From positions 1-64,000 of the forward strand of contig NZ_CP159218.1 of assembly GCF_040438885.1 (NCBI RefSeq): 64,000 bases of DNA. The letters are read 5' to 3'. A program made the position numbers and the translations under genes. The notes beneath the pieces are model-generated. The model worked only from the letters and a program-made list of their open reading frames with translations. It did no database searches and was not told the DNA's origin. The stretch is from Nakamurella sp. A5-74. GTDB taxonomy: Bacteria; Actinomycetota; Actinomycetes; Mycobacteriales; Nakamurellaceae. Positions 1-64,000 of this stretch are shown here, one piece after another (position 1 is the stretch's first letter; each line of letters opens with the position of its first letter).

Positions 1-61
1 GGATGACGCGGTGGACTTCCCGGTGGAAGAGGTCCGTGACGGAGCAGAGGGGTCCAACAGC

Positions 62-1696
62 GTGCCGGTCGACGACCCGAGTGACCCGATCCTCCAGGCA
101 TGGCCAGGCGTCGTCGCTGCACTCTCACCCACCGTCAGCCAGCAACACCGGGCGTGTCTGTCGCTGACCACTCCGGTCGGTCTCCTCGGAACCACGGTCC
201 TGCTGCGAGTTCCCACCACTTACGCCAAGGACGCCCTCGAACGCGCCCTGCGCGAACCCATCCTCGCGGAACTCTCAGCACGTCTCGGAACCCAGGTCAG
301 CCTGGCCGTCACGGTCGAGGATCTCCACCAGAGTGCCGCCGACCCGAGTACCCCCGGCGATCACGGTGCTGCGGAGAACCACAGCGCAGCCGACAACCAC
401 AGCTCGGGCGACAACCACGGTTCGATCAACAACCACAGTGCGGTCGGCAACCACAGCGCCGCCGTGCAGCACGCCGCCACCGACGGTGCCACCGGCCGTG
501 AGTCCTCGACCAGGGACGGCCACACCATCGGCAACTCCGAGTTCGATGGTCAGTCCGAGAGCGACCCGCATTTCGAAGAACGCGCCGAGGCCATGGCCAC
601 GGTCACCGAGATCTGGCCGACCTACACCGGCCGGCGCGACGTCAGCCCGCCGAATCCGGCGCAGAGCCGCTTGAACGACAAATACAGCTTCGACACGTTC
701 GTCCGCGGCGCGTCCAACCGGTTCTCCCACGCCGCAGCCGTCGCCGTCGCCGAAGGACCGGGCAAGGCCTACAACCCGTTGTTCATCTGGGGTGAATCCG
801 GCCTGGGCAAGACCCACCTGCTGCACGGCATCGGCCTGTACGCGGAGAAGTTGTTCCCGGGCATCAAGGTCCGCTACGTCTCCAGCGAAGAATTCACCAA
901 CGACTTCATCAACTCCCTGCGTGACGACCGGAAGGTGGCCTTCCAGCGCCGCTACCGCGATGTGGATGTCCTGCTGGTGGACGACATCCAGTTCCTGCAG
1001 GGCAAGGAGTCGACCCAGGAGGAGTTCTTCCACACCTTCAATACCCTCTACAACGCGAACAAGCAGATCGTCATCACCTCGGACTCGCCGCCGAAGCGGC
1101 TGGAGACCCTGGAGGATCGCATGCGCACCCGGTTCGAGTGGGGCCTGATCACCGACATCCAGCCGCCCGAGCTGGAGACCCGGATCGCGATCCTGCGCAA
1201 GAAGTGCGCGCACCAGGGCTACTCGGTGCCGGATGAGGTCCTGGAGTTCATCGCCAGCCACATCGAACGGAACATCCGCGAGCTCGAGGGCGCATTGATC
1301 CGGGTCACGGCCTTCGCATCACTGAACAAACAGACGACGGACCTCTCGCTGGCGCAGACCGTGTTGCGGGACGTCATCCGCGACGCATCCTCCAGCGACA
1401 TCGATGCGCCGACGATCATGGCGGTGACGGCCGAATACTTCGACCTCACCCTCGACGAGATCTGTGGGGCCACGAAGACCAAGGCCATCGTCCGGGCCCG
1501 ACAGACCGCCATGTACCTGTGCCGCGAGCTCACCGACCTCACGTTGCCCAAGATCGGCCAGCTCTTCGGCGGTCGCGATCACACCACGGTCATGCATGCG
1601 GACAAGAAGATCCGCCTCGAGATGACGGAGCGCCGGCAGACCTACGAAACGGTCCAGGAACTCACTGCCCGGATCCGGGACCGCAACCGACACTGA
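62..1696 (+). CDS. dnaA: Chromosomal replication initiator DnaA
   Basis: DnaA binds 9-mer boxes at oriC, unwinds the adjacent DNA and loads the replicative helicase. The N-terminal domain I is followed by a poorly conserved linker of about 110 residues containing a repeated x-N-H-S/G motif (codons around 360-470). Domain III is an AAA+ ATPase with Walker A GESGLGKT and Walker [10 protein letters not shown]. Domain IV is the DNA-binding helix-turn-helix with the signature [15 protein letters not shown] place the start at the GTG at 62, because GAGGGG lies 9 nt upstream and the protein then begins MPVDDPSDP, as in other actinobacterial DnaAs. The frame is open to a GTG at 11, and the region upstream is cut by the window edge. 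The DnaA-box cluster and dnaN follow downstream. Confidence 0.95.
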
Positions 1697-1699
1697 GTC

Positions 1700-1905
1700 G
1701 CCTCCACCACGGGATCTCGACTCCTACGTCCCTCGAGCACCGCTCGACACGCTGGTCGAGTGCAAACCCGGGCGCAGCGCACACCGGATCTCCTCTCGTT
1801 CCTCGCTCGATCGCCGTGGGTTTCCGCTGATCCCCTTCGTCTCCTTCGTCGCTCAGGACGAAGAACGAGCGAGGAACGAACGCGATGAGGCCCTGTCCGA
1901 CGACC
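1700..1905. repeat. Dispersed palindromic intergenic repeats downstream of dnaA
   Basis: Several diverged, oppositely oriented copies of a repeat family built from GGGATCTCGACTCcTxcGTC and its complement occur here, for example GGGATCTCGACTCCTACGTC from about 1711 and the arm GAACGAGCGAGGAACGAACG near 1862-1881. The same family recurs near 3865, 20880, 25015 and 27000. I see no coding signal. Function is unknown; the arms could form extended hairpins in RNA between dnaA and the origin. Confidence 0.6.
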
Positions 1906-2039
1906 AACCAGTCTCCTGCGTCGCTCGATCGCTCCCTCCGGGTGGACGTCGTCTCTCCGGGTGTTCATCGCCGCCGGCGGTACCGATCCACGAGCCCCAT
2001 TCGTCCCACCGATCCCCTGCTGCACGCCACCCCCGCGGT

Positions 2040-2430
2040 AGCCGGAGTTGTCCACAATGCCGGCGATATCGATTGCACGATGACTGCCTGCGGAAACAGC
2101 CGACTGAAGGGGCCGATGCCACCTTCCGGAGTGACCCCGACCACACAGAGTTGTCACCATGTGTGGACAACTCTGTGGACGGATGGGGACAGCACGGGGA
2201 CAGCACGTCCACAACTGCCCTCTTCGACGGCCGGTGTCCCCACCTCTGCGAGTGCTCCACCGAATGACATGAATGCGACACCGACCGTCCGAGGACGGTC
2301 CACACCGACGCCACGCGACGTGACGAGCAGGAACAGCCCCGCATCCACACCGTCCACACTGCCTACTACTACGACTGTTTGATCTCTATAAGGGTCTACA
2401 AGAACAACCACCGTGGGGACAACCGGAACA
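2040..2430. other. Putative oriC: DnaA-box cluster between dnaA and dnaN
   Basis: Exact consensus DnaA boxes TTGTCCACA occur at 2048-2056 (+) and 2162-2170 (-). Near-matches sharing the GTCCACA or TCCACA core occur at 2174-2182 (-), 2205-2213, 2296-2304, 2341-2349 and 2350-2358, and weaker sites at 2151-2159 (TTGTCACCA) and 2414-2422 (-, TTGTCCCCA). Boxes at 2147-2174 sit in an inverted repeat (AGAGTTGTC / GACAACTCT). A locally AT-richer stretch at about 2360-2410 could be the unwinding element. Location between dnaA and dnaN is the usual actinobacterial oriC position. The 2431-2696 interval before dnaN shows nothing beyond the likely dnaN leader. Confidence 0.85.
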
Positions 2431-2696
2431 CCGGTGCCATCCAGGCGAATCCCGATTCGACCCCTGGACCGGTCGATCCAGCCGCCCCGGAATCTTTCCG
2501 GGCCCCCGGAGATGACGGGAGGCCCGCGAACCTCTACCGTTGGCAGCCCGGGGCATCGTGTCGGCATTCCGGCGCGTCCTCTGGGGATTCTCTCCCCTGA
2601 GGAGCTGTGGCCGACAACGGCTCCTCGCACGGATCGGTCCCGACACCCGTCGCTCCGCCCAGCACTGCTCGATCTCGTGACCCGAAAGGCCTCCAG

Positions 2697-3845
2697 ATGA
2701 AGTTCCGCGTTGCCCGCGAGGATCTCGCCGACGCCGTGTCGTGGGTGGCCAAGTCGTTGCCGGCACGGCCGCCGATGCCCGTCCTGGGTGGCGTGCTGCT
2801 CGAGGTCAGCGACGAGACCACCCCGGTGCTCACGGTCGCCGGATTCGACTACGAGGTCTCGACCCGTGCCACCGTCTCCGTCGATGCCGACACCGCCGGC
2901 CGGGTCCTGGTCTCCGGGCGACTGCTCAACGAGATCACCCGATCGCTGCCGGCCGGTAAGCCGGTCGACCTGTCGGTCGAGGGCAACAAGGTCACCATCA
3001 AGGGCGGTGCCGCCCGGTTCACCCTGCCGACGATGCCGGTCGATGACTACCCGGCGCTGCCCCAGATGCCCGAGGCCTCCGGAAGTGTCGATGCGGCGAC
3101 CTTCGCCGAAGCCGTCGCACAGACCGTCGTGGCCGCCGGTCGCGACGACGCACTGCCCATGACCACCGGTGTCCGCATCGAGATCGAGGGCGAGACCCTG
3201 ACGCTCGCCGCCACCGACCGTTTCCGGCTCGGGTTGCGCACCCTCAGCTGGACGCCGACCAGTGCCACCCCGCTGTCGACGTCGGTGCTGGTGCCGGCCC
3301 GCACCCTCTCGGATGCGGCCAAATCGCTCGGCAGCAGCAAGGACGTCACCTTCGCCCTCGGTGACGGACTGCTCGGCCTCGAGGCCGGCGGCCGCCGCAC
3401 CACCGTGCGACTGATGGACCTCGAGTTCGTGAAGTACCGCTCACTGCTGCCGACCGAGTCGACCACCACCGTCGATGTCGCGGTGAGCGAATTGAGCGAT
3501 GCGATCAAGCGGGTGTCGCTGGTGACCGATCGTGGCCACCACCTGCGGCTGCAGGTCGGTGACGGAGCCCTGACCCTCACCGCCGGCGGCGACGACGAGG
3601 GCCGGGCCGAAGAGGATCTGCAGGTCGAGGCCGACGGCGCCGAACTGCTGATCGCCTTCAACCCGACGTATCTGCTCGACGGACTGGGGGTGCTGCGCAC
3701 CGCGAAGGTGCGGCTCGCCTTCACCACGCCCAGTCGGCCCGCGTTGCTGCTGCCCATCGATGAGGATGGCGAGGCACCCGCAGGCACCGCGTCCGAGGAC
3801 ATCGCCTACCGCTACCTCGTGATGCCGGCCCGCCTTCCAGGCTGA
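2697..3845 (+). CDS. dnaN: DNA polymerase III beta sliding clamp
   Basis: The 382-residue product matches the usual length of the beta clamp, a ring-shaped dimer that tethers the replicative polymerase to DNA. It opens MKFRVAREDLADAVSWVAKSL and runs through three repeated clamp folds, ending in the characteristic YRYLVMPARLPG, which contributes to the clamp's peptide-binding pocket. The ATG at 2697 is chosen over upstream in-frame starts because GAAAGG precedes it by about 7 nt and the protein then begins at the family's normal position. It lies between the putative oriC and a run of intergenic repeats. Confidence 0.97.
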   Translation: MKFRVAREDLADAVSWVAKSLPARPPMPVLGGVLLEVSDETTPVLTVAGFDYEVSTRATVSVDADTAGRVLVSGRLLNEITRSLPAGKPVDLSVEGNKVTIKGGAARFTLPTMPVDDYPALPQMPEASGSVDAATFAEAVAQTVVAAGRDDALPMTTGVRIEIEGETLTLAATDRFRLGLRTLSWTPTSATPLSTSVLVPARTLSDAAKSLGSSKDVTFALGDGLLGLEAGGRRTTVRLMDLEFVKYRSLLPTESTTTVDVAVSELSDAIKRVSLVTDRGHHLRLQVGDGALTLTAGGDDEGRAEEDLQVEADGAELLIAFNPTYLLDGLGVLRTAKVRLAFTTPSRPALLLPIDEDGEAPAGTASEDIAYRYLVMPARLPG

Positions 3846-3859
3846 TCCAGTGCGCTGAT

Positions 3860-4012
3860 CGAGGGGGTCTCGACTCCTTCGTCGCTCGACCACCGATTGG
3901 GTCTCGACTCCTTCGTCGCTCGACCAGCTGATGGGTCTCGACTCCTTCGTCGCTCGACCACCGCAGTCTCCGGTGATCGAGCAAGCGTGGAACGAGCGCG
4001 TCGAGATCCCGA
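3860..4012. repeat. 34-bp tandem intergenic repeat (3 copies) plus inverted copy
   Basis: GGGTCTCGACTCCTTCGTCG begins at 3865, 3899 and 3933, an exact 34-bp period. A diverged inverted copy follows at about 3971-4010 (GAGCAAGCGTGGAACGAGCG then TCGAGATC). The array fills the gap between the convergent ends of dnaN and the ABC permease gene, so it could form a bidirectional RNA hairpin. It belongs to the repeat family seen at four other places in the first 27 kb. Confidence 0.85.
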
Positions 4013-4071
4013 CAGATCGACGACGCGGTCCCGATGAATGCAGCAATCGACCACCGGATGATCGTCGTCGC

Positions 4072-5136
4072 TCAGGCTCTCCGTCGCTCCCGACGGGCCC
4101 GGAGTACCACGAACACCCGGTCGGCGACCAGGGCGATCACCAGCAGCGCCCCGTGCAGGACCTGCTGGGCGTACGAGCTGATGTTCACCAGCGCGAGACC
4201 GTTGTCGACGGTACTGAGGACCAGCAGCGCAAGCACCGTCCCGGCGACGGAGCCGCGGCCGCCGGCCAGGCTGCCACCACCGAGCACGACTGCGGTGAGC
4301 ACCGTGAGTTCCAGGCCCCCTGCCGCTGCCGGCAGGCCCGTTCCCAGCTGGGACGTGAGGATCATCCCCACCAGTGCAGCGGCTGCCCCCGAGGCGATGA
4401 ACATGCCGATCAGGGACAGGGTGTGACGACGGGCAGCACGTTGTTGTTGGGACGATCCGGCCTGGTCCGCCTCGTCGGTGCCGGGATCGAGCGGCCGGTC
4501 CTGCAGGCCCAGACCGAGGATCCCGGACCGCCCGATGGGTGACGGCTGCGGCGACAGGGTCTGCGACAATCCGGTGAGCGCCTGGATTCCTGCGGCTGCG
4601 ACGAGCAGTCCGAGGAAGATCAGCACCGGCACGCTCAGCGCGAACACCGACGTCGTCGCGCTGAGTGTCGAGAAGTTCGGCGCCGTCACCGCCAGGCCAC
4701 CCGGCAGCAGGTAGGCGACCCCCCGCAGCAGCGCCATCGCGGCGAACGTGGCGGCCAAGCTGTTGATGCCGAGCACGCAAACCAGCACACCGATGATCGC
4801 CCCGGAGAGCAGACCCGCGATCACCGCCACCAGCACGGCACCGACGTTGCCGAGGTCGGGGGCGAATCCGGCGAGCAGGACGCCGCTGGTGGCGGCCAGT
4901 GCTCCGACCGACAGGTCGACCTGGCCGGCCCGGATGAGGAACGTCGCCGGCAACGCCACGATGCCGGTCACTGAGATCGAGGTGATCAAGGTGACCAGGT
5001 TGTCCGAGGTGAGGAAGTACGGGCTGACCGCGGAGAACACTGCGCCGACGACAGCGAGCAGCACCAGGAACACCAGTGCAGTGCGGAGAATGCGCGGCAG
5101 CCGCCTCGGGGAGGTGACGACAAGGGTCTGTGTCAT
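4072..5136 (-). CDS. ABC sugar-type transporter permease (RbsC-like)
   Basis: This 354-residue polytopic membrane protein resembles RbsC/XylH-type permeases of the monosaccharide (CUT2) ABC family. It shows repeated hydrophobic spans and the motif ALPATFLIRAGQVDLSVGAL, which matches the family's TGGIDLSVG region. A hydrophilic insert of about 45 residues (roughly 207-250, Pro/Asp/Gln rich) interrupts the middle of the protein, and I do not recall it from the family. The start ATG overlaps the stop of the upstream binding-protein gene by four bases (ATGA), indicating translational coupling. No ATPase gene is adjacent, so the energising subunit must be encoded elsewhere or the importer is incomplete. 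The substrate cannot be deduced. Confidence 0.8.
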   Translation of the reverse strand: MTQTLVVTSPRRLPRILRTALVFLVLLAVVGAVFSAVSPYFLTSDNLVTLITSISVTGIVALPATFLIRAGQVDLSVGALAATSGVLLAGFAPDLGNVGAVLVAVIAGLLSGAIIGVLVCVLGINSLAATFAAMALLRGVAYLLPGGLAVTAPNFSTLSATTSVFALSVPVLIFLGLLVAAAGIQALTGLSQTLSPQPSPIGRSGILGLGLQDRPLDPGTDEADQAGSSQQQRAARRHTLSLIGMFIASGAAAALVGMILTSQLGTGLPAAAGGLELTVLTAVVLGGGSLAGGRGSVAGTVLALLVLSTVDNGLALVNISSYAQQVLHGALLVIALVADRVFVVLRARRERRRA

Positions 5137-6368
5137 GGGTTCTCCGGGCAGCTGCTCACGTCGTAGGAGCCACTCACCGTCGACACATCGACGAACTGCG
5201 GTGTGGTGAGCATTGCCTGCGGGATGCTGCGGCCGGCCATGGCGTCGATCAGCGACGGCACCACGAGTTCTCCGTAGCGGTCGGGAAAGAGCGCTGCATC
5301 ACCCAGCCACCGAGGATTGCCTGCGATTTCGCAGCGAGAGCGCTGGTCGGCGCCGACCGCGACCAGCCGTACGTCCTCGAGCCGTCCCGCGGACCGGACG
5401 GCCGTCATGGCGGTGAAGGCAGGCCCGTCCGACACGGCGGCGATCAGAATGCGCCCGCTGTCCGGCTGGGCGCCGATCGCCCGCTGCACCGCGTCGTAGA
5501 CGGCTTTCTGGTCGGCGGTGTCGACGACCGTCACCCGAGCTCGTTCGGCTGCCGCACTGCTCGAGGCGGATTGCTGTGACGGGTCGGTGGTCGTGGGTGG
5601 AGGTGCCACCGTGGTGCCGGGCGCAGTGGTGAACGGCATCTCGAGCCGGTCGGGACAGGACTGTCGGAAGCCCTCGCGGATGCCTTCGGCCCTGGCGGTC
5701 GAGGCGGCACTCTCGGTGGGGTCGGTGATCAGGATGAAGCTGTCGAACCGGCAGTCGTGATCGTGGATCGAGTACTCCCCCAGGTGACTGCCCGCGAGCC
5801 GGCCCGCGGCGCTGTCGTCGGCGGTCACGGTAGCTGTGGTGCAGGGGCCGGGCGGTCCGTCGACGACGATCATCGGGACCGTCCGCGGACCGGCCCCGCA
5901 CAGTGAGTTGCCGGGCATCCAGCCCGAGCGCTGCACGATCCAGCCGTCCACCTGCTGGTTCGACAACCGCTGCGCGCACTCGAGGGCGAACTCGCCGTCA
6001 GCTCCCGGGTCGCAGCGGATCAGTGCGGCGCCGGCCGTGGTGGTCTCGGCGATGATCGAGTCGGTGACCGCGCGGCTGAACGGGTCCGTGGCGTCGGGGC
6101 TGATCAGACCGATCCGCTTTCCGGTCGCGCTGCCCGCCTCGGTGGTCCGGAAGGGTGTGACCACGCCGGCCGGCCATCCGGTCGTGCTCGTCGCGCTCGG
6201 TGATGGGGCTGTCTGGGAGGTGCTCGTCACGGGTGTCGAGGTCACGCCGGTCGGAGCCGAGCTGCTCGGGGTGGGTCCGGTGGGTGTGGTACACCCGGTC
6301 ACCAGCACGCTGACGACCATGGCCAGCACACCAGGAAGCCGGTGCCCGGCCCAGCGTGTGGTACCCAC
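5133..6368 (-). CDS. Periplasmic-binding-protein-like lipoprotein (RbsB type)
   Basis: The N-terminus is a lipoprotein signal (VLVTGC) followed by a Ser/Thr/Pro-rich tether of about 40 residues. The body then matches type-I periplasmic binding proteins of sugar ABC importers: IGLISPDATDPFSRAV opens the first lobe, and QQVDGWIVQRSG and ILIAAVSDGPAFTAM follow. A second low-complexity insert (PPPTTTDPSQQSASSSAAAE) sits between the lobes. It presumably captures a small sugar-like ligand for the permease encoded immediately downstream, with which it overlaps by 4 nt. The start is uncertain: GTG at 6368 or TTG at 6377, neither with a clear ribosome-binding site. Its 5' end is only about 30 bp from the divergent GH76 gene. 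Confidence 0.75.
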   Translation of the reverse strand: MGTTRWAGHRLPGVLAMVVSVLVTGCTTPTGPTPSSSAPTGVTSTPVTSTSQTAPSPSATSTTGWPAGVVTPFRTTEAGSATGKRIGLISPDATDPFSRAVTDSIIAETTTAGAALIRCDPGADGEFALECAQRLSNQQVDGWIVQRSGWMPGNSLCGAGPRTVPMIVVDGPPGPCTTATVTADDSAAGRLAGSHLGEYSIHDHDCRFDSFILITDPTESAASTARAEGIREGFRQSCPDRLEMPFTTAPGTTVAPPPTTTDPSQQSASSSAAAERARVTVVDTADQKAVYDAVQRAIGAQPDSGRILIAAVSDGPAFTAMTAVRSAGRLEDVRLVAVGADQRSRCEIAGNPRWLGDAALFPDRYGELVVPSLIDAMAGRSIPQAMLTTPQFVDVSTVSGSYDVSSCPENP

Positions 6369-6398
6369 AGGAGACAAGATCCGATCGATGGAGGTGGC

Positions 6399-7553
6399 AT
6401 GCGTTCAGGGCTCCGGAGCCGTCTGGCGACAGTGCTCGCGGCGGCCACGGTGCTCACCACCGCCGGCTGCGGGACGCAGGCCCCCTCGGACCTGCCGGCC
6501 GTCGACACGTTGGTCCGATTCTACGACGTGGGGTCCGGTGTCTGGCCGACGACGGGCTGGTGGAACAGCGCCAATGCGCTCACCGCGCTGGCCGACCACA
6601 TGCTGCTGTCCGGTGACCGCCGGTACGTATGGGTGCTCGGCAACACCTGGTCATTGAAACGCCATGCGCTGCAGGGGAACTTCGTCAATTCGTTCCTGGA
6701 CGACACCGGCTGGTGGGCGCTCGCCTGGATCCGCGCCTACGACCTGACCGGCGATCGCCGCTACCTGGACACCGCACGGGCCGGGGTCGACCACATGTGG
6801 CGCTATCGGGACGACGCCTGCGGGGGAGGTCTGTGGTGGACGAACAGTCGCACCTACAAGAACGCCATCACCAACGAGCTGTTCATCAAGGCCGCTGCGG
6901 AGCTGTCCGTCAGGGTGGGTGACACCCGCTACCTCGATCAGGCGGTGCAGGTCTGGAAGTGGTTCGACGCCTCCGGGATGATCAACGATGATTTGCTGGT
7001 GAACGACGGTCTGTCGGACTGCCGCAACAACGGCGGCACCACGTGGACCTACAACCAGGGTGTGGTGCTCGGTGCGCTGGTGGCGTTGGCCGAGGCCTCC
7101 GGCGACGACGCATATCTGGAGCGGGCCAGGGCGATGGCCGGTGCCTCGATCGCGGCCGACTCACTCCACCAGGACGGGATCCTGGTGGAACCCTGCGAAC
7201 CGGACGGCTGCAACATCGACCAGCAGAGCTTCAAGGGAATCTACGTCCGCAATCTCGGGGAGCTCGACCGAGCGCTCACGGACCATCCGTTCAACGAGTA
7301 CCTCGCCGAGCAGGCCGCCAGCGCCTTCGCGCACGACCGGAGCGCCGATTCCGGTTACGGGCTCCGGTGGGCGGGGCCACCGGGGATCGTCACCGGTGCG
7401 ACCCAGCAGAGTGCGGTCGACCTGCTCGTCGCCGCGCGACCCATCCCAGCGGACGACACGTCAAGCAATTCTCCGACCAGTGGGTCGGGAACGGGTGGTT
7501 CGGTGCCGAGCGGCACGGTCATCGGTGGGACGCCGGTGGTCCCCACCCCTTGA
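6399..7553 (+). CDS. Secreted GH76-family glycoside hydrolase (alpha-1,6-mannanase type), lipoprotein
   Basis: The product is 384 residues with a lipoprotein signal peptide ending TTAGC (Cys24). The body matches glycoside hydrolase family 76, whose characterised members are endo-alpha-1,6-mannanases with an (alpha/alpha)6 barrel. The adjacent Asp pair in SFLDDTGWWALAW is the family's catalytic DD motif, and GWWNSANAL, TRxYKNAITNELF-like and WTYNQGVVLGAL blocks are also typical. A Ser/Gly/Thr-rich tail ends the protein. Start ATG 6399 is preceded by GGAGG. It is divergent from the binding-protein gene with almost no spacer, so the two may share regulation. Mannan as substrate is inferred from the family. 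Confidence 0.8.
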   Translation: MRSGLRSRLATVLAAATVLTTAGCGTQAPSDLPAVDTLVRFYDVGSGVWPTTGWWNSANALTALADHMLLSGDRRYVWVLGNTWSLKRHALQGNFVNSFLDDTGWWALAWIRAYDLTGDRRYLDTARAGVDHMWRYRDDACGGGLWWTNSRTYKNAITNELFIKAAAELSVRVGDTRYLDQAVQVWKWFDASGMINDDLLVNDGLSDCRNNGGTTWTYNQGVVLGALVALAEASGDDAYLERARAMAGASIAADSLHQDGILVEPCEPDGCNIDQQSFKGIYVRNLGELDRALTDHPFNEYLAEQAASAFAHDRSADSGYGLRWAGPPGIVTGATQQSAVDLLVAARPIPADDTSSNSPTSGSGTGGSVPSGTVIGGTPVVPTP

Positions 7554-7705
7554 GGTGAGTGAGCACGCGCGGGTATCCCGAGGGGTACGGGCGCCGTCCG
7601 GAGTGGTACCCGGGCGCTCTACTGTCGAGCGTGCACGCCGGTGGTGTCGGCGCACAATGATGTCTGCAGGTGGAGCACCTGTGGGAAGAAACCCGAGGAG
7701 TGGTC

Positions 7706-8611
7706 ATGCAGATCGGTTTGGTCGGACTGGGCAAGATGGGCGGCAACATGGCCGAACGTCTGCGCCGCGGTGGTCATGAGGTGGTCGGTTTCGATCGCAA
7801 TCCCGAGTCGGCCCGCTCCGTCTCCTCGCTCGAGGAACTGGTCTCCTCGCTCGCCGCGCCGCGCGCCGTGTGGGTGATGGTGCCCTCCGGTGAGCCGACC
7901 CGCGCCACGGTCGCTGCGCTCGCCGAGGTGCTGGAGCCCGGCGACGTGATCATCGACGGTGGCAACTCCCGCTACACCGACGACCAGATCCACGCCGAGC
8001 AGCTGGCCAAGAAGGGGATCAAGTTCCTCGACTGCGGTGTGTCCGGCGGTGTCTGGGGTCTGACCGAGGGATATGCCCTGATGGTGGGTGGGGCCGCAGA
8101 AGATGTGGCACTCGTGCAGCCGGTCTTCGACACCCTCAAGCCGGAGTCTGCGGGCGGCTTCGTGCACGCCGGCAAGGTGGGTGCCGGTCACTTCGTGAAG
8201 ATGGTCCACAACGGTATCGAGTACGGGATGATGCAGGCCTACGGCGAGGGGTACGAGCTGATCAAGGCCGTCGACCTGGTCGACAGCCCGGACGCCGTGT
8301 TCGCCTCCTGGAAGGAAGGGACCGTCATCCGGTCCTGGCTGCTGGACCTGATGGTCGAAGCGCTGGGCAAGGATCCGGGTCTGACGGAGGTCCGCGGGTT
8401 CGCCCAGGACTCCGGCGAAGGTCGCTGGACCATCGAGGCTGCCATCGAGCACGCCGTGCCGCTGCCGGTGATCACCGCTGCGCTGTTCGCCCGGTTCGCC
8501 TCCCGCCAGGACGATTCGCTGGCGATGCGGGTGGTCGCCGCCCTGCGCAACGAGTTCGGCGGGCATGCCGTCGGCAAGGCCGGCTCGACCACCGAGGTCC
8601 CGATCTCCTGA
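7706..8611 (+). CDS. gnd: 6-phosphogluconate dehydrogenase, decarboxylating (short form)
   Basis: It oxidises and decarboxylates 6-phosphogluconate to ribulose 5-phosphate. At 301 residues this is the short GndA-like form rather than the 470-residue E. coli type. The Rossmann motif GLVGLGKMGGNM lies at the N-terminus, IDGGNSRYTDD is a substrate/cofactor segment, and KMVHNGIEYGMMQAYGEGY carries the catalytic Lys and Asn. The ATG at 7706 has GAGGAG six bases upstream; upstream in-frame extension lacks homology. Its place between dnaN and recF is conserved in many Actinobacteria. Confidence 0.93.
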   Translation: MQIGLVGLGKMGGNMAERLRRGGHEVVGFDRNPESARSVSSLEELVSSLAAPRAVWVMVPSGEPTRATVAALAEVLEPGDVIIDGGNSRYTDDQIHAEQLAKKGIKFLDCGVSGGVWGLTEGYALMVGGAAEDVALVQPVFDTLKPESAGGFVHAGKVGAGHFVKMVHNGIEYGMMQAYGEGYELIKAVDLVDSPDAVFASWKEGTVIRSWLLDLMVEALGKDPGLTEVRGFAQDSGEGRWTIEAAIEHAVPLPVITAALFARFASRQDDSLAMRVVAALRNEFGGHAVGKAGSTTEVPIS

Positions 8612-8619
8612 CCCCGCCG

Positions 8620-8742
8620 TTCGCGGTAGTGACGGTCGTTTGGCTGCCTTGTTCGCGGTAGTGACGGTCGTTTGGCTGCCTTGTTCGCGGTAGTGACGGT
8701 CGTTTGGCTGCCTTGTTCGCGGTGCTGACGGTCGTAAACCGG
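8620..8742. repeat. 32-bp tandem repeat array upstream of recF
   Basis: The unit TTCGCGGTAGTGACGGTCGT plus TTGGCTGCCTTG starts at 8620, 8652, 8684 and 8716, an exact 32-bp period. The first three copies are essentially identical; the fourth changes (GGTGCTGACGGTCGTAAACC). There are no variable spacers, so it is not a CRISPR. It fills the space between the gnd stop and the recF leader. Confidence 0.9.
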
Positions 8743-8784
8743 CCATCGCGGATCGATCACCGGATTCGATGGGAGGCTGACGGT

Positions 8785-9945
8785 ATGTACGTCCGGCATC
8801 TGACCGTCGCCGACTTCCGATCGTGGGAGCTCGTCGAGGTCCCCCTGCAGCAGGGTGTCAACGTGCTCGTCGGCCGGAACGGGGTCGGCAAGACCAACCT
8901 CGTCGAAGCGGTCGGGTATCTGGCGACGCTGGCCTCCCACCGGGTCTCCACCGACCAGGCCCTCATCCGCCGTGGGCGTGAGCAGGCCATGATCCGCGCA
9001 GCGGTGGTCTCGCAGGAACGCGAGCTGCTGCTGGAGATCGACATCACCGCCGGCAGGGCGAACAAGGCGCGGATCAACCGATCGCCCGTCACCAGAGCGA
9101 GGGACATCCTCGGCGTGGTCCGGACGGTGCTGTTCGCCCCCGAGGACCTTGCTCTGGTCCGCGGCGATCCGTCCGAGCGCCGGAAGTTCATGGACGAGCT
9201 GCTCGTGATGCGCACCCCGCGACTGGCCGGTGTCCGCAGCGACTACGAGCGGATCCTGAAGCAGCGCAACACCTTGCTGAAGACGTCCGGCGTCGCGCGG
9301 CGCAGCGGACGGACACCCGACCTGTCGACCCTGGACGTCTGGGACGACCACCTGGCGGCCGTGGGCGCCGAGCTGATCGTGCAGCGCCGTGAGCTGGTGG
9401 CGGCGCTCCAGCCGCACGTGATCGCTGCCTACGCCGAACTCGCGCCGGCCTCGGAGCCGATCGACCTGCTCTACCGCTCGACGGTGCTCGACGGGCCGGG
9501 CGATGTTTCCGGCTACGGGACGGAGCCCGGCCTCCCCGGCGACGCCCCGATCGAGCAGGTACGCGCCGCGATGGTCGAGCGACTGCAGGAGCGCCGATCC
9601 GCGGAACTCGAGCGCGGAGTGTCGTTGGTCGGTCCGCACCGGGACGAGCTGGAACTGACCCTCGGCAGCGGACCGGCGCGGGGGTACGCGAGCCACGGGG
9701 AGTCGTGGTCGTTCGCGCTCGCATTGCGGCTCGGATCGTTCGCACTGCTGCGCACCGACGGGGTCGACCCCGTCCTGGTGCTCGACGACGTGTTCGCCGA
9801 ACTCGACACCGGCCGGCGCGACCAGTTGGCGGCGTTGATCGCAGACGCCGAACAGGTGTTGATCACGGCAGCGGTGGACTCCGACGTCCCCGCGGTGTTG
9901 GGTGGCACCAGGATCCGGATCGCCGACGGGCAGGTGAGTACATGA
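8785..9945 (+). CDS. recF: DNA replication and repair protein RecF
   Basis: RecF is an SMC-like ATPase that helps load RecA at single-strand gaps through RecFOR. The 386-residue product begins [19 protein letters not shown], has Walker [10 protein letters not shown] near residue 32, a signature motif in the [14 protein letters not shown] block, and Walker [13 protein letters not shown]. The ATG at 8785 has GGGAGG upstream. The stop overlaps the start of the next gene (ATGA), indicating coupling with the DciA-type protein. Confidence 0.95.
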
Positions 9946-10526
9946 ACACCAACGGCACGGGTTCCGGCGGCACAGGAGACGCGGGCAGGGGTTCGGGTGA
10001 CGACGCCGATCCGGTGGTGCCCCGCGGCGCTGACCTGGCGCGCGAGGCGTTGGCCGCCGCCAGGGCCAAGAACGCCGCCAACCGCAAGGACCGAGCGACG
10101 CTGATCCAGCGCAACGGAGGTTCGGCCCGGTCGCTGCGACGCCGGCGGTGGTCCGGATCGGGGGCCGATCCGCGCGACCCGCAGACCCTCGGATCTGCTC
10201 TGCAGAAGTTCGTGCAGGCCAGCGGCGCCGGCGCCGATCTGGTCAAGGCCCAGCTCTTTGCGCGCTGGGCCGAGATCGTCGGGCCTGGGATCGCCGACCA
10301 TTGCGAGCCCAGCCAGTTCGTCGACCGGGTGGTCACCGTGCAGTGCACGTCGACGGCGTGGGCCGCGCAGATCCGGCTGATGGCTCCCCAGGTGGTCAGG
10401 ACCATCAATGAAGCACTCGGACACGGCACGGTGACGCGGGTGCACGCCATCGGACCGACGGCACCGTCCTGGAAGTTCGGGCCACGGCATGTCTCCGGGC
10501 GGGGACCCCGCGACACCTACGGCTGA
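9942..10526 (+). CDS. DciA-type helicase-loading protein (DUF721)
   Basis: The 194-residue product has a Gly/Asp-rich then basic N-terminal half and a C-terminal DUF721 domain of about 100 residues ([13 protein letters not shown] through [13 protein letters not shown]). DUF721 includes DciA, the ancestral DnaB-loading operator in bacteria lacking DnaC/DnaI. Between recF and gyrB it occupies its standard actinobacterial position. It starts within the recF stop codon (4-nt overlap). The family assignment is secure; the helicase-loading role is inferred from homologues. Confidence 0.88.
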
Positions 10527-10576
10527 GTGCACGGGCGCCCCACCGGCATCGCCACAGCAGCGGTGATACTCCGGGG

Positions 10577-11602
10577 ATGAACCTGAAGACGCTCTTCCGA
10601 CGTGCCGGACGACGGACGAACATCGCACTGTTCGCGGTGGTCATCGGGGCCTTCCTCTCCGGCTGGGCGGCCTTCGCCGCCGGGACCGCGGTGCCGGCGA
10701 CCTCGGCGACGGTGGCCCACGGTGTCTTCGGGATCGGCGTCGTGCTGTTGGTGCCGTGGAAGAGCGTGGTGATCAGCCGGGCCCCGGCGATCCGGTGGGC
10801 GAGCCTGGCCCTGCTGGTGCTGATCCTGCTGTGCGTCGTCGCGGGCTTCGTCCAGGTCTTCGTCGGCTACCGGTTCTTCCTCGGGGTGACGCCCATCCAG
10901 GTGCATGTCGGTGCCGCGCTGATCGCGGTGCCGCTCTTCGCCTGGCACGTGATCCGGCATCGTCGACGGCAGCGACTGCAGCGCCGTGACCTGTCCCGAC
11001 GGGCTCTGCTGCGCACCGCCGCCTTCACGGCCGCTGCCGGCGGCAGTTGGCTGGCAATGGAGGGGGTCGGCAGCTGGACGGGTTCGCCGGCCGCGTCGCG
11101 CATCGCCACCGGGTCGCACGAGTTGGCCGCTGCCGACATCCCGGCGACCATCTGGCTGCTGGACAGTGTGCCGGTGCTCGACCCTGCCACCCACCGGCTG
11201 ATGATCGGCGACCATACCTGGTCGGTGGCCGAGCTCGATGCGCTGGCGGCCGCCGAGTCGCTGGCGGTCGCGGCTCGCCTGGATTGCACCAGTGGCTGGT
11301 ATGCCGACGCAAGTTGGATCGGCGTACCGCTGGACCGGTTGCTGGACAACACTTCTCCGTCCGCAGGTTCCTCGATCGAGGTGGTCAGCACCACCGGCTA
11401 CACCCGACACTTCCCGGTCGCCGAGGCCGGTGCGCTCTGGCTGGTGACGCGGCGCAACGGGGTGCCGCTCGGAGTCGGGACGGGGGCCCCGGTCCGCCTG
11501 GTCGCCCCTGGTCGGCGCGGGTTCTGGTGGGTGAAGTGGGTGGCGACCGTGCGGGTCAGCGATCGCCCGGACTGGTGGCAGCCACCGTTCCCGCTGCAGT
11601 GA
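10577..11602 (+). CDS. Membrane-anchored molybdopterin-dependent oxidoreductase
   Basis: The 341-residue product combines an N-terminal membrane domain of about four helices (to about residue 125), resembling a b-type cytochrome or DUF4405-like bundle, with a soluble domain of the sulfite-oxidase/YedY molybdopterin fold. After the membrane part comes a basic segment with twin arginines (DLSRRALLRTAAF). The Cys in ARLDCTSGWYADASW is the expected molybdenum ligand, followed by the WIGVPLDRLL segment. The catalytic domain is shorter than full sulfite oxidase. It probably transfers electrons between the membrane quinone or haem pool and a small extracytoplasmic substrate, which is unknown. Confidence 0.75.
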   Translation: MNLKTLFRRAGRRTNIALFAVVIGAFLSGWAAFAAGTAVPATSATVAHGVFGIGVVLLVPWKSVVISRAPAIRWASLALLVLILLCVVAGFVQVFVGYRFFLGVTPIQVHVGAALIAVPLFAWHVIRHRRRQRLQRRDLSRRALLRTAAFTAAAGGSWLAMEGVGSWTGSPAASRIATGSHELAAADIPATIWLLDSVPVLDPATHRLMIGDHTWSVAELDALAAAESLAVAARLDCTSGWYADASWIGVPLDRLLDNTSPSAGSSIEVVSTTGYTRHFPVAEAGALWLVTRRNGVPLGVGTGAPVRLVAPGRRGFWWVKWVATVRVSDRPDWWQPPFPLQ

Positions 11603-11652
11603 AAGTGGCCAGGGTGGTGGATCCCGGCGCCCGCGGCAGGTGGGCGCGCCGG

Positions 11653-12318
11653 TCAGTCGCGGCCCTGCGCGGTGCAGATGCAGGCCTGGTTGCCGTCGGC
11701 ATCGGCGAGCACCCAGAACGCCGGCGCGAACTCCTCGGTGACCATCCGCCCACCGGCAGCGAGAACTGCCGCGATCCGGTCCGGAGCCGCGTCGTCCGCG
11801 ACGACGACATCGGCATGGAAGCGCATCTCCGGGGCGTCCGGACCGGTGCTGGTCTCCGCGGATTGCTGGAACCACAGCACGTTGGTACCGAAGGCGTCCC
11901 GCAGCCCGTCGTCATCGTCGGGATCGGTCTCCGCCCCCAGCAGGGCCTGCCAGAACGGTTTGATCCGGGAGGGGTTGCTGGTGTTGAGGCCCATGTCCAG
12001 CACCTGCACGCTCTTCGGATCGGCAGTGGCGCCCAGTTCGTCGGCGATGGCGCTGATCGTGCGGGCGAATCCGATGTCGCGGGACGTGACCCCGCCGACG
12101 TCGTGCGAGCTGGTGATCACTCCTACGCTGCCGTAGTGCAGATCGATCTCGGGGTGGTGTTGCGCTTCCTGCGCAGCGGCCCCGATCCGGGCCACCAGCG
12201 CCAGACCGGTGTCGTAGTCCGGGGTGCGGAACCGGGTGTGCAGTCGCTGCAGCACGAACCTCCAGTGCGGAAGGTCGAAGGCGTCGAACTCACTGGCGGT
12301 GATCCTGGCATCGGTCAT
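11653..12318 (-). CDS. Fused pterin-4a-carbinolamine dehydratase-like / VOC domain protein
   Basis: The first half (to about residue 95) resembles pterin-4a-carbinolamine dehydratase: EAQHHPEIDLHYGSVGV and SSHDVGGVTSRDIGFAR match its HHPE and THDVGGLTxxD motifs. The second half is a glyoxalase/VOC fold (VLDMGLNTSNPSRIKPFWQALLG; FAPAFWVLADADGNQACI). The domain pairing is known in actinobacterial proteins of unassigned function. Start ATG 12318 is preferred over an upstream in-frame codon because the protein then begins MTDARITASEF. The gene is convergent with the molybdoenzyme. The substrate is unknown. Confidence 0.75.
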   Translation of the reverse strand: MTDARITASEFDAFDLPHWRFVLQRLHTRFRTPDYDTGLALVARIGAAAQEAQHHPEIDLHYGSVGVITSSHDVGGVTSRDIGFARTISAIADELGATADPKSVQVLDMGLNTSNPSRIKPFWQALLGAETDPDDDDGLRDAFGTNVLWFQQSAETSTGPDAPEMRFHADVVVADDAAPDRIAAVLAAGGRMVTEEFAPAFWVLADADGNQACICTAQGRD

Positions 12319-12413
12319 GGCTCCGAGCTTCGCACGAACCCCCGACACCCGCATCGAGGATCGCCACCCCCCAGCCGACCCCGGACGTCCGCAGCAGACC
12401 CATCGGTCCTGTG

Positions 12414-13043
12414 TCAGATGGCCAGCCGTCGGCGAAGCTCGGGCGCTCCGTCCCCGGCCAGCGCAGCGGCGGACGCGGCCCGTCCGGCGAGGGCACTGAT
12501 CAGAGCGGACGCACGACCTTCGACGACGGGTCCGTCACCGAGGGACCAGTCGGCGTCCGTGGCCCGGAGGTGCAGGCCGGTCAGCAGGTGCGGACCGACC
12601 GAGTGCCGCCCCGCAGTGAGGCCGGTCAGCACGAGGCGGCCGGCCTCGGGTCCACAGGAACCGGCGAGTCCGAGCGGGACCCGGACGTCCTGCGCGTGGA
12701 TCACGAGGTGGCTCAGCGGTGCGCGCTCGCCGGCCCCGGGAACGTTGAAAGCATCCGCGGTGGTGACGGACAAGGCGGCCGTGATCTCGGTGCCGGTGCG
12801 ACGATCAGCTCGCGCCCATCGATCTGCCAGCCGGTCGAAGTCGAAGCGGGCGGTCACCAACCGCCGCAGGACGCCGGGCACGGTGAGTTCGAAGGGCATC
12901 AGGAGGTGTGCGGCCAGATCGCGGATCGTCCAGCCCGCGCACAGGCTCTGCTGCTCCCAGTCGGTGCGCGTTGCGGCGGACAACTCCTGGGTCAGTCGGT
13001 TGCGTTCCAGCAGATACAGATCGTCGACGGTGCTCTCGGTCAT
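12414..13043 (-). CDS. Maleylpyruvate isomerase family (mycothiol-dependent, DinB-like) protein
   Basis: The 209-residue product matches actinobacterial proteins with the MDMPI N-terminal fold: a DinB-like four-helix bundle with metal-binding His residues. The motif WTIRDLAAHLLMPF carries the first His and SHLVIHAQDVRVPLG carries others. Family members include mycothiol-dependent maleylpyruvate isomerase, but most members near diverse genes have no proven substrate. ATG 13043 is the first Met giving the conserved start (MTESTVDDLYLLERNRL). It is divergent from the siderophore-interacting gene, with an IdeR-box-like sequence nearer the latter. Confidence 0.72.
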   Translation of the reverse strand: MTESTVDDLYLLERNRLTQELSAATRTDWEQQSLCAGWTIRDLAAHLLMPFELTVPGVLRRLVTARFDFDRLADRWARADRRTGTEITAALSVTTADAFNVPGAGERAPLSHLVIHAQDVRVPLGLAGSCGPEAGRLVLTGLTAGRHSVGPHLLTGLHLRATDADWSLGDGPVVEGRASALISALAGRAASAAALAGDGAPELRRRLAI

Positions 13044-13163
13044 GGTGCGCGCTCCTCTGCGCTCGGTGTGTGTCCAGGAGCTCAGTGTCCCCAGTAGTGG
13101 GGACGACGCCCGGACCCGCAACTGATCGGTCCACGTGTGCCCGAGTGACAGGGGTCTGCCGAG

Positions 13164-13182
13164 TAAGGTCACCCTTACCGAC
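13164..13182. promoter_or_regulatory. IdeR/DtxR iron-box-like operator
   Basis: The sequence TAAGGTCACCCTTACCGAC matches 12 of 19 positions of the IdeR/DtxR consensus TTAGGTTAGGCTAACCTAA and contains the inverted repeat GTAAGG-TCAC-CCTTAC. It lies about 20 bp before the start of a siderophore-interacting protein gene, a typical IdeR target. Binding is inferred. Confidence 0.5.
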
Positions 13183-13199
13183 CTGAGGAGCCCGACCCC

Positions 13200-14081
13200 G
13201 TGAGTTCACCCGATCCGTCCGCTGCTGTCCCGAGCGCAGAGCCCCGGAGCCCGTCTGCCACCGCCCCCGAGCGGCCGCGGAAGAAGACCAGGCCGGTGGT
13301 CGTGCTGCAGGTCTTGGGCAGCGAGCGACTCACCGACCATCTGGTGCGGGTCTGGGTCGGCGGACCGGGCTTCCCGGAGTTCCGCAACAACGAATTCAGC
13401 GACCGCTACTGCAAGCTGCACTTCGCCAAGCCCGAGCTCGGCCTCACCCCGCCGTACGACCTGACGGAGTTGCGGGATCGGCTCGCGCCGGGGGATCTGC
13501 CGGTCACCCGCACGTACACGATCCGTGAGGTGCGCGAGGACCGGCTGGCGATCGACTTCGTCGTGCACGGTGACAGCGGGATCGCCGGACCGTGGGCCGC
13601 AGCTGCCCGGCCGGGCGACCAGCTCGTGCTCAGCGGCCCGGGAGGCGGGTACCTGCCGGACCCGGCGGCCGACGTCCATGTGCTGGCCGGCGACGAGTCG
13701 GCCCTGCCGGCGATCGCCGCCGCACTCGAGGTGATGGCGCCCGATGCCCGGGGTTCGGTGTTCATCGAGACCTTCGGACCGGCTGACGAACTCGCACTCG
13801 ACCGGCCCGTCGGCGTTGGATTGCACTGGTTGCACCGCGACGACGCCGAGGCGGGCACCACCACACTGCTCGCCGACGCGCTCCGCGAGCTCGGCCGGCC
13901 TGCCGGTCGGGTGCAGGTGTTCGCACACGGCGAGCGGGAGTCGATGAAGGCCGTGCGCGACGCGCTGCAGAGTTGGGACCTGAGCCGTGGTGACCTGTCG
14001 CTCTCCGGCTACTGGGCCAACGGTCGCACCGAGGACAGGTTCCAGGCCGAGAAGCGGGAGCCGATCGGCGTCATCCTCTGA
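13200..14081 (+). CDS. Siderophore-interacting protein (FAD-dependent ferric-siderophore reductase family)
   Basis: The 293-residue product belongs to the SIP family, like ViuB/YqjH, which reduces ferric siderophores in the cytoplasm and releases iron. After a disordered Pro/Ser-rich N-terminus (about 30 residues), the FAD domain carries TRTYTIREV (flavin-binding RxYT motif) and FVVHGDSGIAGPWAAAARPGD. The C-terminal NAD(P)H-binding domain follows (VLAGDESALPAIAAALE, AHGERESMKAVR). It starts with GTG preceded by GAGGAG. The iron-box-like element just upstream suggests iron-repressed expression. Confidence 0.9.
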   Translation: MSSPDPSAAVPSAEPRSPSATAPERPRKKTRPVVVLQVLGSERLTDHLVRVWVGGPGFPEFRNNEFSDRYCKLHFAKPELGLTPPYDLTELRDRLAPGDLPVTRTYTIREVREDRLAIDFVVHGDSGIAGPWAAAARPGDQLVLSGPGGGYLPDPAADVHVLAGDESALPAIAAALEVMAPDARGSVFIETFGPADELALDRPVGVGLHWLHRDDAEAGTTTLLADALRELGRPAGRVQVFAHGERESMKAVRDALQSWDLSRGDLSLSGYWANGRTEDRFQAEKREPIGVIL

Positions 14082-14139
14082 GACTGGTATGCTCTGGGTC
14101 TTAGGAACCTGGTGTGCTGCAACAGATCCGGGACAGGCC

Positions 14140-14174
14140 GGCGCCCCGGTCGACGGGGGAACGACCGGGGCGCC
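14140..14174. terminator. Perfect 13-bp hairpin, probable bidirectional terminator
   Basis: GGCGCCCCGGTCG (14140-14152) pairs perfectly with CGACCGGGGCGCC (14162-14174) around a 9-nt loop. It lies between the convergent siderophore-interacting and OsmC genes. It has no T-tract, as is common in high-GC Actinobacteria, so termination is inferred from position and stability. Confidence 0.7.
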
Positions 14175-14216
14175 AGGTGTGCGGACGTGGGGCGGGCCCA
14201 CGCAGGTCCTGCAGGG

Positions 14217-14657
14217 TCAGGAGACGAACTCGGTCTCCAGGGTGATGTCGACGCCGGTCAGCGCTTTGCTCACCGGACAGGTTGCCTTGGCGTCCTGGGC
14301 CGCCTTCTCGAAGCCGGCCTTGTCGAGGCCGCTGACCTCACCGACCACCTTGAGCGCGATGCCGGTCAGCCGGAAGCCGCCGGCCGGGTCCGGTCCGAGG
14401 GAGACGTTCGCGGTGACCTCGAGCGAGTCCGGCGTGCCGCCGGCCTCGCCGATCAGCGCGGAGAGCTGCATGGCGTAGCAGGAGGAGTGTGCGGCAGCGA
14501 TCAGCTCTTCCGGGCTGGTGGTGCCGTCGGCATCCTCGGCGGCGCGCTTCGGGAACGACACCTGGTAGGTGCCGACGTGCGAGCTGGCCAATTCGACCTG
14601 GCCGGAACCGTCCTGCAGGGTCCCGTTCCAGGCGGTACGAGCGGTACGTGTCGGCAT
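14217..14657 (-). CDS. OsmC/Ohr-family thiol peroxidase
   Basis: The 146-residue product is a full-length OsmC-family protein that reduces organic hydroperoxides with two cysteines. These are Cys60 in AAHSSCYAMQL and Cys127 in ATCPVSKAL. The start MPTRTARTAWNGTL fits the OsmC subgroup. It is divergent from an OhrR-type regulator gene, and a perfect inverted repeat lies between them, so derepression by organic peroxide is likely. A second OsmC paralogue is at 35863-36303. Confidence 0.92.
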   Translation of the reverse strand: MPTRTARTAWNGTLQDGSGQVELASSHVGTYQVSFPKRAAEDADGTTSPEELIAAAHSSCYAMQLSALIGEAGGTPDSLEVTANVSLGPDPAGGFRLTGIALKVVGEVSGLDKAGFEKAAQDAKATCPVSKALTGVDITLETEFVS

Positions 14658-14709
14658 CTGCGCTGCTCCTTCGAGAGCGACCCCGGGGGTCGGGGCCGGG
14701 TGACCTTAA

Positions 14710-14725
14710 GTCTTGTGTACAAGAC
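14710..14725. promoter_or_regulatory. OhrR-type operator palindrome
   Basis: GTCTTGT-GT-ACAAGAC is a perfect 7-bp-arm inverted repeat located between the divergent osmC-like and ohrR-like genes. It resembles the TTGTACACAA-like palindromes bound by MarR/OhrR proteins. Confidence 0.75.
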
Positions 14726-14786
14726 AAGTGTGCACGGTAATCTGGCGGGACGCAACACTGCGTGGTCACGGGAGGAAGCACGTCGG

Positions 14787-15266
14787 ATGACGGAACAGGT
14801 AACAGCAGGGGCGGCCGCGCTCGAGGACCTGCTGTGCTTCGACCTCTACGCCGCCTCCCGCGCCGTCACCGCGCTCTACCGACCGCTGCTGGACGAGCTG
14901 GGCCTCACCTACCCCCAGTACCTGGTGCTGGTGCTGCTGCAGCCCGAGGAGATCCGGCCGATCTCCTCGATCGCCCGCGACCTGCAGCTGGACCACGGAA
15001 CGCTCACCCCGCTGCTGCGCCGGCTCGAGAGCGCCGGTCTGCTGTCCCGTACTCGCAGCGCGGCCGACGAACGGGTCGTGCAGATCGCCCTCACGCCCGA
15101 CGGCATCGTGCTCAAGGCCCGGTTCGACGAGCTGAAGTGCACGATCATCGACGCGATGGCCCTGCCGGAGCCGGCGGCCCGCGATCTCCAGCGCACGTTG
15201 CGCAGGCTGATGTCGTCCGTCGCGGCCCATGGCGCGGGTGCTCCGCCGGCCGGTCGCACCTCCTGA
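14787..15266 (+). CDS. OhrR-type MarR-family peroxide-sensing repressor
   Basis: The 159-residue product is a winged-helix MarR protein. The N-terminal segment LLCFDLYAASRA contains Cys17, aligned with the peroxide-sensing Cys of OhrR. Tyr31 and Tyr42 (ALYRPLL and LTYPQYL) match the pair that hydrogen-bonds the reactive thiol in the Xanthomonas protein. A second Cys (Cys118) near the C-terminus could make it a two-Cys type. DNA-binding helices are in LDHGTLTPLLRRLESAGLL and the wing SAADERVVQIAL. ATG 14787 follows GGAGG. It probably represses the divergent osmC gene and itself through the palindrome at 14710. Confidence 0.88.
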   Translation: MTEQVTAGAAALEDLLCFDLYAASRAVTALYRPLLDELGLTYPQYLVLVLLQPEEIRPISSIARDLQLDHGTLTPLLRRLESAGLLSRTRSAADERVVQIALTPDGIVLKARFDELKCTIIDAMALPEPAARDLQRTLRRLMSSVAAHGAGAPPAGRTS

Positions 15267-15454
15267 TCGACAAGCGGACGGCCGCCGCTGAGGAGCTGGG
15301 TCCGGCACAGCGACGCAGCTGCGATCTGGGCGCTCCGGAGAGCAGGCTCCGTCCCCCGTCCCGAAGTCGGGACAGAAAATTGCGCCACGGCCGTGTCAGG
15401 TGCCTTCCGCGCGGTCCTCTGTCCGTCGGTACCGGTAGCATGAAGAGGCTGTGA

Positions 15455-17524
<2,070 letters not shown>

Positions 17525-17619
17525 TCGAGGTGGACAGGGTGGGATGCGGTCGGCCACGGGTGATTGTCCGGCGATCTCACTCTCGTTCACATGTTGTTCA
17601 TGCAGCGGGTCAAGAAAAG

Positions 17620-17655
17620 AGTTGTTCACACACTTTGTCCCCAGTGTGGATGAAT
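17620..17655. other. DnaA-box-like cluster between gyrB and gyrA
   Basis: Three near-matches to the DnaA box lie within 32 bp: TTGTTCACA (17622-17630), TTGTCCCCA (17635-17643) and TGTGGATGA (17645-17653; complement TCATCCACA). They lie about 65-95 bp upstream of the gyrA start. This could titrate DnaA or regulate gyrA; it may also be chance in a slightly AT-rich leader. Confidence 0.4.
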
Positions 17656-17717
17656 TCCTGCGGTAGTTCGCAGATTCATTCCGCCGGTGGCAGGCGAGCT
17701 GAAAGGCCATCAACATC

Positions 17718-20345
17718 GTGACCGGTCCTACCGACGGCAACGAACCGCCCGAGTCCCCGGACGTCCCCGACGTCAGCTCTGGGGTCGACGGCTCTCCGGT
17801 CGACCCGGACGCCACCCAGGGTGACGCCGAGATCGTGGTGACGCAGACCGATCGCACCGAGCCGATCGACATCCAGGCCGAGATGCAGCGCTCGTTCATC
17901 GACTATGCGATGAGCGTCATCGTCTCCCGCGCCCTGCCGGACGTGCGTGACGGTCTGAAGCCGGTACACCGCCGTGTGCTGTACGGCATGTACGACTCCG
18001 GCTTCCGCCCTGATCGCGGCCGGGTGAAGTGCAGCCGCATCGTCGGTGACGTGATGGGCAACTACCACCCGCACGGTGACTCCTCGATCTACGACACGTT
18101 GGTCCGGATGGCGCAGCGCTGGTCACTGCGGTACCCGATGATCGATGGCCAGGGAAACTTCGGCTCGCCCGGTAATGACCCTGCCGCTGCGATGCGGTAC
18201 ACCGAAGCCAGGATGAGCAACCTGGCGATGCACATGCTCACCGGAATCGACGAGAACACCGTCGACATGAGGGCGAACTACGACAACAAGACCACCGAAC
18301 CGATCGTGCTGCCGTCTCGCATCCCGAACCTGTTGGTGAACGGTTCCGAAGGAATCGCGGTCGGCATGGCGACCCGCATTCCGCCGCACAATCTGCGTGA
18401 GGTCTCGCAGGCTGTCATCTGGTCACTGCAGAATCCGGAGGCCACGGCCCAGGAACTCCTGGAGGCCTGCATCGAGCGGATCAAGGGCCCGGACTTCCCG
18501 ACCGGTGCGCTGATCGTCGGGGGCGACGGCATCGCGGACGCCTATCGCACCGGCCGTGGTTCGATCCGGATGCGCGCGGTCGTGGAGATCGAGGAGGACG
18601 CCAAGGGGCGCACCATCCTGGTCGCCACCGAGCTGCCGTACCAGGTCAACCCCGACAACCTGGTCGAGTCGATCGCCCAGCTGCACCGCGACGGCAAGAT
18701 CGCCGGTGTTGCCGACATCGCCGACGAGTCCTCCGACCGGATCGGCATGCGGATCGTGATCACGCTCAAGCGGGACGCGGTCGCGAAGGTGGTGCTGGCG
18801 AACCTGTTCAAGCACACCCAGCTGCAGACCAGCTTCGGTGCGAACATGCTCTCGATCGTCGACGAGGTCCCGCGGACACTGCGCCTCGACCAGATGATCA
18901 GCTACTACGTGGCGCACCAGATCGAGGTCATCACCCGGCGCACCCAGTACCGACTCGACGAGGCCGAGAAGCGCGCCCACATCCTGCGTGGTCTGGTCAA
19001 GGCGCTCGACGCGCTCGACGAGGTGATCGCCCTGATCCGGGCGTCCTCCACCGTCGACACTGCCCGTACCGGCCTGATCGAGCTGCTCGACATCGATGAC
19101 GTGCAGGCCAACGCCATCCTCGAGATGCAGCTACGTCGGCTCACCGCCCTGCAGCGGCAGCAGATCGTCGACGAGTTGGCCGCCATCGAGCTGACCATTG
19201 CCGACCTGCAGGACATCCTGTCCAAGGACGAGCGGAAGCGGCAGATCGTTGTTGACGAACTCACCGAGGTCGTCGACAAGTACGGCGATGACCGTCGCAC
19301 CCGGCTGATCCCCTACGACGGCGACGTCTCGATGGAGGACCTCATCGCCGTCGAGGATGTCGTCGTCACGATCACCCGGAGCGGGTACGCCAAGCGCACC
19401 AAGACCGATCTGTACCGCGCGCAGAAGCGTGGCGGCAAGGGCGTGCAGGGCGCACAACTGAAGCAGGACGACATCGTCGCCCACTTCTTCGTGTGTTCGA
19501 CGCACGACTGGATCCTGTTCTTCACCAACAAGGGTCGGGTGTACCGCTGCAAGGCCTACGACCTGCCGGAAGCGCTTCGCACGGCCCGCGGCCAGCACGT
19601 GGCCAACCTGCTCGCGTTCCAGCCGGACGAGAAGATCGCCCAGGTCATCCAGATCCGCAACTACTCGGTGGCCCCGTACCTGGTGCTCGCCACCAAGGCG
19701 GGTCTGGTCAAGAAGAGTGAGCTGACGGCCTTCGATTCCAACCGCCAGGGCGGCATCGTCGCGGTGAACCTCCGCGAGGGCGACGAGCTGGTCGGAGCCG
19801 TGTTGTGCTCCTCAGAGGATGATCTTCTCCTCATTTCTGCAGAAGGCCAGTCGATCCGCTTCCACGCCACCGACGAGGCGCTGCGTCCGATGGGTCGGGC
19901 GACCTCAGGTGTGCTCGGGATGCGGTTCCGCGAGGGCGACGTGCTGTTGTCGCTCGACGTGGCGCGCGACGACGCGTACGTGCTGGTCGCGACGGCCGGC
20001 GGCTTCGCCAAGCGGACGTCGATGGCCGAGTACCCGGTCCAGGGCCGCGGCGGCAAGGGTGTTCTCACGATCCAGTACGACCGACGTCGTGGCACACTCG
20101 TGGGCGCGCTGATCGTCGACCTGGACACCGAGATCTTCGCCATCACCTCCAGCGGTGGGGTGATCCGGACCAGGGCGAAGGAAGTGCGCAAGGCCAAGCG
20201 CCAGACCATGGGAGTGAAGTTGATGAACCTCGCTGAGAAGGATCAGCTGCTCGCCGTGGCACGCAACGCCGACACCACCGACATCGAAGACCTCGCCGAC
20301 GACGTGGTGGCACCCGAACCCGGAACCGACGGTGGTGGCGCGTGA
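17718..20345 (+). CDS. gyrA: DNA gyrase subunit A
   Basis: GyrA cleaves and rejoins DNA through an active-site tyrosine. The 875-residue product has an acidic N-terminal extension of about 45 residues, the winged-helix domain with catalytic Tyr161 ([12 protein letters not shown]), a coiled-coil arm, and a C-terminal beta-pinwheel with the GyrA box QRGGKGV. In the quinolone-determining region ([12 protein letters not shown]), Ser122 and Asp126 align with E. coli Ser83 and Asp87, the susceptible-type residues. The following MAQRWSLRY has Arg where Pro is usual. The start is GTG. The stop overlaps the next gene by four bases. Confidence 0.98.
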
Positions 20346-20782
20346 GCACCACCGAATCGTCCGCCGGGGTAGCCCGCGGCAAGCAACCCCCGCGGCGCAC
20401 CAAGCCCGCCAAGCGGCCGCCGCGGTTGGCCTCACTGCAGCTCAAGCGGATCGACGCCTGGACCGTGCTGAAGGTCAGCCTGATCGTCGCGATCGTGCTG
20501 TTCTTCGTCTGGATGATCGCCGTCGGCATCATCTACCTGGTGCTCGGTGGGATGAACGTCTGGACGCAGGTCAACGAGACGTTCAAGACGCTCACCTCGT
20601 CCGAGACCACCGCCTCGCTGGGCGACCTGATCACCCCGGCCCGGGTGTTCAGCATCGCGGCGGTGATCGGTGCGATCAACATCGTGCTGCTGACGGCCCT
20701 GTCGACCATCGGCGCGTTCGTCTACAACGCCGCCGCCGGCATGGCCGGCGGTGTCGAGCTCACTCTCGGCGAGCGCGACTGA
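20342..20782 (+). CDS. DUF3566 membrane protein
   Basis: The 146-residue product has a basic, Pro-rich cytoplasmic N-terminus and two strong transmembrane segments (about 42-68 and 101-128). These are separated by a polar loop, and the C-terminus contains [15 protein letters not shown]. This is the DUF3566 family, found directly after gyrA in most Actinobacteria, function unknown (the mycobacterial homologue is known as CwsA-adjacent region). The GTG start overlaps the gyrA stop (GTGA), so it is translationally coupled. In most relatives tRNA-Ile follows at once; here about 6.5 kb of other genes intervene. Confidence 0.88.
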
Positions 20783-20859
20783 TCTTCACGCACGCCGAAC
20801 CCACGGTGCTCGAGCGGGCGGCCGACCCACGGTGCTCGAGCGGGGCCGGACCCACGGTG

Positions 20860-21160
20860 GTCCCCTTCGACTCCTTCGTCGCTCAGGGCAGGGAGCGAGC
20901 GAGGAACGAGCGCGACGAGACCCTGTCAGATCATCGACCGGCTCCCACGGGATCTCGACTCGTTCCTCGCTCGATCACCGACTGGCTCGGAAACCTCGGT
21001 GGTCGAGCAGCGAGGAACGAGCGTGTCGAGACCCTGTCAGATCATCGACCGGCTCCCACGGGATCTCGACTCGTTCCTCGCTCGATCACCGACTGGCTCG
21101 GAAACCTCGGTGGTCGAGCAGCGAGGAACGAGCGTGTCGAGACCCTGTCAGATCATCGAC
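20860..21160. repeat. 111-bp tandem repeat overlapping the 3' end of the AraC-type gene
   Basis: CGAGGAACGAGCG begins at 20900, 21011 and 21122, an exact 111-bp period. The first two units differ only around the CGA/TGT after that word, and the third is truncated after TCAGATCATCGAC. Each unit contains oppositely oriented arms of the dispersed repeat (GGGATCTCGACTCGTTCCTC and GGTGGTCGAGCAGCGAGGAA). The TCAGATCATCGAC segment is the complement of the last codons and stop of the AraC-type gene at 21148, so the array seems to have copied that gene end. Together with flanking diverged copies it fills the 365-bp gap after the DUF3566 gene; I see no gene in it. Confidence 0.9.
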
Positions 21161-22095
21161 GCGGCCTCATCGCGCACCTGCTCGCGGTAGTACCGCGGAC
21201 TCACCCCGAATTCCTTCTTGAACGCGGCGCTCAAGCTGAACGGGGTGCGGTAGCCAACGCGGCCGGCAATGGCTGCCAGCGTCAGATCCCCCTCGCCGAG
21301 CAGCTCCGCAGCGAGGCCCAACCGCCACCGGCTCAGGTACGCCATCGGCGGCGAGCCGATCCGGTCGGTGAAGCGGGCCGCCAGGCTCGCGCGTGAGCAG
21401 CGGGCGAGGCCGGCGAGCTCGGCCACCGACCATGGATGCTCCGGCGCGCTGTGCATCGCACTGATCACCGTCTTCAGCACCGGGTCCCGGCTGCCGTTCA
21501 GCCAGGTGGCGCGCTGGGCATCGGCGGAGCCGTGCCACTGCCGGAGCGTCGTGACAAGCAGCAGGTCCAGCAGCCGGTCGAGCACCACTGCCTGCGCAAC
21601 GTCGTCCCGGTCGATCTCCGCCACCAACAGTTCGACGATCCGAGTGTCGGCCACCCGTACCAGGATGACCGGCGGCAGCGCATCGGTGAGCAGCGCGCCG
21701 GCGGCACTTCCGAACGGATAGCTGCCCACCACCATCACGTCGCGGCCGTGCGGGTCGTTGCCCCAGGTCCGCAGTGCGGAGTGCGAGCCCGCCAGGTCGT
21801 GCCCGCCGGGCCCCGAGCAGTGCCCCCCCGGGCCGATCACCACCGACGGTTCCTGCATCGCCGTGTGCGCGACGACGTAGGGCTCGGCCGTGTTGATCAC
21901 CGCAACGGAGCCGGCCGGCAGGGCGAGCGGTGGCCGGCCCGGTAGGCGCAGGACCCCGGTCCCGGAAGTCATCGCCACCACGGTCAACGGCGCCCGGTCC
22001 TCGATGCTCATCGACCAGGGCGGCTGCATCGTGACCCGCAGCAGGAACGCCTGTCGGGCGCGGCCACGGTCCAGGAACTGACCCAACGGATCCAC
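21148..22095 (-). CDS. AraC-family transcriptional regulator with N-terminal cupin
   Basis: The 315-residue product has an N-terminal ligand-sensing domain of the cupin_6 type (starting VDPLGQFLDRGRARQAFLLR, the family's usual DPLsxxL opening). Its C-terminal domain is an AraC double helix-turn-helix (WSVAELAGLARCSRASLAARF and LTLAAIAGRVGYRTPFSLSAAF, ending FGVSPRYYREQ). I chose GTG 22095 because it gives the conserved N-terminus; longer in-frame starts would run into the divergent gene. It is divergent from a DUF1772 gene, which it may control. Its last codons lie inside the 111-bp repeat. Confidence 0.85.
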   Translation of the reverse strand: MDPLGQFLDRGRARQAFLLRVTMQPPWSMSIEDRAPLTVVAMTSGTGVLRLPGRPPLALPAGSVAVINTAEPYVVAHTAMQEPSVVIGPGGHCSGPGGHDLAGSHSALRTWGNDPHGRDVMVVGSYPFGSAAGALLTDALPPVILVRVADTRIVELLVAEIDRDDVAQAVVLDRLLDLLLVTTLRQWHGSADAQRATWLNGSRDPVLKTVISAMHSAPEHPWSVAELAGLARCSRASLAARFTDRIGSPPMAYLSRWRLGLAAELLGEGDLTLAAIAGRVGYRTPFSLSAAFKKEFGVSPRYYREQVRDEAASMI

Positions 22096-22219
22096 GACGC
22101 AGACGGTACGCCTGGACGATCGCGTATGCAGCTCAGCGCGTGCACCATTCCGGTCTGTCTCCTGCTGCGGTTGGCTGAGCGGGAGAACGCCGGCGAACAC
22201 CGATCCCAGGAGTGACGAC

Positions 22220-22717
22220 ATGATGCGACTGACCACCCCACTGATGACAGCCGGTGGTCTCACTTCTCTGGTGACGGCACTGGTCTACCTGCACTTCTCC
22301 CGATCCGTCATGCCGAGGTTGGCGAAACTTCCTGCAGCCCAGGGGATCGCTCGGATGCAGGAGTTCAACAGGACCGCGGTGAAGCCGCCGTTCATGGTCG
22401 CCTTCTTCGGCGCCGCAGTGGTCGGGATCTGGTTTGCAATGGCCCGGTTGCGGGGCAACCGGACCCTCGCCGACACGCTGGCGGCCGGCGGCGGGCTGGC
22501 GTACCTGGCGGGATTCGCGCTGACCATCGCCTTCCATGTGCCCCGCAACGAGGCGCTGGCGGCACTCGATCCGAGTGGCCCGCTCTCCGCCGAGGTCTGG
22601 CAGACGTACTTGCGGGAATGGACGGGCGGGAACACGGTCCGCGCGGTGTTCTCGACGCTGGCGGTGGCTGCCTTCACCGCAGGCATCCTGGCCCGTCAGC
22701 TCTCCGACGATCCCTGA
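22220..22717 (+). CDS. DUF1772 (anthrone-oxygenase-like) membrane protein
   Basis: The 165-residue product has four predicted transmembrane helices and the conserved LVYLHFSRSVMPRL and FHVPRNEALAAL segments of DUF1772. Fungal relatives include anthrone oxygenases; bacterial members have no fixed role. AGGAG precedes the ATG at 22220. It is divergent from the AraC-type gene, a common pairing for this family. Confidence 0.75.
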   Translation: MMRLTTPLMTAGGLTSLVTALVYLHFSRSVMPRLAKLPAAQGIARMQEFNRTAVKPPFMVAFFGAAVVGIWFAMARLRGNRTLADTLAAGGGLAYLAGFALTIAFHVPRNEALAALDPSGPLSAEVWQTYLREWTGGNTVRAVFSTLAVAAFTAGILARQLSDDP

Positions 22718-22746
22718 ACGAGTGCGCTCGGTACCGCATACTGGGC

Positions 22747-23250
22747 ATGCCGGCGGACTCTCCCTCGGCCGACGGGGGCCAGTTGGAACTGCAGGTCAGA
22801 CCATGCACCGTGGCCGATGTCGCGGTGATGCGTGGGGTGCAGCCGGCCGGCGCCGATCTGGCCGGAAGGTTCTTCGAGGCACAGCAGGCGGGTGGGGTCG
22901 TCTACCTGATCGCCTGGGACGGCGACGAACCCCTGGGTGACGGAGTGCTGGTGACGGGCGCCGGTGGTGTGGTGCCGGAGCTCAAGAACCTGAACGTGCG
23001 AGCGGCGCACCGCTCCCGTGGTGTTGGCAGCGCGCTCGTCCGGGCGGCCGAGGAGCTGTGTCGGGCGCAGGGCGCCGACCGGATGCAGGTGGGTGTCGGC
23101 CTCGACAATCCACGCGCCAGGGCACTGTACGAGCGCCTCGGGTACGTCGGCACCGGGGAGCAGGACACCGTGACTTACCAGTACGTGGACGACGACGGGC
23201 ACCAGCGCACGGCCACCGAGACCTCGGAGCAGCTGTGCCGCCGGCTCTGA
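22747..23250 (+). CDS. GNAT-family N-acetyltransferase
   Basis: The 167-residue product is a single GNAT domain. The acetyl-CoA-binding motif A is AAHRSRGVGSALVRAAEEL (R/Q-x-x-G-x-G/A type), followed by GADRMQVGVGLDNPRARALYERLGYVG, the usual motif B region. The acceptor substrate is unknown. The start at ATG 22747 gives the family's normal N-terminus but lacks a good ribosome-binding site. It is separated from the DUF1772 gene by 29 bp and may be co-transcribed. Confidence 0.82.
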   Translation: MPADSPSADGGQLELQVRPCTVADVAVMRGVQPAGADLAGRFFEAQQAGGVVYLIAWDGDEPLGDGVLVTGAGGVVPELKNLNVRAAHRSRGVGSALVRAAEELCRAQGADRMQVGVGLDNPRARALYERLGYVGTGEQDTVTYQYVDDDGHQRTATETSEQLCRRL

Positions 23251-23281
23251 GCCATCAGCCGCGGCGCTCGGTGGTGCGCAC

Positions 23282-23731
23282 TCAGACCAGGCAGAACTCG
23301 TTGCCCTCCGGGTCGGCCATCACGATGTGGTCGAGATGGCCACGGTTGCTCCCACGCCGCAGTTCCGAAGCACCGGCTGCAACCAGTTCGACGGCCCTCG
23401 CCTCGATCCGCTCGGACCTCAGTCGGGGTGGTTGGGCGCGACCACCGGAGACCTTGAGATCCAGGTGCCAGCGGTTCTTGACCGTCTTGCCCTCCGGCAC
23501 CTTGAGGAATCCGACCTGGGGAAGGACACCGCTCGGATCCTGGATCGCGGCGCCGTCGTTCCACTCCTGCTCGGGCACCTCGCAGTGCTCGAACCATTGT
23601 TCCCAGGACTCGAACCCCGACGGCGGATCCGCCGGCCGGTAGTCCAGCGCCAAAGCCCAGAACGTGGCGAGCAGCGCCGGGTCCGCACAGTCGACCGTCA
23701 CAGCCCACAGCCCTGGTTCTCGGTCGGTCAT
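23282..23731 (-). CDS. VOC-family (glyoxalase-like) protein
   Basis: The 149-residue product has the two-half VOC fold: AVTVDCADPALLATFWALALDY opens, and HLDLKVSGG and GHLDHIVMADPEGNEFCLV close it. It belongs to a large actinobacterial subgroup without assigned function. It is convergent with the GNAT gene and divergent from the flavoprotein gene. Confidence 0.8.
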   Translation of the reverse strand: MTDREPGLWAVTVDCADPALLATFWALALDYRPADPPSGFESWEQWFEHCEVPEQEWNDGAAIQDPSGVLPQVGFLKVPEGKTVKNRWHLDLKVSGGRAQPPRLRSERIEARAVELVAAGASELRRGSNRGHLDHIVMADPEGNEFCLV

Positions 23732-23796
23732 GCGGCAAGCGTCGCACTCACCACCGACAGAGCATGACCGGTTGCTCCGTCGGGTATCGGAGGCTC

Positions 23797-24990
23797 ATGA
23801 CTGGATCGTCGACGAGCACCTCTCCCACGTCCCTGCTGATCATCGGCAGTGGCCCGGCCGGAAACGCGGCGGCGAAGGCCTATCGGGAGGGCGGCGGCGC
23901 GGGCACCGTGCGGATCGTCACCGATGAGCACCATCCGCCGTACGACCGTCCGCCGCTGTCGAAGGAGTATCTGCGGGGCGAGAGTGCGGAGAGCGATCTG
24001 CCGCTGGAGGACGAGGGGTTCTACGACCAGCACGACATCGAGTTGGTGCTCGGCGCCGAGGTGGTTGCGCTGGACACCGCCCAGCGGGCGGTGCGACTCG
24101 TCGACGGGCGCCGCATCGGCTACGAGAGCTTGCTGCTGGCCACAGGTTCCTGGTCGAAGGTGCCCGGGATCGACGGCGCCGACCATGCCGACGTGGTGCT
24201 GCTGCGCTCCTGGGACGAGGGCGTGACGCTGCGGCACCGTGCCGAGGACGCCAGATCCGCGATCGTCGTCGGGTCCGGCTTCATCGGCTGTGAAGCGGCG
24301 GTCTCGCTGGCGCGCCGTGGTCTCGCCGTCACGATGGTGACCTCGGAGAGCCGGCCGCAGGCGAAGCGGCTGGGACCTGACGTCGCCGAGCGCATCGCAC
24401 GTTGGCTGTCCCAGGACGACGTCACCCTGATCGGCGATGCGCGAATCGCGTCGATCGAGGACGGTCGGGTGGTGGTGCTCGAGAACGGTGACCGTCACGA
24501 GGCAGATCTGGTGGTGCTGGCCACCGGTGCGAGTCCGCGTACCGATCCGTTCACCGGCGCCGGGTTGGCGATGACCGGCGGCCGGATCTCCGTCGACGAG
24601 CACCTGCGCACCTCGGATCCGCATGTCTTCGCCGCCGGCGACATCGCCTGGGCGCACCATCCGAAGGCCGGCCGGTCGCTGGCCGTCGAGCACTGGGGAG
24701 ACGCGGAGGCGATGGGCGCCGTCGTCGGAACCGTGGTGGCCGGCGGTGAGGCTGCCTGGGAGGACGTGCCCGGCTTCTTCACCGGTATCGGCGATCGCTG
24801 GTTGATGTACGCCGCCTGGGGTGACGGATACGACGTCGTGCGATTCGAGGGCGGCGACCCGACGCAGGACTCACCATTCACCGCCTGGTATCTGCAGGAC
24901 GGGGTGGTCGTCGGTGTGCTGGCCTACAACAGTGACGATGACTACGAGCGCGGCAAGCAGTTGATCGCAGAAGGCGCCGGCCTCGACTGA
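23797..24990 (+). CDS. NAD(P)/FAD-dependent ferredoxin-reductase-like oxidoreductase
   Basis: The 397-residue product has the FAD-binding GxGxxG motif IIGSGPAGNAAAKAY, the YDRPPLSKEYL motif, the NAD-binding IVVGSGFIGCEAAVSLARRG, and VFAAGDIAWAHHP near the C-terminal FAD site. This matches the rubredoxin/ferredoxin reductase (AIFM3-like) group. The C-terminal domain (EDVPGFFTGIGDRWLMYAAWG) is the reductase dimerisation fold. The likely role is electron transfer from NAD(P)H to a ferredoxin, with no partner gene nearby. ATG 23797 follows GGAGG closely and gives a start without the non-homologous leader. Confidence 0.85.
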   Translation: MTGSSTSTSPTSLLIIGSGPAGNAAAKAYREGGGAGTVRIVTDEHHPPYDRPPLSKEYLRGESAESDLPLEDEGFYDQHDIELVLGAEVVALDTAQRAVRLVDGRRIGYESLLLATGSWSKVPGIDGADHADVVLLRSWDEGVTLRHRAEDARSAIVVGSGFIGCEAAVSLARRGLAVTMVTSESRPQAKRLGPDVAERIARWLSQDDVTLIGDARIASIEDGRVVVLENGDRHEADLVVLATGASPRTDPFTGAGLAMTGGRISVDEHLRTSDPHVFAAGDIAWAHHPKAGRSLAVEHWGDAEAMGAVVGTVVAGGEAAWEDVPGFFTGIGDRWLMYAAWGDGYDVVRFEGGDPTQDSPFTAWYLQDGVVVGVLAYNSDDDYERGKQLIAEGAGLD

Positions 24991-25007
24991 CCCACTGGAC
25001 CCCCGAA

Positions 25008-25066
25008 TCCCCCCGGTGATCGAGCGAGGGAGGAACGACCGAGTCGAGATCCCGATCCGTCATCGA
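25008..25066. repeat. Dispersed palindromic repeat, single diverged copy
   Basis: CCGGTGATCGAGCGAGGGAG through GTCGAGATCCCGATCC is a diverged copy of the family seen at 3865 and 20900, in the gap between the flavoprotein gene and the DUF1801 gene. Confidence 0.7.
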
Positions 25067-25097
25067 CCGGCCCGTCGCAACGTCCTACCCTCGATCC

Positions 25098-25451
25098 ATG
25101 CCACCAGACGCCGGTGTCGAGCAGTACCTGGCCACCTTCGACGGTGACGTGCGCGAGCGGCTCGAGCGGATGCGCACGTTGATCACCGAGGAAGCGCCCG
25201 ATGCGGCCGAGTCGCCCGCCTACGGACTGATCGGCTACAAGCTCGACGGCAAGCCGCTCGTGTACGTCGGTGGGTTCGCCAGGCACGTCGGCTTCTACGC
25301 CACCCCGAACGGGCACGAGGCGTTCGCCGCCGAGTTCTCGAAGTTCAAGCAGGGCAAGGGTTCTGTGCAGTTTCCGCACACTTCCGAGCTACCGGAGGAC
25401 CTGGTGCGTCGGGTGGTGCGATTCCGCGCTGCGGGAATCTGCGGCGGCTGA
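25098..25451 (+). CDS. DUF1801 (YdhG-like) protein
   Basis: The 117-residue product matches DUF1801: a helical N-terminus (VRERLERMRTLI), then YGLIGYKLDGKPLVYVGGFARHVGFYATP, then the conserved KGSVQFPHTSELPEDLVRRVVRFR. It is a small soluble protein of the frataxin-like fold clan; the biochemical function is unknown. Confidence 0.82.
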   Translation: MPPDAGVEQYLATFDGDVRERLERMRTLITEEAPDAAESPAYGLIGYKLDGKPLVYVGGFARHVGFYATPNGHEAFAAEFSKFKQGKGSVQFPHTSELPEDLVRRVVRFRAAGICGG

Positions 25452-25460
25452 GCGAGCCGC

Positions 25461-25526
25461 GTTCGCTCACGTCCGGGTCGGATGCTCACGTTCGATCATG
25501 AACATCCGACCGCAGCGTGAGCAAAC
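25461..25526. terminator. Long imperfect inverted repeat, probable terminator
   Basis: GTTCGCTCACG...GGTCGGATG (from 25461) pairs with CATCCGACC...GCGTGAGCAAAC (to 25526). It lies between the convergent DUF1801 and NAD(P)-binding protein genes, fitting a bidirectional terminator without a T-run. The inner part also holds GCTCACGTTCGATC/GAACAT. Confidence 0.6.
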
Positions 25527-25541
25527 GGCATCCCGGGCGGG

Positions 25542-26402
25542 TCAGACCGCCGCGCGCAGGGTGTCGATGAGCGGCGTGGTGGGGCGGCCGATGAGAGTGC
25601 TCAGGTCGTTGCCGGAGCCGGCCAGCTCCCCGGCGGCGACGGCCTGGTCCACGCCGATGACGAAGCCGGCCGTACCCGCGTCGAGTCCGGCGCCGGCGAG
25701 GATCTCGCTCTGCTGTTCGGGGGTGACCTGGTTGACGGTGATGGGCTGGCCGAGCACCTCGGTGAGGGCCGCTGCCCGATCTGCGGTGCTCCAGGCGACA
25801 TCACCGGCGAGTCGGTAGAGCGGCTTCGGCGCGTCAGAGGTGAGGACTGCGGCTGCCGCTTCTGCGTAGTCGCGGCGGGACGCGGAGGCCACCGCGCCGT
25901 CGCCGGCGCTGCTGAGGACGCCGCCGGACTGCGCCGCGGTCTGCAGCTCCCCCAGGTAGTTCTCGTTGTACCAACCGTTCCGCAGGAGCACGTGGTCTAC
26001 GCCGCTGGCCGCGAGGTACTCCTCGGTGCCGGCATGTTCCGGGGAGACGGGGTTGATCGAGGTGCGCAGCGGCTCGGCCGGGCTGTCGACGCTCGTGTAG
26101 GCGACCAGCGCGACACCGGCCTTCTTGGCTGCGTCGATCACGGCGGTGTGCTGCGTAACCCGCTTGCCGAACTCGTTTCCGGAGATCAGCAGCAGTCGGT
26201 CGACACCTGCAAGGGCACTCGCGTCCGGTGCGTCGTAGTCGAAAGCCCTGACGGCGACGCCCTTCTCGGCGAGCGGAGCGGCCTTGGCGGTGTTGCGGGC
26301 CAGGGCGACGATGTCGCCGGCGGCGACGCCGCGGTCGAGCAGCGCTTCGACGACGTGGGTACCCAGGGCTCCGGTGGCTCCGGTGACGGCAATGGTGCTC
26401 AT
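25542..26402 (-). CDS. NAD(P)H-binding quinone-oxidoreductase-like protein (QorB/NmrA family)
   Basis: The 286-residue product is an atypical short-chain dehydrogenase. The Rossmann motif VTGATGALGTHVVEALLDRG is N-terminal, but it lacks the classic YxxxK catalytic pair. It has the QorB-like pattern LLLISGNEFGKRVTQHTAVIDAAKKAGV and LLRNGWYNENYLGEL. Homologues are NAD(P)H:quinone oxidoreductases or NmrA-like redox sensors. It is divergent from an Rrf2-family regulator with a strong palindrome between them, so it is probably that regulator's target. Confidence 0.85.
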   Translation of the reverse strand: MSTIAVTGATGALGTHVVEALLDRGVAAGDIVALARNTAKAAPLAEKGVAVRAFDYDAPDASALAGVDRLLLISGNEFGKRVTQHTAVIDAAKKAGVALVAYTSVDSPAEPLRTSINPVSPEHAGTEEYLAASGVDHVLLRNGWYNENYLGELQTAAQSGGVLSSAGDGAVASASRRDYAEAAAAVLTSDAPKPLYRLAGDVAWSTADRAAALTEVLGQPITVNQVTPEQQSEILAGAGLDAGTAGFVIGVDQAVAAGELAGSGNDLSTLIGRPTTPLIDTLRAAV

Positions 26403-26463
26403 GGCTGATTTCCTCTCGGTGGACGATCTCGTGCGGTAGGTCCGGCGCGGATCTGATCAAGCA

Positions 26464-26499
26464 TCGTTCTGATGACAGTTCATACTGTAGTCAGAACGA
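26464..26499. promoter_or_regulatory. 36-bp near-perfect operator palindrome
   Basis: TCGTTCTGA-TG-ACAGT-TCAT-ACTGT-AG-TCAGAACGA has 14 of 16 arm positions symmetric. It lies in the intergenic space between the divergent QorB-like and Rrf2-type genes, starting about 62 bp before the former's start codon and ending 23 bp before the latter's. A second overlapping repeat pairs CATACTGTA (26481) with TACGGTATG (26501). Likely the Rrf2 regulator's binding site. Confidence 0.75.
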
Positions 26500-26522
26500 T
26501 TACGGTATGGCAAGATGGGGTC

Positions 26523-26963
26523 ATGCCCAGCCCCACCAACACCCAGTTCGCGGTCGCGGTGCACGTGCTCACCTACCTCGCGGGAACGGCCGCGGCCGGT
26601 GAGCACCGATCCGTCAGCTCGGACGAGTTCGCCGCCAGTACGAACGTCACCCCGGTGCACGTGCGCCGGGTGCTGGGTCCGTTGCGCGAGGCCGGCCTCG
26701 TCATTTCGAAGCCCGGCCAGGGGGGCGGCTGGGTGCTCGGGGCGGATCCCGCGAGCATCAGTGTCGTGCAGGTGTGGGATCTGGTCCGCGGCGACGAACC
26801 GGTGCTCGGTCTGCACGGTCCGAACCCGGACTGCCCGGTCGGCCGCGGGGTGCAGGCGGTCCTCGAGGATCTCGACAGGGCCGTCGCCGCCCGGGTCCGC
26901 GCAGAGCTGGCCGGCATCAGCATCGCCGACCTCCTTCAGCGAACCCTGGTCGACCACTCCTGA
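26523..26963 (+). CDS. Rrf2-family transcriptional regulator (YwnA-like)
   Basis: The 146-residue product has an N-terminal winged helix (TNTQFAVAVHVLTYLAG; SSDEFAASTNVTPVHVRRVLGPLREAGLV; GQGGGWVLG wing). It has a single Cys (PDCPVG), not the three-Cys Fe-S cluster motif of IscR/NsrR. It therefore resembles the YwnA branch that senses redox-active or quinone-like compounds by thiol chemistry. ATG 26523 is chosen because it gives the family N-terminus and leaves the palindrome intact upstream. Confidence 0.85.
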   Translation: MPSPTNTQFAVAVHVLTYLAGTAAAGEHRSVSSDEFAASTNVTPVHVRRVLGPLREAGLVISKPGQGGGWVLGADPASISVVQVWDLVRGDEPVLGLHGPNPDCPVGRGVQAVLEDLDRAVAARVRAELAGISIADLLQRTLVDHS

Positions 26964-26996
26964 CCAACCCGGTCCGAACCCTGGGTGGCGCTCCGT

Positions 26997-27160
26997 TCCG
27001 GTGGTCGAGCGACGAAGGAGTCGAGACCCGGCCCTTCGGGGACCGAGCAAGCGAGGTACGAGCGCGACGAGATCCCATGAGACGCACGGCCGGGTCTCGT
27101 CACGCTCGTCCGTCACTGCTTCCTGTCCTGAGCGACGAAGGAGACGAACGGGACCACCGC
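26997..27160. repeat. Dispersed palindromic repeats before tRNA-Ile
   Basis: GTGGTCGAGCGACGAAGGAG then TCGAGACC begins at about 27001, followed by diverged arms CGAGCAAGCGAGGTACGAGC and CTGAGCGACGAAGGAGACGA. This is the inverse orientation of the array at 3865. The rest of the interval to 27258 shows no gene. Confidence 0.75.
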
Positions 27161-27258
27161 ACGTCGTCGCAGATCAACCGGTTGGGACCATCGCTGCGGG
27201 TGCGGTAGCCTTGGACCTCGCGGCGCTGACTCACGTCGGTGCCGCGCTCGGTTGTTCC

Positions 27259-27332
27259 GGGCCTGTAGCTCAGGCGGTTAGAGCGCTTCCCTGATAAGGA
27301 AGAGGTCGGAGGTTCAAGTCCTCCCAGGCCCA
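27259..27332 (+). tRNA. tRNA-Ile (GAU)
   Basis: A 74-nt cloverleaf: acceptor GGGCCTG pairs with CAGGCCC (27325-27331), the D-arm is GCTCAGGCGGTTAGAGC, the anticodon stem-loop TCCCTGATAAGGA carries GAT, and the T-loop GTTCAAGTC sits in stem GGAGG/CCTCC. The 3' CCA is not encoded. In many Actinobacteria it follows gyrA and DUF3566 directly. Confidence 0.97.
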
Positions 27333-27390
27333 CTGGTCACGACTCCTGTCGGCGAGACTCGCCGGCAGGAAGAGGAAAGGTGACGTTGCG

Positions 27391-27525
27391 ATGAAGAAGC
27401 TTCTTGTTCTGGCCGCCCTCGGCGGTGGTGTCTACTCCCTGCTCACGAAGCGGAAGAAGCAGGCAGCCGCAGAGGCCAAGCTCTGGGACGAGGCCACCGG
27501 CCGCACCGCACCTGCTCCGAAGTAG
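27391..27525 (+). CDS. DLW-39 family small protein
   Basis: This 44-residue protein reads MKKLLVLAALGGGVYSLLTK, then a Lys/Ala-rich stretch, then KLWDEATG and a short Pro-containing tail. It has one short hydrophobic N-terminal segment, which could be a membrane anchor, and a charged tail. It belongs to the DLW-39 family of tiny actinobacterial proteins found between tRNA-Ile and tRNA-Ala near the origin; function unknown. AGAGGAAAGG lies upstream of the ATG. Confidence 0.88.
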   Translation: MKKLLVLAALGGGVYSLLTKRKKQAAAEAKLWDEATGRTAPAPK

Positions 27526-27553
27526 CCACCCCACCGGGAGGATTCCCGGTCCA

Positions 27554-27626
27554 GGGGACGTAGCTCAATTGGCAGAGCACCGCCTTTGCAAGGCGGGGGT
27601 TGGGAGTTCGATTCTCCTCGTCTCCA
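27554..27626 (+). tRNA. tRNA-Ala (UGC)
   Basis: A 73-nt cloverleaf: acceptor GGGGACG pairs with CGTCTCC (one G-U), the D-arm is GCTCAATTGGCAGAGC, the anticodon loop TTTGCAA carries TGC, and the T-loop is GTTCGATTC. CCA is not encoded. A perfect hairpin follows three bases later. Confidence 0.97.
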
Positions 27627-27628
27627 CA

Positions 27629-27673
27629 ACGCCTGAGGGGCCCGACATGCTGTTGGTCGGGCCCCTCAGGCGT
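27629..27673 (+). terminator. 18-bp perfect-stem terminator after tRNA-Ala
   Basis: ACGCCTGAGGGGCCCGAC (27629-27646) pairs without mismatch with GTCGGGCCCCTCAGGCGT (27656-27673) around the loop ATGCTGTTG. It ends the tRNA-Ala transcription unit. There is no T-tract. Confidence 0.85.
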
Positions 27674-27748
27674 TGATCGGACTGGGTATCGGGACCCTCG
27701 GGCGCCCCGCTGCCGGCGCCCTTGTGCGTCTGTCGAGGCGCCCGCCAC

Positions 27749-30157
27749 TCAGGTGATGGGTCGGCCCACGCCCTGCAGGAGCGCCCTCGGCTCCCAGCGC
27801 AGATGGGTGTCCAGTGCAGCCGGATCGGTGTCTCTGACCAGTGACAGCCGGGGACGGACCGCATCGGTGCGAGCGTTGGGGGGTTTGCGGCGCCCGGCCT
27901 GGAACGGCTTCGGCCACGACGCGCCCGGCCCGTCGTACTCCTGCTCGGCAGCGGCATGCAGCGTCCACTGTGGGTCGTACAGGTGGGCCCGACCCAGTGC
28001 GCACAGATCGGCGCGGCCGGCGAGCAGGATCGAATTGACATCGTCGTAGGACGAGATGGCGCCGACGGCGATCACGGCGACCCCTGCGGGCGCTGCAACC
28101 TCGTTGCGGATCCGGTCGGCGAACGGAGTTTGGTAACTCCTGCCGAACGCGGGCCTCTCGTGCTGAGCGATCTGACCGGTGGAGACATCGATCCCGGCCA
28201 CGCCGTGCTCGATGAATGCAGCGGCAATCCGGACGGCGTCGTCCGCGGTCGTCCCACCGTCGATCCAGTCGACAGCAGACATCCGCACAGTGATCGGCCG
28301 GTCTGCCGGCCAGGCGGCGCGGACCGCGTCCAGCACCTCCAACGGATAGCGCAGACGGTTCTCGGGCGTCCCGCCGTAGGCATCGGTGCGGTGGTTCGAC
28401 ACGGCAGACAGGAAGGAGGACAACAGGTATCCGTGCGCGCAGTGCAATTCCAGCAGATCGAAACCTGCTGCTGCCGCCCGGATGGTCGCCGCCACGAACT
28501 CGCCCTTGATCACCTCCATCTGATCCAGGGTCAGCTCATGAGGAACCTGGCTGCCCGGTCCGTAGGGGAGCGCGGAGGGGCCGACCACCGGCCAGTTGTC
28601 GGTCAGCGGCTCGTCCATGCCGTCCCACATCAGTCTGGTGGAGCCCTTGCGGCCCGAGTGCCCGAGTTGAACACCGATCTTGGCCGCCGACTGAGCGTGC
28701 ACGAAGTCCACCACGTCGGTCCAGCTGTCGCGCTGCTCGTCGGTCCACAGTCCGGTGCAGCCCAGGGTGATCCGGCCGCGCGGTGACACACACACCATCT
28801 CGGTCATCACCAGGCCGGCACCGCCCATCGCCTTGCTACCCAGGTGGACGAGGTGGAAGGAGCCCGGCACCCCGTCGGTGGCCGAGTACATGTCCATCGG
28901 GGACACGATGATCCGATTGACCAGCTCGAGCTCGCCCAGCCGGAACGGCTGCAGCATGGCGGGCCGCACCTCATCGAGCCCGTTCGCTGCGGCAAAAGCC
29001 TGATCGACGAGCGAGGCGAACTCGGGATCACGCACCCGCAGGTTCTCGTAGGTGATCCGGCGGGACCGGGTGAGCAGGTTGAAGCAGAACTGGATCATGT
29101 CCTGATCCATGTACTGGCCCAGGTTCTCGAACCACTCGAGGGAGGCCTGCGCAGCTCGCTGGGTGGACTCGACCACCGGTCGGCGTTCAGTCTCGTACGA
29201 CTGGACCGCGTCATCCAGGCCGGCGTGCTCATGCAGGCACGCGGCCAACGCCAGTGCGTCTTCCATCGCCAGTTTGGTGCCCGATCCGATCGAGAAGTGT
29301 GCGGTGTGCGCAGCGTCGCCGATCAGCACGACGTTGCCGCGCCGCCAGGAGCGGTTGCGGACGGTGGTGAAGTTGAGCCATTTCGAGTTGTTGGCCAGCA
29401 CCTGGTGACCATCCAGTTCTTCGGCGAACAGCGAGCGGATGCGCTCGATCGCGAAATCATCGCTCTGCCCAGGTTCGAAGATCCGGTGCTCGGTGTGGTC
29501 GAATCCGGCCGCCCGCCAGACGTCCTCGGTCATCTCGACGATGAAGGTACTGCCGGTGTCCGAGTAGGGATATCCGTGGATCTGCATCACGCCGAACTCG
29601 GTCTGCTTGATGAAGAATTCGAATGCCTCGAAGGCCAGATCTGTTCCCAACCAGATGTACTTGCAGTCGTGCCGCTCGATCGTCGGTCCGAATGCGCTCG
29701 CGTAGCGCGCTCGGATCGGCGAGTTCACCCCGTCCCCCGCCAGGACCAGGTCATGGGTCGCGGACAGCTCCTCGACGTCCGGTGCGGGGGTGCTGAACCT
29801 GACATCGACCCCGAGCTCGACGCAGCGCTGTTGCAACAGCGCCAGCAGATCCTTGCGGGACATGGCGGCAAAGCCCTGGCCACCAGCGGTTTCGGCCTCG
29901 CGGCTGCCGTCGACGCGGCTTCGATGGATGTCGATGTCCGTCCACCGGGCGAACCTGGCGGACATCGCCGCGGCGATCGTGGTGTCGGCATTCTCGATGC
30001 CGCCGAGGGTCTCGTCCGAGAACACCACGCCGAAACCGAAGGTGTCATCGGCCGCGTTGCGCTCCCACACCGTGATCCGGTGCGCCGGATCCAGTTGCAT
30101 CATCAGCGCTGAGAAGTACAGACCGGCCGGCCCCCCGCCGACCACGGCGATCTTCAC
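27749..30157 (-). CDS. Aryl-CoA monooxygenase/reductase fusion (salicylyl-CoA 5-hydroxylase / 2-aminobenzoyl-CoA monooxygenase type)
   Basis: The 802-residue product fuses two flavoenzymes. Residues 1 to about 400 are a class A flavin monooxygenase (GGGPAGLYFSALMM; VLAGDGVNS; GDAAHTAHFSIGSGTKLAMEDA). Residues about 400-760 are an Old-Yellow-Enzyme-type barrel (NRIIVSPMDMYSA; GVQLGHSGRKGS; AHGYLLSSFLSAVSNHRTDAYGG). Known fusions of this type hydroxylate salicylyl-CoA at C5, or hydroxylate and reduce 2-aminobenzoyl-CoA in the aerobic CoA-dependent anthranilate pathway. The neighbouring ligase resembles 2-aminobenzoate-CoA ligases, which favours anthraniloyl-CoA. GTG start overlaps the ligase stop by 4 nt. 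It is last in the five-gene operon. Confidence 0.85.
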   Translation of the reverse strand: MKIAVVGGGPAGLYFSALMMQLDPAHRITVWERNAADDTFGFGVVFSDETLGGIENADTTIAAAMSARFARWTDIDIHRSRVDGSREAETAGGQGFAAMSRKDLLALLQQRCVELGVDVRFSTPAPDVEELSATHDLVLAGDGVNSPIRARYASAFGPTIERHDCKYIWLGTDLAFEAFEFFIKQTEFGVMQIHGYPYSDTGSTFIVEMTEDVWRAAGFDHTEHRIFEPGQSDDFAIERIRSLFAEELDGHQVLANNSKWLNFTTVRNRSWRRGNVVLIGDAAHTAHFSIGSGTKLAMEDALALAACLHEHAGLDDAVQSYETERRPVVESTQRAAQASLEWFENLGQYMDQDMIQFCFNLLTRSRRITYENLRVRDPEFASLVDQAFAAANGLDEVRPAMLQPFRLGELELVNRIIVSPMDMYSATDGVPGSFHLVHLGSKAMGGAGLVMTEMVCVSPRGRITLGCTGLWTDEQRDSWTDVVDFVHAQSAAKIGVQLGHSGRKGSTRLMWDGMDEPLTDNWPVVGPSALPYGPGSQVPHELTLDQMEVIKGEFVAATIRAAAAGFDLLELHCAHGYLLSSFLSAVSNHRTDAYGGTPENRLRYPLEVLDAVRAAWPADRPITVRMSAVDWIDGGTTADDAVRIAAAFIEHGVAGIDVSTGQIAQHERPAFGRSYQTPFADRIRNEVAAPAGVAVIAVGAISSYDDVNSILLAGRADLCALGRAHLYDPQWTLHAAAEQEYDGPGASWPKPFQAGRRKPPNARTDAVRPRLSLVRDTDPAALDTHLRWEPRALLQGVGRPIT

Positions 30158-31860
30158 GGGTGTGTCCCGTCGGTTGCGGCGGCGGTACCAACGGCGCCCT
30201 CACGGGAACCCTCATCGGCGAGATCTTCGCGGAGACGATAGTGCTGCAGCTTCCCACTCGGATTGCGCGGGAGAGCGGCGATGAAGCGGACTTCCCTCGG
30301 GTACTTGTACGGAGCGATCTGTTGCTTCACGAAGTCCTGGATGTCCTTTCGGATCGTTGCACTGGGCTCCACCCCGGGGGTCAGCACCACGAAGGCACAG
30401 ACCACCGATCCTCGTTCGGAATCGGGTCGCGCGACGACGGCCGTCTCCAGCACCGCCGGATGCTTCTGGATCGCATCTTCGACCTCGGGTGCTCCGATGT
30501 TGTAACCGGAGGAGACGATCATGCTGTCGGAGCGGGCATGGAAGGTCAGGTACCCGTCGGCGTCCATCTCGAAGACGTCGCCGGTGATGTTCCAGCCGTC
30601 CTTGACGTAGTCGGCCTGCCGATCTCCGGACAGGTAGCGACAACCGGTCGGGCCGATCACCGCCAGCCGCCCCGGAACGCCGATCCCCGCTGCCTGACCG
30701 TGTTCGTCGAGCACTGCGATCCGGTATCCGGGAACCGCTCGTCCGGTGGCGCCCGGCCGGATGTCCTCGCCCGCTGCGGAGACGAACACGTGCAGCATCT
30801 CGGTGGCGCCGATCCCGTCCACCAGCCGCAGCCCGGTCGCGTCGAAAACCTGTTGCCAGACATCGGCTCCGAGGTGTTCGCCGGCCGAAACGCCGATCCG
30901 GAGTCCGGCCAGCAGCGCCACCTTGCCCTGCTTCACGATGGCCCGGTACGCGGTGGGTGCGGTGAACAGCACGGTGACCCCCGCGTCGTGGCACAGCTGC
31001 GCCAACTCCACCGGAGCGGCCTTCTCGGTGAGCAGCGTCGAAGCGCCGAAACGCAGCGGGAACACCACCAGTCCACCGAGGCCGAAGGTGAACGCCAACG
31101 GCGGCGATCCGCCGAAGACGTCGTCCGGCACCGGTGCGAGTAGGTAGCGGGCGAACGTGTCGGCGTTGGCCAGCACGTCGCGGTGGAAATGCATGGTGAT
31201 CTTCGGGACTCCGGTCGATCCGGAGGTCGGCCCGAGCAGGGCGACATCGTCGGCGGCAGTGGCCACATCCGTGAATTCGCCGGACTTCAGGCCGCATCGT
31301 GCGATGAGATCTTCCGGGCCCGCGCCGCCGAACACCACGGTCGTGGGTAGCGATGGCGCCCCGTCCGGTCCGCTTCCGTCCACCGGCAGGTCGCCGGTGG
31401 AACGGTGATCGCACACGAGCACGCTGGGACTGGTGAGTTCGATCAGTTGCCGGACCTCGCCGGTCCGCAGCGCGGGCGAGGTGGTGACCACGACAGCGCC
31501 GACCTTGAGCACGGCGAGCCAGCAGGCCACCAGCCACTGGTTGTTCGGGGCCCGCAGCATGACGCGGTTGCCGGGGATCACGCCGAGATCCTCGCGGAAC
31601 ACCTGCGCGATCTGATTCGACCGGCGCAGCAGCTCGCCGTAGCTCCAACTGGGCAGGCCGGGCGCATGCAACGCCGGCCGATCGGCGCCGAAATCGGCGG
31701 CTGCGCGGGTGATGAGTTCGGTGGCGGCGTTGAGCTGCACCGGATAGCGCACCTCGGGCACCGTGAACTCGAACGTCGGCCAGGATTCCTGGGGTGGCAG
31801 GTGATCGCGGGTGAAGGTGTCTTGATGCGCGCTGGGGCTCAGCGCTTGATGCTGCATCAT
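30154..31860 (-). CDS. Aryl-CoA ligase (2-aminobenzoate/benzoate-CoA ligase type)
   Basis: The 568-residue product is an AMP-forming acyl/aryl-CoA synthetase that activates an aromatic acid with ATP and CoA. The N-terminus contains FTVPEVRYPVQLNAATELI, typical of benzoate/2-aminobenzoate-CoA ligases. The P-loop-like motif is LLGPTSGSTGVPKITMH, A5 is DGIGATEMLHVF, A7/A8 are GDVFEMDADGYLTFHAR and SSGYNIGAPEVEDAI, and the catalytic Lys is in LPRNPSGKLQHY. ATG 31860 overlaps the thioesterase stop (ATGA). Context and sequence favour anthranilate or salicylate; benzoate cannot be excluded. Confidence 0.85.
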   Translation of the reverse strand: MMQHQALSPSAHQDTFTRDHLPPQESWPTFEFTVPEVRYPVQLNAATELITRAAADFGADRPALHAPGLPSWSYGELLRRSNQIAQVFREDLGVIPGNRVMLRAPNNQWLVACWLAVLKVGAVVVTTSPALRTGEVRQLIELTSPSVLVCDHRSTGDLPVDGSGPDGAPSLPTTVVFGGAGPEDLIARCGLKSGEFTDVATAADDVALLGPTSGSTGVPKITMHFHRDVLANADTFARYLLAPVPDDVFGGSPPLAFTFGLGGLVVFPLRFGASTLLTEKAAPVELAQLCHDAGVTVLFTAPTAYRAIVKQGKVALLAGLRIGVSAGEHLGADVWQQVFDATGLRLVDGIGATEMLHVFVSAAGEDIRPGATGRAVPGYRIAVLDEHGQAAGIGVPGRLAVIGPTGCRYLSGDRQADYVKDGWNITGDVFEMDADGYLTFHARSDSMIVSSGYNIGAPEVEDAIQKHPAVLETAVVARPDSERGSVVCAFVVLTPGVEPSATIRKDIQDFVKQQIAPYKYPREVRFIAALPRNPSGKLQHYRLREDLADEGSREGAVGTAAATDGTHP

Positions 31861-32831
31861 GGCCGCCGGCTCTCGGAAGTGGCTCGGGTCTGCGACGAAC
31901 CTGCCGAACCGGGTGCGCGGATCATGCCCTCCTGGGCGACCGTGGCCAACAACTCCCCTGAACGGGTGTGCAGGTGACCGACGGCCAGTCCGCGGGCGTG
32001 CTGTGCGGACACGGCCTGCTGGCTGTAGAGCACCCAGTCGTCCAGGCGGGCCGGCCGATGGAACCACATGGCGTGATCGAGGCTCGCGGTCACCAGACCC
32101 TCGTCGGCCCAGGCGAGCCCTTGCTGTCGCAACAGCGGTTCCAGGATCGTGTAGTCGCAGACGTAGGCCAGGGCCGCGGTGTGCACCTGCTGATCGTCCG
32201 GTAGTCGGCTGAACGGGCGTAGCCACACGGCCTGGACAGCCGTCGGTCCACCGTTGGTCCCGGTGTAGATCGGGCCGGTCACATGGCGCTGGTCGAAGCT
32301 GCGACCGAACGACCAGTACCTGGCAGCCGGGCCCGGTACGCCGACCAGGGCATCAGCCGCACTCGGCAGCGATTCCGGGTCCGGCATCCCGGTCGGCATC
32401 GGCGCGTGGTGGTCCGCGCCCGGTTCCAGAACCTGGAACGACGCCAGACCGACATAGACGACCTTGTCCGCCTGGTACGCCCGGATCTGACGGGTGGAGA
32501 AACTCCGGCCGTCCCGGAGCAACTCCACCTCGTAGCGGATCTGCGCGCCGATCTCGACGGGGCGCAGGAAATAGCTGTGCATCGAGTGCAGAGCACGATC
32601 GGCTGCCACCGACCGGAGCGCGGCTGTGGTGGCCTGCGCGACCATGTCTCCCCCGTAGGCCTTCGGCCATGGGCAGGGCTGGGTGGTGGCCAGGAAAGCT
32701 CGATCGAAATGCACGGGCTCGGTCGCGGTGAGCTCGATGGCAGCCAGGAAGGTGGCCGCCGTCGGGGGCGCCGCCGCCTCGGCGGCAACCGGGCCGGAGC
32801 CATGCTCCGGCGGGTCCGTGTCGGTCGTCAT
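31857..32831 (-). CDS. TesB-type acyl-CoA thioesterase II
   Basis: The 324-residue double-hotdog protein matches TesB: PCPWPKAYGGDMVAQATTAAL, LHSMHSYFLRPVEIGAQIRYEVE, RSFSTRQIRAYQ and the catalytic Asp in ASLDHAMWFHRP. It hydrolyses an acyl-CoA to free acid and CoA. In this operon its likely substrate is the hydroxylated aryl-CoA made by the monooxygenase, analogous to gentisyl-CoA release in salicylate degradation. That role is inference. It overlaps both neighbours by 4 nt. Confidence 0.85.
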   Translation of the reverse strand: MTTDTDPPEHGSGPVAAEAAAPPTAATFLAAIELTATEPVHFDRAFLATTQPCPWPKAYGGDMVAQATTAALRSVAADRALHSMHSYFLRPVEIGAQIRYEVELLRDGRSFSTRQIRAYQADKVVYVGLASFQVLEPGADHHAPMPTGMPDPESLPSAADALVGVPGPAARYWSFGRSFDQRHVTGPIYTGTNGGPTAVQAVWLRPFSRLPDDQQVHTAALAYVCDYTILEPLLRQQGLAWADEGLVTASLDHAMWFHRPARLDDWVLYSQQAVSAQHARGLAVGHLHTRSGELLATVAQEGMIRAPGSAGSSQTRATSESRRP

Positions 32832-33352
32832 GCCCGACGGAATCCCTCGAGCAAGTCGTCCGGGACCTCGTCGAGATTGACGACGATGTTCTCCGGAGTT
32901 CTCGTGGTCAACCAGACGAGGTCGTCAGTGGTGCTCATGTTCGCCTCGACGTGCGGCATGTACGGGGGGACGAACACCCAGTCTCCCTGGGTCATGTCCA
33001 GCCATGCGGCGCAGTCGGCGCCGAAGTAGATGCGGCCGTGTCCGGACAGCACATAGCCGCCGGTCTCCGCCTCACCGTGGTGGTGGGGCACCGACCGGTA
33101 GCCCGGCTTGTTGCTGACCTGGCCGAACCAGATCCGCGTGGCTGGAGTGTGCGCGATGCTCACCCCGGACACCCGCACGCAATCACCCGACTGTGTGGTG
33201 TCGGTGCTCTCCTCGCCGGCTCGGGTCACCACCGGCACCACCCGTCCTTCAGGACCGGCGTACTGCTCGTTGGGCCCGGCTTGCTGCAGACCCGGCTGAT
33301 CGGGAGTGACCATCAACGTGCTCCTCGGGTAGACGTTCCATGCCGGACTCAT
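32828..33352 (-). CDS. Single-domain cupin protein
   Basis: The 174-residue product is one cupin barrel. The first motif PHHHGEAETGGYVLSGHGRIYFG supplies His-His-Glu ligands and the second GDWVFVPPYMPHVEAN supplies a His, so a mononuclear metal site is intact. It sits between thioesterase and acylpyruvase-type genes with 4-nt overlaps on both sides. That position in a gentisate-like order is where a ring-cleaving dioxygenase would be, but gentisate dioxygenases are bicupins of about 350 residues. The activity is unassigned; isomerase or dioxygenase are both possible. Confidence 0.75.
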   Translation of the reverse strand: MSPAWNVYPRSTLMVTPDQPGLQQAGPNEQYAGPEGRVVPVVTRAGEESTDTTQSGDCVRVSGVSIAHTPATRIWFGQVSNKPGYRSVPHHHGEAETGGYVLSGHGRIYFGADCAAWLDMTQGDWVFVPPYMPHVEANMSTTDDLVWLTTRTPENIVVNLDEVPDDLLEGFRRA

Positions 33353-34227
33353 TCCGGTCGGCTCACGGCTGGTGCTGCGTTGCTCGATTCCTCGGCGGCG
33401 GTGAACCTGACGGTGTTGTCCAACCGGCCCAGGGTCTCTATCTCGGTCACCATCCGGCTGCCGTCGCGCAGGTAGGTGGGCGGCTTCGAGGCACTTCCGA
33501 CCCCACCCGGCGTCCCCATCAGCACCAGGTCCCCGATCCGCAAGGTGGTGAAGGTGGAGATGTAGGCCAACAGGCTCGGGGCGTCGAAGACGAGTTCTCG
33601 GGTGTTGCTCTCCTGGCGGACCTGGTCGTCGACCGTGCAGCGGAGGGTCAGTCCGGCCACCGGATCGACCTCATCAGGGGTGATCAGGACCGGGCCGACC
33701 GGTGTGCTGGCATCCCAGGCCTTGCCCTGGAACCACTGCAGCGTGCGGTGTTGCCAGTCGCGCATCGAGAGGTCGTTCGCGATCGTGTAACCGGCGATCC
33801 CCCTGGCCGCAGTGTCCCGGTCGGCGCGCACCAGGGTGGCACCGACCACCACCGCCAGCTCGGCTTCCCAGTCGAGAGCCTCTTGGGCGGCCGGCGGCAC
33901 CAGGATGTCGTCGTCTGCCCCGATCAGGGTGTCGGCGTACTTGGCGAACAGGGTCGGATACTCCGGCAGCGCGCGACCCATCTCGGTGATGTGATCGGCG
34001 AAGTTCAAGCCGCAGCAGATCACCTTGCCCGGGTTGACGACCACCGGCGCGAGGCTGAACTGCTCGGTGAGTGGCGCCTCGTCCAACGCTCTACGCGCGG
34101 TCTCTGCCCAGGACGGAGTGGCCAGCAGGGCCTCGACGCTGGGGGCCGGCAGGGGGTGATGTCGGCCATCGGCGTCCTGCACCGTCGCCTGGGTCCGCTC
34201 AGCTCGTCGTACCGTGGCCAGTCGCAT
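33349..34227 (-). CDS. Fumarylacetoacetate hydrolase family protein (acylpyruvase/hydratase type)
   Basis: The 292-residue product has the FAH fold with GKVICCGLNFADHITEMG, LFAKYADTLIGADDDI, metal-binding DWEAELAVVVG, ANDLSMRDWQ and KAWDASTPVGP. Family members cleave fumarylpyruvate or other acylpyruvates, or hydrate 2-oxo-pentenoates. First gene of the minus-strand operon, it is preceded by GGAGGG and by a TTGACG-16-TATAAA promoter at 34263-34290. In this pathway it most likely cleaves a ring-fission product. Confidence 0.87.
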   Translation of the reverse strand: MRLATVRRAERTQATVQDADGRHHPLPAPSVEALLATPSWAETARRALDEAPLTEQFSLAPVVVNPGKVICCGLNFADHITEMGRALPEYPTLFAKYADTLIGADDDILVPPAAQEALDWEAELAVVVGATLVRADRDTAARGIAGYTIANDLSMRDWQHRTLQWFQGKAWDASTPVGPVLITPDEVDPVAGLTLRCTVDDQVRQESNTRELVFDAPSLLAYISTFTTLRIGDLVLMGTPGGVGSASKPPTYLRDGSRMVTEIETLGRLDNTVRFTAAEESSNAAPAVSRPE

Positions 34228-34262
34228 TGCCCCTCCGCCCTCGAACCTGCCTGCTCCGGACT

Positions 34263-34297
34263 TTTATACTCTAATCCTTACGGCCGTCAATAGAACA
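34263..34297. promoter_or_regulatory. Shared 35-bp element, copy 1 (FAH operon / RidA promoter region)
   Basis: TTTATACTCT-N7-ACGGCCGTCA-N2-AGAACA aligns without gaps with the element at 36305. On the minus strand it reads TTGACG (34285-34290) and TATAAA (34263-34268) with a 16-bp spacer, a plausible sigma-70 promoter for the five-gene operon giving a leader of about 28 nt. It lies 53-87 bp before the RidA start. Confidence 0.6.
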
Positions 34298-34349
34298 GAA
34301 TGTATCATCGTGGTCCAACGCTGTCCGGCTCGTCACGAGGGAGACCTTC

Positions 34350-34751
34350 ATGCCGCACGAGAACGTCAACCCACCGAACTTGGCGCGGCCCAGCGGGTTC
34401 GCCCACGCGACGGTCGCTCCGGCCGGCGCTCGGATCGTGCATCTCAGCGGGCAGACGGCCATGGACGCGGACGGGACGATCGTGCCCGGCGGAATCCTGG
34501 AGCAGTTCAGGCAGGCATTCGGCAATGTGCTCACCGCGCTGGCGGCGGCCGGCGGCACGCCGGACGACCTGGTGTCGGTGACCATCTATCTCACCGACGT
34601 GCCCGATTACCAGGCCAACGGGCGACAGATCGGCAGGATCTGGCGCGAGCTGGCCGGCACCCACTACCCGGCCATGGCCGGCATCGGGATCACCAGGCTG
34701 TGGCAACCCGAGGCCCTGATCGAGATCTCCGCAGTGGCGGCCCTGGACTGA
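34350..34751 (+). CDS. RidA-family imine/enamine deaminase
   Basis: The 133-residue product matches the RidA/YjgF family: VHLSGQTAMDADGTIVPGG, QFRQAFGNVLTALAAAGGTPDDLVSVTIYLTDV and YPAMAGIGITRLWQPEALIEISAVA. RidA proteins hydrolyse reactive imines or enamines to ketones and ammonia. In an anthranilate-type pathway, where the monooxygenase/reductase yields a 2-amino-enone thioester, a dedicated imine hydrolase would help remove nitrogen; this is inference. GAGGGAGA precedes the ATG. It is divergent from the FAH operon. Confidence 0.88.
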   Translation: MPHENVNPPNLARPSGFAHATVAPAGARIVHLSGQTAMDADGTIVPGGILEQFRQAFGNVLTALAAAGGTPDDLVSVTIYLTDVPDYQANGRQIGRIWRELAGTHYPAMAGIGITRLWQPEALIEISAVAALD

Positions 34752-34849
34752 TCAGGCCCAGCCGCTGCGGACGAACCATTGGACTCGGACAGGCCGCTGC
34801 GGACAGCAAGGCCTCCGCTGGGCGTGCCGTCAGATCCTGACCCGACAGC

Positions 34850-35683
34850 TCATCGCGGATCGAGCAGCTGCCGGGCGTACTCACGGCTCGGCGCGGCCCA
34901 GCGCTGATGCAGTTCCATGAACAGGCTCTCCGCCCGACCGCCGGGCCAGCTCGCCGGCAACAACTCGTTGGGTAGACCCGGATCCAGATAGGGCAACTGC
35001 CGCCATTCGGTGACCAGCGGAACGTGGTGTGCGAAGGCGGCGGCCGGTGACAACTCGGCGCCGGTTGCCAGCGATGCGTGCTGCTCGACGAACGACGAGT
35101 AGTGCTCGGCCAAGCTGTCCAGATCCCACCAACGGGCGACCTTGGCCTTCAGGCCCTCGGTGTCCCGGTAGGTGGCCGTGAAGAACTCCACGTACGAGTC
35201 CAGTCGCTCGCGGGCCAAGCGCGCCCCCACGGCTTCGGCGACACCGGCCGGCGCGATCCAGAGCCCGGGTGCCACCGCCCCGAAGCCCCACCGCCGCAAC
35301 ACCATCCGGATTCTGTGACGGAGATTGCGCTGTGATTCCGGCACGGTGAAAGTGGCCAGCAGCCAACTGTCGGACGCCTCGCTGTGACGCACGAAGATCC
35401 GCCGGTCACCCTCGTCGAAGACCTCTCGCAGGTGTGGGGCCAAGGCGTAGGCCGCCGCGCCGTCGAGGACCGCACTGACCAGAACCTCGCGTTTCTTGAG
35501 CCGGAACACCGATGAGCGGACACTGGCCGGTTCCACCCCGAGGTCGCCGAGCATCCGGATCAGGACGGAGATCGGGATCGCTCCACGCAGATCCCGGTAG
35601 AGCCCGAACGCCGTGACGATCAGGTACTGCTGCCGCGGCGCGGTCAAAGGACGGTCGGACACTCCGTGAGAATAGGCGACCAT
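34850..35683 (-). CDS. PaaX-family transcriptional repressor
   Basis: The 277-residue product has an N-terminal winged helix (LTAPRQQYLIVTAFGLYRDLRGAIPISVLIRMLGDLGVEPASVRSSVFRLKKREVL) followed by the PaaX C-terminal domain with NLRHRIRMVLRRWGFGAVAPGLWIAP. PaaX proteins repress aromatic CoA pathways and respond to aryl-CoA intermediates such as phenylacetyl-CoA. Here an anthraniloyl- or salicylyl-CoA ligand would fit. ATG 35683 is preferred over 35716 because GGAG is 8 nt upstream. Candidate targets carry the shared 35-bp element. Confidence 0.87.
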   Translation of the reverse strand: MVAYSHGVSDRPLTAPRQQYLIVTAFGLYRDLRGAIPISVLIRMLGDLGVEPASVRSSVFRLKKREVLVSAVLDGAAAYALAPHLREVFDEGDRRIFVRHSEASDSWLLATFTVPESQRNLRHRIRMVLRRWGFGAVAPGLWIAPAGVAEAVGARLARERLDSYVEFFTATYRDTEGLKAKVARWWDLDSLAEHYSSFVEQHASLATGAELSPAAAFAHHVPLVTEWRQLPYLDPGLPNELLPASWPGGRAESLFMELHQRWAAPSREYARQLLDPR

Positions 35684-35862
35684 GTCCAGAACTCCGTGAT
35701 CAGCGAATACGGCCACAGCTCCGGATGCGGTGGCTCAGCATGATGTGCCCGGAATGAATTGTCCTGCGGGATCCGACCAGCCCCGAGCACCCACCCGGGA
35801 AGCGCCCCGCCGGTCGGTCTTGGGCAGTGAGTCCCCTGCAGCGGGTGCCCGGCCAGTGGTCC

Positions 35863-36303
35863 TCAGGAGGACGGATGCTCCAGTGCGGCCGTCATGGTGA
35901 TCTCGGCGGCGGCGAACAGCTTGGACACCGGACAGGTCACCTTGGCCTGCTCGGCGAAGGCGGTGAACTCGTCGACCGTCAGGCCTTCGACCTCGCCCCG
36001 GGTCCGCAGGGCGACCCTGGAGATCGAGAAGCTGCCGCCGACCTCTTCCATGGTGACGGTGGCGTCGGTGCTGACCAGGTGATTCTGGTGGCCGGCTTCA
36101 TCCAGCAGGCTGCTCAGAGCCATCGAGAAACAGCCCGCGTGGGCGGCGCCGAGCAACTCCTCGGGATTGGTGGCGGCGGTGTCCTCCACCCTCGACTTCA
36201 GCGAGAACGGGAGTTCGGCACCGGCGCGACCCAGGCGCATCAGGCCGGAACCCTTCTCCACCGGTCCCGACCACGAGGCGAAGGCATGACGCAGAATCTT
36301 CAT
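35863..36303 (-). CDS. OsmC-family protein (second paralogue)
   Basis: The 146-residue product begins MKILRHAFASWSGPVEKGSG and carries Cys58 (AAHAGCFSMAL) and Cys124 (VTCPVSKLF), the OsmC peroxidase pair. It is encoded inside the catabolic island, with AAGGAG then ATAAAC before the ATG. The shared 35-bp element ends two bases upstream of the start. It is probably induced with the pathway, to detoxify peroxide released by uncoupled flavin monooxygenase; this is inference. Confidence 0.87.
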   Translation of the reverse strand: MKILRHAFASWSGPVEKGSGLMRLGRAGAELPFSLKSRVEDTAATNPEELLGAAHAGCFSMALSSLLDEAGHQNHLVSTDATVTMEEVGGSFSISRVALRTRGEVEGLTVDEFTAFAEQAKVTCPVSKLFAAAEITMTAALEHPSS

Positions 36304-36304
36304 G

Positions 36305-36339
36305 TTTATACTCTCCTTTGGACGACCGTCATCAGAACG
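36305..36339. promoter_or_regulatory. Shared 35-bp element, copy 2 (OsmC / bicupin promoter region)
   Basis: TTTATACTCT-N7-ACGACCGTCA-N2-AGAACG matches the element at 34263 at nearly all non-spacer positions. It lies 59-93 bp before the bicupin start, similar to its distance before ridA, and abuts the OsmC start on the other strand. The overlap with the OsmC ribosome-binding site argues for a regulator site rather than only a promoter. Confidence 0.6.
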
Positions 36340-36397
36340 TGTCAACTGTACAAGACCCGCCGCCACGCCCTCGGAGCGGCCTGCGAGAGGAAACACC

Positions 36398-37177
36398 ATG
36401 CCGGCAGGGATCGTTCGTACCGAGGCAGATCCGGTGACCATCCACAGTGCCGAGGACGTCACCGCCCAGTTCGCCGCGAGCGGGATCGCGGCGAACTGTC
36501 TCGTCGGCGCCGACGGGCGGGCCGAGGCCATGACACAGCACATGCTGACCGTCCCCGCAGGCGAGTACCAGGTTCCCGCAGCAGCTCACCACGATCACCT
36601 CTTGTACGTCCTGTCAGGGACCGGTCAGGTGGGCGCCCGCGACCGGTCAGCTCCGTTGACCGCGGGAACGGCTGCGTTGATACCGGCTGGTGAGAAGTGG
36701 GCCGTCAGCGCCGACTCCCCGGGGTTGCATGTTTCCTGTGTGCGGCTCCCGACGCCGGGCCTGCCGGCGGCGGCCGGTCAATGGCAGGAGCCGGGAGCCT
36801 GGGCGCTGACCAATCACGTCGGGGAGCAGGCCCGCCAGGCGGCCACCTCCGACCGCGAGTTCGAAGTGTTGTACGACCGCGCCAACGGCTGCGGCGGAGC
36901 GACCCAGTTCATCGGCTTCATCCCGCAGACCGGCGCGCCGGAGCACTACCACCTCTACGACGAGATCTGCACCGTCGTGCGGGGGACCGGCCGACTGCTC
37001 GTCGGCGACACCGTGCAGGATCTGACGGCCGGCTCGACCTTCCATGTACCGCCGCGCTTCCTGCACGCGGTCCACAATTCGGGTGCCGACGACCTGCACA
37101 TGCTGGGTGTGTTCCGACCGTCCGGCTCCGCTGCGGCGGCGTACTACCCGGATGGACGTGCGGCCTTCTCCGCCTGA
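36398..37177 (+). CDS. Bicupin protein
   Basis: The 259-residue product has two cupin barrels. The N-terminal one has HHDHLLYVLSGTGQVG and AGTAALIPAGEKWAV; the C-terminal one has EHYHLYDEICTVVRGTGRLLVGD and GSTFHVPPRFLHAVHNS. Both keep His-rich metal motifs. Its architecture resembles bicupin enzymes such as ureidoglycine aminohydrolase or small dioxygenases, but no specific match is evident. GAGAGG precedes the ATG. It could be the ring-cleavage or an auxiliary enzyme of the island. Confidence 0.72.
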   Translation: MPAGIVRTEADPVTIHSAEDVTAQFAASGIAANCLVGADGRAEAMTQHMLTVPAGEYQVPAAAHHDHLLYVLSGTGQVGARDRSAPLTAGTAALIPAGEKWAVSADSPGLHVSCVRLPTPGLPAAAGQWQEPGAWALTNHVGEQARQAATSDREFEVLYDRANGCGGATQFIGFIPQTGAPEHYHLYDEICTVVRGTGRLLVGDTVQDLTAGSTFHVPPRFLHAVHNSGADDLHMLGVFRPSGSAAAAYYPDGRAAFSA

Positions 37178-37306
37178 TGACCCGGCGCGGGCGCCATATC
37201 GGTCATGTTACGAAAAAATGACGACCGCAAAATTCTTTACACAGCCCGGTCCTGATGACACGATCGCTGGCAGCCCAGCAGCCCATCGAGTGCAAGGTCG
37301 TGACCC

Positions 37307-38611
37307 ATGCGCCGTTCCCAGTTCGTCAAAGGTATTGCCGCCATCGCTTGCCTGACGATGTCCGTCACAGGCTGCGCCGGCGGAAACTCTGCCGGCGGAA
37401 GCTCCGTCGGTGGCGGGACGAGCACCACACCGACTGTCGGCAGCACAGCGGACGCCTCTTCGGTGACCCCGCCCCCGTCCTCGGCAACCGGATCCACCCC
37501 GTCGGGGTCGACCCCCGAATCCACCCCGTCGGGGTCGACCCCCGGCTCCAGCTCGCCGCCGAGCGCCTCGGGGAAAGCCTGCGCCGGTTCCATCGGCTTC
37601 ATGGGTCCGATCACCGGCGGCGCTGCCGCCATCGGCGGTGAGCAGTTGCACTTCGCCCAGTTGGCTGTCAAGACGTTCAACGCCGCGAACTCCTCCACCT
37701 ACGACATCGTCCAGGGCGACACCCAGCTCGACCCCGGTCAGGCCAGCACGGTGGCGCAGCAGTTCGTCTCGAACGACGCGATCCTGGGTGTCGTCGGGCC
37801 GGCAGGCAGCCAGGAGGTGGACGCGATCGGCCCGGTGTTCAGCGAGGCATCACTGTCGTTCGTCAGCTCATCGGCGACCGCCACCGAGTTGACGGCCGGT
37901 AAGTACCCGGCCTTCTTCCGGACGATCCCGAACGACGCAGTGCAAGGGCCCACCGATGCCACCTTCATCGCCGAGAAGCTGAACGCCAAGAACGTCGTGA
38001 TCGTGCAGGAGAAGACCTCCTACGGTCAGGGACTGGCCGCCTCCGTCGGGGACGCATTGAAGACCAAAGGCGTTGCGGTGACGGTCGTTCCGGTCAGCAA
38101 GGACCAGCCCGACTACTCAGCAGTGGTGACGAAGGTGGCCGCGGACACGGACGTCGTGTTCGCCACCTTCCAGATCGCGGCCAATACCCAGGTCCTGGCC
38201 ACCCAGCTCAAGCAGCAGGGCAAGAAGGCCGTGGTGTTCGGTTCTGACGGCTCGTTCTCGGCCGATTTCAAGACCCCCGGCGGGTACGTCTCCTCCTTCG
38301 CGCCGGATGTGAAGTCGATCCCGTCCGCCGATGCCGTGGTGAAGGCCTACACGTCGCAGTACGGCGACTTCGCCACCACCTACGGCCCGCCGACCTACGT
38401 CGCGACGCAGGCCATTCTGCAGGCAGCCCAACGGGCGTGCGAGGCCGGTAGCTCCGATCGCGCAGCGGTCCTGGCACAGATGAAGTCGACCAAGATCGCC
38501 GACTCGATCCTGGGCGGCACCCTGACCTTCACGGCCTCCGGTGACGTCGAGGGCGCCAAGTTCTACGTGTTCAAGATCGGAGCCGACGGCACGCCGGAGC
38601 TCGTCCAGTAG
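37307..38611 (+). CDS. Branched-chain amino acid-type ABC substrate-binding lipoprotein (LivK-like)
   Basis: The 434-residue product has a lipoprotein signal (MSVTGC, Cys23) and a long Ser/Thr/Pro/Gly tether. The tether contains a near-exact DNA duplication around 37495-37545 (STPSGSTP repeated). The body is a type-I periplasmic binding fold (GSIGFMGPITGGAAAIGGEQ; VVGPAGSQEVDAIGPVF; NVVIVQEKTSYGQGLA). First gene of the five-gene importer, its location inside an aromatic catabolic island suggests an aromatic ligand rather than leucine; LivK-like proteins for aromatics are known. The 129-bp upstream gap is locally AT-rich (37205-37242) and probably holds the promoter. Confidence 0.87.
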   Translation: MRRSQFVKGIAAIACLTMSVTGCAGGNSAGGSSVGGGTSTTPTVGSTADASSVTPPPSSATGSTPSGSTPESTPSGSTPGSSSPPSASGKACAGSIGFMGPITGGAAAIGGEQLHFAQLAVKTFNAANSSTYDIVQGDTQLDPGQASTVAQQFVSNDAILGVVGPAGSQEVDAIGPVFSEASLSFVSSSATATELTAGKYPAFFRTIPNDAVQGPTDATFIAEKLNAKNVVIVQEKTSYGQGLAASVGDALKTKGVAVTVVPVSKDQPDYSAVVTKVAADTDVVFATFQIAANTQVLATQLKQQGKKAVVFGSDGSFSADFKTPGGYVSSFAPDVKSIPSADAVVKAYTSQYGDFATTYGPPTYVATQAILQAAQRACEAGSSDRAAVLAQMKSTKIADSILGGTLTFTASGDVEGAKFYVFKIGADGTPELVQ

Positions 38612-38650
38612 CTCGTCCCCCCAGGTGCGCGCGGAACGAAAGGGCTTCGA

Positions 38651-39568
38651 GTGGAGTTTTTCGGTCAACAACTGGTCAACGGGCTGACGCTCGGCAGCGT
38701 CTACGCCTTGATCGCGCTGGGCTACACCCTCATCTACGGTGTGCTGCAACTGCTTAACTTCGCGCACGGCGATGTGTACATGGTCGGCGCCTTCATCGGC
38801 TTCTTCGTGATGATCGGGCTGGGCGGTCCCGCCGCCCCGATCGTCCCGGTGTGGTTGATGATCATGGCGATGTTCCTGGCGGCCATGCTGGGGAGCGGAA
38901 TTCTCGGCGTGCTGATCGAACAGTTCGCCTATCGCCCGTTGCGCAACTCGCCTCGGATCGCCCCGCTGATCAGTGCGCTCGGCGTTTCGTTGTTCCTGCA
39001 GAACGCGGTGCTGCTGCTGTTCGGTCCGCGGATCCGCGACTACGCCACCACCGAGTACATACCGATCGGCAGTGGATTCTCGATCGGTGCGATCCGCATC
39101 GATCCGATGCGCATTCTCGTCGTCGTGCTCTCGGTGATCTTGATGCTCGTCCTGGTGCGTCTGGTCAACCGCACCAGGTTCGGTCGCGGCATGCGGGCCG
39201 TTGCCTTCGATCGCGAGGCCGCGGTGATGATGGGCATCGACGTGAACAGGGTGGTGGTGCTGACGTTCTTCTGTGCTTCCGCGCTGGCCGGCGCCGCCGG
39301 TGTGATGGTGGGACTTGTCTTCTTCAACGTCTCCAACTTCATGGGATTCCTGGCCGGCCTGAAGGGCTTCACGGCAGCGGTGGTGGGCGGCATCGGTTCG
39401 GTGGGTGGCGCCATGGTCGGCGGCTTGCTGATCGGGTTGTTGGAGGCCTTTGCCACCGGTTACCTGTCAGCCAATCTGGCCAACCTGATCTCGTTCGTCG
39501 CGCTCATTGCTGTCATGTTGGTCAAACCGCGCGGCTTGCTCGGACGTTCGGCGATTGTGAAGGTGTGA
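38651..39568 (+). CDS. Branched-chain-type ABC importer permease (LivH-like)
   Basis: The 305-residue polytopic membrane protein matches LivH: QQLVNGLTLGSVYALIALGYTLIYG and LLNFAHGDVYMVGAF at the start, then RAVAFDREAAVMMGIDVNRV, the cytoplasmic EAA-like loop contacting the ATPases, and GGIGSVGGAMVGGLLIGL. The GTG start has AAAGGG upstream. It is followed by livM after 1 bp. Confidence 0.93.
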   Translation: MEFFGQQLVNGLTLGSVYALIALGYTLIYGVLQLLNFAHGDVYMVGAFIGFFVMIGLGGPAAPIVPVWLMIMAMFLAAMLGSGILGVLIEQFAYRPLRNSPRIAPLISALGVSLFLQNAVLLLFGPRIRDYATTEYIPIGSGFSIGAIRIDPMRILVVVLSVILMLVLVRLVNRTRFGRGMRAVAFDREAAVMMGIDVNRVVVLTFFCASALAGAAGVMVGLVFFNVSNFMGFLAGLKGFTAAVVGGIGSVGGAMVGGLLIGLLEAFATGYLSANLANLISFVALIAVMLVKPRGLLGRSAIVKV

Positions 39569-39569
39569 G

Positions 39570-41099
39570 ATGACCGGTGACGATCCGACCGAGGGCGCCC
39601 GCTCGATCAGCGGGAGCGATCCGATCAGCGGAGACCCCGGTCCAGGTCCCGGGACACTCGCGGTCAGTCCGCTGGGGATCGGAACCGACGAATGGGTGGC
39701 CCAGCACGAAACCCGGACGACCGCCGGGAACGGTCTGGGGGCACGGGTCACGCTCCTGTGGACGAAATTGCCGGCCGCCGTGCGATGGGGGCTTCCGCTG
39801 CTGGTGTTCTTGCTGTTCCCGGTCGTGGTGTCCAGCGGCTATCTGTTGCGGATCGGGGTCAATCTGGGCCTGTTCGCGCTGCTCGCGCTCGGCCTGAACG
39901 TGGTCGTCGGTTATGCCGGTCTGCTCGATCTGGGATTCGTGGCGTTCTACGGGTGCGGGGCCTACGCCTACGCGCTGCTGTCGTCGGACCAACTCGGTGT
40001 CCATCTGCCGACCTGGGTGTCCGTTCCCGCTGCGGTGCTGTTCACCGGCCTGATCGGGCTGCTGGTCAGCTTGCCCTCCCGGCGGTTGAGCGGCGACTAT
40101 CTGGCCATCGTCACGCTGTTCTTCGGTCAGATCTTCACCGAACTGGTGCTGGCCGGCGACGCGGTGAGCCTGCCTGGTTCGAGTGATCCGGTGGACATCA
40201 CCGGTGGGGCCAACGGCATCTCAGGGGTCAGCGGTTGGTCGTTGTTCGGATTCACTTTCAGCGGTAACCGTTCCTACTACTACCTGGTGCTGTTCTTCGT
40301 CGTCATCCTGGTCCTGGGGCTTTCTCGGATCAGCCGGACCCGGATGGGGCGGGCCTGGCGCGCGATCGGTGAGGACCCACTCGCGGCTGCGGCCATGACG
40401 ATCCGGGTGAACCGGCTCAAGTTGCTGGCCTTCGTGGTCGGTGCCGGGATCGCCGGGCTGAGCGGAACGATCTTCGCGGCCGTGCAGGTCGGCGTCTATG
40501 CCAGCACATTCGACCTGCCGATGCTGATCCTGTTGTACGCAGCGGTGATTCTCGGCGGCAGCGGCTCGCTGCCAGGCACCCTGATCGGCGCCGCGATCAT
40601 GAGCCTGCTGCCCGAAGTGTTGCGACAGCCCAACTACAGCGAGCTGCTGTTCTTCGTGGGTCTGATCGCCGGGGTGGTCTGGATCCTCAGGCCGAAGATC
40701 GCCGCGCTGGTGATTGCCGGCACCGTGGCCCTGGGGTTCGGGATCAACGTGGTGCTGTTGGCTGTCGGCGTGCCGTACCTGTCGGCCGATGAGTGGACCA
40801 AGGGCGTCATCGGGCAGCTCCTGGGCCGCTGGCTGTTCGTCCCGCAGGAGCGGCTGCTCTGGGGCAACGTTGCGTTCGTGTTGTTGATCGCCTCGGTGGC
40901 GGTGTTCTCGCGGATGCGCGGTCGCGCGAAGCTGTGGTTCCTGCCCGTGCTGCTGTGGTTGGCCGTGTTCGTGTGGATGGTGCGCCTGTCGACGGAATCC
41001 AGCCTGACCCGTCAGCTGGTGATCGGATCGACGCTGGTGGTGCTGATGATCGCCCGGCCGCAGGGTCTTTTCGGCCGGCAACGGGTGGAGGTGCTGTGA
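39570..41099 (+). CDS. Branched-chain-type ABC importer permease (LivM-like, extended)
   Basis: The 509-residue product is longer than typical LivM (about 320-420). An acidic/Gly-rich cytoplasmic extension of about 55 residues precedes the membrane core (LNVVVGYAGLLDLGFVAFYGCGAYAYALL; SRISRTRMGRAWRAIGEDPLAAAAMTI; ILGGSGSLPGTLIGAAIM). The C-terminus has extra hydrophobic spans (about 365-500) before RPQGLFGR. Stop overlaps the next start (GTGA). Confidence 0.9.
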   Translation: MTGDDPTEGARSISGSDPISGDPGPGPGTLAVSPLGIGTDEWVAQHETRTTAGNGLGARVTLLWTKLPAAVRWGLPLLVFLLFPVVVSSGYLLRIGVNLGLFALLALGLNVVVGYAGLLDLGFVAFYGCGAYAYALLSSDQLGVHLPTWVSVPAAVLFTGLIGLLVSLPSRRLSGDYLAIVTLFFGQIFTELVLAGDAVSLPGSSDPVDITGGANGISGVSGWSLFGFTFSGNRSYYYLVLFFVVILVLGLSRISRTRMGRAWRAIGEDPLAAAAMTIRVNRLKLLAFVVGAGIAGLSGTIFAAVQVGVYASTFDLPMLILLYAAVILGGSGSLPGTLIGAAIMSLLPEVLRQPNYSELLFFVGLIAGVVWILRPKIAALVIAGTVALGFGINVVLLAVGVPYLSADEWTKGVIGQLLGRWLFVPQERLLWGNVAFVLLIASVAVFSRMRGRAKLWFLPVLLWLAVFVWMVRLSTESSLTRQLVIGSTLVVLMIARPQGLFGRQRVEVL

Positions 41100-41908
41100 T
41101 CAGCCCGGACGGATCGAACCGGACCCGGCTGCTTGAACTCTCGCAGCTGAGCAAGAGTTTCGGCGGACTGCGCAGTCTGCAGGAGCTGGATCTCTGGGTC
41201 GACGCCGGAGAGGTGGTGAGTGTGATCGGCCCCAACGGCGCGGGCAAGACCACCCTGTTCAATGTGATCACCGGGATCTACTCACCCACGTCCGGTGACG
41301 TGAGGTTCGACGGCCGGTCCCTGGTGGGTGCAACCCCCGCCGACATCGCCTCCCGCGGCATCGCCCGGACGTTCCAGACGGTGCGCCTGTTCCTCAACAT
41401 GTCAGTGCGCGACAACGTGATGGCGGCAACCTTCGGCCACACCAAGGCCGGACTCTGGCGCTCGGCCCTGGGTACCCCGGGATCGCGTCGCGAGGAGCGC
41501 GAGGTCCGCGCCCGCGCCGAAGAGCTGCTGTCGTTCTTCGGCACCCGACTGATGGGATATCGGTGGGATCAACCGGCCTATTCGCTGTCCTATGCCAATC
41601 GGCGACGGCTCGAGATCGCCCGTGCCATGGCCACCGGCGCCAGGATGCTGCTCCTGGACGAGCCGGCGGCTGGGATGAACCCGTCGGAAACGCATGAGAT
41701 CAGCGAGCTCGTGGGAAGACTCCGCGACGAACGCGGGTACACCATCATGATCATCGAACACGACATGCACGTCGTGGAGGGAGTCAGTGATCGGGTGATC
41801 GCGCTGGATCACGGCGTGAAGATCGCGGACGGGCTGTTCGACGAGGTCGCCGCGCACCCCGACGTCGTCGAAGCCTACTTGGGTCGCGGAACGGCGGGCA
41901 CGAAATGA
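41096..41908 (+). CDS. Branched-chain-type ABC importer ATPase (LivG-like)
   Basis: The 270-residue ATPase has Walker A GPNGAGKTT, a Q-loop in ARTFQTVRLF, an unusual signature region AYSLSYANRRRLEIARAMA (LSYANRR where LSYGxQR is usual, as in some LivG proteins), Walker B MLLLDEPAAGMNP and the switch His in IIEHDMHVV. The GTG start overlaps the livM stop. It powers the LivH/LivM permease with LivF. Confidence 0.92.
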   Translation: MISPDGSNRTRLLELSQLSKSFGGLRSLQELDLWVDAGEVVSVIGPNGAGKTTLFNVITGIYSPTSGDVRFDGRSLVGATPADIASRGIARTFQTVRLFLNMSVRDNVMAATFGHTKAGLWRSALGTPGSRREEREVRARAEELLSFFGTRLMGYRWDQPAYSLSYANRRRLEIARAMATGARMLLLDEPAAGMNPSETHEISELVGRLRDERGYTIMIIEHDMHVVEGVSDRVIALDHGVKIADGLFDEVAAHPDVVEAYLGRGTAGTK

Positions 41909-42681
41909 GGGGCTTCCGGAAGACCGGACCCGTTGCTGCGCACAGTGATTCATCTGGGTCCGGCCGCCCGGTCGGGGAGCCGCTGCTGCGTCTGGTGGAG
42001 GTGAACACCTACTACGGCCAGGTCCACATCCTGCAGGGAGTGACGTTGGAGGTGGCCGACGGTGAACTGGTGTGCTTGCTGGGCGGAAACGCCTGCGGCA
42101 AGTCCACAACCCTCAAGACGATCCTCGGCCTGGTGGCGCCCCGGTCCGGGCGGGTGCTGTTCGATGGCCAGGACGTGACCAGCTGGTCGCCGTCCCGACG
42201 GATCGCCGGCGGGATGGCAGTCGTTCCGGAGAACCGGCGCTTGTTCGCACCGATGACCGTGACGGAGAACCTCCGGATCGGCGCCTATGTGCACGGCGAT
42301 GCCAGGGCAGAAGATTTCGACCGGGTGTACAGCCTGTTCCCCTTGTTGGCCGAGCGCCGGAACCAGTTGGCGGGCACGCTGTCCGGCGGCGAGCAGCAGA
42401 TGGTGGCCGTGGGGCGGGCGCTGATGTCGCGGCCGAGGGTGCTGCTGATGGACGAACCGTCGATGGGGCTGTCGCCGCGCCTGGTGGAGCAGAGTTTCGA
42501 ACTGATCTCCGAACTCCATGCAGCCGGCGTCTCGATGCTGGTGATCGAGCAGAACGCGAACATGGCACTGTCCGTGGCTGATCGAGGGTATGTGCTTCAA
42601 ACCGGTCGCATCGTGCTGACCGGACCGGCCGGAGAACTGGCCGCCCACGAAGAATTGAGGAGGGCTTATCTTGGCCGTTGA
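41905..42681 (+). CDS. Branched-chain-type ABC importer ATPase (LivF-like)
   Basis: The 258-residue ATPase has Walker A GGNACGKST (a variant of GPNGAGKT seen in part of this family), Q-loop VVPENRRLFAPMTVTENL, signature LSGGEQQMVAVGRAL, Walker B VLLMDEPSMGLSP and switch region VIEQNANMAL. The ATG overlaps the livG stop (ATGA). About 28 extra residues precede the core. Its end overlaps the start of the kynureninase-like gene, linking importer and enzymes in one operon. Confidence 0.92.
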   Translation: MRGFRKTGPVAAHSDSSGSGRPVGEPLLRLVEVNTYYGQVHILQGVTLEVADGELVCLLGGNACGKSTTLKTILGLVAPRSGRVLFDGQDVTSWSPSRRIAGGMAVVPENRRLFAPMTVTENLRIGAYVHGDARAEDFDRVYSLFPLLAERRNQLAGTLSGGEQQMVAVGRALMSRPRVLLMDEPSMGLSPRLVEQSFELISELHAAGVSMLVIEQNANMALSVADRGYVLQTGRIVLTGPAGELAAHEELRRAYLGR

Positions 42682-43867
42682 GGAAGAAACATCCACCGGA
42701 TCGGTAGCTGTATCGCCAGCTGCATCGTCAGGTTCCCTGTCGGAGTCCATCCGACACCGGTTTCCGATCTTCGAGCATCTCACCTACGTCAACAGTTGTT
42801 CCCAGGGCGCGCTGTCGGATTCTGTGCGGGCGGCCTACCAGGACTACCTGGACGGACTGGAGCGGGAAGGATCGTTGTGGGAACACTGGGTGGGCAAGCA
42901 GGAATCTGTCCGCGACCAGTTGGCCACGCTGCTCGGAGCGACGCCGGCCGAGATCGCGGTGACCACCTCGGGGTCCGCCGCCGTCAGCTCGCTGGCGAGC
43001 TCGTTCGACTTCGGCAACGGGCGGACCAAGGTGGTGACCACCGACCTCGAGTTCCCGATGATCGGTCAGATCTGGCATGCCCAGGAACGGCGCGGGGCCG
43101 AGGTGGTCCACGTACCGGCGGATCCGGACAACACGATCCCGCTGGATCGGTTCGCCGACGCGATCGACGATCGGACGGCCATCGTCTCGCTGACCCAGGT
43201 CTGCTATCGGAACGGGGCGAGGATGGACCTTGCGCCGATCATCGAGCTGGCGCACTCTCGTGGCGCGCTGGTGCTGGTGGATGCCTACCAGGGGGTCGGC
43301 GCCGTACCGCTGGACGTCGCCGAACTCGACGCCGATTTCGTCACCGGAGGTGTGCTGAAGTACCTGTTGTCCTCACCGGGTGTGGGTTTTCTGTACGCCA
43401 AGCAGGCCACGACTGCAGCCCTGCAGCCGACGGTGACCGGCTGGTTCGCCGCGCGGGACATCTTCGCGATGGACATCCACTCCTACGACCCTGCCCAGGA
43501 TGCCCGTCGCTTCGAGTCAGGCACCCCGGCAGTCCCGAGTCTGTATGCGGCGGAGGCCGGAATCTCCTTGATGCTGCAGATCGGCGTCGCCGATTCCTGG
43601 TTGCACGTGCAGAGCCTGCTGGCCCAGCTACGCGCCGGCATTGAGGGCATCGGTGGAACCGTGGCGACGCCGGCCGCGCTGGCCGGACCGATGTTGGCGG
43701 TGGCGACCACGGACGAGCACGCCGCAGTGAAGGCGTTGGAGAACGACGGCGTCATCGTCAGCTCCCGTGACGGCAACGTCCGGATCTCGCCGCACTGCTA
43801 CAACAATGACGCGGACGTCGAGGCCGTGATCGCGGCCCTGCACCGGAATCGACACCTGTTGCGCTGA
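42671..43867 (+). CDS. Kynureninase-like class V PLP-dependent enzyme
   Basis: The 398-residue product is a fold-type I, class V aminotransferase-like protein. The conserved region VLVDAYQGVGAVPLDV supplies the PLP-binding Asp, TGGVLKYLLSSPGVGFLY supplies the Schiff-base Lys, and WFAARDIFAMD follows. Kynureninase, cysteine desulfurase-like and isopenicillin-epimerase-like enzymes share this fold. A neighbour of the cyclase/kynurenine-formamidase superfamily and anthranilate genes make a kynureninase-type role possible. The TTG start has GAGGAGGG 7 nt upstream and overlaps livF by 11 bp. Confidence 0.75.
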   Translation: MAVEEETSTGSVAVSPAASSGSLSESIRHRFPIFEHLTYVNSCSQGALSDSVRAAYQDYLDGLEREGSLWEHWVGKQESVRDQLATLLGATPAEIAVTTSGSAAVSSLASSFDFGNGRTKVVTTDLEFPMIGQIWHAQERRGAEVVHVPADPDNTIPLDRFADAIDDRTAIVSLTQVCYRNGARMDLAPIIELAHSRGALVLVDAYQGVGAVPLDVAELDADFVTGGVLKYLLSSPGVGFLYAKQATTAALQPTVTGWFAARDIFAMDIHSYDPAQDARRFESGTPAVPSLYAAEAGISLMLQIGVADSWLHVQSLLAQLRAGIEGIGGTVATPAALAGPMLAVATTDEHAAVKALENDGVIVSSRDGNVRISPHCYNNDADVEAVIAALHRNRHLLR

Positions 43868-43938
43868 CCAGCGCAGCCGCACCCCAGCACGCCGGACCGA
43901 CCGCGTGTCGGCCGGTCCACCACCACAAGGAGATGGCC

Positions 43939-44718
43939 ATGTCCGTTCTCACCGAGCTAATCGGGTCGCTGCGTTCCGGCGCTGTCCAGATCATCGATCT
44001 CACGGCCCCGTTGACCAGTACCACGCCGATCCTGCAGTTGCCGCCGCCGTTCGCGAACACCATCAATTTCCGGTTGGAGGAGATCAGCAGGTATGACGAG
44101 CGCGGTCCCGCCTGGTACTGGAACGACATCCACACCGGCGAGCACGCCGGCACCCACATGGACGCGCCCGTGCACTGGATCACCGGGCGGGAGAGTCTGG
44201 ACATCTCCCAGGTGCCGCTGACCCAGCTCATCGCCCCGGCGGCAGTCCTCGACTTCTCGGCCCAAGCAGCCGCAGACCCCGATTTCCTGCTCGAGGTGGA
44301 CCACATCCGGAGCTGGGAGGCCGAGCACGGTGCCCTGCCGGAGGGCGGCTGGCTGATCTTCCGCACCGGCTGGGACGCCTTCTCCGAGGACCAGGAACGG
44401 TTGCTGAACGCCAACGACACCGGCCCACACTCACCGGGCGTGTCGGTCGAATGCGCCACCTGGTTGGCCCAGGAGGCGCCGATCGTCGGCGTCGGCGTCG
44501 AGACGGTCGGTACGGACGCGGGCGCAGCCCATTCGTTCGACCCGCCCTTTCCGTGCCACCAGTCGCTGCTCGGTGCCGGGAAGTTCGGACTCACCCAGCT
44601 GCAGAACGTCGCTCTCCTCCCGCCGACCGGCGCCCTCGTCGTGACAGCCCCGCTGCCGATCGTCGGCGGCTCGGGCAGCCCGACCCGAGCGCTGGCCCTG
44701 GTCGAACGATCTTCGTGA
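43939..44718 (+). CDS. Cyclase-family metal hydrolase, isatin hydrolase-like
   Basis: The 259-residue product belongs to the cyclase superfamily (kynurenine formamidase, isatin hydrolase). The metal motif HTGEHAGTHMDAPVHW has His73, Asp75 and His79. Features such as TPILQLPPPFANT near the N-terminus, GPHSPGVSVECATWL and GVGVETVGTDAGAAHSFDPPFPCHQ resemble isatin hydrolases more than bacterial KynB (about 210 residues). Isatin hydrolase opens isatin to isatinate. ATG 43939 is chosen over 43933 because AAGGAG ends at 43932. The stop overlaps the ThDP enzyme start, a strong functional link. Confidence 0.8.
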   Translation: MSVLTELIGSLRSGAVQIIDLTAPLTSTTPILQLPPPFANTINFRLEEISRYDERGPAWYWNDIHTGEHAGTHMDAPVHWITGRESLDISQVPLTQLIAPAAVLDFSAQAAADPDFLLEVDHIRSWEAEHGALPEGGWLIFRTGWDAFSEDQERLLNANDTGPHSPGVSVECATWLAQEAPIVGVGVETVGTDAGAAHSFDPPFPCHQSLLGAGKFGLTQLQNVALLPPTGALVVTAPLPIVGGSGSPTRALALVERSS

Positions 44719-46361
44719 ACGTCGCCGAGGCTGTCGGGCAGACACTTGCCCGCCTGGGGGTCGAGGCGGCCTTCGGTGTGGTCGGCAGTGGGAACTTCCA
44801 CGTGACGAACGCGCTCGTGGCCGGTGGTGCCCGGTTCTTCGCCGCCCGCCACGAGGGCGGCGCAGCGACCATGGCAGACGCCTATGCCCGGGTCAGTGGA
44901 ACGGTTGCAGCGGTCACCGTGCACCAGGGATGTGGTCTGACGAATGCGCTGACCGGCATCACCGAGGCGGCCAAGAGCCGTACACCTCTGGTGGTGCTGG
45001 CGGCCGAGACCACCGCGCCCAGATCCAATTTCCATGTCGATCAAGCAGCACTGGCCACCGCGGTCGGCGCTCTGGCCCACCGGGTCACCTCAGCCGAGAT
45101 GGCTGTTGCCGAGAGCGCCGCCGCGTTCCACGCCGCTCGCGATCAGCGACGCACCGTGCTGCTCAATCTGCCCTTGGAACTGCAGGTGCAGGAAGTTCCC
45201 GAGAGTGCGCTCGCGGTGCCCTCCGCACCCCCATTGCCCAGTCCCACCTCGGATCCAGCCGCCATGGCACAGTTGGTCGCCGCGCTCGCGGCCGCTCGTC
45301 GGCCGGTGTTCATCGCCGGCCGCGGCGCCCGCTCGCACGCCGCCAGGGATGCCATCGCCGAGCTGGCCGAACGCACCGGTGCACTGCTGGCCACCTCAGC
45401 GGTGGCCCGTGGACTGTTCCACAGCAACCCTTTTGCGCTCGATGTGTCCGGCGGGTTCGCCTCGCCACTGGCCGCCGAGCTGATCACCGGCGCCGACCTG
45501 ATCGTCGGCTGGGGATGCTCGATGAACATGTGGACGATGCGTCACGGCCGGTTGATCGGCCCGGATGCAACGGTGGCCCAGGTCGACATCGAGGCCGGCG
45601 AATTGGGTGCCAACCGGCCGATCGACGTCGGGATCGCCGGCGACGCGGCGGCCGTGGCGGTCAGCGCGGCGCGGGCACTGCACGGCCAGGACCACCACAG
45701 CTCCGGCTATCGGAGCGCTCAGGTGGAACAGCGGATCGCAGCCGAAATCTCCTGGCGCACAGTGCCTTACGAAGACGACAGTACTGACGAGCTGATCGAT
45801 CCGCGGACCCTCAGCATCGGTCTGGACGATGTCCTCCCGGCGGAGCGGATCCTGGCCGTCGATTCGGGGAACTTCATGGGCTACCCGAGCATGTTCCTGT
45901 CGGTTCCGGACGAGCAGGGAATGTGTTTCACCCAGGCGTACCAGTCGATCGGTCTCGGTCTGGCGACTGCGATCGGCGCCGCGCTGGCCAGACCCGACCG
46001 GTTGCCCGTGGCGGCGCTCGGTGACGGTGGAGCACTGATGGGTATCGCGGAACTGGACACCGTCGTCCGGTTGGGCATCCCGATGGTCATCGTCGTCTAC
46101 AACGACGACGGCTACGGCGCCGAGGTCCACCACTTCGCCAGCAGTGGTGAGCCGATGGACACCGTCACCTTCCCCGACACCGACATCGCAGCCATCGGAG
46201 CAGGGTTCGGCTGCGACGCGGTCACTGTTCGTGCCCCGTCCGATCTCGACGCGGTCCGCACCTGGGTCAACGGGCAGCGGGAGCGACCGTTGCTCATCGA
46301 CGCGAAAGTCACCAGGGGACAAGCATCCTGGTGGCTGGAGGAGGCTTTCCGCGGGCACTGA
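44715..46361 (+). CDS. ThDP-dependent 2-oxo-acid decarboxylase-like enzyme
   Basis: The 548-residue product has the three domains of the acetolactate synthase/benzoylformate decarboxylase family. The PYR domain contains Glu47 (ARHEGGAATMADAYAR) that activates the cofactor, and a central domain (RPVFIAGRGARSHAARDAI) is present. The PP domain carries the GDG...N motif (ALGDGGALMGIAELDTVVRLGIPMVIVVYNDDGYG). Coupled by GTGA overlap to an isatin hydrolase-like gene, a fitting substrate would be isatinate (2-aminophenylglyoxylate), whose decarboxylation leads toward anthranilate. This is inference; no signature fixes the substrate. Confidence 0.8.
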   Translation: MNVAEAVGQTLARLGVEAAFGVVGSGNFHVTNALVAGGARFFAARHEGGAATMADAYARVSGTVAAVTVHQGCGLTNALTGITEAAKSRTPLVVLAAETTAPRSNFHVDQAALATAVGALAHRVTSAEMAVAESAAAFHAARDQRRTVLLNLPLELQVQEVPESALAVPSAPPLPSPTSDPAAMAQLVAALAAARRPVFIAGRGARSHAARDAIAELAERTGALLATSAVARGLFHSNPFALDVSGGFASPLAAELITGADLIVGWGCSMNMWTMRHGRLIGPDATVAQVDIEAGELGANRPIDVGIAGDAAAVAVSAARALHGQDHHSSGYRSAQVEQRIAAEISWRTVPYEDDSTDELIDPRTLSIGLDDVLPAERILAVDSGNFMGYPSMFLSVPDEQGMCFTQAYQSIGLGLATAIGAALARPDRLPVAALGDGGALMGIAELDTVVRLGIPMVIVVYNDDGYGAEVHHFASSGEPMDTVTFPDTDIAAIGAGFGCDAVTVRAPSDLDAVRTWVNGQRERPLLIDAKVTRGQASWWLEEAFRGH

Positions 46362-46447
46362 CCGGCGGCATCCCGGTGGGCTGCTGCCCGTCGACGTTGC
46401 CCGGTGGCGCAGCCCGGCGGCGCCCCGCGGTCAGTACCCCTGCGCCA

Positions 46448-47626
46448 TCAGGGTTTCCGGGCGATATCGGTCAGCTCGGACAACAGGCCGTCGACCTCTT
46501 CGGCCGTGTTGTAGTGCGCGATGCCGATCCGGACCGCTTTCTTCGGGTATCCCAACGAGCGATACAGGCCCAGCGAGTACCAGGTGTCGTGAGACCAGAC
46601 GCCATAACTTCTCTGCGCCAGGCGTTCTGCCACCTCGTCCGAATCGACCCCGTCCACCGTGACCAGGAACGTCGGCAGCCGGCCCTCCATCCCGGGCAGT
46701 CCGTACAACGTCACCCCGTCCGGCAACCCGGTCACGAACCGCTGCGCCAACTGCTGCTCGTAGGGCTCGATGGCCGCGAAACCACCGACGTCGTCCAGGT
46801 AGCGGTAGGTGGCATTCAGCCCGGCCAGCATCTCGTAGGGCATCGTTCCGTTGGCGAAGCTCCGCCCCATCGGCGTCGTCGCTGCGGGTCGTGCCTTGTA
46901 GGGCCGCCAGAGTCGGCCGACCGATTCGCGCACGGCAGCCATGCCCAGATGCGGACCACACCACTTGTACGACGAACACAGCAGCACGTCGGCATCGATG
47001 GCGCGGACGTCGATCGGCCGGTGAGCCGCATAGTGCACGGCATCGACCCAGGCCAGAGCGCCCACTCGGTGTGCCAGCTCGCAGATTCGCCTGGCATCGG
47101 TGACGGTGCCGACCGCATTGGAAGCCCAGGTGAAGGACACCACCCTGGTCCGGTCGGAGAGCTTGCTCTCCAGGTCGTCCAGATCGAGGGTGGAATCCGC
47201 GCGTACGTCGATGTACTTGACCACCAGGCCGCGGTCCTGGGCCACCTCCAGCCACGGTGCGACATTGCCATCGTGATCCAGTGACGAACTGAGGATCTCA
47301 TCGCCCGGTTGCCAGTCGCGCGAGGCTGTTCGGGCCAGCGCGAAGTTGATGGAGGTCATGTTGAGACCGAAGACGATCTCCGCGGGCGAACACCCCAGGA
47401 ACTCGGCCGACCGCAGTTCTGCTTCTTCCAGGATGGCCTGAGCCCGCCGGCTGGTCTCGTAGGGTGCTCCGAGATTTGCACTGGCCTCCCGCAGCGCAGT
47501 GGCCATGGCCTGCCCCACCTCATCGGGTACCTGGGTGCCCCCTGGAGCGTCGAAGAAGGCGAAACCGTTGTGCAGCGCGGAGAATCGAGCGCGAACAGCG
47601 GCAACGTCCAGCGTGTTCTGTGTCAT
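46448..47626 (-). CDS. Cysteine desulfurase-like class V aminotransferase-fold protein
   Basis: The 392-residue product matches the cysteine desulfurase-like family (TIGR01976 type): FFDAPGGTQVPDEVGQAM at the start, DHDGNVAPWLEVAQDRG, and AWVDAVHYAAHRPIDVRAIDADVLLCSSYKWCGPHLGM with the PLP Lys in SSYKWCGP. It lacks the flexible Cys loop of true IscS/SufS as far as I can see. It is convergent with the ThDP gene and may be unrelated to the island or a second PLP lyase for it. Confidence 0.8.
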   Translation of the reverse strand: MTQNTLDVAAVRARFSALHNGFAFFDAPGGTQVPDEVGQAMATALREASANLGAPYETSRRAQAILEEAELRSAEFLGCSPAEIVFGLNMTSINFALARTASRDWQPGDEILSSSLDHDGNVAPWLEVAQDRGLVVKYIDVRADSTLDLDDLESKLSDRTRVVSFTWASNAVGTVTDARRICELAHRVGALAWVDAVHYAAHRPIDVRAIDADVLLCSSYKWCGPHLGMAAVRESVGRLWRPYKARPAATTPMGRSFANGTMPYEMLAGLNATYRYLDDVGGFAAIEPYEQQLAQRFVTGLPDGVTLYGLPGMEGRLPTFLVTVDGVDSDEVAERLAQRSYGVWSHDTWYSLGLYRSLGYPKKAVRIGIAHYNTAEEVDGLLSELTDIARKP

Positions 47627-47768
47627 CAGCGGGACGCTACCGGCTTCCCGGCGCCCGAAGTCTTGACACGCGCCCCGTAGCGACCGTCAGAGTTACGCAA
47701 GATGAACAACTGGCCGAGATGCCCCGATCCGCCCTTGAGTCGCCGCCGGGCCGAAATGGTTCGGGGGG

Positions 47769-48290
47769 TCAGTGCTTCGCGGTCTGATACGCCGGCGTGA
47801 GCTCGCTCCAGCGCCGATGCCAGGTCGGTGATGCCGCCTGTTCCGACCAGCCCTCCGGGTGGACGGTGGCGTCGGTGGTGAGTGACCTGCCGAGATCTTC
47901 CAGGTGCACCTGCCAACCGGCCCCGTGGAAGTGCAACTGGTCCGTCGGCAGACCGCGCTCCTCGACCACGAGCCTGGTCCGGGACCCCTCGGCCGTGAGC
48001 CACGCTTCGATCTGGCTCTCGTCGGCCGTGCCCGCTTCGCCCGTCAGCAGGAGATGGTGAGGGGTTTCGCAAACGTCGATCCGCAGCGGCCCACTCCAAG
48101 TGCTGGTGAAGACGGCTTGCACCGTCCCACCCACCTGCAGGTCGCCGGACACTTCGGCGATCCAGCGCGCCAACCGTTCCGGTGAGGTGCATGCCTGCCA
48201 CAGGTCGTCGATGTCGGTGTTGTACACGTCTTCGACCCGCACCGCCCCGCGCGTGTCGTCGAGCTCTCGCAGCGTGCCGATGATTCTCAT
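47769..48290 (-). CDS. SRPBCC (AHSA1-like) domain protein
   Basis: The 173-residue product is a START/AHA1-like fold (VRVEDVYNTDIDDLWQACTSPERLARWIAEVSGDLQVGGTV; GWQVHLEDLGRSL). Such proteins are usually encoded with an ArsR regulator, as here with a 4-nt overlap (ATGA). The function is ligand binding of unknown kind. Confidence 0.85.
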   Translation of the reverse strand: MRIIGTLRELDDTRGAVRVEDVYNTDIDDLWQACTSPERLARWIAEVSGDLQVGGTVQAVFTSTWSGPLRIDVCETPHHLLLTGEAGTADESQIEAWLTAEGSRTRLVVEERGLPTDQLHFHGAGWQVHLEDLGRSLTTDATVHPEGWSEQAASPTWHRRWSELTPAYQTAKH

Positions 48291-48604
48291 GTCCGTCTCC
48301 TGTTTCCTCGGGCGATCTCGGTGTGCAGTGCATCGAGGCGGTGCTGCCACAGCGCGCGGTAGTTCTCCAGCCAGTCGTCGAGCTCGACGAGTGCTTCCGG
48401 CCGCACGCTGTAGACCCTGCGTTGCGCGTCCTGGTGCACGCTGACCAGGCCGGCTTCCCGCAGCACCCGCAGATGCCGGGAAACTCCCGGTCGGGCGATC
48501 GGCAGCGCGTCTGCCAACTCACCCGCCGTCGCCGGGTGATCCCGCAGGATCTCCAGCACCGTGCGACGACTACCGTCGGCCAACGCCTGCAATACCGCAT
48601 CCAT
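48287..48604 (-). CDS. ArsR-family transcriptional regulator
   Basis: The 105-residue winged-helix protein reads MDAVLQALADGSRRTVLEIL, TAGELADALPIARPGVSRHLRVLREAGLV and RRVYSVRPEAL. No metal-binding Cys cluster is visible, in line with the ArsR/SRPBCC-pair subgroup. ATG 48604 gives the conserved start. A near-palindrome lies 11 bp upstream. Confidence 0.88.
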   Translation of the reverse strand: MDAVLQALADGSRRTVLEILRDHPATAGELADALPIARPGVSRHLRVLREAGLVSVHQDAQRRVYSVRPEALVELDDWLENYRALWQHRLDALHTEIARGNRRRT

Positions 48605-48614
48605 GGGACTCAAT

Positions 48615-48630
48615 GTAACTGATCAGGTAC
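48615..48630. promoter_or_regulatory. ArsR-type operator candidate
   Basis: GTAACTGATCAGGTAC is a palindrome with one mismatched pair, 11 bp upstream of the ArsR-type start, consistent with autoregulation. The remaining sequence to 48900 shows no supported gene. Confidence 0.55.
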
Positions 48631-48900
48631 GTAACCGCAAGGGTACACAGTGCGGATCTGATGATTCCGCCCGCAGCAACGCCGAGTTGAATCGGGGCGC
48701 CTCGGAGCCGCCGGGCGATGGTCACCCGCATCCGGAACGCCCTCCTCATCTCGGTGGCCACCGCCGCGTCGATGCGGTCCACCGGACCTCGATCGTCGGT
48801 CCGGACCCTGCACTGCGCTTCAGGTCAGGAGATCGCGGTCCATCGGTGTCGAGGGAATTCCCGCTCGTCGCTCGTCCACCGTCAACCCGCCGACGCCGGG

Positions 48901-49593
48901 TCAGAACTCCACCACGCCGGAGCGGTCGATGAATGTTCCGGTCGGACCTTCGCCCCCGCGGGTGGCAAGTTCGACGACGGCATCTGTGCCCTCGGTCGCC
49001 GTCTGCGGGCCACTGTGACCGTTGAGATCCGTTGCGGTGTAACCGGGATCGGCCGCATTGATGCGCATCTCCGGCAGCGCCCTGGCGTACTGGACGGTGA
49101 GCATCGTGACGGCGGACTTCGACGACGTGTACAGCGGCGAGACGATGGTCGACTCGATGCGCGATCCGTCGTGCACCAGTGCGAAGGATCCGAGGCCGCT
49201 GGTGACGTTGACGATCGTCGGCGCCGCAGATTCCCGGAGCAGCGGAACGAAAGCGTTGATGGTCCGCACGATGCCGATGACGTTGGTGTTGTAGACCTCC
49301 AGCGCCTGCTCACCCGTCTGCTCGGTAGCCGGGGTCCGCGGACCGGCGATGCCGGCATTGTTGATCAGGACGTCGAGACCGCCTGCGGCAGCAACGATCT
49401 CGGCCGCCGCGGCGACGGAGGCGTCATCGGTCACGTCGAGTTGGACGAAGCGACCGCCGAGCCCTTCGGCCGCCTGTCGTCCACGCTCCGGGTCTCGTGC
49501 GGCGATCCAGACGGTGTGGCCGGCCTCGATGAGGCGGCGAGCGGTTTCGTGGCCGAGGCCCTTGTTGGCGCCGGTGATCAGGGTGGTGGTCAT
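48901..49593 (-). CDS. Short-chain dehydrogenase/reductase
   Basis: The 230-residue product is a classical SDR: TLITGANKGLGHETARRLIEAG (NAD(P)-binding TGxxxGxG), DVLINNAGIAG (NNAG), SGLGSFALVHDG, and the catalytic Tyr-x-x-x-Lys in PLYTSSKSAVTML. The end reads NAADPGYTATDLNGHSG. The substrate is unknown. ATG 49593 gives the family's usual start. It is divergent from an MmyB-type regulator with which it probably forms a regulatory unit. Confidence 0.88.
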   Translation of the reverse strand: MTTTLITGANKGLGHETARRLIEAGHTVWIAARDPERGRQAAEGLGGRFVQLDVTDDASVAAAAEIVAAAGGLDVLINNAGIAGPRTPATEQTGEQALEVYNTNVIGIVRTINAFVPLLRESAAPTIVNVTSGLGSFALVHDGSRIESTIVSPLYTSSKSAVTMLTVQYARALPEMRINAADPGYTATDLNGHSGPQTATEGTDAVVELATRGGEGPTGTFIDRSGVVEF

Positions 49594-49695
49594 GCGACCC
49601 AGTCTGGGCGCCGGATGCCGCGGCAGCCAGGCCCGGCCCAGCGGGTGGACCGGCAGTACCACCCACGGGGTCGACTTCACGGGGAGACTGGAGCC

Positions 49696-50574
49696 ATGGC
49701 ACACCTGCACGCCGAGCTGGGTCCGCTGTTGCGCTCGTGGCGTGACCGGCTGTCGCCGGTGGACGTCGGTCTGCGCGCCGGGAGCGCGCGACGGGCACCC
49801 GGTCTGCGCCGCGAGGAGTTGGCGGCGCTGGCCGGGCTGAGCGTCGACTACGTCGTCCGGCTGGAGCAGGGCCGGGCGAGTCGACCCTCGGCGCAGGTCG
49901 TCGCCTCGCTCGCCAGGGCGCTGCAGTTGACGGACGGCGAGCGGGACCATCTCCATGTCGTCGCCGGACTGCTGCCGCCGTCACCGGCCCAGGTCCCGTC
50001 CCACATCCCGCCCGGTGTGCAGCGGCTGGTCACCCGGCTCGGCGAGGTGCCGTTGGCGGTCTTCACCGCGAGCTGGGACCTGTTGCACTGGAGCGCGCTC
50101 TGGGTCACGTTGTTGGGTGAACCCGTCCAGCCGGGCCCCGGTCGACCGAACCTGTTGCGGGCGCACTTCACCGGCGTGTCCATGGGAGCTGCGGACAACC
50201 GGATCGTCAGCAGATCCGTCGGGACCGACGCGTTCGGTGCATCACTCGTCGCCGATCTGCGCCGGGTCCACGGCCGGTATCCGGAAGATCGCGCCGTGAC
50301 GGCCCTGATGGGGGAGCTCGCGGCGGGCAGCGAGCAGTTCCGGGAACTGTGGAACAGCGGCGTCGTCGGCGAGCACCAGTCCGAGGCCAAAGTCGTGCGG
50401 ACGGCGACGGTCGGCGACATCGAACTCGACTGCGACGTGCTCAACGTCGCCGGCACCGACCTGCACATCGTCGTGTACACGGCGGCCGAAGGATCCGAGG
50501 CCGCGGAGAAGCTCGACTTCCTCCGGATCACCGGCGGGGTCTCGTCTCCCTCATCCCTCGGCCACCCGAACTGA
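49696..50574 (+). CDS. XRE-family regulator with MmyB-like ligand-binding domain
   Basis: The 292-residue product has an N-terminal helix-turn-helix (APGLRREELAALAGLSVDYVVRLEQGR, diagnostic of this group) and a PAS-like MmyB C-terminal domain (FTASWDLLHWSALWVTLLGEP; FRELWNSGVVGEHQSEAKVV; LHIVVYTAAEGSEAAEKLDFLR). In Actinobacteria these are almost always divergent from an oxidoreductase such as an SDR, which they regulate, as seen here. The start at ATG 49696 is preceded by GGAG. Confidence 0.9.
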   Translation: MAHLHAELGPLLRSWRDRLSPVDVGLRAGSARRAPGLRREELAALAGLSVDYVVRLEQGRASRPSAQVVASLARALQLTDGERDHLHVVAGLLPPSPAQVPSHIPPGVQRLVTRLGEVPLAVFTASWDLLHWSALWVTLLGEPVQPGPGRPNLLRAHFTGVSMGAADNRIVSRSVGTDAFGASLVADLRRVHGRYPEDRAVTALMGELAAGSEQFRELWNSGVVGEHQSEAKVVRTATVGDIELDCDVLNVAGTDLHIVVYTAAEGSEAAEKLDFLRITGGVSSPSSLGHPN

Positions 50575-50853
50575 ACCCGGAGCACCGGTGGCCCGACGCC
50601 CGACCGTCGGCAACTACAACGGACGCTGACGGCGACGTCTGGCGGGATCGTACGCGTCCGGATGGCCTCGCTGCCCGGCGCTCCCGGGCGCTGCGCTCAC
50701 CCCGACACAGGCCCCGCCGCATTCTCGATGGTCAGAAATGGGTGTCTGCAGGGTTGGATTCGACCATTCGAAATGCGGCTGACGATTTGGCATGCGCCTG
50801 GGTCGTCGCTCGGGCCGACCACCTCGTCCGCCAGGCAGCCCTAGTGTCGGGAC

Positions 50854-53388
50854 GTGACCTCTCCACCGCTACTCCCCGGACCCGAGGCGCCGGGGGCCGA
50901 TCTGCCGGTCCGCCCCGCGCTGGCGGAGCTGGTCGAGGCGGTGCGCGCACGCGGAACAGCGGTGCTGGTCGCGCCGCCCGGATCGGGCAAGACCTCGCTG
51001 CTACCGCTCGCGCTGGCCGACGCCGTCGACGGCCGGGTGATCGTGGCCGAGCCCCGACGGCTCGCCACCCGCGCGGCGGCGCATCGGCTGGCGTGGTTGA
51101 TCGGGGAGCGGCCGGGTGACCGCATCGGCTACGCCATGCGGGACGAGCGGGCCGGTAGTGCGCGCACGCGGGTCGAGGTCGTCACCACCGGCCTGTTGGT
51201 GCAGCGATTGCAACGTGATCCGGAGCTGGCAGGCGTCGGGGCGATCGTCATCGACGAGTGTCACGAGCGGCACCTGGACGCCGATCTGGCGTTGGCGTTC
51301 TGTGTCGATGTCCGGGACACGCTGCGGCCGGATCTCGCACTGATCGCGACCTCGGCGACCCCGGACACCGAGGCCATGACCCGTGCGCTCGGGGGCGCAG
51401 ACACCCCGGTCGTCACTGCCGCCACCGCAAGTTTCCCGGTGACCGTCGAGTGGGTCCCGCCGCCGCAGGCCCTCCCGTTGCTGGCGGACGCCCGGGTCGA
51501 CCCCCGGCTGCTGGTGCACGTCGCCGCCGTCGTGCTTCGGGCACTGCAGGAAGGACCGGGCGACGTCCTCGTGTTCGTGCCCGGTGAGGCCGAGATCGCC
51601 GGTGTCATCAGGAATCTCGGTGGCGGCATCCACGCGCTCCCGCTCTACGGTCGGCAGACCCGGGTGGAGCAGGAACGAGCGCTGACGCCATCGGACCGTC
51701 AGCAGGTGGTGGTGACGACCGCGGTTGCCGAGAGTTCCCTGACCGTGCCGGGGATTCGCGCCGTGGTCGATGCGGGACTCGCCCGCCAACCCCGGACCGA
51801 CCCGTCCCGCGGGCTCAGCGCACTGGTCACCACCCGGGTGTCGAGAGCCGCCGCCGACCAACGAGCAGGCCGCGCCGGTCGCGAAGGCCCTGGTCGGGTC
51901 TACCGCTGCTGGTCGGCCGTCGACCACTCCCACCTCGCGGACCACACGCCCCCCGAGATCGCCACCGCCGATCTGGCCGGATTCGCTCTGTCGATGGCGG
52001 CGTGGGGAGCTCCTGGCGGTCGGGGCCTCGCGCTGCTGAGCGCTCCACCGGTCGCGGCACTGGACGTGGCTGTCGACCTGCTGCGCGAGCTGGGCGCGGT
52101 CGACGCCGACGGGCGGATCACCCAGCGAGGACAGCAGATCGCCGGGATCAGCGCCCATCCCCGGCTGGCCAGGGCGCTGCTGGACGGTGCGCCGCTGGTG
52201 GGAACCGATCGCGCCAGGGAGGTGGTGGCGCTGCTCTCGGACGACTCCCTCACCGGCCGCAGCGACGATCTCCCAGCGCGGTGGCGCGAGATGCGGCAGG
52301 GCGTGGATCGGGCCGCGTCCGCCCGGTGGCGGGACGAGATCCGCCGACTCGGGCGCAGCGGCGAAGCGGGTCGGTCACCAGAGTCGGCGGGCGTGACGTC
52401 CTCCCGGACACCGGACGACCTCGCGGCCGGGATGGTGGTCGGACTGGCGTACCCGGACCGGATCGCCCGCGCGCGATCAACGGAAGGCGTGACGTACCAA
52501 CTGCTGTCGGGAACCGGTGCAGCACTCGTCGTGACGTCGGGACTACGGCGATCGACCTGGCTGGCCGTGGCTTCCGCCGATCGTCCGGTGGGCCGCGCCG
52601 ACGCCCGGATCCGGTCGGCCGCCCCGATCGACGAGGCCACCGCGCGGCTGGTCGCCGGTGACCTGGTCACCCACACCGATGACATCCGTTGGCACGACGG
52701 ACGTGTGGTCGCCGAGCGGGTCGAATCGCTCGGCGCGATCCGGTTGGCGGCGAGCCCGATCGGGACACCCGATCCGGCGCTGCTGGTCGCCGCCATCACC
52801 GACGGACTACGCCGATCGGGACTCGAGATCCTGCCGTGGAGCGAGGCGGCGATCCGGCTCCGGGAGCGCATGTCTTTCTGCCACACCATGATCGGTGCGC
52901 CGTGGCCTGCGGTGGACGATACTGCCCTGCTGGCGGATCTCGACGGATGGCTCGGCCCGGACCTGCAGAAGGTGCGCCGCAGCAAGGATCTCGGCCGCGT
53001 CGACATACTCGGAGCGCTGCGTCGACTGCTGCCCTGGCCCGCGGCGGCGCGGCTGGACGAGCTGGCCCCGGACCGCCTCAGAGTGCCGTCGGGAAACCAG
53101 GTGCGAGTCGGCTACGACGGAGATTCGCCGCCGGTGGTCGCGGTCAAACTCCAGGAGATGTTCGGGTGGACGGTCACCCCACGGCTCGCTGACGGGCGCG
53201 CACCGATCGTGCTGCACCTGCTGTCGCCGGCCGGACGCACCGTGGCCATCACCGGGGATCTGGCGTCGTTCTGGGTGCAGGGATACCCGCAGGCAAGGGC
53301 GGAGCTGCGCGCCCGGTATCCCCGCCACCCCTGGCCGGAGGATCCGCTCACCGCCGAACCAACCCGCCGGGTCAAGCCGCGCAGCTGA
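50854..53388 (+). CDS. hrpB: ATP-dependent RNA helicase HrpB
   Basis: The 844-residue product is a DEAH-type helicase of the HrpB group. Walker A APPGSGKT (residues 40-47), motif II DECHERH, motif III ATSATPD, motif V-like TTAVAESSLTVPGIRAVVDAG and motif VI QRAGRAGREGPGRVYR are in order. The characteristic HrpB C-terminus (FCHTMIGAPWPAVDD; PSGNQVRVGYDGDSPPVVAVKLQEMFGW; RYPRHPWPEDP) completes it. Its physiological role is unclear in most bacteria. It starts with GTG. The 280 bp before it show no convincing gene. Confidence 0.92.
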   Translation: MTSPPLLPGPEAPGADLPVRPALAELVEAVRARGTAVLVAPPGSGKTSLLPLALADAVDGRVIVAEPRRLATRAAAHRLAWLIGERPGDRIGYAMRDERAGSARTRVEVVTTGLLVQRLQRDPELAGVGAIVIDECHERHLDADLALAFCVDVRDTLRPDLALIATSATPDTEAMTRALGGADTPVVTAATASFPVTVEWVPPPQALPLLADARVDPRLLVHVAAVVLRALQEGPGDVLVFVPGEAEIAGVIRNLGGGIHALPLYGRQTRVEQERALTPSDRQQVVVTTAVAESSLTVPGIRAVVDAGLARQPRTDPSRGLSALVTTRVSRAAADQRAGRAGREGPGRVYRCWSAVDHSHLADHTPPEIATADLAGFALSMAAWGAPGGRGLALLSAPPVAALDVAVDLLRELGAVDADGRITQRGQQIAGISAHPRLARALLDGAPLVGTDRAREVVALLSDDSLTGRSDDLPARWREMRQGVDRAASARWRDEIRRLGRSGEAGRSPESAGVTSSRTPDDLAAGMVVGLAYPDRIARARSTEGVTYQLLSGTGAALVVTSGLRRSTWLAVASADRPVGRADARIRSAAPIDEATARLVAGDLVTHTDDIRWHDGRVVAERVESLGAIRLAASPIGTPDPALLVAAITDGLRRSGLEILPWSEAAIRLRERMSFCHTMIGAPWPAVDDTALLADLDGWLGPDLQKVRRSKDLGRVDILGALRRLLPWPAAARLDELAPDRLRVPSGNQVRVGYDGDSPPVVAVKLQEMFGWTVTPRLADGRAPIVLHLLSPAGRTVAITGDLASFWVQGYPQARAELRARYPRHPWPEDPLTAEPTRRVKPRS

Positions 53389-53460
53389 ATCCAGCCGCGG
53401 GCGGAGCAACCGGGTGAAGCCGCCCAGCTGAATCCAGCGGCTGGCGGACGGACGGTCGGG

Positions 53461-53934
53461 TCAGGGCATCTCCTGGGTCTGCGCTCGGTGCAGCTCCCGC
53501 AGCCCGTGGTCGAGCAGGGCGCGTACCCCGTCGCGCACCCCGCTCAGCTGGTCCGCGAGCAACACGAGGCTGTGCGCGATGATCGTCATGCCGTCGACCC
53601 GCCGCTCCTCGTCGTCGACCTCGGTGACGCCGAGCGCTCCGACGATGACCCGCACCACGGAGTCGTGGTCGATCCGCGGATACCAGGCCGCTGATCGCAC
53701 CGTGAGCTCCACCAGCTGATCGACGTCATCGGAGTCGAGGCCGTCCGGGTGGCGCCGCTCGAGCAGCGCCTGCACGACGGTGCCGAGCAGTGTTGACAGT
53801 TGCTCCCGATCCAGCCGCGACAGGCCGGCCAGGCAGGTGCTGAACTCGTCGGCGTCGTGCTCGCGCGCGGCAGACACTGCGTCCAGCACCGCTCGCTGCA
53901 TCACGCCGGCCGGACCGGTCCATTCGCTCGCCAC
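53461..53934 (-). CDS. Hypothetical protein, mostly helical
   Basis: I do not recognise this 157-residue protein. It is acidic and predicted largely alpha-helical, with heptad-like segments (LDREQLSTLLGTVVQALLERR; IIAHSLVLLADQLSGVRDGVRALLDHGL), no signal peptide and no membrane span. GTG start. It is convergent with hrpB and follows an MHS transporter gene on the other side by 35 bp in the same direction. Confidence 0.6.
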   Translation of the reverse strand: MASEWTGPAGVMQRAVLDAVSAAREHDADEFSTCLAGLSRLDREQLSTLLGTVVQALLERRHPDGLDSDDVDQLVELTVRSAAWYPRIDHDSVVRVIVGALGVTEVDDEERRVDGMTIIAHSLVLLADQLSGVRDGVRALLDHGLRELHRAQTQEMP

Positions 53935-53969
53935 CCGGGAAGCGTGTCACGCCGGACCGACGACAGCTC

Positions 53970-55337
53970 TCAGCTGCTGCTGCGGGCGGGGGAGCGCCGA
54001 TCGCGCAGCACCGCCATCTCCTCGGGATCCTCCAGCCAGTTCGGGGCCTTGTTGCGGAGGAAGAAGATGTACGTCAGCAGCGACAGTCCGATCAACACCG
54101 TCACGTAGACGATGAACAGGGTGACCTTGCCGTTCTCCTGCGCGGCGCTGTACAGCAGCGGCGCGGTGCCACCGAAGATCGAGTTGGCCAGCGCGTACCC
54201 GAGACCGACGCCCAGCGCCCGGATGTGGATCGGGAACAGCTGCGCCTTCACCACTGCGTTGATCGACGTGTACCCGGTCAGGAAGACGAAACCGCCGACC
54301 AGGATCGCAAAGGCCGCCACGGCCGAGTCCTGCTTGGGCAGTGCCGTGAGCAGGAACCAGGTGTAGGCGACGCCGCCGACGCCGAAGAACACCAGCAGCG
54401 TCTTCTGCCCGTACCGGTCGGCCAGGAGTCCACCGATCGGCTGCATGAGCATCAGCACCGTGAGACCGATCAGGTTGATGACGGTGCCGGTGATGACGTC
54501 GGTGCCGGCGAACTGGGCCTGGATGATCTTGGGTGCGTTGACCGAGTAGGTGTAGAACGCCACCGTGCCACCCATCGTGACGAAGAACGCGAGGGTCAGC
54601 GGACGCCAGTAGCGACGCAGCAGCTCGTTCATCGAGCCGGAGGTGGAGTCCTTGCCCGCCTTGGCATCCGCGATCATCTCGGTGGTCAGTGATTCGTCCA
54701 TCGTGCGGCGCACCCAGTAGACGACCAGGGCTGCCACCCCGCCGAGACCGAACGCGATCCGCCATCCCCAGCTGCTGATCCACTCCCGGTCACCGAACAG
54801 CAACATCAGCAGCAGGGTCAGCTGCGCCAGCACGTGACCGCCGATCAACGTGACGTACTGGAACGACGAGAGGAATCCACGCTTGCCGGGCACCGCGGCC
54901 TCGGACATGTACGTCGCGGACGTCCCGTACTCGCCGCCGGTGGCGAAGCCCTGCACCAGCCGGCACAGCACCAGGATCACCGCGGACAGCACACCGATGG
55001 CGTTCTCGGTGGGCGTCAGGGCGATGACGAACGATCCGCCCGCCATGATGGTCACCGACAGGGTGAGCGCCGCCCGGCGCCCGTACCGGTCGGCGTAGCG
55101 GCCGAACCACCACGAGCCGATCGGCCGCATCAGGAACGTGACCGCGAACGTCGCCCAGATGTAGATCGTCGAGTTCGAATCGTTCGCATCGAAGAACTGC
55201 TTCTCGAAGTACGTCGCGAAGACCGAGTAGACATACACGTCGAACCACTCGACGAGGTTGCCGGCCGATCCCTTCAGGGTGTTCGAGATCGAACGCTTGA
55301 GGGAGGTCGGTTGCACATGGGTGGCGGAATCCGTCAT
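53970..55337 (-). CDS. MFS transporter, metabolite:H+ symporter (MHS) family
   Basis: The 455-residue product has twelve predicted membrane helices and MHS-family hallmarks. These are GSAGNLVEWFDVYVYSVFATYFEKQFF near the start, the MFS loop motif GRYADRYGRRAALT, RLVQGFATGGEYGTSATYMSE and the second-half repeat GGLLADRYGQKTLL. Relatives (KgtP, ProP, ShiA, PcaT) carry dicarboxylates, proline/betaine, shikimate or aromatic acids. The substrate cannot be assigned. There is no linked catabolic gene nearby. Confidence 0.88.
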   Translation of the reverse strand: MTDSATHVQPTSLKRSISNTLKGSAGNLVEWFDVYVYSVFATYFEKQFFDANDSNSTIYIWATFAVTFLMRPIGSWWFGRYADRYGRRAALTLSVTIMAGGSFVIALTPTENAIGVLSAVILVLCRLVQGFATGGEYGTSATYMSEAAVPGKRGFLSSFQYVTLIGGHVLAQLTLLLMLLFGDREWISSWGWRIAFGLGGVAALVVYWVRRTMDESLTTEMIADAKAGKDSTSGSMNELLRRYWRPLTLAFFVTMGGTVAFYTYSVNAPKIIQAQFAGTDVITGTVINLIGLTVLMLMQPIGGLLADRYGQKTLLVFFGVGGVAYTWFLLTALPKQDSAVAAFAILVGGFVFLTGYTSINAVVKAQLFPIHIRALGVGLGYALANSIFGGTAPLLYSAAQENGKVTLFIVYVTVLIGLSLLTYIFFLRNKAPNWLEDPEEMAVLRDRRSPARSSS

Positions 55338-55411
55338 GCCTGGGAACGTAGTGCACTCGTCGTGGCCCGGCCTGTTGCCCGTCGACCTGCAGCACCCGGA
55401 TCAGCTCCGGA

Positions 55412-56326
55412 TCAGACGTGGACAGGGGCTCCGGTCAACCGTTCGGCCTCGGCCCACAGCCGTGACGCGACCTCGAGATCCCGTGCCCGACGGGGGATCT
55501 TCGCGACCGCGGTCGGACCGACCAGCTTGAAGCGTCCGCCCGGCCCGTAGTAGCCGCCGTGCGCAGCGTCGGGATCAGCCGCGGCGAACAGCAGTGGCTC
55601 AGCGCCCTGCTGGACGTCCTGCGAGGGCAGCAGTGGCAGGTCGACCAGGGACCGTTTCGGCTTGTCCCGACCCAGGCTCGCGCCGGCGGACTGCAGGTTG
55701 GTGCGGGTGAAGCCGGGATGTGCCGCGATACTGCGGACGTTCCAGCCGCGGGCATCGACGAGGCGCGCCAGCTCGATGGTCATCATCAGGTCGGCCAGCT
55801 TGGACTGGGCGTAGGAGCGCATCGGGCTCCAGCGCCGCCGCTCCCACTGCAGGTCGTCGAAGTCGATCTTGCCGATGTTTGCCATGCCGCTGCTCATCGT
55901 CACGATCCGCGGCGCGTCGGCGGAGAGCACCAGCGGCAGCAAGCGGGTGGTGAGCGCGAAAGCCCCCAGGAAGTTGCTGCCGAACTGCAACTCGAAGCCG
56001 TCGACGGTGGTGTTGCGGGTGGGCGGCGCCATCACGCCCGCATTGTTGACCAGCGTGCTCAGCGGCCGCCCGTCGGCGATCAGGGAGTCGGCGAACGAGG
56101 CGACCGAGGCCAGGTCGGACAGGTCGATGCGACGGACCTCGAGATCGGCCGCCGGATTGTCGGCCAGGATCTCAGCGCGCGCCTGCTCGCCCTTGGCGAG
56201 GGTGCGAACCGCCATCACGACCGACGCACCGGCGGCGGAGAGCCGGCGGGTGGCCTCCTTGCCGGTACCGCTGTTGGCTCCGGTGACGACGACGAGACGT
56301 CCGGTCTGATCAGGAACTGCGTACAT
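55412..56326 (-). CDS. Short-chain dehydrogenase (retinol/protochlorophyllide-like SDR)
   Basis: The 304-residue product is an [54 protein letters not shown], the active-site Tyr in [16 protein letters not shown], and [12 protein letters not shown]. It belongs to the larger SDR type with a C-terminal extension. Start ATG 56326 is preceded by an AGGAGT-type site. It is divergent from a TetR gene with three operator-like sites between, so probably repressed by it. Confidence 0.88.
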
Positions 56327-56342
56327 GGTCACTCCTTGTTTG

Positions 56343-56409
56343 CAGACCGGCGGTCTGATAAGTCGACGATAAGCGACCAGCGGTCTGTTCGCAAGGGACC
56401 ACCGGTCTG
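56343..56409. promoter_or_regulatory. Triple TetR operator-like sites
   Basis: CAGACC-GGC-GGTCTG (56343-56357) is a perfect inverted repeat. Two further sites, GACCAGCGGTCTG (56375-56387) and GACCACCGGTCTG (56397-56409), share the right half GGTCTG, with weaker left arms. The three fill the whole SDR/TetR intergenic region. Confidence 0.8.
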
Positions 56410-56418
56410 TAAACTGCG

Positions 56419-57147
56419 ATGGTGACCACATTCCAGCGCGCCCGGAGCGCGGACCAGCGCGCCGAACGCCGCAAGGCCATCCTGACGACGGCAGCGACGA
56501 TGCTGGCCGAGATGCCGGTCGCCGAGCTCAGCCTGAACAACCTGAGCCGTCGGGTCTGTCTGGCCAAGTCGAATGTGCTGCGGTACTTCGACTCCCGCGA
56601 AGCCGTGCTGCTGGAGCTGCTGGAGCTGCACTGGGCCGAGTGGCTGCAGGAACTCGGCGCATCGGTGCCGCAGCTGCGGGAGGACACTCCCGCTACCGAT
56701 CGGGTGGATGCCCTGGCAGCGCTGATCGCCGACGCGGCCGCCCACCGGGAGATCTTCTGCGATCTGCTGGGTGCGCAGGCGACCGTGCTCGAGCGCAACG
56801 TCTCGGTGCCAGTGGCGGCCACGTTCAAACGCTCAGCGCTGCAGCACCTCCAGGACCTCGGAGTGATCGCGGCCTCGGCGTTGCCGGAACTGACAAAGGA
56901 GGATCGGTTCGCTTTCGCGGCGGCCGCGATGTTGGCGATCGGTGCGCTGTGGACGCATTCCCGGCCGAGCGCGGCCATGGTCCAGGCATATGACGACGAT
57001 CCCTCGCTGGCCGCGCTGCGGCTGGATTTCACCGAAACCCTCGGGCAGCTGCTGGCAGTGATGCTGTCCGGGTTCTTGGCCCGCGCGGACCGGCCGATGG
57101 CTGTCTCCCGAAAGACTGCATCCGTTCAGGAAGGACTTCAGCACTGA
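56419..57147 (+). CDS. TetR-family transcriptional regulator
   Basis: The 242-residue product has a TetR N-terminal HTH ([58 protein letters not shown]) and a helical ligand-binding domain. It probably represses the divergent SDR gene and itself via the GGTCTG sites. The ligand is unknown. Start at ATG 56419 or the adjacent GTG 56422. Confidence 0.9.
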
Positions 57148-57357
57148 GCAGCTGGTCCTGATTCGCGCACCTGTCGGACCCTGGGTCGCGTGCCACCTGA
57201 TCGGCGTCACCCACTCGTGGCGGTGCCGGCCCCGGGACGACGATCGCTCCGGCCGGCGCCGGCGCCGGCGACCTACGCGGTGCTCCGTCGCCTTGACCGG
57301 AACCGGGTCGGCACGACCTGACCACGACGCGCCGACCCGAGTCCGCCCGACGGGTGA

Positions 57358-58350
57358 TCAGTGGAAGACGGTGTCCTGACCGTAGAGCGGCTGGGTGAAG
57401 GAGTTGGCGTAGCCGGAGCGGTCGACGTCATCGAGGTTGTAGGTCAGGTACACGCCGAACCCGTCGGTGTCGGTACGAGTCGCCAGCGAGGCCGCAGTGG
57501 CGGCGGAGGTGGACTGCCAGTCGATGGCCGCCGCGCCTTCGGACTCCTTGCCCAGGCCAGGGATGGACGGCGGGTTGTAGGCCCCGTAGTAGGGGTTCCA
57601 GGCATAGTCCAACTTCGCGCCGATCGACGGATCGGCGGTTCGGAGGCTGTCGGACGACGGGCCGATGTCGTAGAAGGTGATCAGCTTGTCGGGCATCCGC
57701 TTCCGCAGCGCCGTGATGAGCCAGCCGATCGAGTCGTCGTTCGGCTGGGGGGTGCCGTTGGCGCCGTAGTCGGAGTACTCGTCGTCGAGGTCGACCCCGT
57801 CCAACCCGTAGCGGTTGACCACGGTCATCACCTGCCGCGCGAAATCGTCTGCGGCGCGGTAGGTCTGGAAGTTCGCGAGACCGACCCCCTGGTGGTTGCC
57901 CAGGACCGACAGCAGCACCTTGGTTCCCTTGGCCTGCAGGGGTCGGATCTGGGTCGAGGCCTCGTCGAGGGTCTGCTGCATCCGCTCGTTGCAGACCAGG
58001 GCCGTGCCGGACGACGTTGTCGTGCTGGCGTTGATGTTGGCCGCGAACAGGATCCCGATTGCGAAGAGTTGCCTGCCGTCGGCCAGCCGATAGCGGCCGA
58101 CGTTGATCGGATCCTCGTTGTTCACCTCGACATAGGCGACGCTGATCGGGTCGGTGGCAACAGCACGCGGGTCGCACTGACGGTGTCCGCGACCCCGGCC
58201 GCGGCCCTCCCCGTTCCCGCTCTCTTTCCCGCGCCCAGGCTTGCCGGAGGCGTCGGCAGCGCCGGCGAACACCAGCGAGCCGGCGGCGCCGAGCGCCCCG
58301 GTGAGAACGGCACGGCGGGTGAAGCGGCCTTGCTCGGTGTGGCTGCGCAT
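57358..58350 (-). CDS. Secreted endo-beta-N-acetylglucosaminidase (GH18, Endo H-like)
   Basis: The 330-residue product has a Tat-type signal (TRRAVLTGALGAAGSLVFA) and a basic Gly/Arg linker, then a GH18 barrel closely resembling Streptomyces Endo H. The catalytic motif DGVDLDDEYSDYG includes Asp189 and Glu191, matching Endo H Asp130 and Glu132. Flanking ANGTPQPNDDSIGWLITAL, LDYAWNPYYGAYNPPSIPG and GVYLTYNLDDVDRS also fit. Endo H cuts the chitobiose core of high-mannose N-glycans outside the cell. ATG 58350 has GAGGAG upstream. It is divergent from a GH92 mannosidase. Confidence 0.92.
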   Translation of the reverse strand: MRSHTEQGRFTRRAVLTGALGAAGSLVFAGAADASGKPGRGKESGNGEGRGRGRGHRQCDPRAVATDPISVAYVEVNNEDPINVGRYRLADGRQLFAIGILFAANINASTTTSSGTALVCNERMQQTLDEASTQIRPLQAKGTKVLLSVLGNHQGVGLANFQTYRAADDFARQVMTVVNRYGLDGVDLDDEYSDYGANGTPQPNDDSIGWLITALRKRMPDKLITFYDIGPSSDSLRTADPSIGAKLDYAWNPYYGAYNPPSIPGLGKESEGAAAIDWQSTSAATAASLATRTDTDGFGVYLTYNLDDVDRSGYANSFTQPLYGQDTVFH

Positions 58351-58420
58351 CCTGCACTCCTCGTCGAGTCGGAGAGCCGGCACCGCCCGGTGCCGGCTGA
58401 GACTCATCCACGCTGATCGC

Positions 58421-58434
58421 CTTAAACGCTTTAG
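58421..58434. promoter_or_regulatory. LacI-type operator candidate between Endo H-like and GH92 genes
   Basis: CTTAAACGCTTTAG resembles LacI/CcpA-family operators (AAACG/CGTTT core). It overlaps a TTGACT hexamer readable as a -35 element for the Endo H-like gene. It is the only such word I noticed in the 170-bp intergenic region. No LacI regulator is encoded in the window. Confidence 0.5.
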
Positions 58435-58520
58435 TCAACGGTTTCCCACGAACTGGCTGTTGGCGGCGCTGGATGACGCCGCCCGCCCACCTGCCGACTG
58501 CATCCGTTTAGGCTTTCGCC

Positions 58521-61500
58521 ATGGCACACCCGAACGATCCGTCCGGCCCCCGCACCGCTGTCGCCGCGCGGAACGGGATCGGGCTGCATGGCGCCCGTCC
58601 GCTCCGGGTGGATCGTGCGGCCGGCGAGCAGCAGGTCCGCCGGGCGCTGGATGGGTTGGCCGGCCATGTCGTCGCCGTTGGCGAAGAACTGCGCTGGTCG
58701 TGGTTCCCGGAGCGCGTGTTACCGGAGGGAGTGACCGAGCCGACCGGAGGCGACCTCGAGACGTTCTGGGACGCCACCGCTTTCACCGTCGATCTGCTCT
58801 TCACCGACGGCAGCCGGCTGTCTGACGCCGGCGTGACCGACCAGTACGGCATAGCACCGAACCCCCACGCGCAGGACGATGCCCGGACGGCCTGGGTCGA
58901 CCAGTGGAATCTGCGGCGGGTGGACCTCACACCCGTGGCCGGCCGCACCGTCGAACGCGCCGAAGCGATCCTCGGGCGAATCGGGGAACATTCTGCTGCA
59001 ACGCTTCCCGGACTGGTGGGCTGGCTCGACGACCTCGCCATCGAGGTGCACCGGCGGCCTCCGAGCACGCCGCTCGAGTACGTCGACATTCGGCGCGGTT
59101 CGCACTCCTCCGGTCGATTCTCTCGCGGCAACACCGCGCCGCTGGTCGCCGTTCCGCACGGCGGCGTGTTCGCGCTGCCGATGACCGACGCCGGCAGCAA
59201 CCGGTGGCCCTACTCCTGGGCCGAACACGGCCGCGACGGCGACGTGCGGCCGACGATCCAGGCCTTCGCCACCTCGCACCTGCCCTCGCCGTGGATGAGT
59301 GACCGCGGGGTGTTCCAGCTGATGCCGCATCCCTCGCCGGCGCCGCCGACCGACCGCGTCGCTCGCGGGCTGGCCTTCGACCACGACGACGAGGACGCCG
59401 GCCCGCACCGCTACCGGGTCGCGCTCGAGCACGGACTGGTCGCCGAGCTGACCGCCGCCGATTTCGCGCTCGGGCTGCGATTCACCGCTCCGAACGACGA
59501 GGGTTCGCTGATCCTCGACCACCACGGCTCCGTCAGCGACGTCGTCGTCCGACGCGACGGCGACGTCACCGTCGTGGAGGCGGTGCTGGACGATCGACCG
59601 GGTACCCCCCAACACCACCTGCACCTGCGGGTGCCGGGCGTGCTGGCCGACCACACCAGGGTCGCCGCCGACCGCCTCACCGGTTTCCTCCGGCTGGACA
59701 CCCGGCATCCGGTGGAGGTCGGGCTGGGCATCTCGACGGTCTCGGTCGCCGATGCGGCCGCCAACCTCATGGCCGCCGGGACCTTCGATGCAATGGTCGG
59801 CGAAGCGACCCGTCGCTGGGAGCAGGTGCTCGACACCGTCCGGGTCGACGGCGCCACCCAGGACCAGCGGCGCACCCTGTTCGGCGGGCTGTACCGGCTG
59901 TTCCTGTACCCGAACCGGGCCGGCGAGCGCGCCCTGACCGGGACGCCGCACTACCGCTCGCCCTACGGCGGGGTCTTGGAGCATCCGATCAGAGACACGC
60001 CCGGACCAGAGGTCGTGGAGGCGGAACTGACCACCACGCACGGCTTCTGGGACACCTACCGCACCGCCTGGCCGCTGCTGGCGCTGCTCACCCCGGACAC
60101 GGCCGGTCCGCTCGCCCAGGGTTTCGTCCAACACTTCCACGACGGTGGCTGGACGCCGCGGTGGAGCGCTCCCGGCGCCGAGGACTGCATGACCGGGACC
60201 ACCAGCGACACCGTGTTCGCCGACCTGCTCGTCAAGGGCATCGGCGGCATCGACGCCGACGCTGCCTACGCGAGCGCCGTCCGCAACGCGACGGTGCCTG
60301 CCCGCGACCATCGGGTAGGCCGAAAGGGCCTGCACCCCGGCATCTTTCGCGGATACGTCGACACCGATACGCCCGAGGGCATGTCATGGACGTTGGATGC
60401 GGCGATCAACGACTGGTCGGTGTCGGTGATGGCCGGTCTGCTCGCCGACCGCACCACCGATGACGCCGCCCGTGACCGGTACCGCGCGGAACAGGAATGG
60501 TTCGCCCGTCGCTCGTTGCTCTACCGGTCGGTGTTCGACCCGGTCACCGGCTTCTTCCGGGGCCGCGGGCCGGACGGCAGCTGGCGTGGTGAGCGCACTG
60601 CTGCCGGTTTCGATCCGGACGTCTGGGGCCACGACTACACCGAGACCAACGCGTGGGGCACAATGTTCACCGCCCCGCACGACGGCGCCGGCCTCGTGGC
60701 GTTGCACCAGGCCGGCCGCGGCTTCGACATTGCGCTGCAGGAGTTCTCCGCAGCAACGGAGACCGGCGCGAGCGCCGTCGCCGGTTCCTACGGAGGCGTC
60801 ATCCACGAGATGACGGAGGCCCGCGACATCCGGATGGGCATGCTGGGACTGTCGAACCAACCAGCGCACCACATCCCGTTCGTCCCGATGTTCGCCGGCC
60901 GGCACGACGACGCCCACCGGGTGGTCCGGGAGTGCGTGACCCGGTTGTTCGTCGGGTCCGATCTCGGCCAGGGCTATCCCGGCGACGAGGACAACGGCGA
61001 GATGAGCGCCTGGTGGGTGTGGTCCGCGATCGGGCTCTATCCGCTGTCCCCGGCCACCGGCAGCTACGTCCTCGTGCCGCCGTTGTTCGACCGGACCGAG
61101 CTGCCGACGTCCGGCACCGTCATCGAACTCGCCGGGACGAGCCGTGGTCCGTATCTGCGCTCGGTGACGATCGACGGCGAACCGTGGCACTCGATCGCGG
61201 TGCCGCACAGCGTGATCGCCGGCGGCGCGCACCTGGTGCTGACGCTGTCGGACGAGCCGACCGGCTGGGGTGCCGACTCCCGCCCGGTGTCGGCGAGTGA
61301 GTTGCACGGTTACGCCGACACCCCCGCCGACGTCCTGCCGTCCGGGGCGTCACCGCTGACGGACGACGCGGCCGCCACCGTGGTGCGGCTGGCCGCCGGC
61401 GAGCAACTCACGCTCGACCTGCCGCCGACCGATGCCTCGCTCTACACCGTGACCGTCGACGCGCCGGGTGAACACCGTTGGCAGCTCGAACTTCTCGCGC

Positions 61501-61679
61501 CGGACGGCACCGAGATCCACCAGCAGACCCGGTGCGAGATGTTCGACCAGCCACGTCAGACCAGGGTCTTCCGGGTCAGCGACGCACCGCTCCCGGCCGC
61601 GACGGGGCTGCGGCTCACCGCGACCGACGACCTGGCGCTACGCCAGCTGGAGTTGATCGCCCGCGGGAAGCGCACGTAG
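58521..61679 (+). CDS. GH92-family alpha-mannosidase (cytoplasmic)
   Basis: The 1052-residue product matches glycoside hydrolase family 92, calcium-dependent exo-alpha-mannosidases, often alpha-1,2. An N-terminal beta-sandwich of about 250 residues leads to the (alpha/alpha)6 catalytic domain with THGFWDTYRTAWPLLALL, DVWGHDYTETNAWGTMF and the catalytic block GYPGDEDNGEMSAWWVWSAIGLYPL. A C-terminal extension of about 130 residues (from about 920) is extra. No signal peptide is seen, so it likely acts inside the cell on oligosaccharides released by the divergent Endo H-like enzyme and imported by an unlinked transporter. Confidence 0.93.
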   Translation: MAHPNDPSGPRTAVAARNGIGLHGARPLRVDRAAGEQQVRRALDGLAGHVVAVGEELRWSWFPERVLPEGVTEPTGGDLETFWDATAFTVDLLFTDGSRLSDAGVTDQYGIAPNPHAQDDARTAWVDQWNLRRVDLTPVAGRTVERAEAILGRIGEHSAATLPGLVGWLDDLAIEVHRRPPSTPLEYVDIRRGSHSSGRFSRGNTAPLVAVPHGGVFALPMTDAGSNRWPYSWAEHGRDGDVRPTIQAFATSHLPSPWMSDRGVFQLMPHPSPAPPTDRVARGLAFDHDDEDAGPHRYRVALEHGLVAELTAADFALGLRFTAPNDEGSLILDHHGSVSDVVVRRDGDVTVVEAVLDDRPGTPQHHLHLRVPGVLADHTRVAADRLTGFLRLDTRHPVEVGLGISTVSVADAAANLMAAGTFDAMVGEATRRWEQVLDTVRVDGATQDQRRTLFGGLYRLFLYPNRAGERALTGTPHYRSPYGGVLEHPIRDTPGPEVVEAELTTTHGFWDTYRTAWPLLALLTPDTAGPLAQGFVQHFHDGGWTPRWSAPGAEDCMTGTTSDTVFADLLVKGIGGIDADAAYASAVRNATVPARDHRVGRKGLHPGIFRGYVDTDTPEGMSWTLDAAINDWSVSVMAGLLADRTTDDAARDRYRAEQEWFARRSLLYRSVFDPVTGFFRGRGPDGSWRGERTAAGFDPDVWGHDYTETNAWGTMFTAPHDGAGLVALHQAGRGFDIALQEFSAATETGASAVAGSYGGVIHEMTEARDIRMGMLGLSNQPAHHIPFVPMFAGRHDDAHRVVRECVTRLFVGSDLGQGYPGDEDNGEMSAWWVWSAIGLYPLSPATGSYVLVPPLFDRTELPTSGTVIELAGTSRGPYLRSVTIDGEPWHSIAVPHSVIAGGAHLVLTLSDEPTGWGADSRPVSASELHGYADTPADVLPSGASPLTDDAAATVVRLAAGEQLTLDLPPTDASLYTVTVDAPGEHRWQLELLAPDGTEIHQQTRCEMFDQPRQTRVFRVSDAPLPAATGLRLTATDDLALRQLELIARGKRT

Positions 61680-62398
61680 TCGTCGTGACGCTGGGCGCCA
61701 TCCCTGGAGTCCTTGTCCGTGGCTGCATCTCTCCCGCCATGTGTAGCGAGATTGCGGGTGGATGTCATCCGGCGTTCGCGGGTGTCTCACCAGCCGATCC
61801 CTACCCGGTACCGGTTTTGGTGGTTCGGCTTGCTGGTCCAGGTAGCGGTAGATGGTGGGTCGGGTGACGCCGAACTCGGTGGCGATCTGGGCGACGGTGG
61901 AGCGGTGCCGGCCTTGGTCGTCGGTTTCGTCGTACATCTGCCGGGCTACCCGGGCCTGGCGGGTGCCGAGCTTGGGTTTCTGGCCGCCGGTGTGGCCGCG
62001 TGCCCGGGCGGCGGCGAGGCCGTCGTGGGTGCGTTCGGGCATGAGGGCGTGTTCGTACTCGGCGATGGAGCCGAGGATGTGGAAGGACATTCGGCCGACG
62101 GCGGTGGAGGTGTCGATGCCTTGATCGAGGACGACCGGGTCGACCGCGCGGGTGTGCAGGTCCTGGGACAGGTCGATGAGGTGTTCGAGCGATCGGCCGA
62201 GCCGGTCGAGCTTGGTGATGACGAGCTGGTCGCCTTGCGGCCGGCGACGGGCGTGGGCTCGCTCGAGCTGGGGTCGGCGGGTCAGTTTGCCGGAGGCGTG
62301 TCGATGAAGATCTGCTCGCAGCCGGCCGCGGTGAGTGCGTCGTGCTGCGCTTCGGGGCGTTGGTCGCGGGTGGAGACCTTGCCGTAGCCGATGCGCAA
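61638..62398 (-). pseudogene. Frameshifted serine recombinase (resolvase/invertase family)
   Basis: Translating the minus strand from TTG 62398 gives [20 protein letters not shown] (catalytic Ser9) through [12 protein letters not shown] and a stop. In another frame the protein resumes [58 protein letters not shown] and a C-terminal HTH (RSTVAQIATEFGVTRPTIYRYLDQ). The family reads [13 protein letters not shown] here, so one base has been lost near 62290-62300. The open tail runs on to 61638 into the GH92 3' end, past the usual end of the domain, so the original 3' end is lost too. Probably a relic of a Tn3-like or similar element. Confidence 0.85.
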
Positions 62399-62404
62399 GC
62401 CCGG

Positions 62405-62510
62405 ACCGTAACGCAAACCTCCAAGCGCGTGACGTAGGTGTCTACACGGGTTGCTTTACAAACTTGACCTGCTGCGACGGGTGGCGGGCCAGGTTGTAAC
62501 GCAAACGATC
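62405..62510. repeat. Direct repeat GTAACGCAAAC flanking the recombinase start (possible res site)
   Basis: GTAACGCAAAC occurs at 62408-62418 and 62496-62506, about 88 bp apart, just upstream of the recombinase start. The second copy is followed by CGATCGTTCGCG, a short palindrome. This placement resembles resolution sites of Tn3-family resolvases. The rest of 62511-62652 shows no gene. Confidence 0.45.
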
Positions 62511-62652
62511 GTTCGCGGAAACGCGAGCATAGCGGTGTCGTTGACCGCGGTCTGAACCGTCCACCCCGACGGTCAACCGATGTGGGGACGGACCCCATCA
62601 CCGCGTGCGACGGATTGAACAACCACGTTGCTCTCTACGACAAGATGGGCAG

Positions 62653-63312
62653 GTGAACTCCTACGTCCGTCCGGTGATCGAGACGCCGGCGTCGCGTGAT
62701 GCAGCCGGTCAGGTCATCGAGTACGGACGGCGGTGGTGGCCGGGGTCTCCGCCCGACGAAACCTACTCGGTGGACACCCACCCGGAGAGGTTCGCGCCGC
62801 TCCACATCGTGGCCGATGCCCTCATCGCTCATCTACGGGCCGCTCACGACGTCGAGATCACTGACAGTGTCGAAGTGGCGGCGGATCTGATCCATCCGGT
62901 CCCCGGGGTGGTGCGGGCAGCACGGATCCGACCGAACAACCCGGCCTGCGCAACGCTGACATTCGTGTTCACCCCCTACCCAGGTGTCGTCGTACACGCC
63001 GGGCTGTTGCACGACTTCCACTACCCCGTATGTGGTTGTGACGCATGCGATTCGACCTGGGAGGTCGAGGCAGACCAGCTCGAGGAGCAGGTGCTCGCAA
63101 CTGTCGAAGGGCACTACACGGAGCGCATCGAGTCGGGGCTCCGTCCAAAGGTGCAGTTCACGCTCACGGGACCACGTGCAGGAATGTCCGGCGGATTTCG
63201 CGCCACAGACCTTCCTCGTGAGCGAGTGAAGGCGGCGAGGCCCGTCCTGCGCGACCTGGTCGAGGGTTGGAGCGCGTGGCCCGGGGGACCTGCGAACCGG
63301 TCACCGAACTGA
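62653..63312 (+). CDS. DUF6226 family protein
   Basis: The 219-residue product starts MNSYVRPVIETPASRDAAG and has GSPPDETYSVDTHPERFAPLHIVADALIAHL and the Cys-rich CGCDACDSTWEVEADQLEEQVLAT segment typical of actinobacterial DUF6226 proteins. The CxCxxC could bind metal. The function is unknown. The GTG start gives the conserved N-terminus. It follows the recombinase relic and may lie at a mobile-element boundary. Confidence 0.75.
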   Translation: MNSYVRPVIETPASRDAAGQVIEYGRRWWPGSPPDETYSVDTHPERFAPLHIVADALIAHLRAAHDVEITDSVEVAADLIHPVPGVVRAARIRPNNPACATLTFVFTPYPGVVVHAGLLHDFHYPVCGCDACDSTWEVEADQLEEQVLATVEGHYTERIESGLRPKVQFTLTGPRAGMSGGFRATDLPRERVKAARPVLRDLVEGWSAWPGGPANRSPN

Positions 63313-63547
63313 TCTCGGTCCCTGCCCGGGCCGGCTGCACACAGTAGCGGTGGTCTAGCTCGCAATTCAGCCGATGTACACCATCTTCGTCAACAAGAAG
63401 CTGCTTACGGTTCCTTCGTCCATGCCGCAGGCGATCGATCCCGGCCGGGCCGGCTGTCGATAGTGCCCGGGCGGCTTCAGCAAACCTTGAGGATGCGGGC
63501 CGGCCTCAACCAGCCGATCCGGGAGCGTGCGCCTAACCTGGCCAACG

Positions 63548-64000
63548 ATGAATGAGCCCGAGGCAACCTCCTGCACGGACGACGGCGCCATCCTTCGTGG
63601 TGCGGTCTTGAGGAACGGTCGATGCGACACCGATGCGGTCAAGGCGCCCTCAGAAGACGATCTCTCCACGTCCGGGTCACAGGATCCCGAGCACGAAGGA
63701 GCCGGATCCGGTGACGACGCAGGCACACCGACAGCTACTGCTCAGCGTGATCGAGACGAGCACGGACGAGCTGTCGCAAGCCTGCGGGAAAGGAATGCGC
63801 GGCGCAGCGGGACGGGGAAGAAGCGACCTTGGTGGATCGAAGTTCCGCTGCTGCTGATCACTGCGTTCCTGTTGACGTTCTTGATCCAGACGTTCTTGTT
63901 CAAGGTCTACTACGTGCCGTCTTCCTCCATGGATCCGACCCTGCACGGAGCCCTGGTCGGCGGTGACCGAATCGTGGCGAACAAGATCGTCTACGACTTC
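63548..64000 (+). CDS. lepB: Signal peptidase I (5' part, cut by window edge)
   Basis: The first 151 codons are visible. A long polar cytoplasmic N-terminus of about 105 residues precedes a transmembrane segment (LLLITAFLLTFLIQTFLF), then KVYYVPSSSMDPTLHG with the catalytic Ser of type I signal peptidases (box B, SxMxPT), and GGDRIVANKIVYDF at the edge, where the catalytic Lys region follows. It cleaves signal peptides outside the membrane. ATG 63548 lacks a clear ribosome-binding site, so the start is uncertain. The 235 bp before it show no gene. Confidence 0.85.
   Translation, partial: MNEPEATSCTDDGAILRGAVLRNGRCDTDAVKAPSEDDLSTSGSQDPEHEGAGSGDDAGTPTATAQRDRDEHGRAVASLRERNARRSGTGKKRPWWIEVPLLLITAFLLTFLIQTFLFKVYYVPSSSMDPTLHGALVGGDRIVANKIVYDF

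Follow-up and report, generated by a model that had tools for sequence, protein, structure and literature searches.

The window analysed here, a 64-kb stretch of the genome of the soil actinomycete Nakamurella sp. A5-74, contains at 27749..46361 an island in which genes for CoA-dependent attack on an aromatic acid stand next to genes for an importer, a cyclase and a ThDP enzyme, which raises the question of whether the two halves form one catabolic unit and for which compound. All the genes named earlier were found at their positions: the five-gene operon and the RidA, PaaX, OsmC and bicupin genes were recovered by Pfam/NCBIfam matches and coordinates, and the second half has the layout claimed for it, a Liv-type importer overlapped by a PLP enzyme, followed by a cyclase and an overlapping ThDP enzyme. 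In the minus-strand operon FAH-cupin-TesB-ligase-fusion (27749-34227), stop and start codons overlap at all four junctions, and the set was found again in other genera, so it is not a chance assembly. The frames of the ligase and the ThDP enzyme in the open reading frame list begin upstream of their likely true starts. The features are as follows (operator models 1 and 2 are described below):

27749..30157, minus: FAD monooxygenase/OYE-type reductase fusion of the 2-aminobenzoyl-CoA monooxygenase/reductase type (Pfam, NCBIfam; 73% identity to the pAL1 protein)
30154..31860, minus: AMP-forming aryl-CoA ligase (Pfam; 64% identity to the assayed pAL1 ligase)
31857..32831, minus: TesB-type acyl-CoA thioesterase (Pfam, NCBIfam)
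32828..33352, minus: single-domain cupin with a conserved His/Glu motif (Pfam, pAL1 comparison)
33349..34227, minus: FAH-family hydrolase (Pfam)
34278..34289, no strand: predicted PaaX-type operator in the FAH/RidA gap, TTACGGCCGTCA (model 1 rank 1, model 2 rank 2)
34350..34751, plus: RidA-family enamine/imine deaminase
34850..35716, minus: PaaX-family repressor (Pfam; 50% identity to a pAL1 PaaX-family regulator)
35863..36303, minus: OsmC-family peroxiredoxin (149.2 bits, cut-off 85.8)
36320..36331, no strand: predicted PaaX-type operator in the OsmC/bicupin gap, GGACGACCGTCA (model 1 only, rank 2)
36398..37177, plus: bicupin (in 3 of 298 genomes including Nakamurella sp. A5-74)
37219..37230, no strand: predicted PaaX-type operator upstream of the importer operon, TGACGACCGCAA (model 1 rank 3, model 2 rank 1)
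37307..38611, plus: Liv-type substrate-binding protein (profile match)
38651..39568, plus: Liv-type permease 1 (profile match)
39570..41099, plus: Liv-type permease 2 (profile match)
41096..41908, plus: ABC ATPase 1 (start inferred)
41905..42681, plus: ABC ATPase 2 (profile match)
42671..43867, plus: KynL, a kynureninase-like class-V PLP enzyme (overlaps ABC ATPase 2)
43933..44718, plus: isatin-hydrolase-like cyclase (PDB 5nmp, E 4.7e-75; motifs)
44715..46361, plus: ThDP enzyme, candidate isatinate decarboxylase (GTG start at 44715 overlaps the cyclase stop; paired with the cyclase)

The window also carries two tRNA genes, which come after dnaA-dnaN-recF-gyrB-gyrA, and these preceding genes rule out a foreign or rRNA-operon setting for them. 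The ferredoxin reductase encoded at 23764 might have belonged to a Rieske system; its scanned neighbours are not Rieske proteins, and no Rieske oxygenase was found among the scanned window proteins.

The island is, on balance, probably one PaaX-family regulon for the degradation of an isatin-type (indole-derived) compound through anthranilate. The Liv-type importer would bring the compound in, the cyclase would by homology convert isatin to isatinate, and the ThDP enzyme would decarboxylate isatinate to 2-aminobenzaldehyde, from which a cellular dehydrogenase would form anthranilate (no aldehyde dehydrogenase was found among the island genes, a point against the proposal). The ligase, to judge from its identity to the assayed enzyme, would then produce anthraniloyl-CoA, RidA would hydrolyse an enamine, and TesB, the cupin and the FAH hydrolase may complete ring opening, in a presumed order and by a presumed chemistry. 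The repressor would act at two or three predicted operators and would probably be released by a CoA ester of the pathway, for example anthraniloyl-CoA, a type of ligand that we assume from the pAL1 (MeqR2) work.

The proposal of one regulon for both halves gained support from the operator statistics of two models, at the FAH/RidA gap and at the importer operon. Membership of the repressor in the PaaX family comes from its Pfam domains; against TIGR02277, the equivalog model of PaaX proper, it scores 148.7 bits, below the cut-off of 264.55. The 12-base operator core TGACGNNCGTCA, which we take to be the MeqR2 site, is also seen in palindromes of pAL1 and Tsukamurella, and was present with at most one mismatch in 29 of the 117 upstream regions searched; leaving out the window, the count is 28 of 111. 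For 59 permuted half-sites the mean was 0.71 and the maximum 5. Model 1 (40 bp, 29 sites from outside the window, including one same-genus site from Nakamurella lactea, G016) ranked 34278, 36320 and 37219 first, second and third of 63,961 window positions, with scores of 29.5, 26.0 and 17.1 and 11.5 for the next position; sites scoring at least 17 were absent from 1.167 Mb of control loci and occurred once in 60 simulated windows. Model 2, derived from the RidA promoters of a 78-locus set with N. lactea left out, placed 37219 first (22.5) and 34278 second (9.4), with a control maximum of 1.4 (27.9, 17.8 and 11.9 with a larger pseudocount); in one version 34278 reached only -0.8, still second. 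By this model the site at 36320 ranked 9-18, with a score within or below the control range. The site at 37219 has two mismatches to the core. Because one 12-base core seeds both models, they are independent in their sequences and not in their seed; at up to two mismatches the core was not above chance across the whole window (71 observed, 63.7 expected). Of the 77 named loci that include RidA, 75 have a model 1 site at FAH/RidA/cupin, and in 8 of 41 loci such a site lies upstream of the cyclase or ThDP gene. The island thereby combines a PaaX-family regulator with a shared predicted operator, as in pAL1-type operons, and the case for a single regulon over both halves is a statistical one, drawn from sequence.

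Whether the halves also occur together elsewhere had been set beforehand as a test, and they do: 27 of the 298 genomes encode both cyclase and fusion (Fisher p 4e-10, not corrected for relatedness), within 25 kb of each other in 11 of these 27, and in Deinococcus psychrotolerans a single run of genes encodes fusion, ligase, cyclase, ThDP enzyme and RidA. The fusion loci examined come from 29 of 45 fusion-bearing genomes. A contig scan yielded 481 cupin relatives, of which 78 loci were kept; a cyclase or ThDP enzyme lies within 10 kb in 41 of these 78 named loci, which are mostly Micrococcaceae, so that the counts are no unbiased census. Alternatively, a pAL1-type anthranilate operon might by chance adjoin an independent operon of importer, cyclase and ThDP enzyme that serves some other cyclic amide or 2-oxo acid. 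Such independence would fit the absence of the fusion from the fetched stretch in 51 of 64 cyclase loci (those of the 63 cyclase genomes minus G220, plus G264 and a second, contig-end copy in G046, in stretches of unequal length that in some cases stop at contig ends), as well as N. lactea, where no cyclase accompanies fusion, ligase, TesB and cupin. Within 150 bp upstream of the cyclase, the operator with at most one mismatch was found in none of the 51 loci without fusion and in only one of the 13 with it. We nevertheless consider two independent units unlikely, given the predicted operator that heads the importer operon by both models, the clustering in 11 genomes and the proximity in the 41 named loci.

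The cyclase carries the metal motif HxGTHxDxPxH (HAGTHMDAPVH), the WxW pocket (WYW) and the catalytic His, as do the isatin hydrolases LaIHA, LaIHB and RsIHA, and agrees with the isatin hydrolase motifs HxG[T/A]HxDxPxH and WxW/FxW given in the part of PMC6117287 drawn on here, where proven isatin hydrolases have in addition a GLQC or GLAS signature. Unlike those three enzymes, the island cyclase has GLTQ in its place, and it is therefore called isatin-hydrolase-like; among its 96 homologues with at least 50% identity, GLTQ occurs in 54, GLTS in 21 and GLQC in one. The ThDP gene lies directly 3' of the cyclase gene in 58 of the 64 loci, and four of the other six have a nearby indolepyruvate-type (2-oxoacid) ferredoxin oxidoreductase. 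This oxidoreductase usually stands in where the ThDP enzyme is absent, a pattern that points to a 2-oxo acid, for example isatinate, as the product of the cyclase. A search of the Nakamurella sp. A5-74 genome, made without a control genome, gave no match to a 2-oxoacid:ferredoxin oxidoreductase. A broader reading, which we put forward tentatively and at somewhat less than even chances, is that two ThDP solutions are interchangeable at an isatinate node: a decarboxylase and a ferredoxin oxidoreductase of the indolepyruvate type would both feed one anthraniloyl-CoA-responsive PaaX-family regulon across Actinomycetota. The oxidoreductase, which is also present on Tsukamurella and Rhodobacterales plasmids and has representatives in a same-genus genome (G013) and in Alloyangia, would convert isatinate and CoA directly to anthraniloyl-CoA, bypassing the ligase. 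If true, this reading would provide enzymes for the gap from isatin to anthranilate in the breakdown of indole and auxin.

The view that the island PLP enzyme (KynL) is the anthranilate-making kynureninase was not supported. KynL scores 72.9-73.6 bits against the kynureninase model TIGR01814 (cut-off 246.4), and a true kynureninase is encoded at 2.73 Mb of the same genome, which together rule out KynL as an orthologue; a tryptophan 2,3-dioxygenase is encoded at 2.26 Mb. Against the SufS model KynL scores 118 bits, above its kynureninase score, yet far below the cut-off. These data bear on a kynurenine route, in which the importer would take up kynurenine, the cyclase would act as N-formylkynurenine formamidase and KynL as kynureninase, and the ThDP enzyme would have another acid as its substrate. 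Kynureninase is narrowly the best solved-structure match of KynL (86 bits, against 81 for cysteine desulfurases), its homologue in genome G264 shows a weak match to the kynureninase C-terminal domain and has as neighbours an amino-acid permease, OsmC, a cupin and the anthranilate genes found here, and a 37% identical enzyme adjoins tryptophan 2,3-dioxygenase in Micromonospora. The route is improbable, however, in view of the KynL score, of the true kynureninase encoded elsewhere and of the cyclase, which is much nearer to isatin hydrolases than to the arylformamidase model (26.9 bits, cut-off 223), has GLTQ where KynB has its I(L/I)E motif, and is almost always paired with a ThDP or 2-oxoacid enzyme. 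KynL homologues (E at most 1e-40) occur in 34 of 298 genomes, with 41% identity in G264 and G019 and 32-37% in the rest; G264 and G019 are also the two other genomes with the bicupin. In G264 both homologues adjoin the anthranilate genes. In G019 the contig with the anthranilate genes carries neither of them, and no operator site scoring at least 17 was found in the stretches where they lie. The rarity of the bicupin and the separate contigs of G019 exclude KynL and the bicupin as general pathway parts. KynL, OsmC and the bicupin stay outside the proposed isatin route, which counts against it.

Anthranilate as the hub of a CoA-dependent attack, in turn, was supported by comparison with pAL1 of Arthrobacter sp. 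Rue61a. Seven genes of the island match those of the plasmid in kind and order (PaaX, RidA, FAH-cupin-TesB-ligase-fusion), with identities of 73% for the fusion, 64% for the ligase, 58% for TesB, 76% for the cupin, 52% for FAH and 63% for RidA, and the RidA/FAH gap of pAL1 contains an operator-model site (score 31.6). According to the portion of PMC3534580 used here, which gives no result for the enzyme on salicylate, the pAL1 ligase was active when assayed on anthranilate, and the published primers for it match both ends of the pAL1 gene compared. By this resemblance, the island ligase is likely an anthranilate-CoA ligase. The fusion scores 1180.6 bits (cut-off 1078) against NF006101, salicylyl-CoA 5-hydroxylase/oxidoreductase, a name that does not settle the substrate since the pAL1 fusion carries the same automatic one. 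A salicylate route, in which the ligase would form salicylyl-CoA, the fusion gentisyl-CoA and TesB gentisate, with ring cleavage by the cupin and cleavage of the product by FAH, would suit this name and the presence of thioesterase, cupin and FAH, but is very unlikely, being disfavoured by the activity of the closest characterised ligase on anthranilate and by the lack of growth of the pAL1 host on salicylate, gentisate and 5-hydroxyanthranilate (same portion of PMC3534580). In addition, 26 of 29 fusion loci also contain RidA, as would befit an amino substrate, and no solved gentisate dioxygenase was matched by the sequence of either cupin. The predicted structure of the single-domain cupin (mean pLDDT 36.7) was too low in confidence for use.

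The pathway adjoining the pAL1 operon is quinaldine degradation, whereas in Nakamurella sp. A5-74 the importer, KynL, the cyclase and the ThDP enzyme take this position. The aerobic 2-aminobenzoyl-CoA pathway of Azoarcus evansii, to which PMC3534580 refers, uses a ligase and a monooxygenase/reductase fusion, both present in the island. In the other operon type, 16 of 18 loci have an enoyl-CoA hydratase, SDR or acyl-CoA dehydrogenase close to the fusion; these are absent from the island, which encodes TesB, cupin and FAH. The earlier note knew of no described pathway with exactly this set, and the exact whole combination was indeed not found in the open-licence literature searched; the CoA half (27749-34227), on the other hand, is of the known pAL1 type, and a route from isatin to anthranilate has been described for iad loci (PMC9613470, in part), so that the novelty lies in the link between the halves. 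Among the points left open in the consulted part of a review of indole degradation (PMC6221969) are whether isatin is a true intermediate, the role of isatin hydrolase and the anthranilate genes; gene order, replacement pattern and the shared predicted operator tie these questions together, and operator plus operon provide a sequence signature for finding such routes in actinomycetes. In the iad auxin (IAA) loci of Variovorax and Bradyrhizobium, isatin is converted through isatinic acid to anthranilate, and IadI (annotated as kynurenine formamidase), an ABC importer protein and iotA/iorB are encoded (PMC9613470 and the preprint PMC12633357, each in part). No iad thiolase, acyl-CoA ligase or indole monooxygenase was matched within 22 kb of the island cyclase, which therefore lacks the adjacent thiolase and acyl-CoA ligase of iad loci, and the Nakamurella sp. 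A5-74 genome gave only a trace match to indole monooxygenase. As far as these sources describe them, the iad loci resemble the island in the proposed route from isatin through isatinate to anthranilate, the isatin-hydrolase-like cyclase and the importer, and differ from it in having iotA/iorB in place of the ThDP enzyme and MarR instead of PaaX-family control.

The gene list proposed for the island in the earlier note was borne out by profile and ORF checks of the window. Each of the minus-strand FAH, cupin, TesB, ligase and fusion genes (the CoA half, in which the fusion is an FAD-monooxygenase/OYE-type reductase) overlaps its neighbour, giving four overlaps in all. On the plus strand, the genes that begin with the binding protein, include the class-V PLP enzyme KynL and the cyclase, and end with the ThDP enzyme (the isatin half) are tightly spaced. 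The island is real, mostly as first described, and its best explanation, held with somewhat better than even confidence, is one PaaX-family regulon degrading an isatin-type (indole-derived) compound through anthranilate. The genome is one contig of 4.75 Mb, with dnaA at the start of the window. Positions 1-27627 form the oriC region (dnaA, dnaN, gnd, recF, gyrB, gyrA, DUF3566, then tRNA-Ile and tRNA-Ala); no Rfam match to rRNA was found by the two tRNA genes. The gnd/recF gap holds a tandem repeat (8619-8735; 3.7 copies of a 32-base unit, the units containing TGACGGTCGT), and 23764-24990 encodes a ferredoxin-NAD reductase resembling Rieske dioxygenase reductases (HcaD/AndAa/PadH-like), whose oxygenase partner was absent from the scanned neighbour genes. 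Between tRNA-Ala and the fusion gene end lie 122 bases, and a 20-base perfect inverted repeat in the tRNA-Ala/fusion stop gap (27627-27675) is possibly a two-way terminator.

Allowing one mismatch, a palindrome, TGACGNNCGTCA, was present in 29 of the 117 regions examined upstream of pathway genes, while the count for 59 permuted half-sites used as control had a mean of 0.71 and a maximum of 5. A first operator model (40 bp), built on 29 sites from outside the window, placed three predicted operators at the top of 63,961 window positions, the next best scoring 11.5:

34278, FAH/RidA, first-model score 29.5
36320, OsmC/bicupin, first-model score 26.0
37219, upstream of the importer-KynL-cyclase-ThDP operon, first-model score 17.1

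Sites scoring at least 17 were not found in fusion-free control loci (52 loci, 1.167 Mb), and one appeared in 60 simulated windows. A second model was built on the RidA promoters of a set of 78 named, cupin-found loci only, Nakamurella lactea being excluded. Its best site was 37219 (22.5), followed by 34278 (9.4), while the controls reached 1.4 at most; 36320 came twelfth, its score being below zero. Raising the pseudocount changed the scores of 37219, 34278 and 36320 to 27.9, 17.8 and 4.4, respectively (control maximum 11.9). Two further versions gave 34278 scores of 10.6 and -0.8 and put 36320 at ranks 11 and 18. The predicted importer and FAH/RidA sites are supported by two models and the OsmC/bicupin site by one. 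These operator statistics favour the earlier proposal of one regulon for both halves, which the PaaX-family repressor would likely control jointly in the window; no operator was found in the repressor's own promoter. Within the 78-locus set, 75 of the 77 RidA-bearing loci had a first-model site at FAH, RidA or cupin; upstream of the cyclase or ThDP gene one was present in 8 of 41. Two genomes (G185 and G260) have a single site in the gap of divergent fusion and cyclase genes. Upstream of the cyclase itself, a core site was detected in 1 of 13 loci that have the fusion and in none of the 51 that lack it, which argues against a general rule of an operator at the cyclase.

That the two halves also co-occur elsewhere was examined in 298 genomes of the order (cyclase threshold E <=1e-70, fusion E <=1e-180). 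The cyclase was found in 63, the fusion in 45 and both in 27 (Fisher p 4e-10, uncorrected for relatedness); in 11 of these 27 the two lie within 25 kb on one contig, and two more close cases, not included in that number, are G264, where the cyclase match is weaker, and G046, in a copy at a contig end. Within 10 kb, fusion, ligase and TesB were present in all 78 named loci, RidA in 77, FAH in 73, PaaX in 69, the cyclase in 30, the ThDP enzyme in 37 and either of the last two in 41. The co-occurrence claim thus held, yet the fusion was absent from the fetched stretch in 51 of 64 cyclase loci, so the cyclase-ThDP pair also exists independently of the fusion. This count speaks for two independent units that are merely neighbours, an explanation we regard as unlikely in view of the operator statistics; because one of the three operators has one model only, our confidence in the best explanation was slightly reduced and that in independent units slightly raised.

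Regarding the reaction preceding anthranilate, the cyclase matched PDB isatin hydrolases (E 5e-75) and the ThDP gene lies directly 3' of it in 58 of 64 cyclase loci. In four others (G013, G190, G246 and G264) an indolepyruvate-type ferredoxin oxidoreductase pair replaces the ThDP gene, adjoining the cyclase in three and 6-8 kb off in G246; of the remaining two, G080 has neither enzyme and the other runs into a contig end. Three plasmids, one of Tsukamurella and two of Rhodobacterales, also combine oxidoreductases of this annotation with cyclase and anthranilate genes; one of the Rhodobacterales pair carries a styrene/indole-type monooxygenase in addition. Isatinate is the simplest reading of the cyclase product, since both enzyme types, ThDP and oxidoreductase, can act on 2-oxo acids. 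A His-Gln-Gly motif is kept in 95 of 97 ThDP homologues (gapped in two), its His being presumably the counterpart of the benzoylformate decarboxylase active-site His. The cyclase keeps the metal motif, WxW pocket and catalytic His of isatin hydrolases by the criteria in the cited passages of PMC6117287; its signature is GLTQ, versus GLQC or GLAS published there, and it was therefore named isatin-hydrolase-like. In auxin degradation (iad) loci, according to the cited sections of PMC9613470 and PMC12633357, isatin, isatinic acid and anthranilate were measured, a C7H7NO species was put ahead of anthranilate, and the loci include iotA/iorB genes; nine Variovorax genes (iadC-K2), by name without iotA/iorB, were enough for anthranilate, which counts against the oxidoreductase idea. 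A Rhodococcus erythropolis R138 plasmid locus resembles an actinobacterial iad-type auxin locus: its cyclase and ThDP enzyme are followed by an ABC importer, thiolase, acyl-CoA ligase and aldehyde dehydrogenase.

Near the window's cyclase no indole monooxygenase or iad thiolase was matched. In the genome as a whole, the indole-type monooxygenase gave only a trace match and the indolepyruvate-type ferredoxin oxidoreductase none; a distant FAD oxidoreductase (35%) is encoded elsewhere. The suggestion that the island PLP enzyme is a kynureninase was not supported: KynL scored far under the kynureninase cut-off of 246 bits, and the genome encodes at other sites a true kynureninase (268 bits) as well as a tryptophan 2,3-dioxygenase, so the anthranilate hub may also be supplied from kynurenine. 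In G264 the trio KynL, OsmC and bicupin is again found near the anthranilate operon, with an adjoining amino-acid permease; few other genomes have it. A second class-V PLP enzyme (46448-47626; TIGR01976, 364.7 bits, cut-off 352.35) lies directly past the ThDP gene on the opposite strand. KynL-like enzymes are encoded on two Deinococcus plasmids (L104 and L106) in gene runs that also hold Xaa-Pro peptidase-family or M24 proteins; a peptide-type importer and cyclase-ThDP pairs lie nearby.

Two operon kinds surround the fusion in the loci examined (29 of the 45 fusion-bearing genomes). Cupin and TesB are near it in 11, the window included (ligase in 10 and, by tblastn, FAH in 7 of these); in the other 18, an enoyl-CoA hydratase, SDR or acyl-CoA dehydrogenase is near it in 16 and the ligase in 15. 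RidA (26/29) and a PaaX-family gene (27/29) accompany both kinds, and this presence of RidA suits a nitrogen-bearing ring and an enamine product of the fusion. All 11 genomes with a cupin match (E <=1.3e-57) carry it about 3 kb or less from the fusion, and cupin residues H90, H91, H92, E96 and H134 do not vary among 15 sequences.

The anthranilate-CoA operon of Arthrobacter sp. Rue61a plasmid pAL1 has PaaX, RidA and FAH-cupin-TesB-ligase-fusion in an order identical to the window. Identities are 73% (fusion), 64% (ligase), 58% (TesB), 76% (cupin), 52% (FAH), 63% (RidA) and 50% (PaaX); the window cupin also shares 82% identity with that of Tsukamurella and 70% with its Alloyangia and Rhizobium counterparts, and matches that of N. 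lactea (G016) at 84%. Published primers of the assayed anthranilate-CoA ligase ARUE_113p00220, as quoted from PMC3534580, correspond to both ends of the pAL1 ligase gene. The cited parts of that paper conclude that Rue61a breaks anthranilate down via CoA esters only; they describe CoA esters that are possibly hydroxyanthraniloyl- and cyclohexanedione-carboxyl-CoA, and report that salicylate, gentisate and 5-hydroxyanthranilate do not support growth. Because of the ligase match and these CoA-ester and growth data, anthranilate is favoured, by analogy, as substrate of the window's CoA half, in which TesB, cupin and FAH would perform the ring-breakdown chemistry of the lower pathway. The CoA half is already known in kind, being a further member of the pAL1 type; what is new is the combination of the two halves and its operator-based unity, as a variant.
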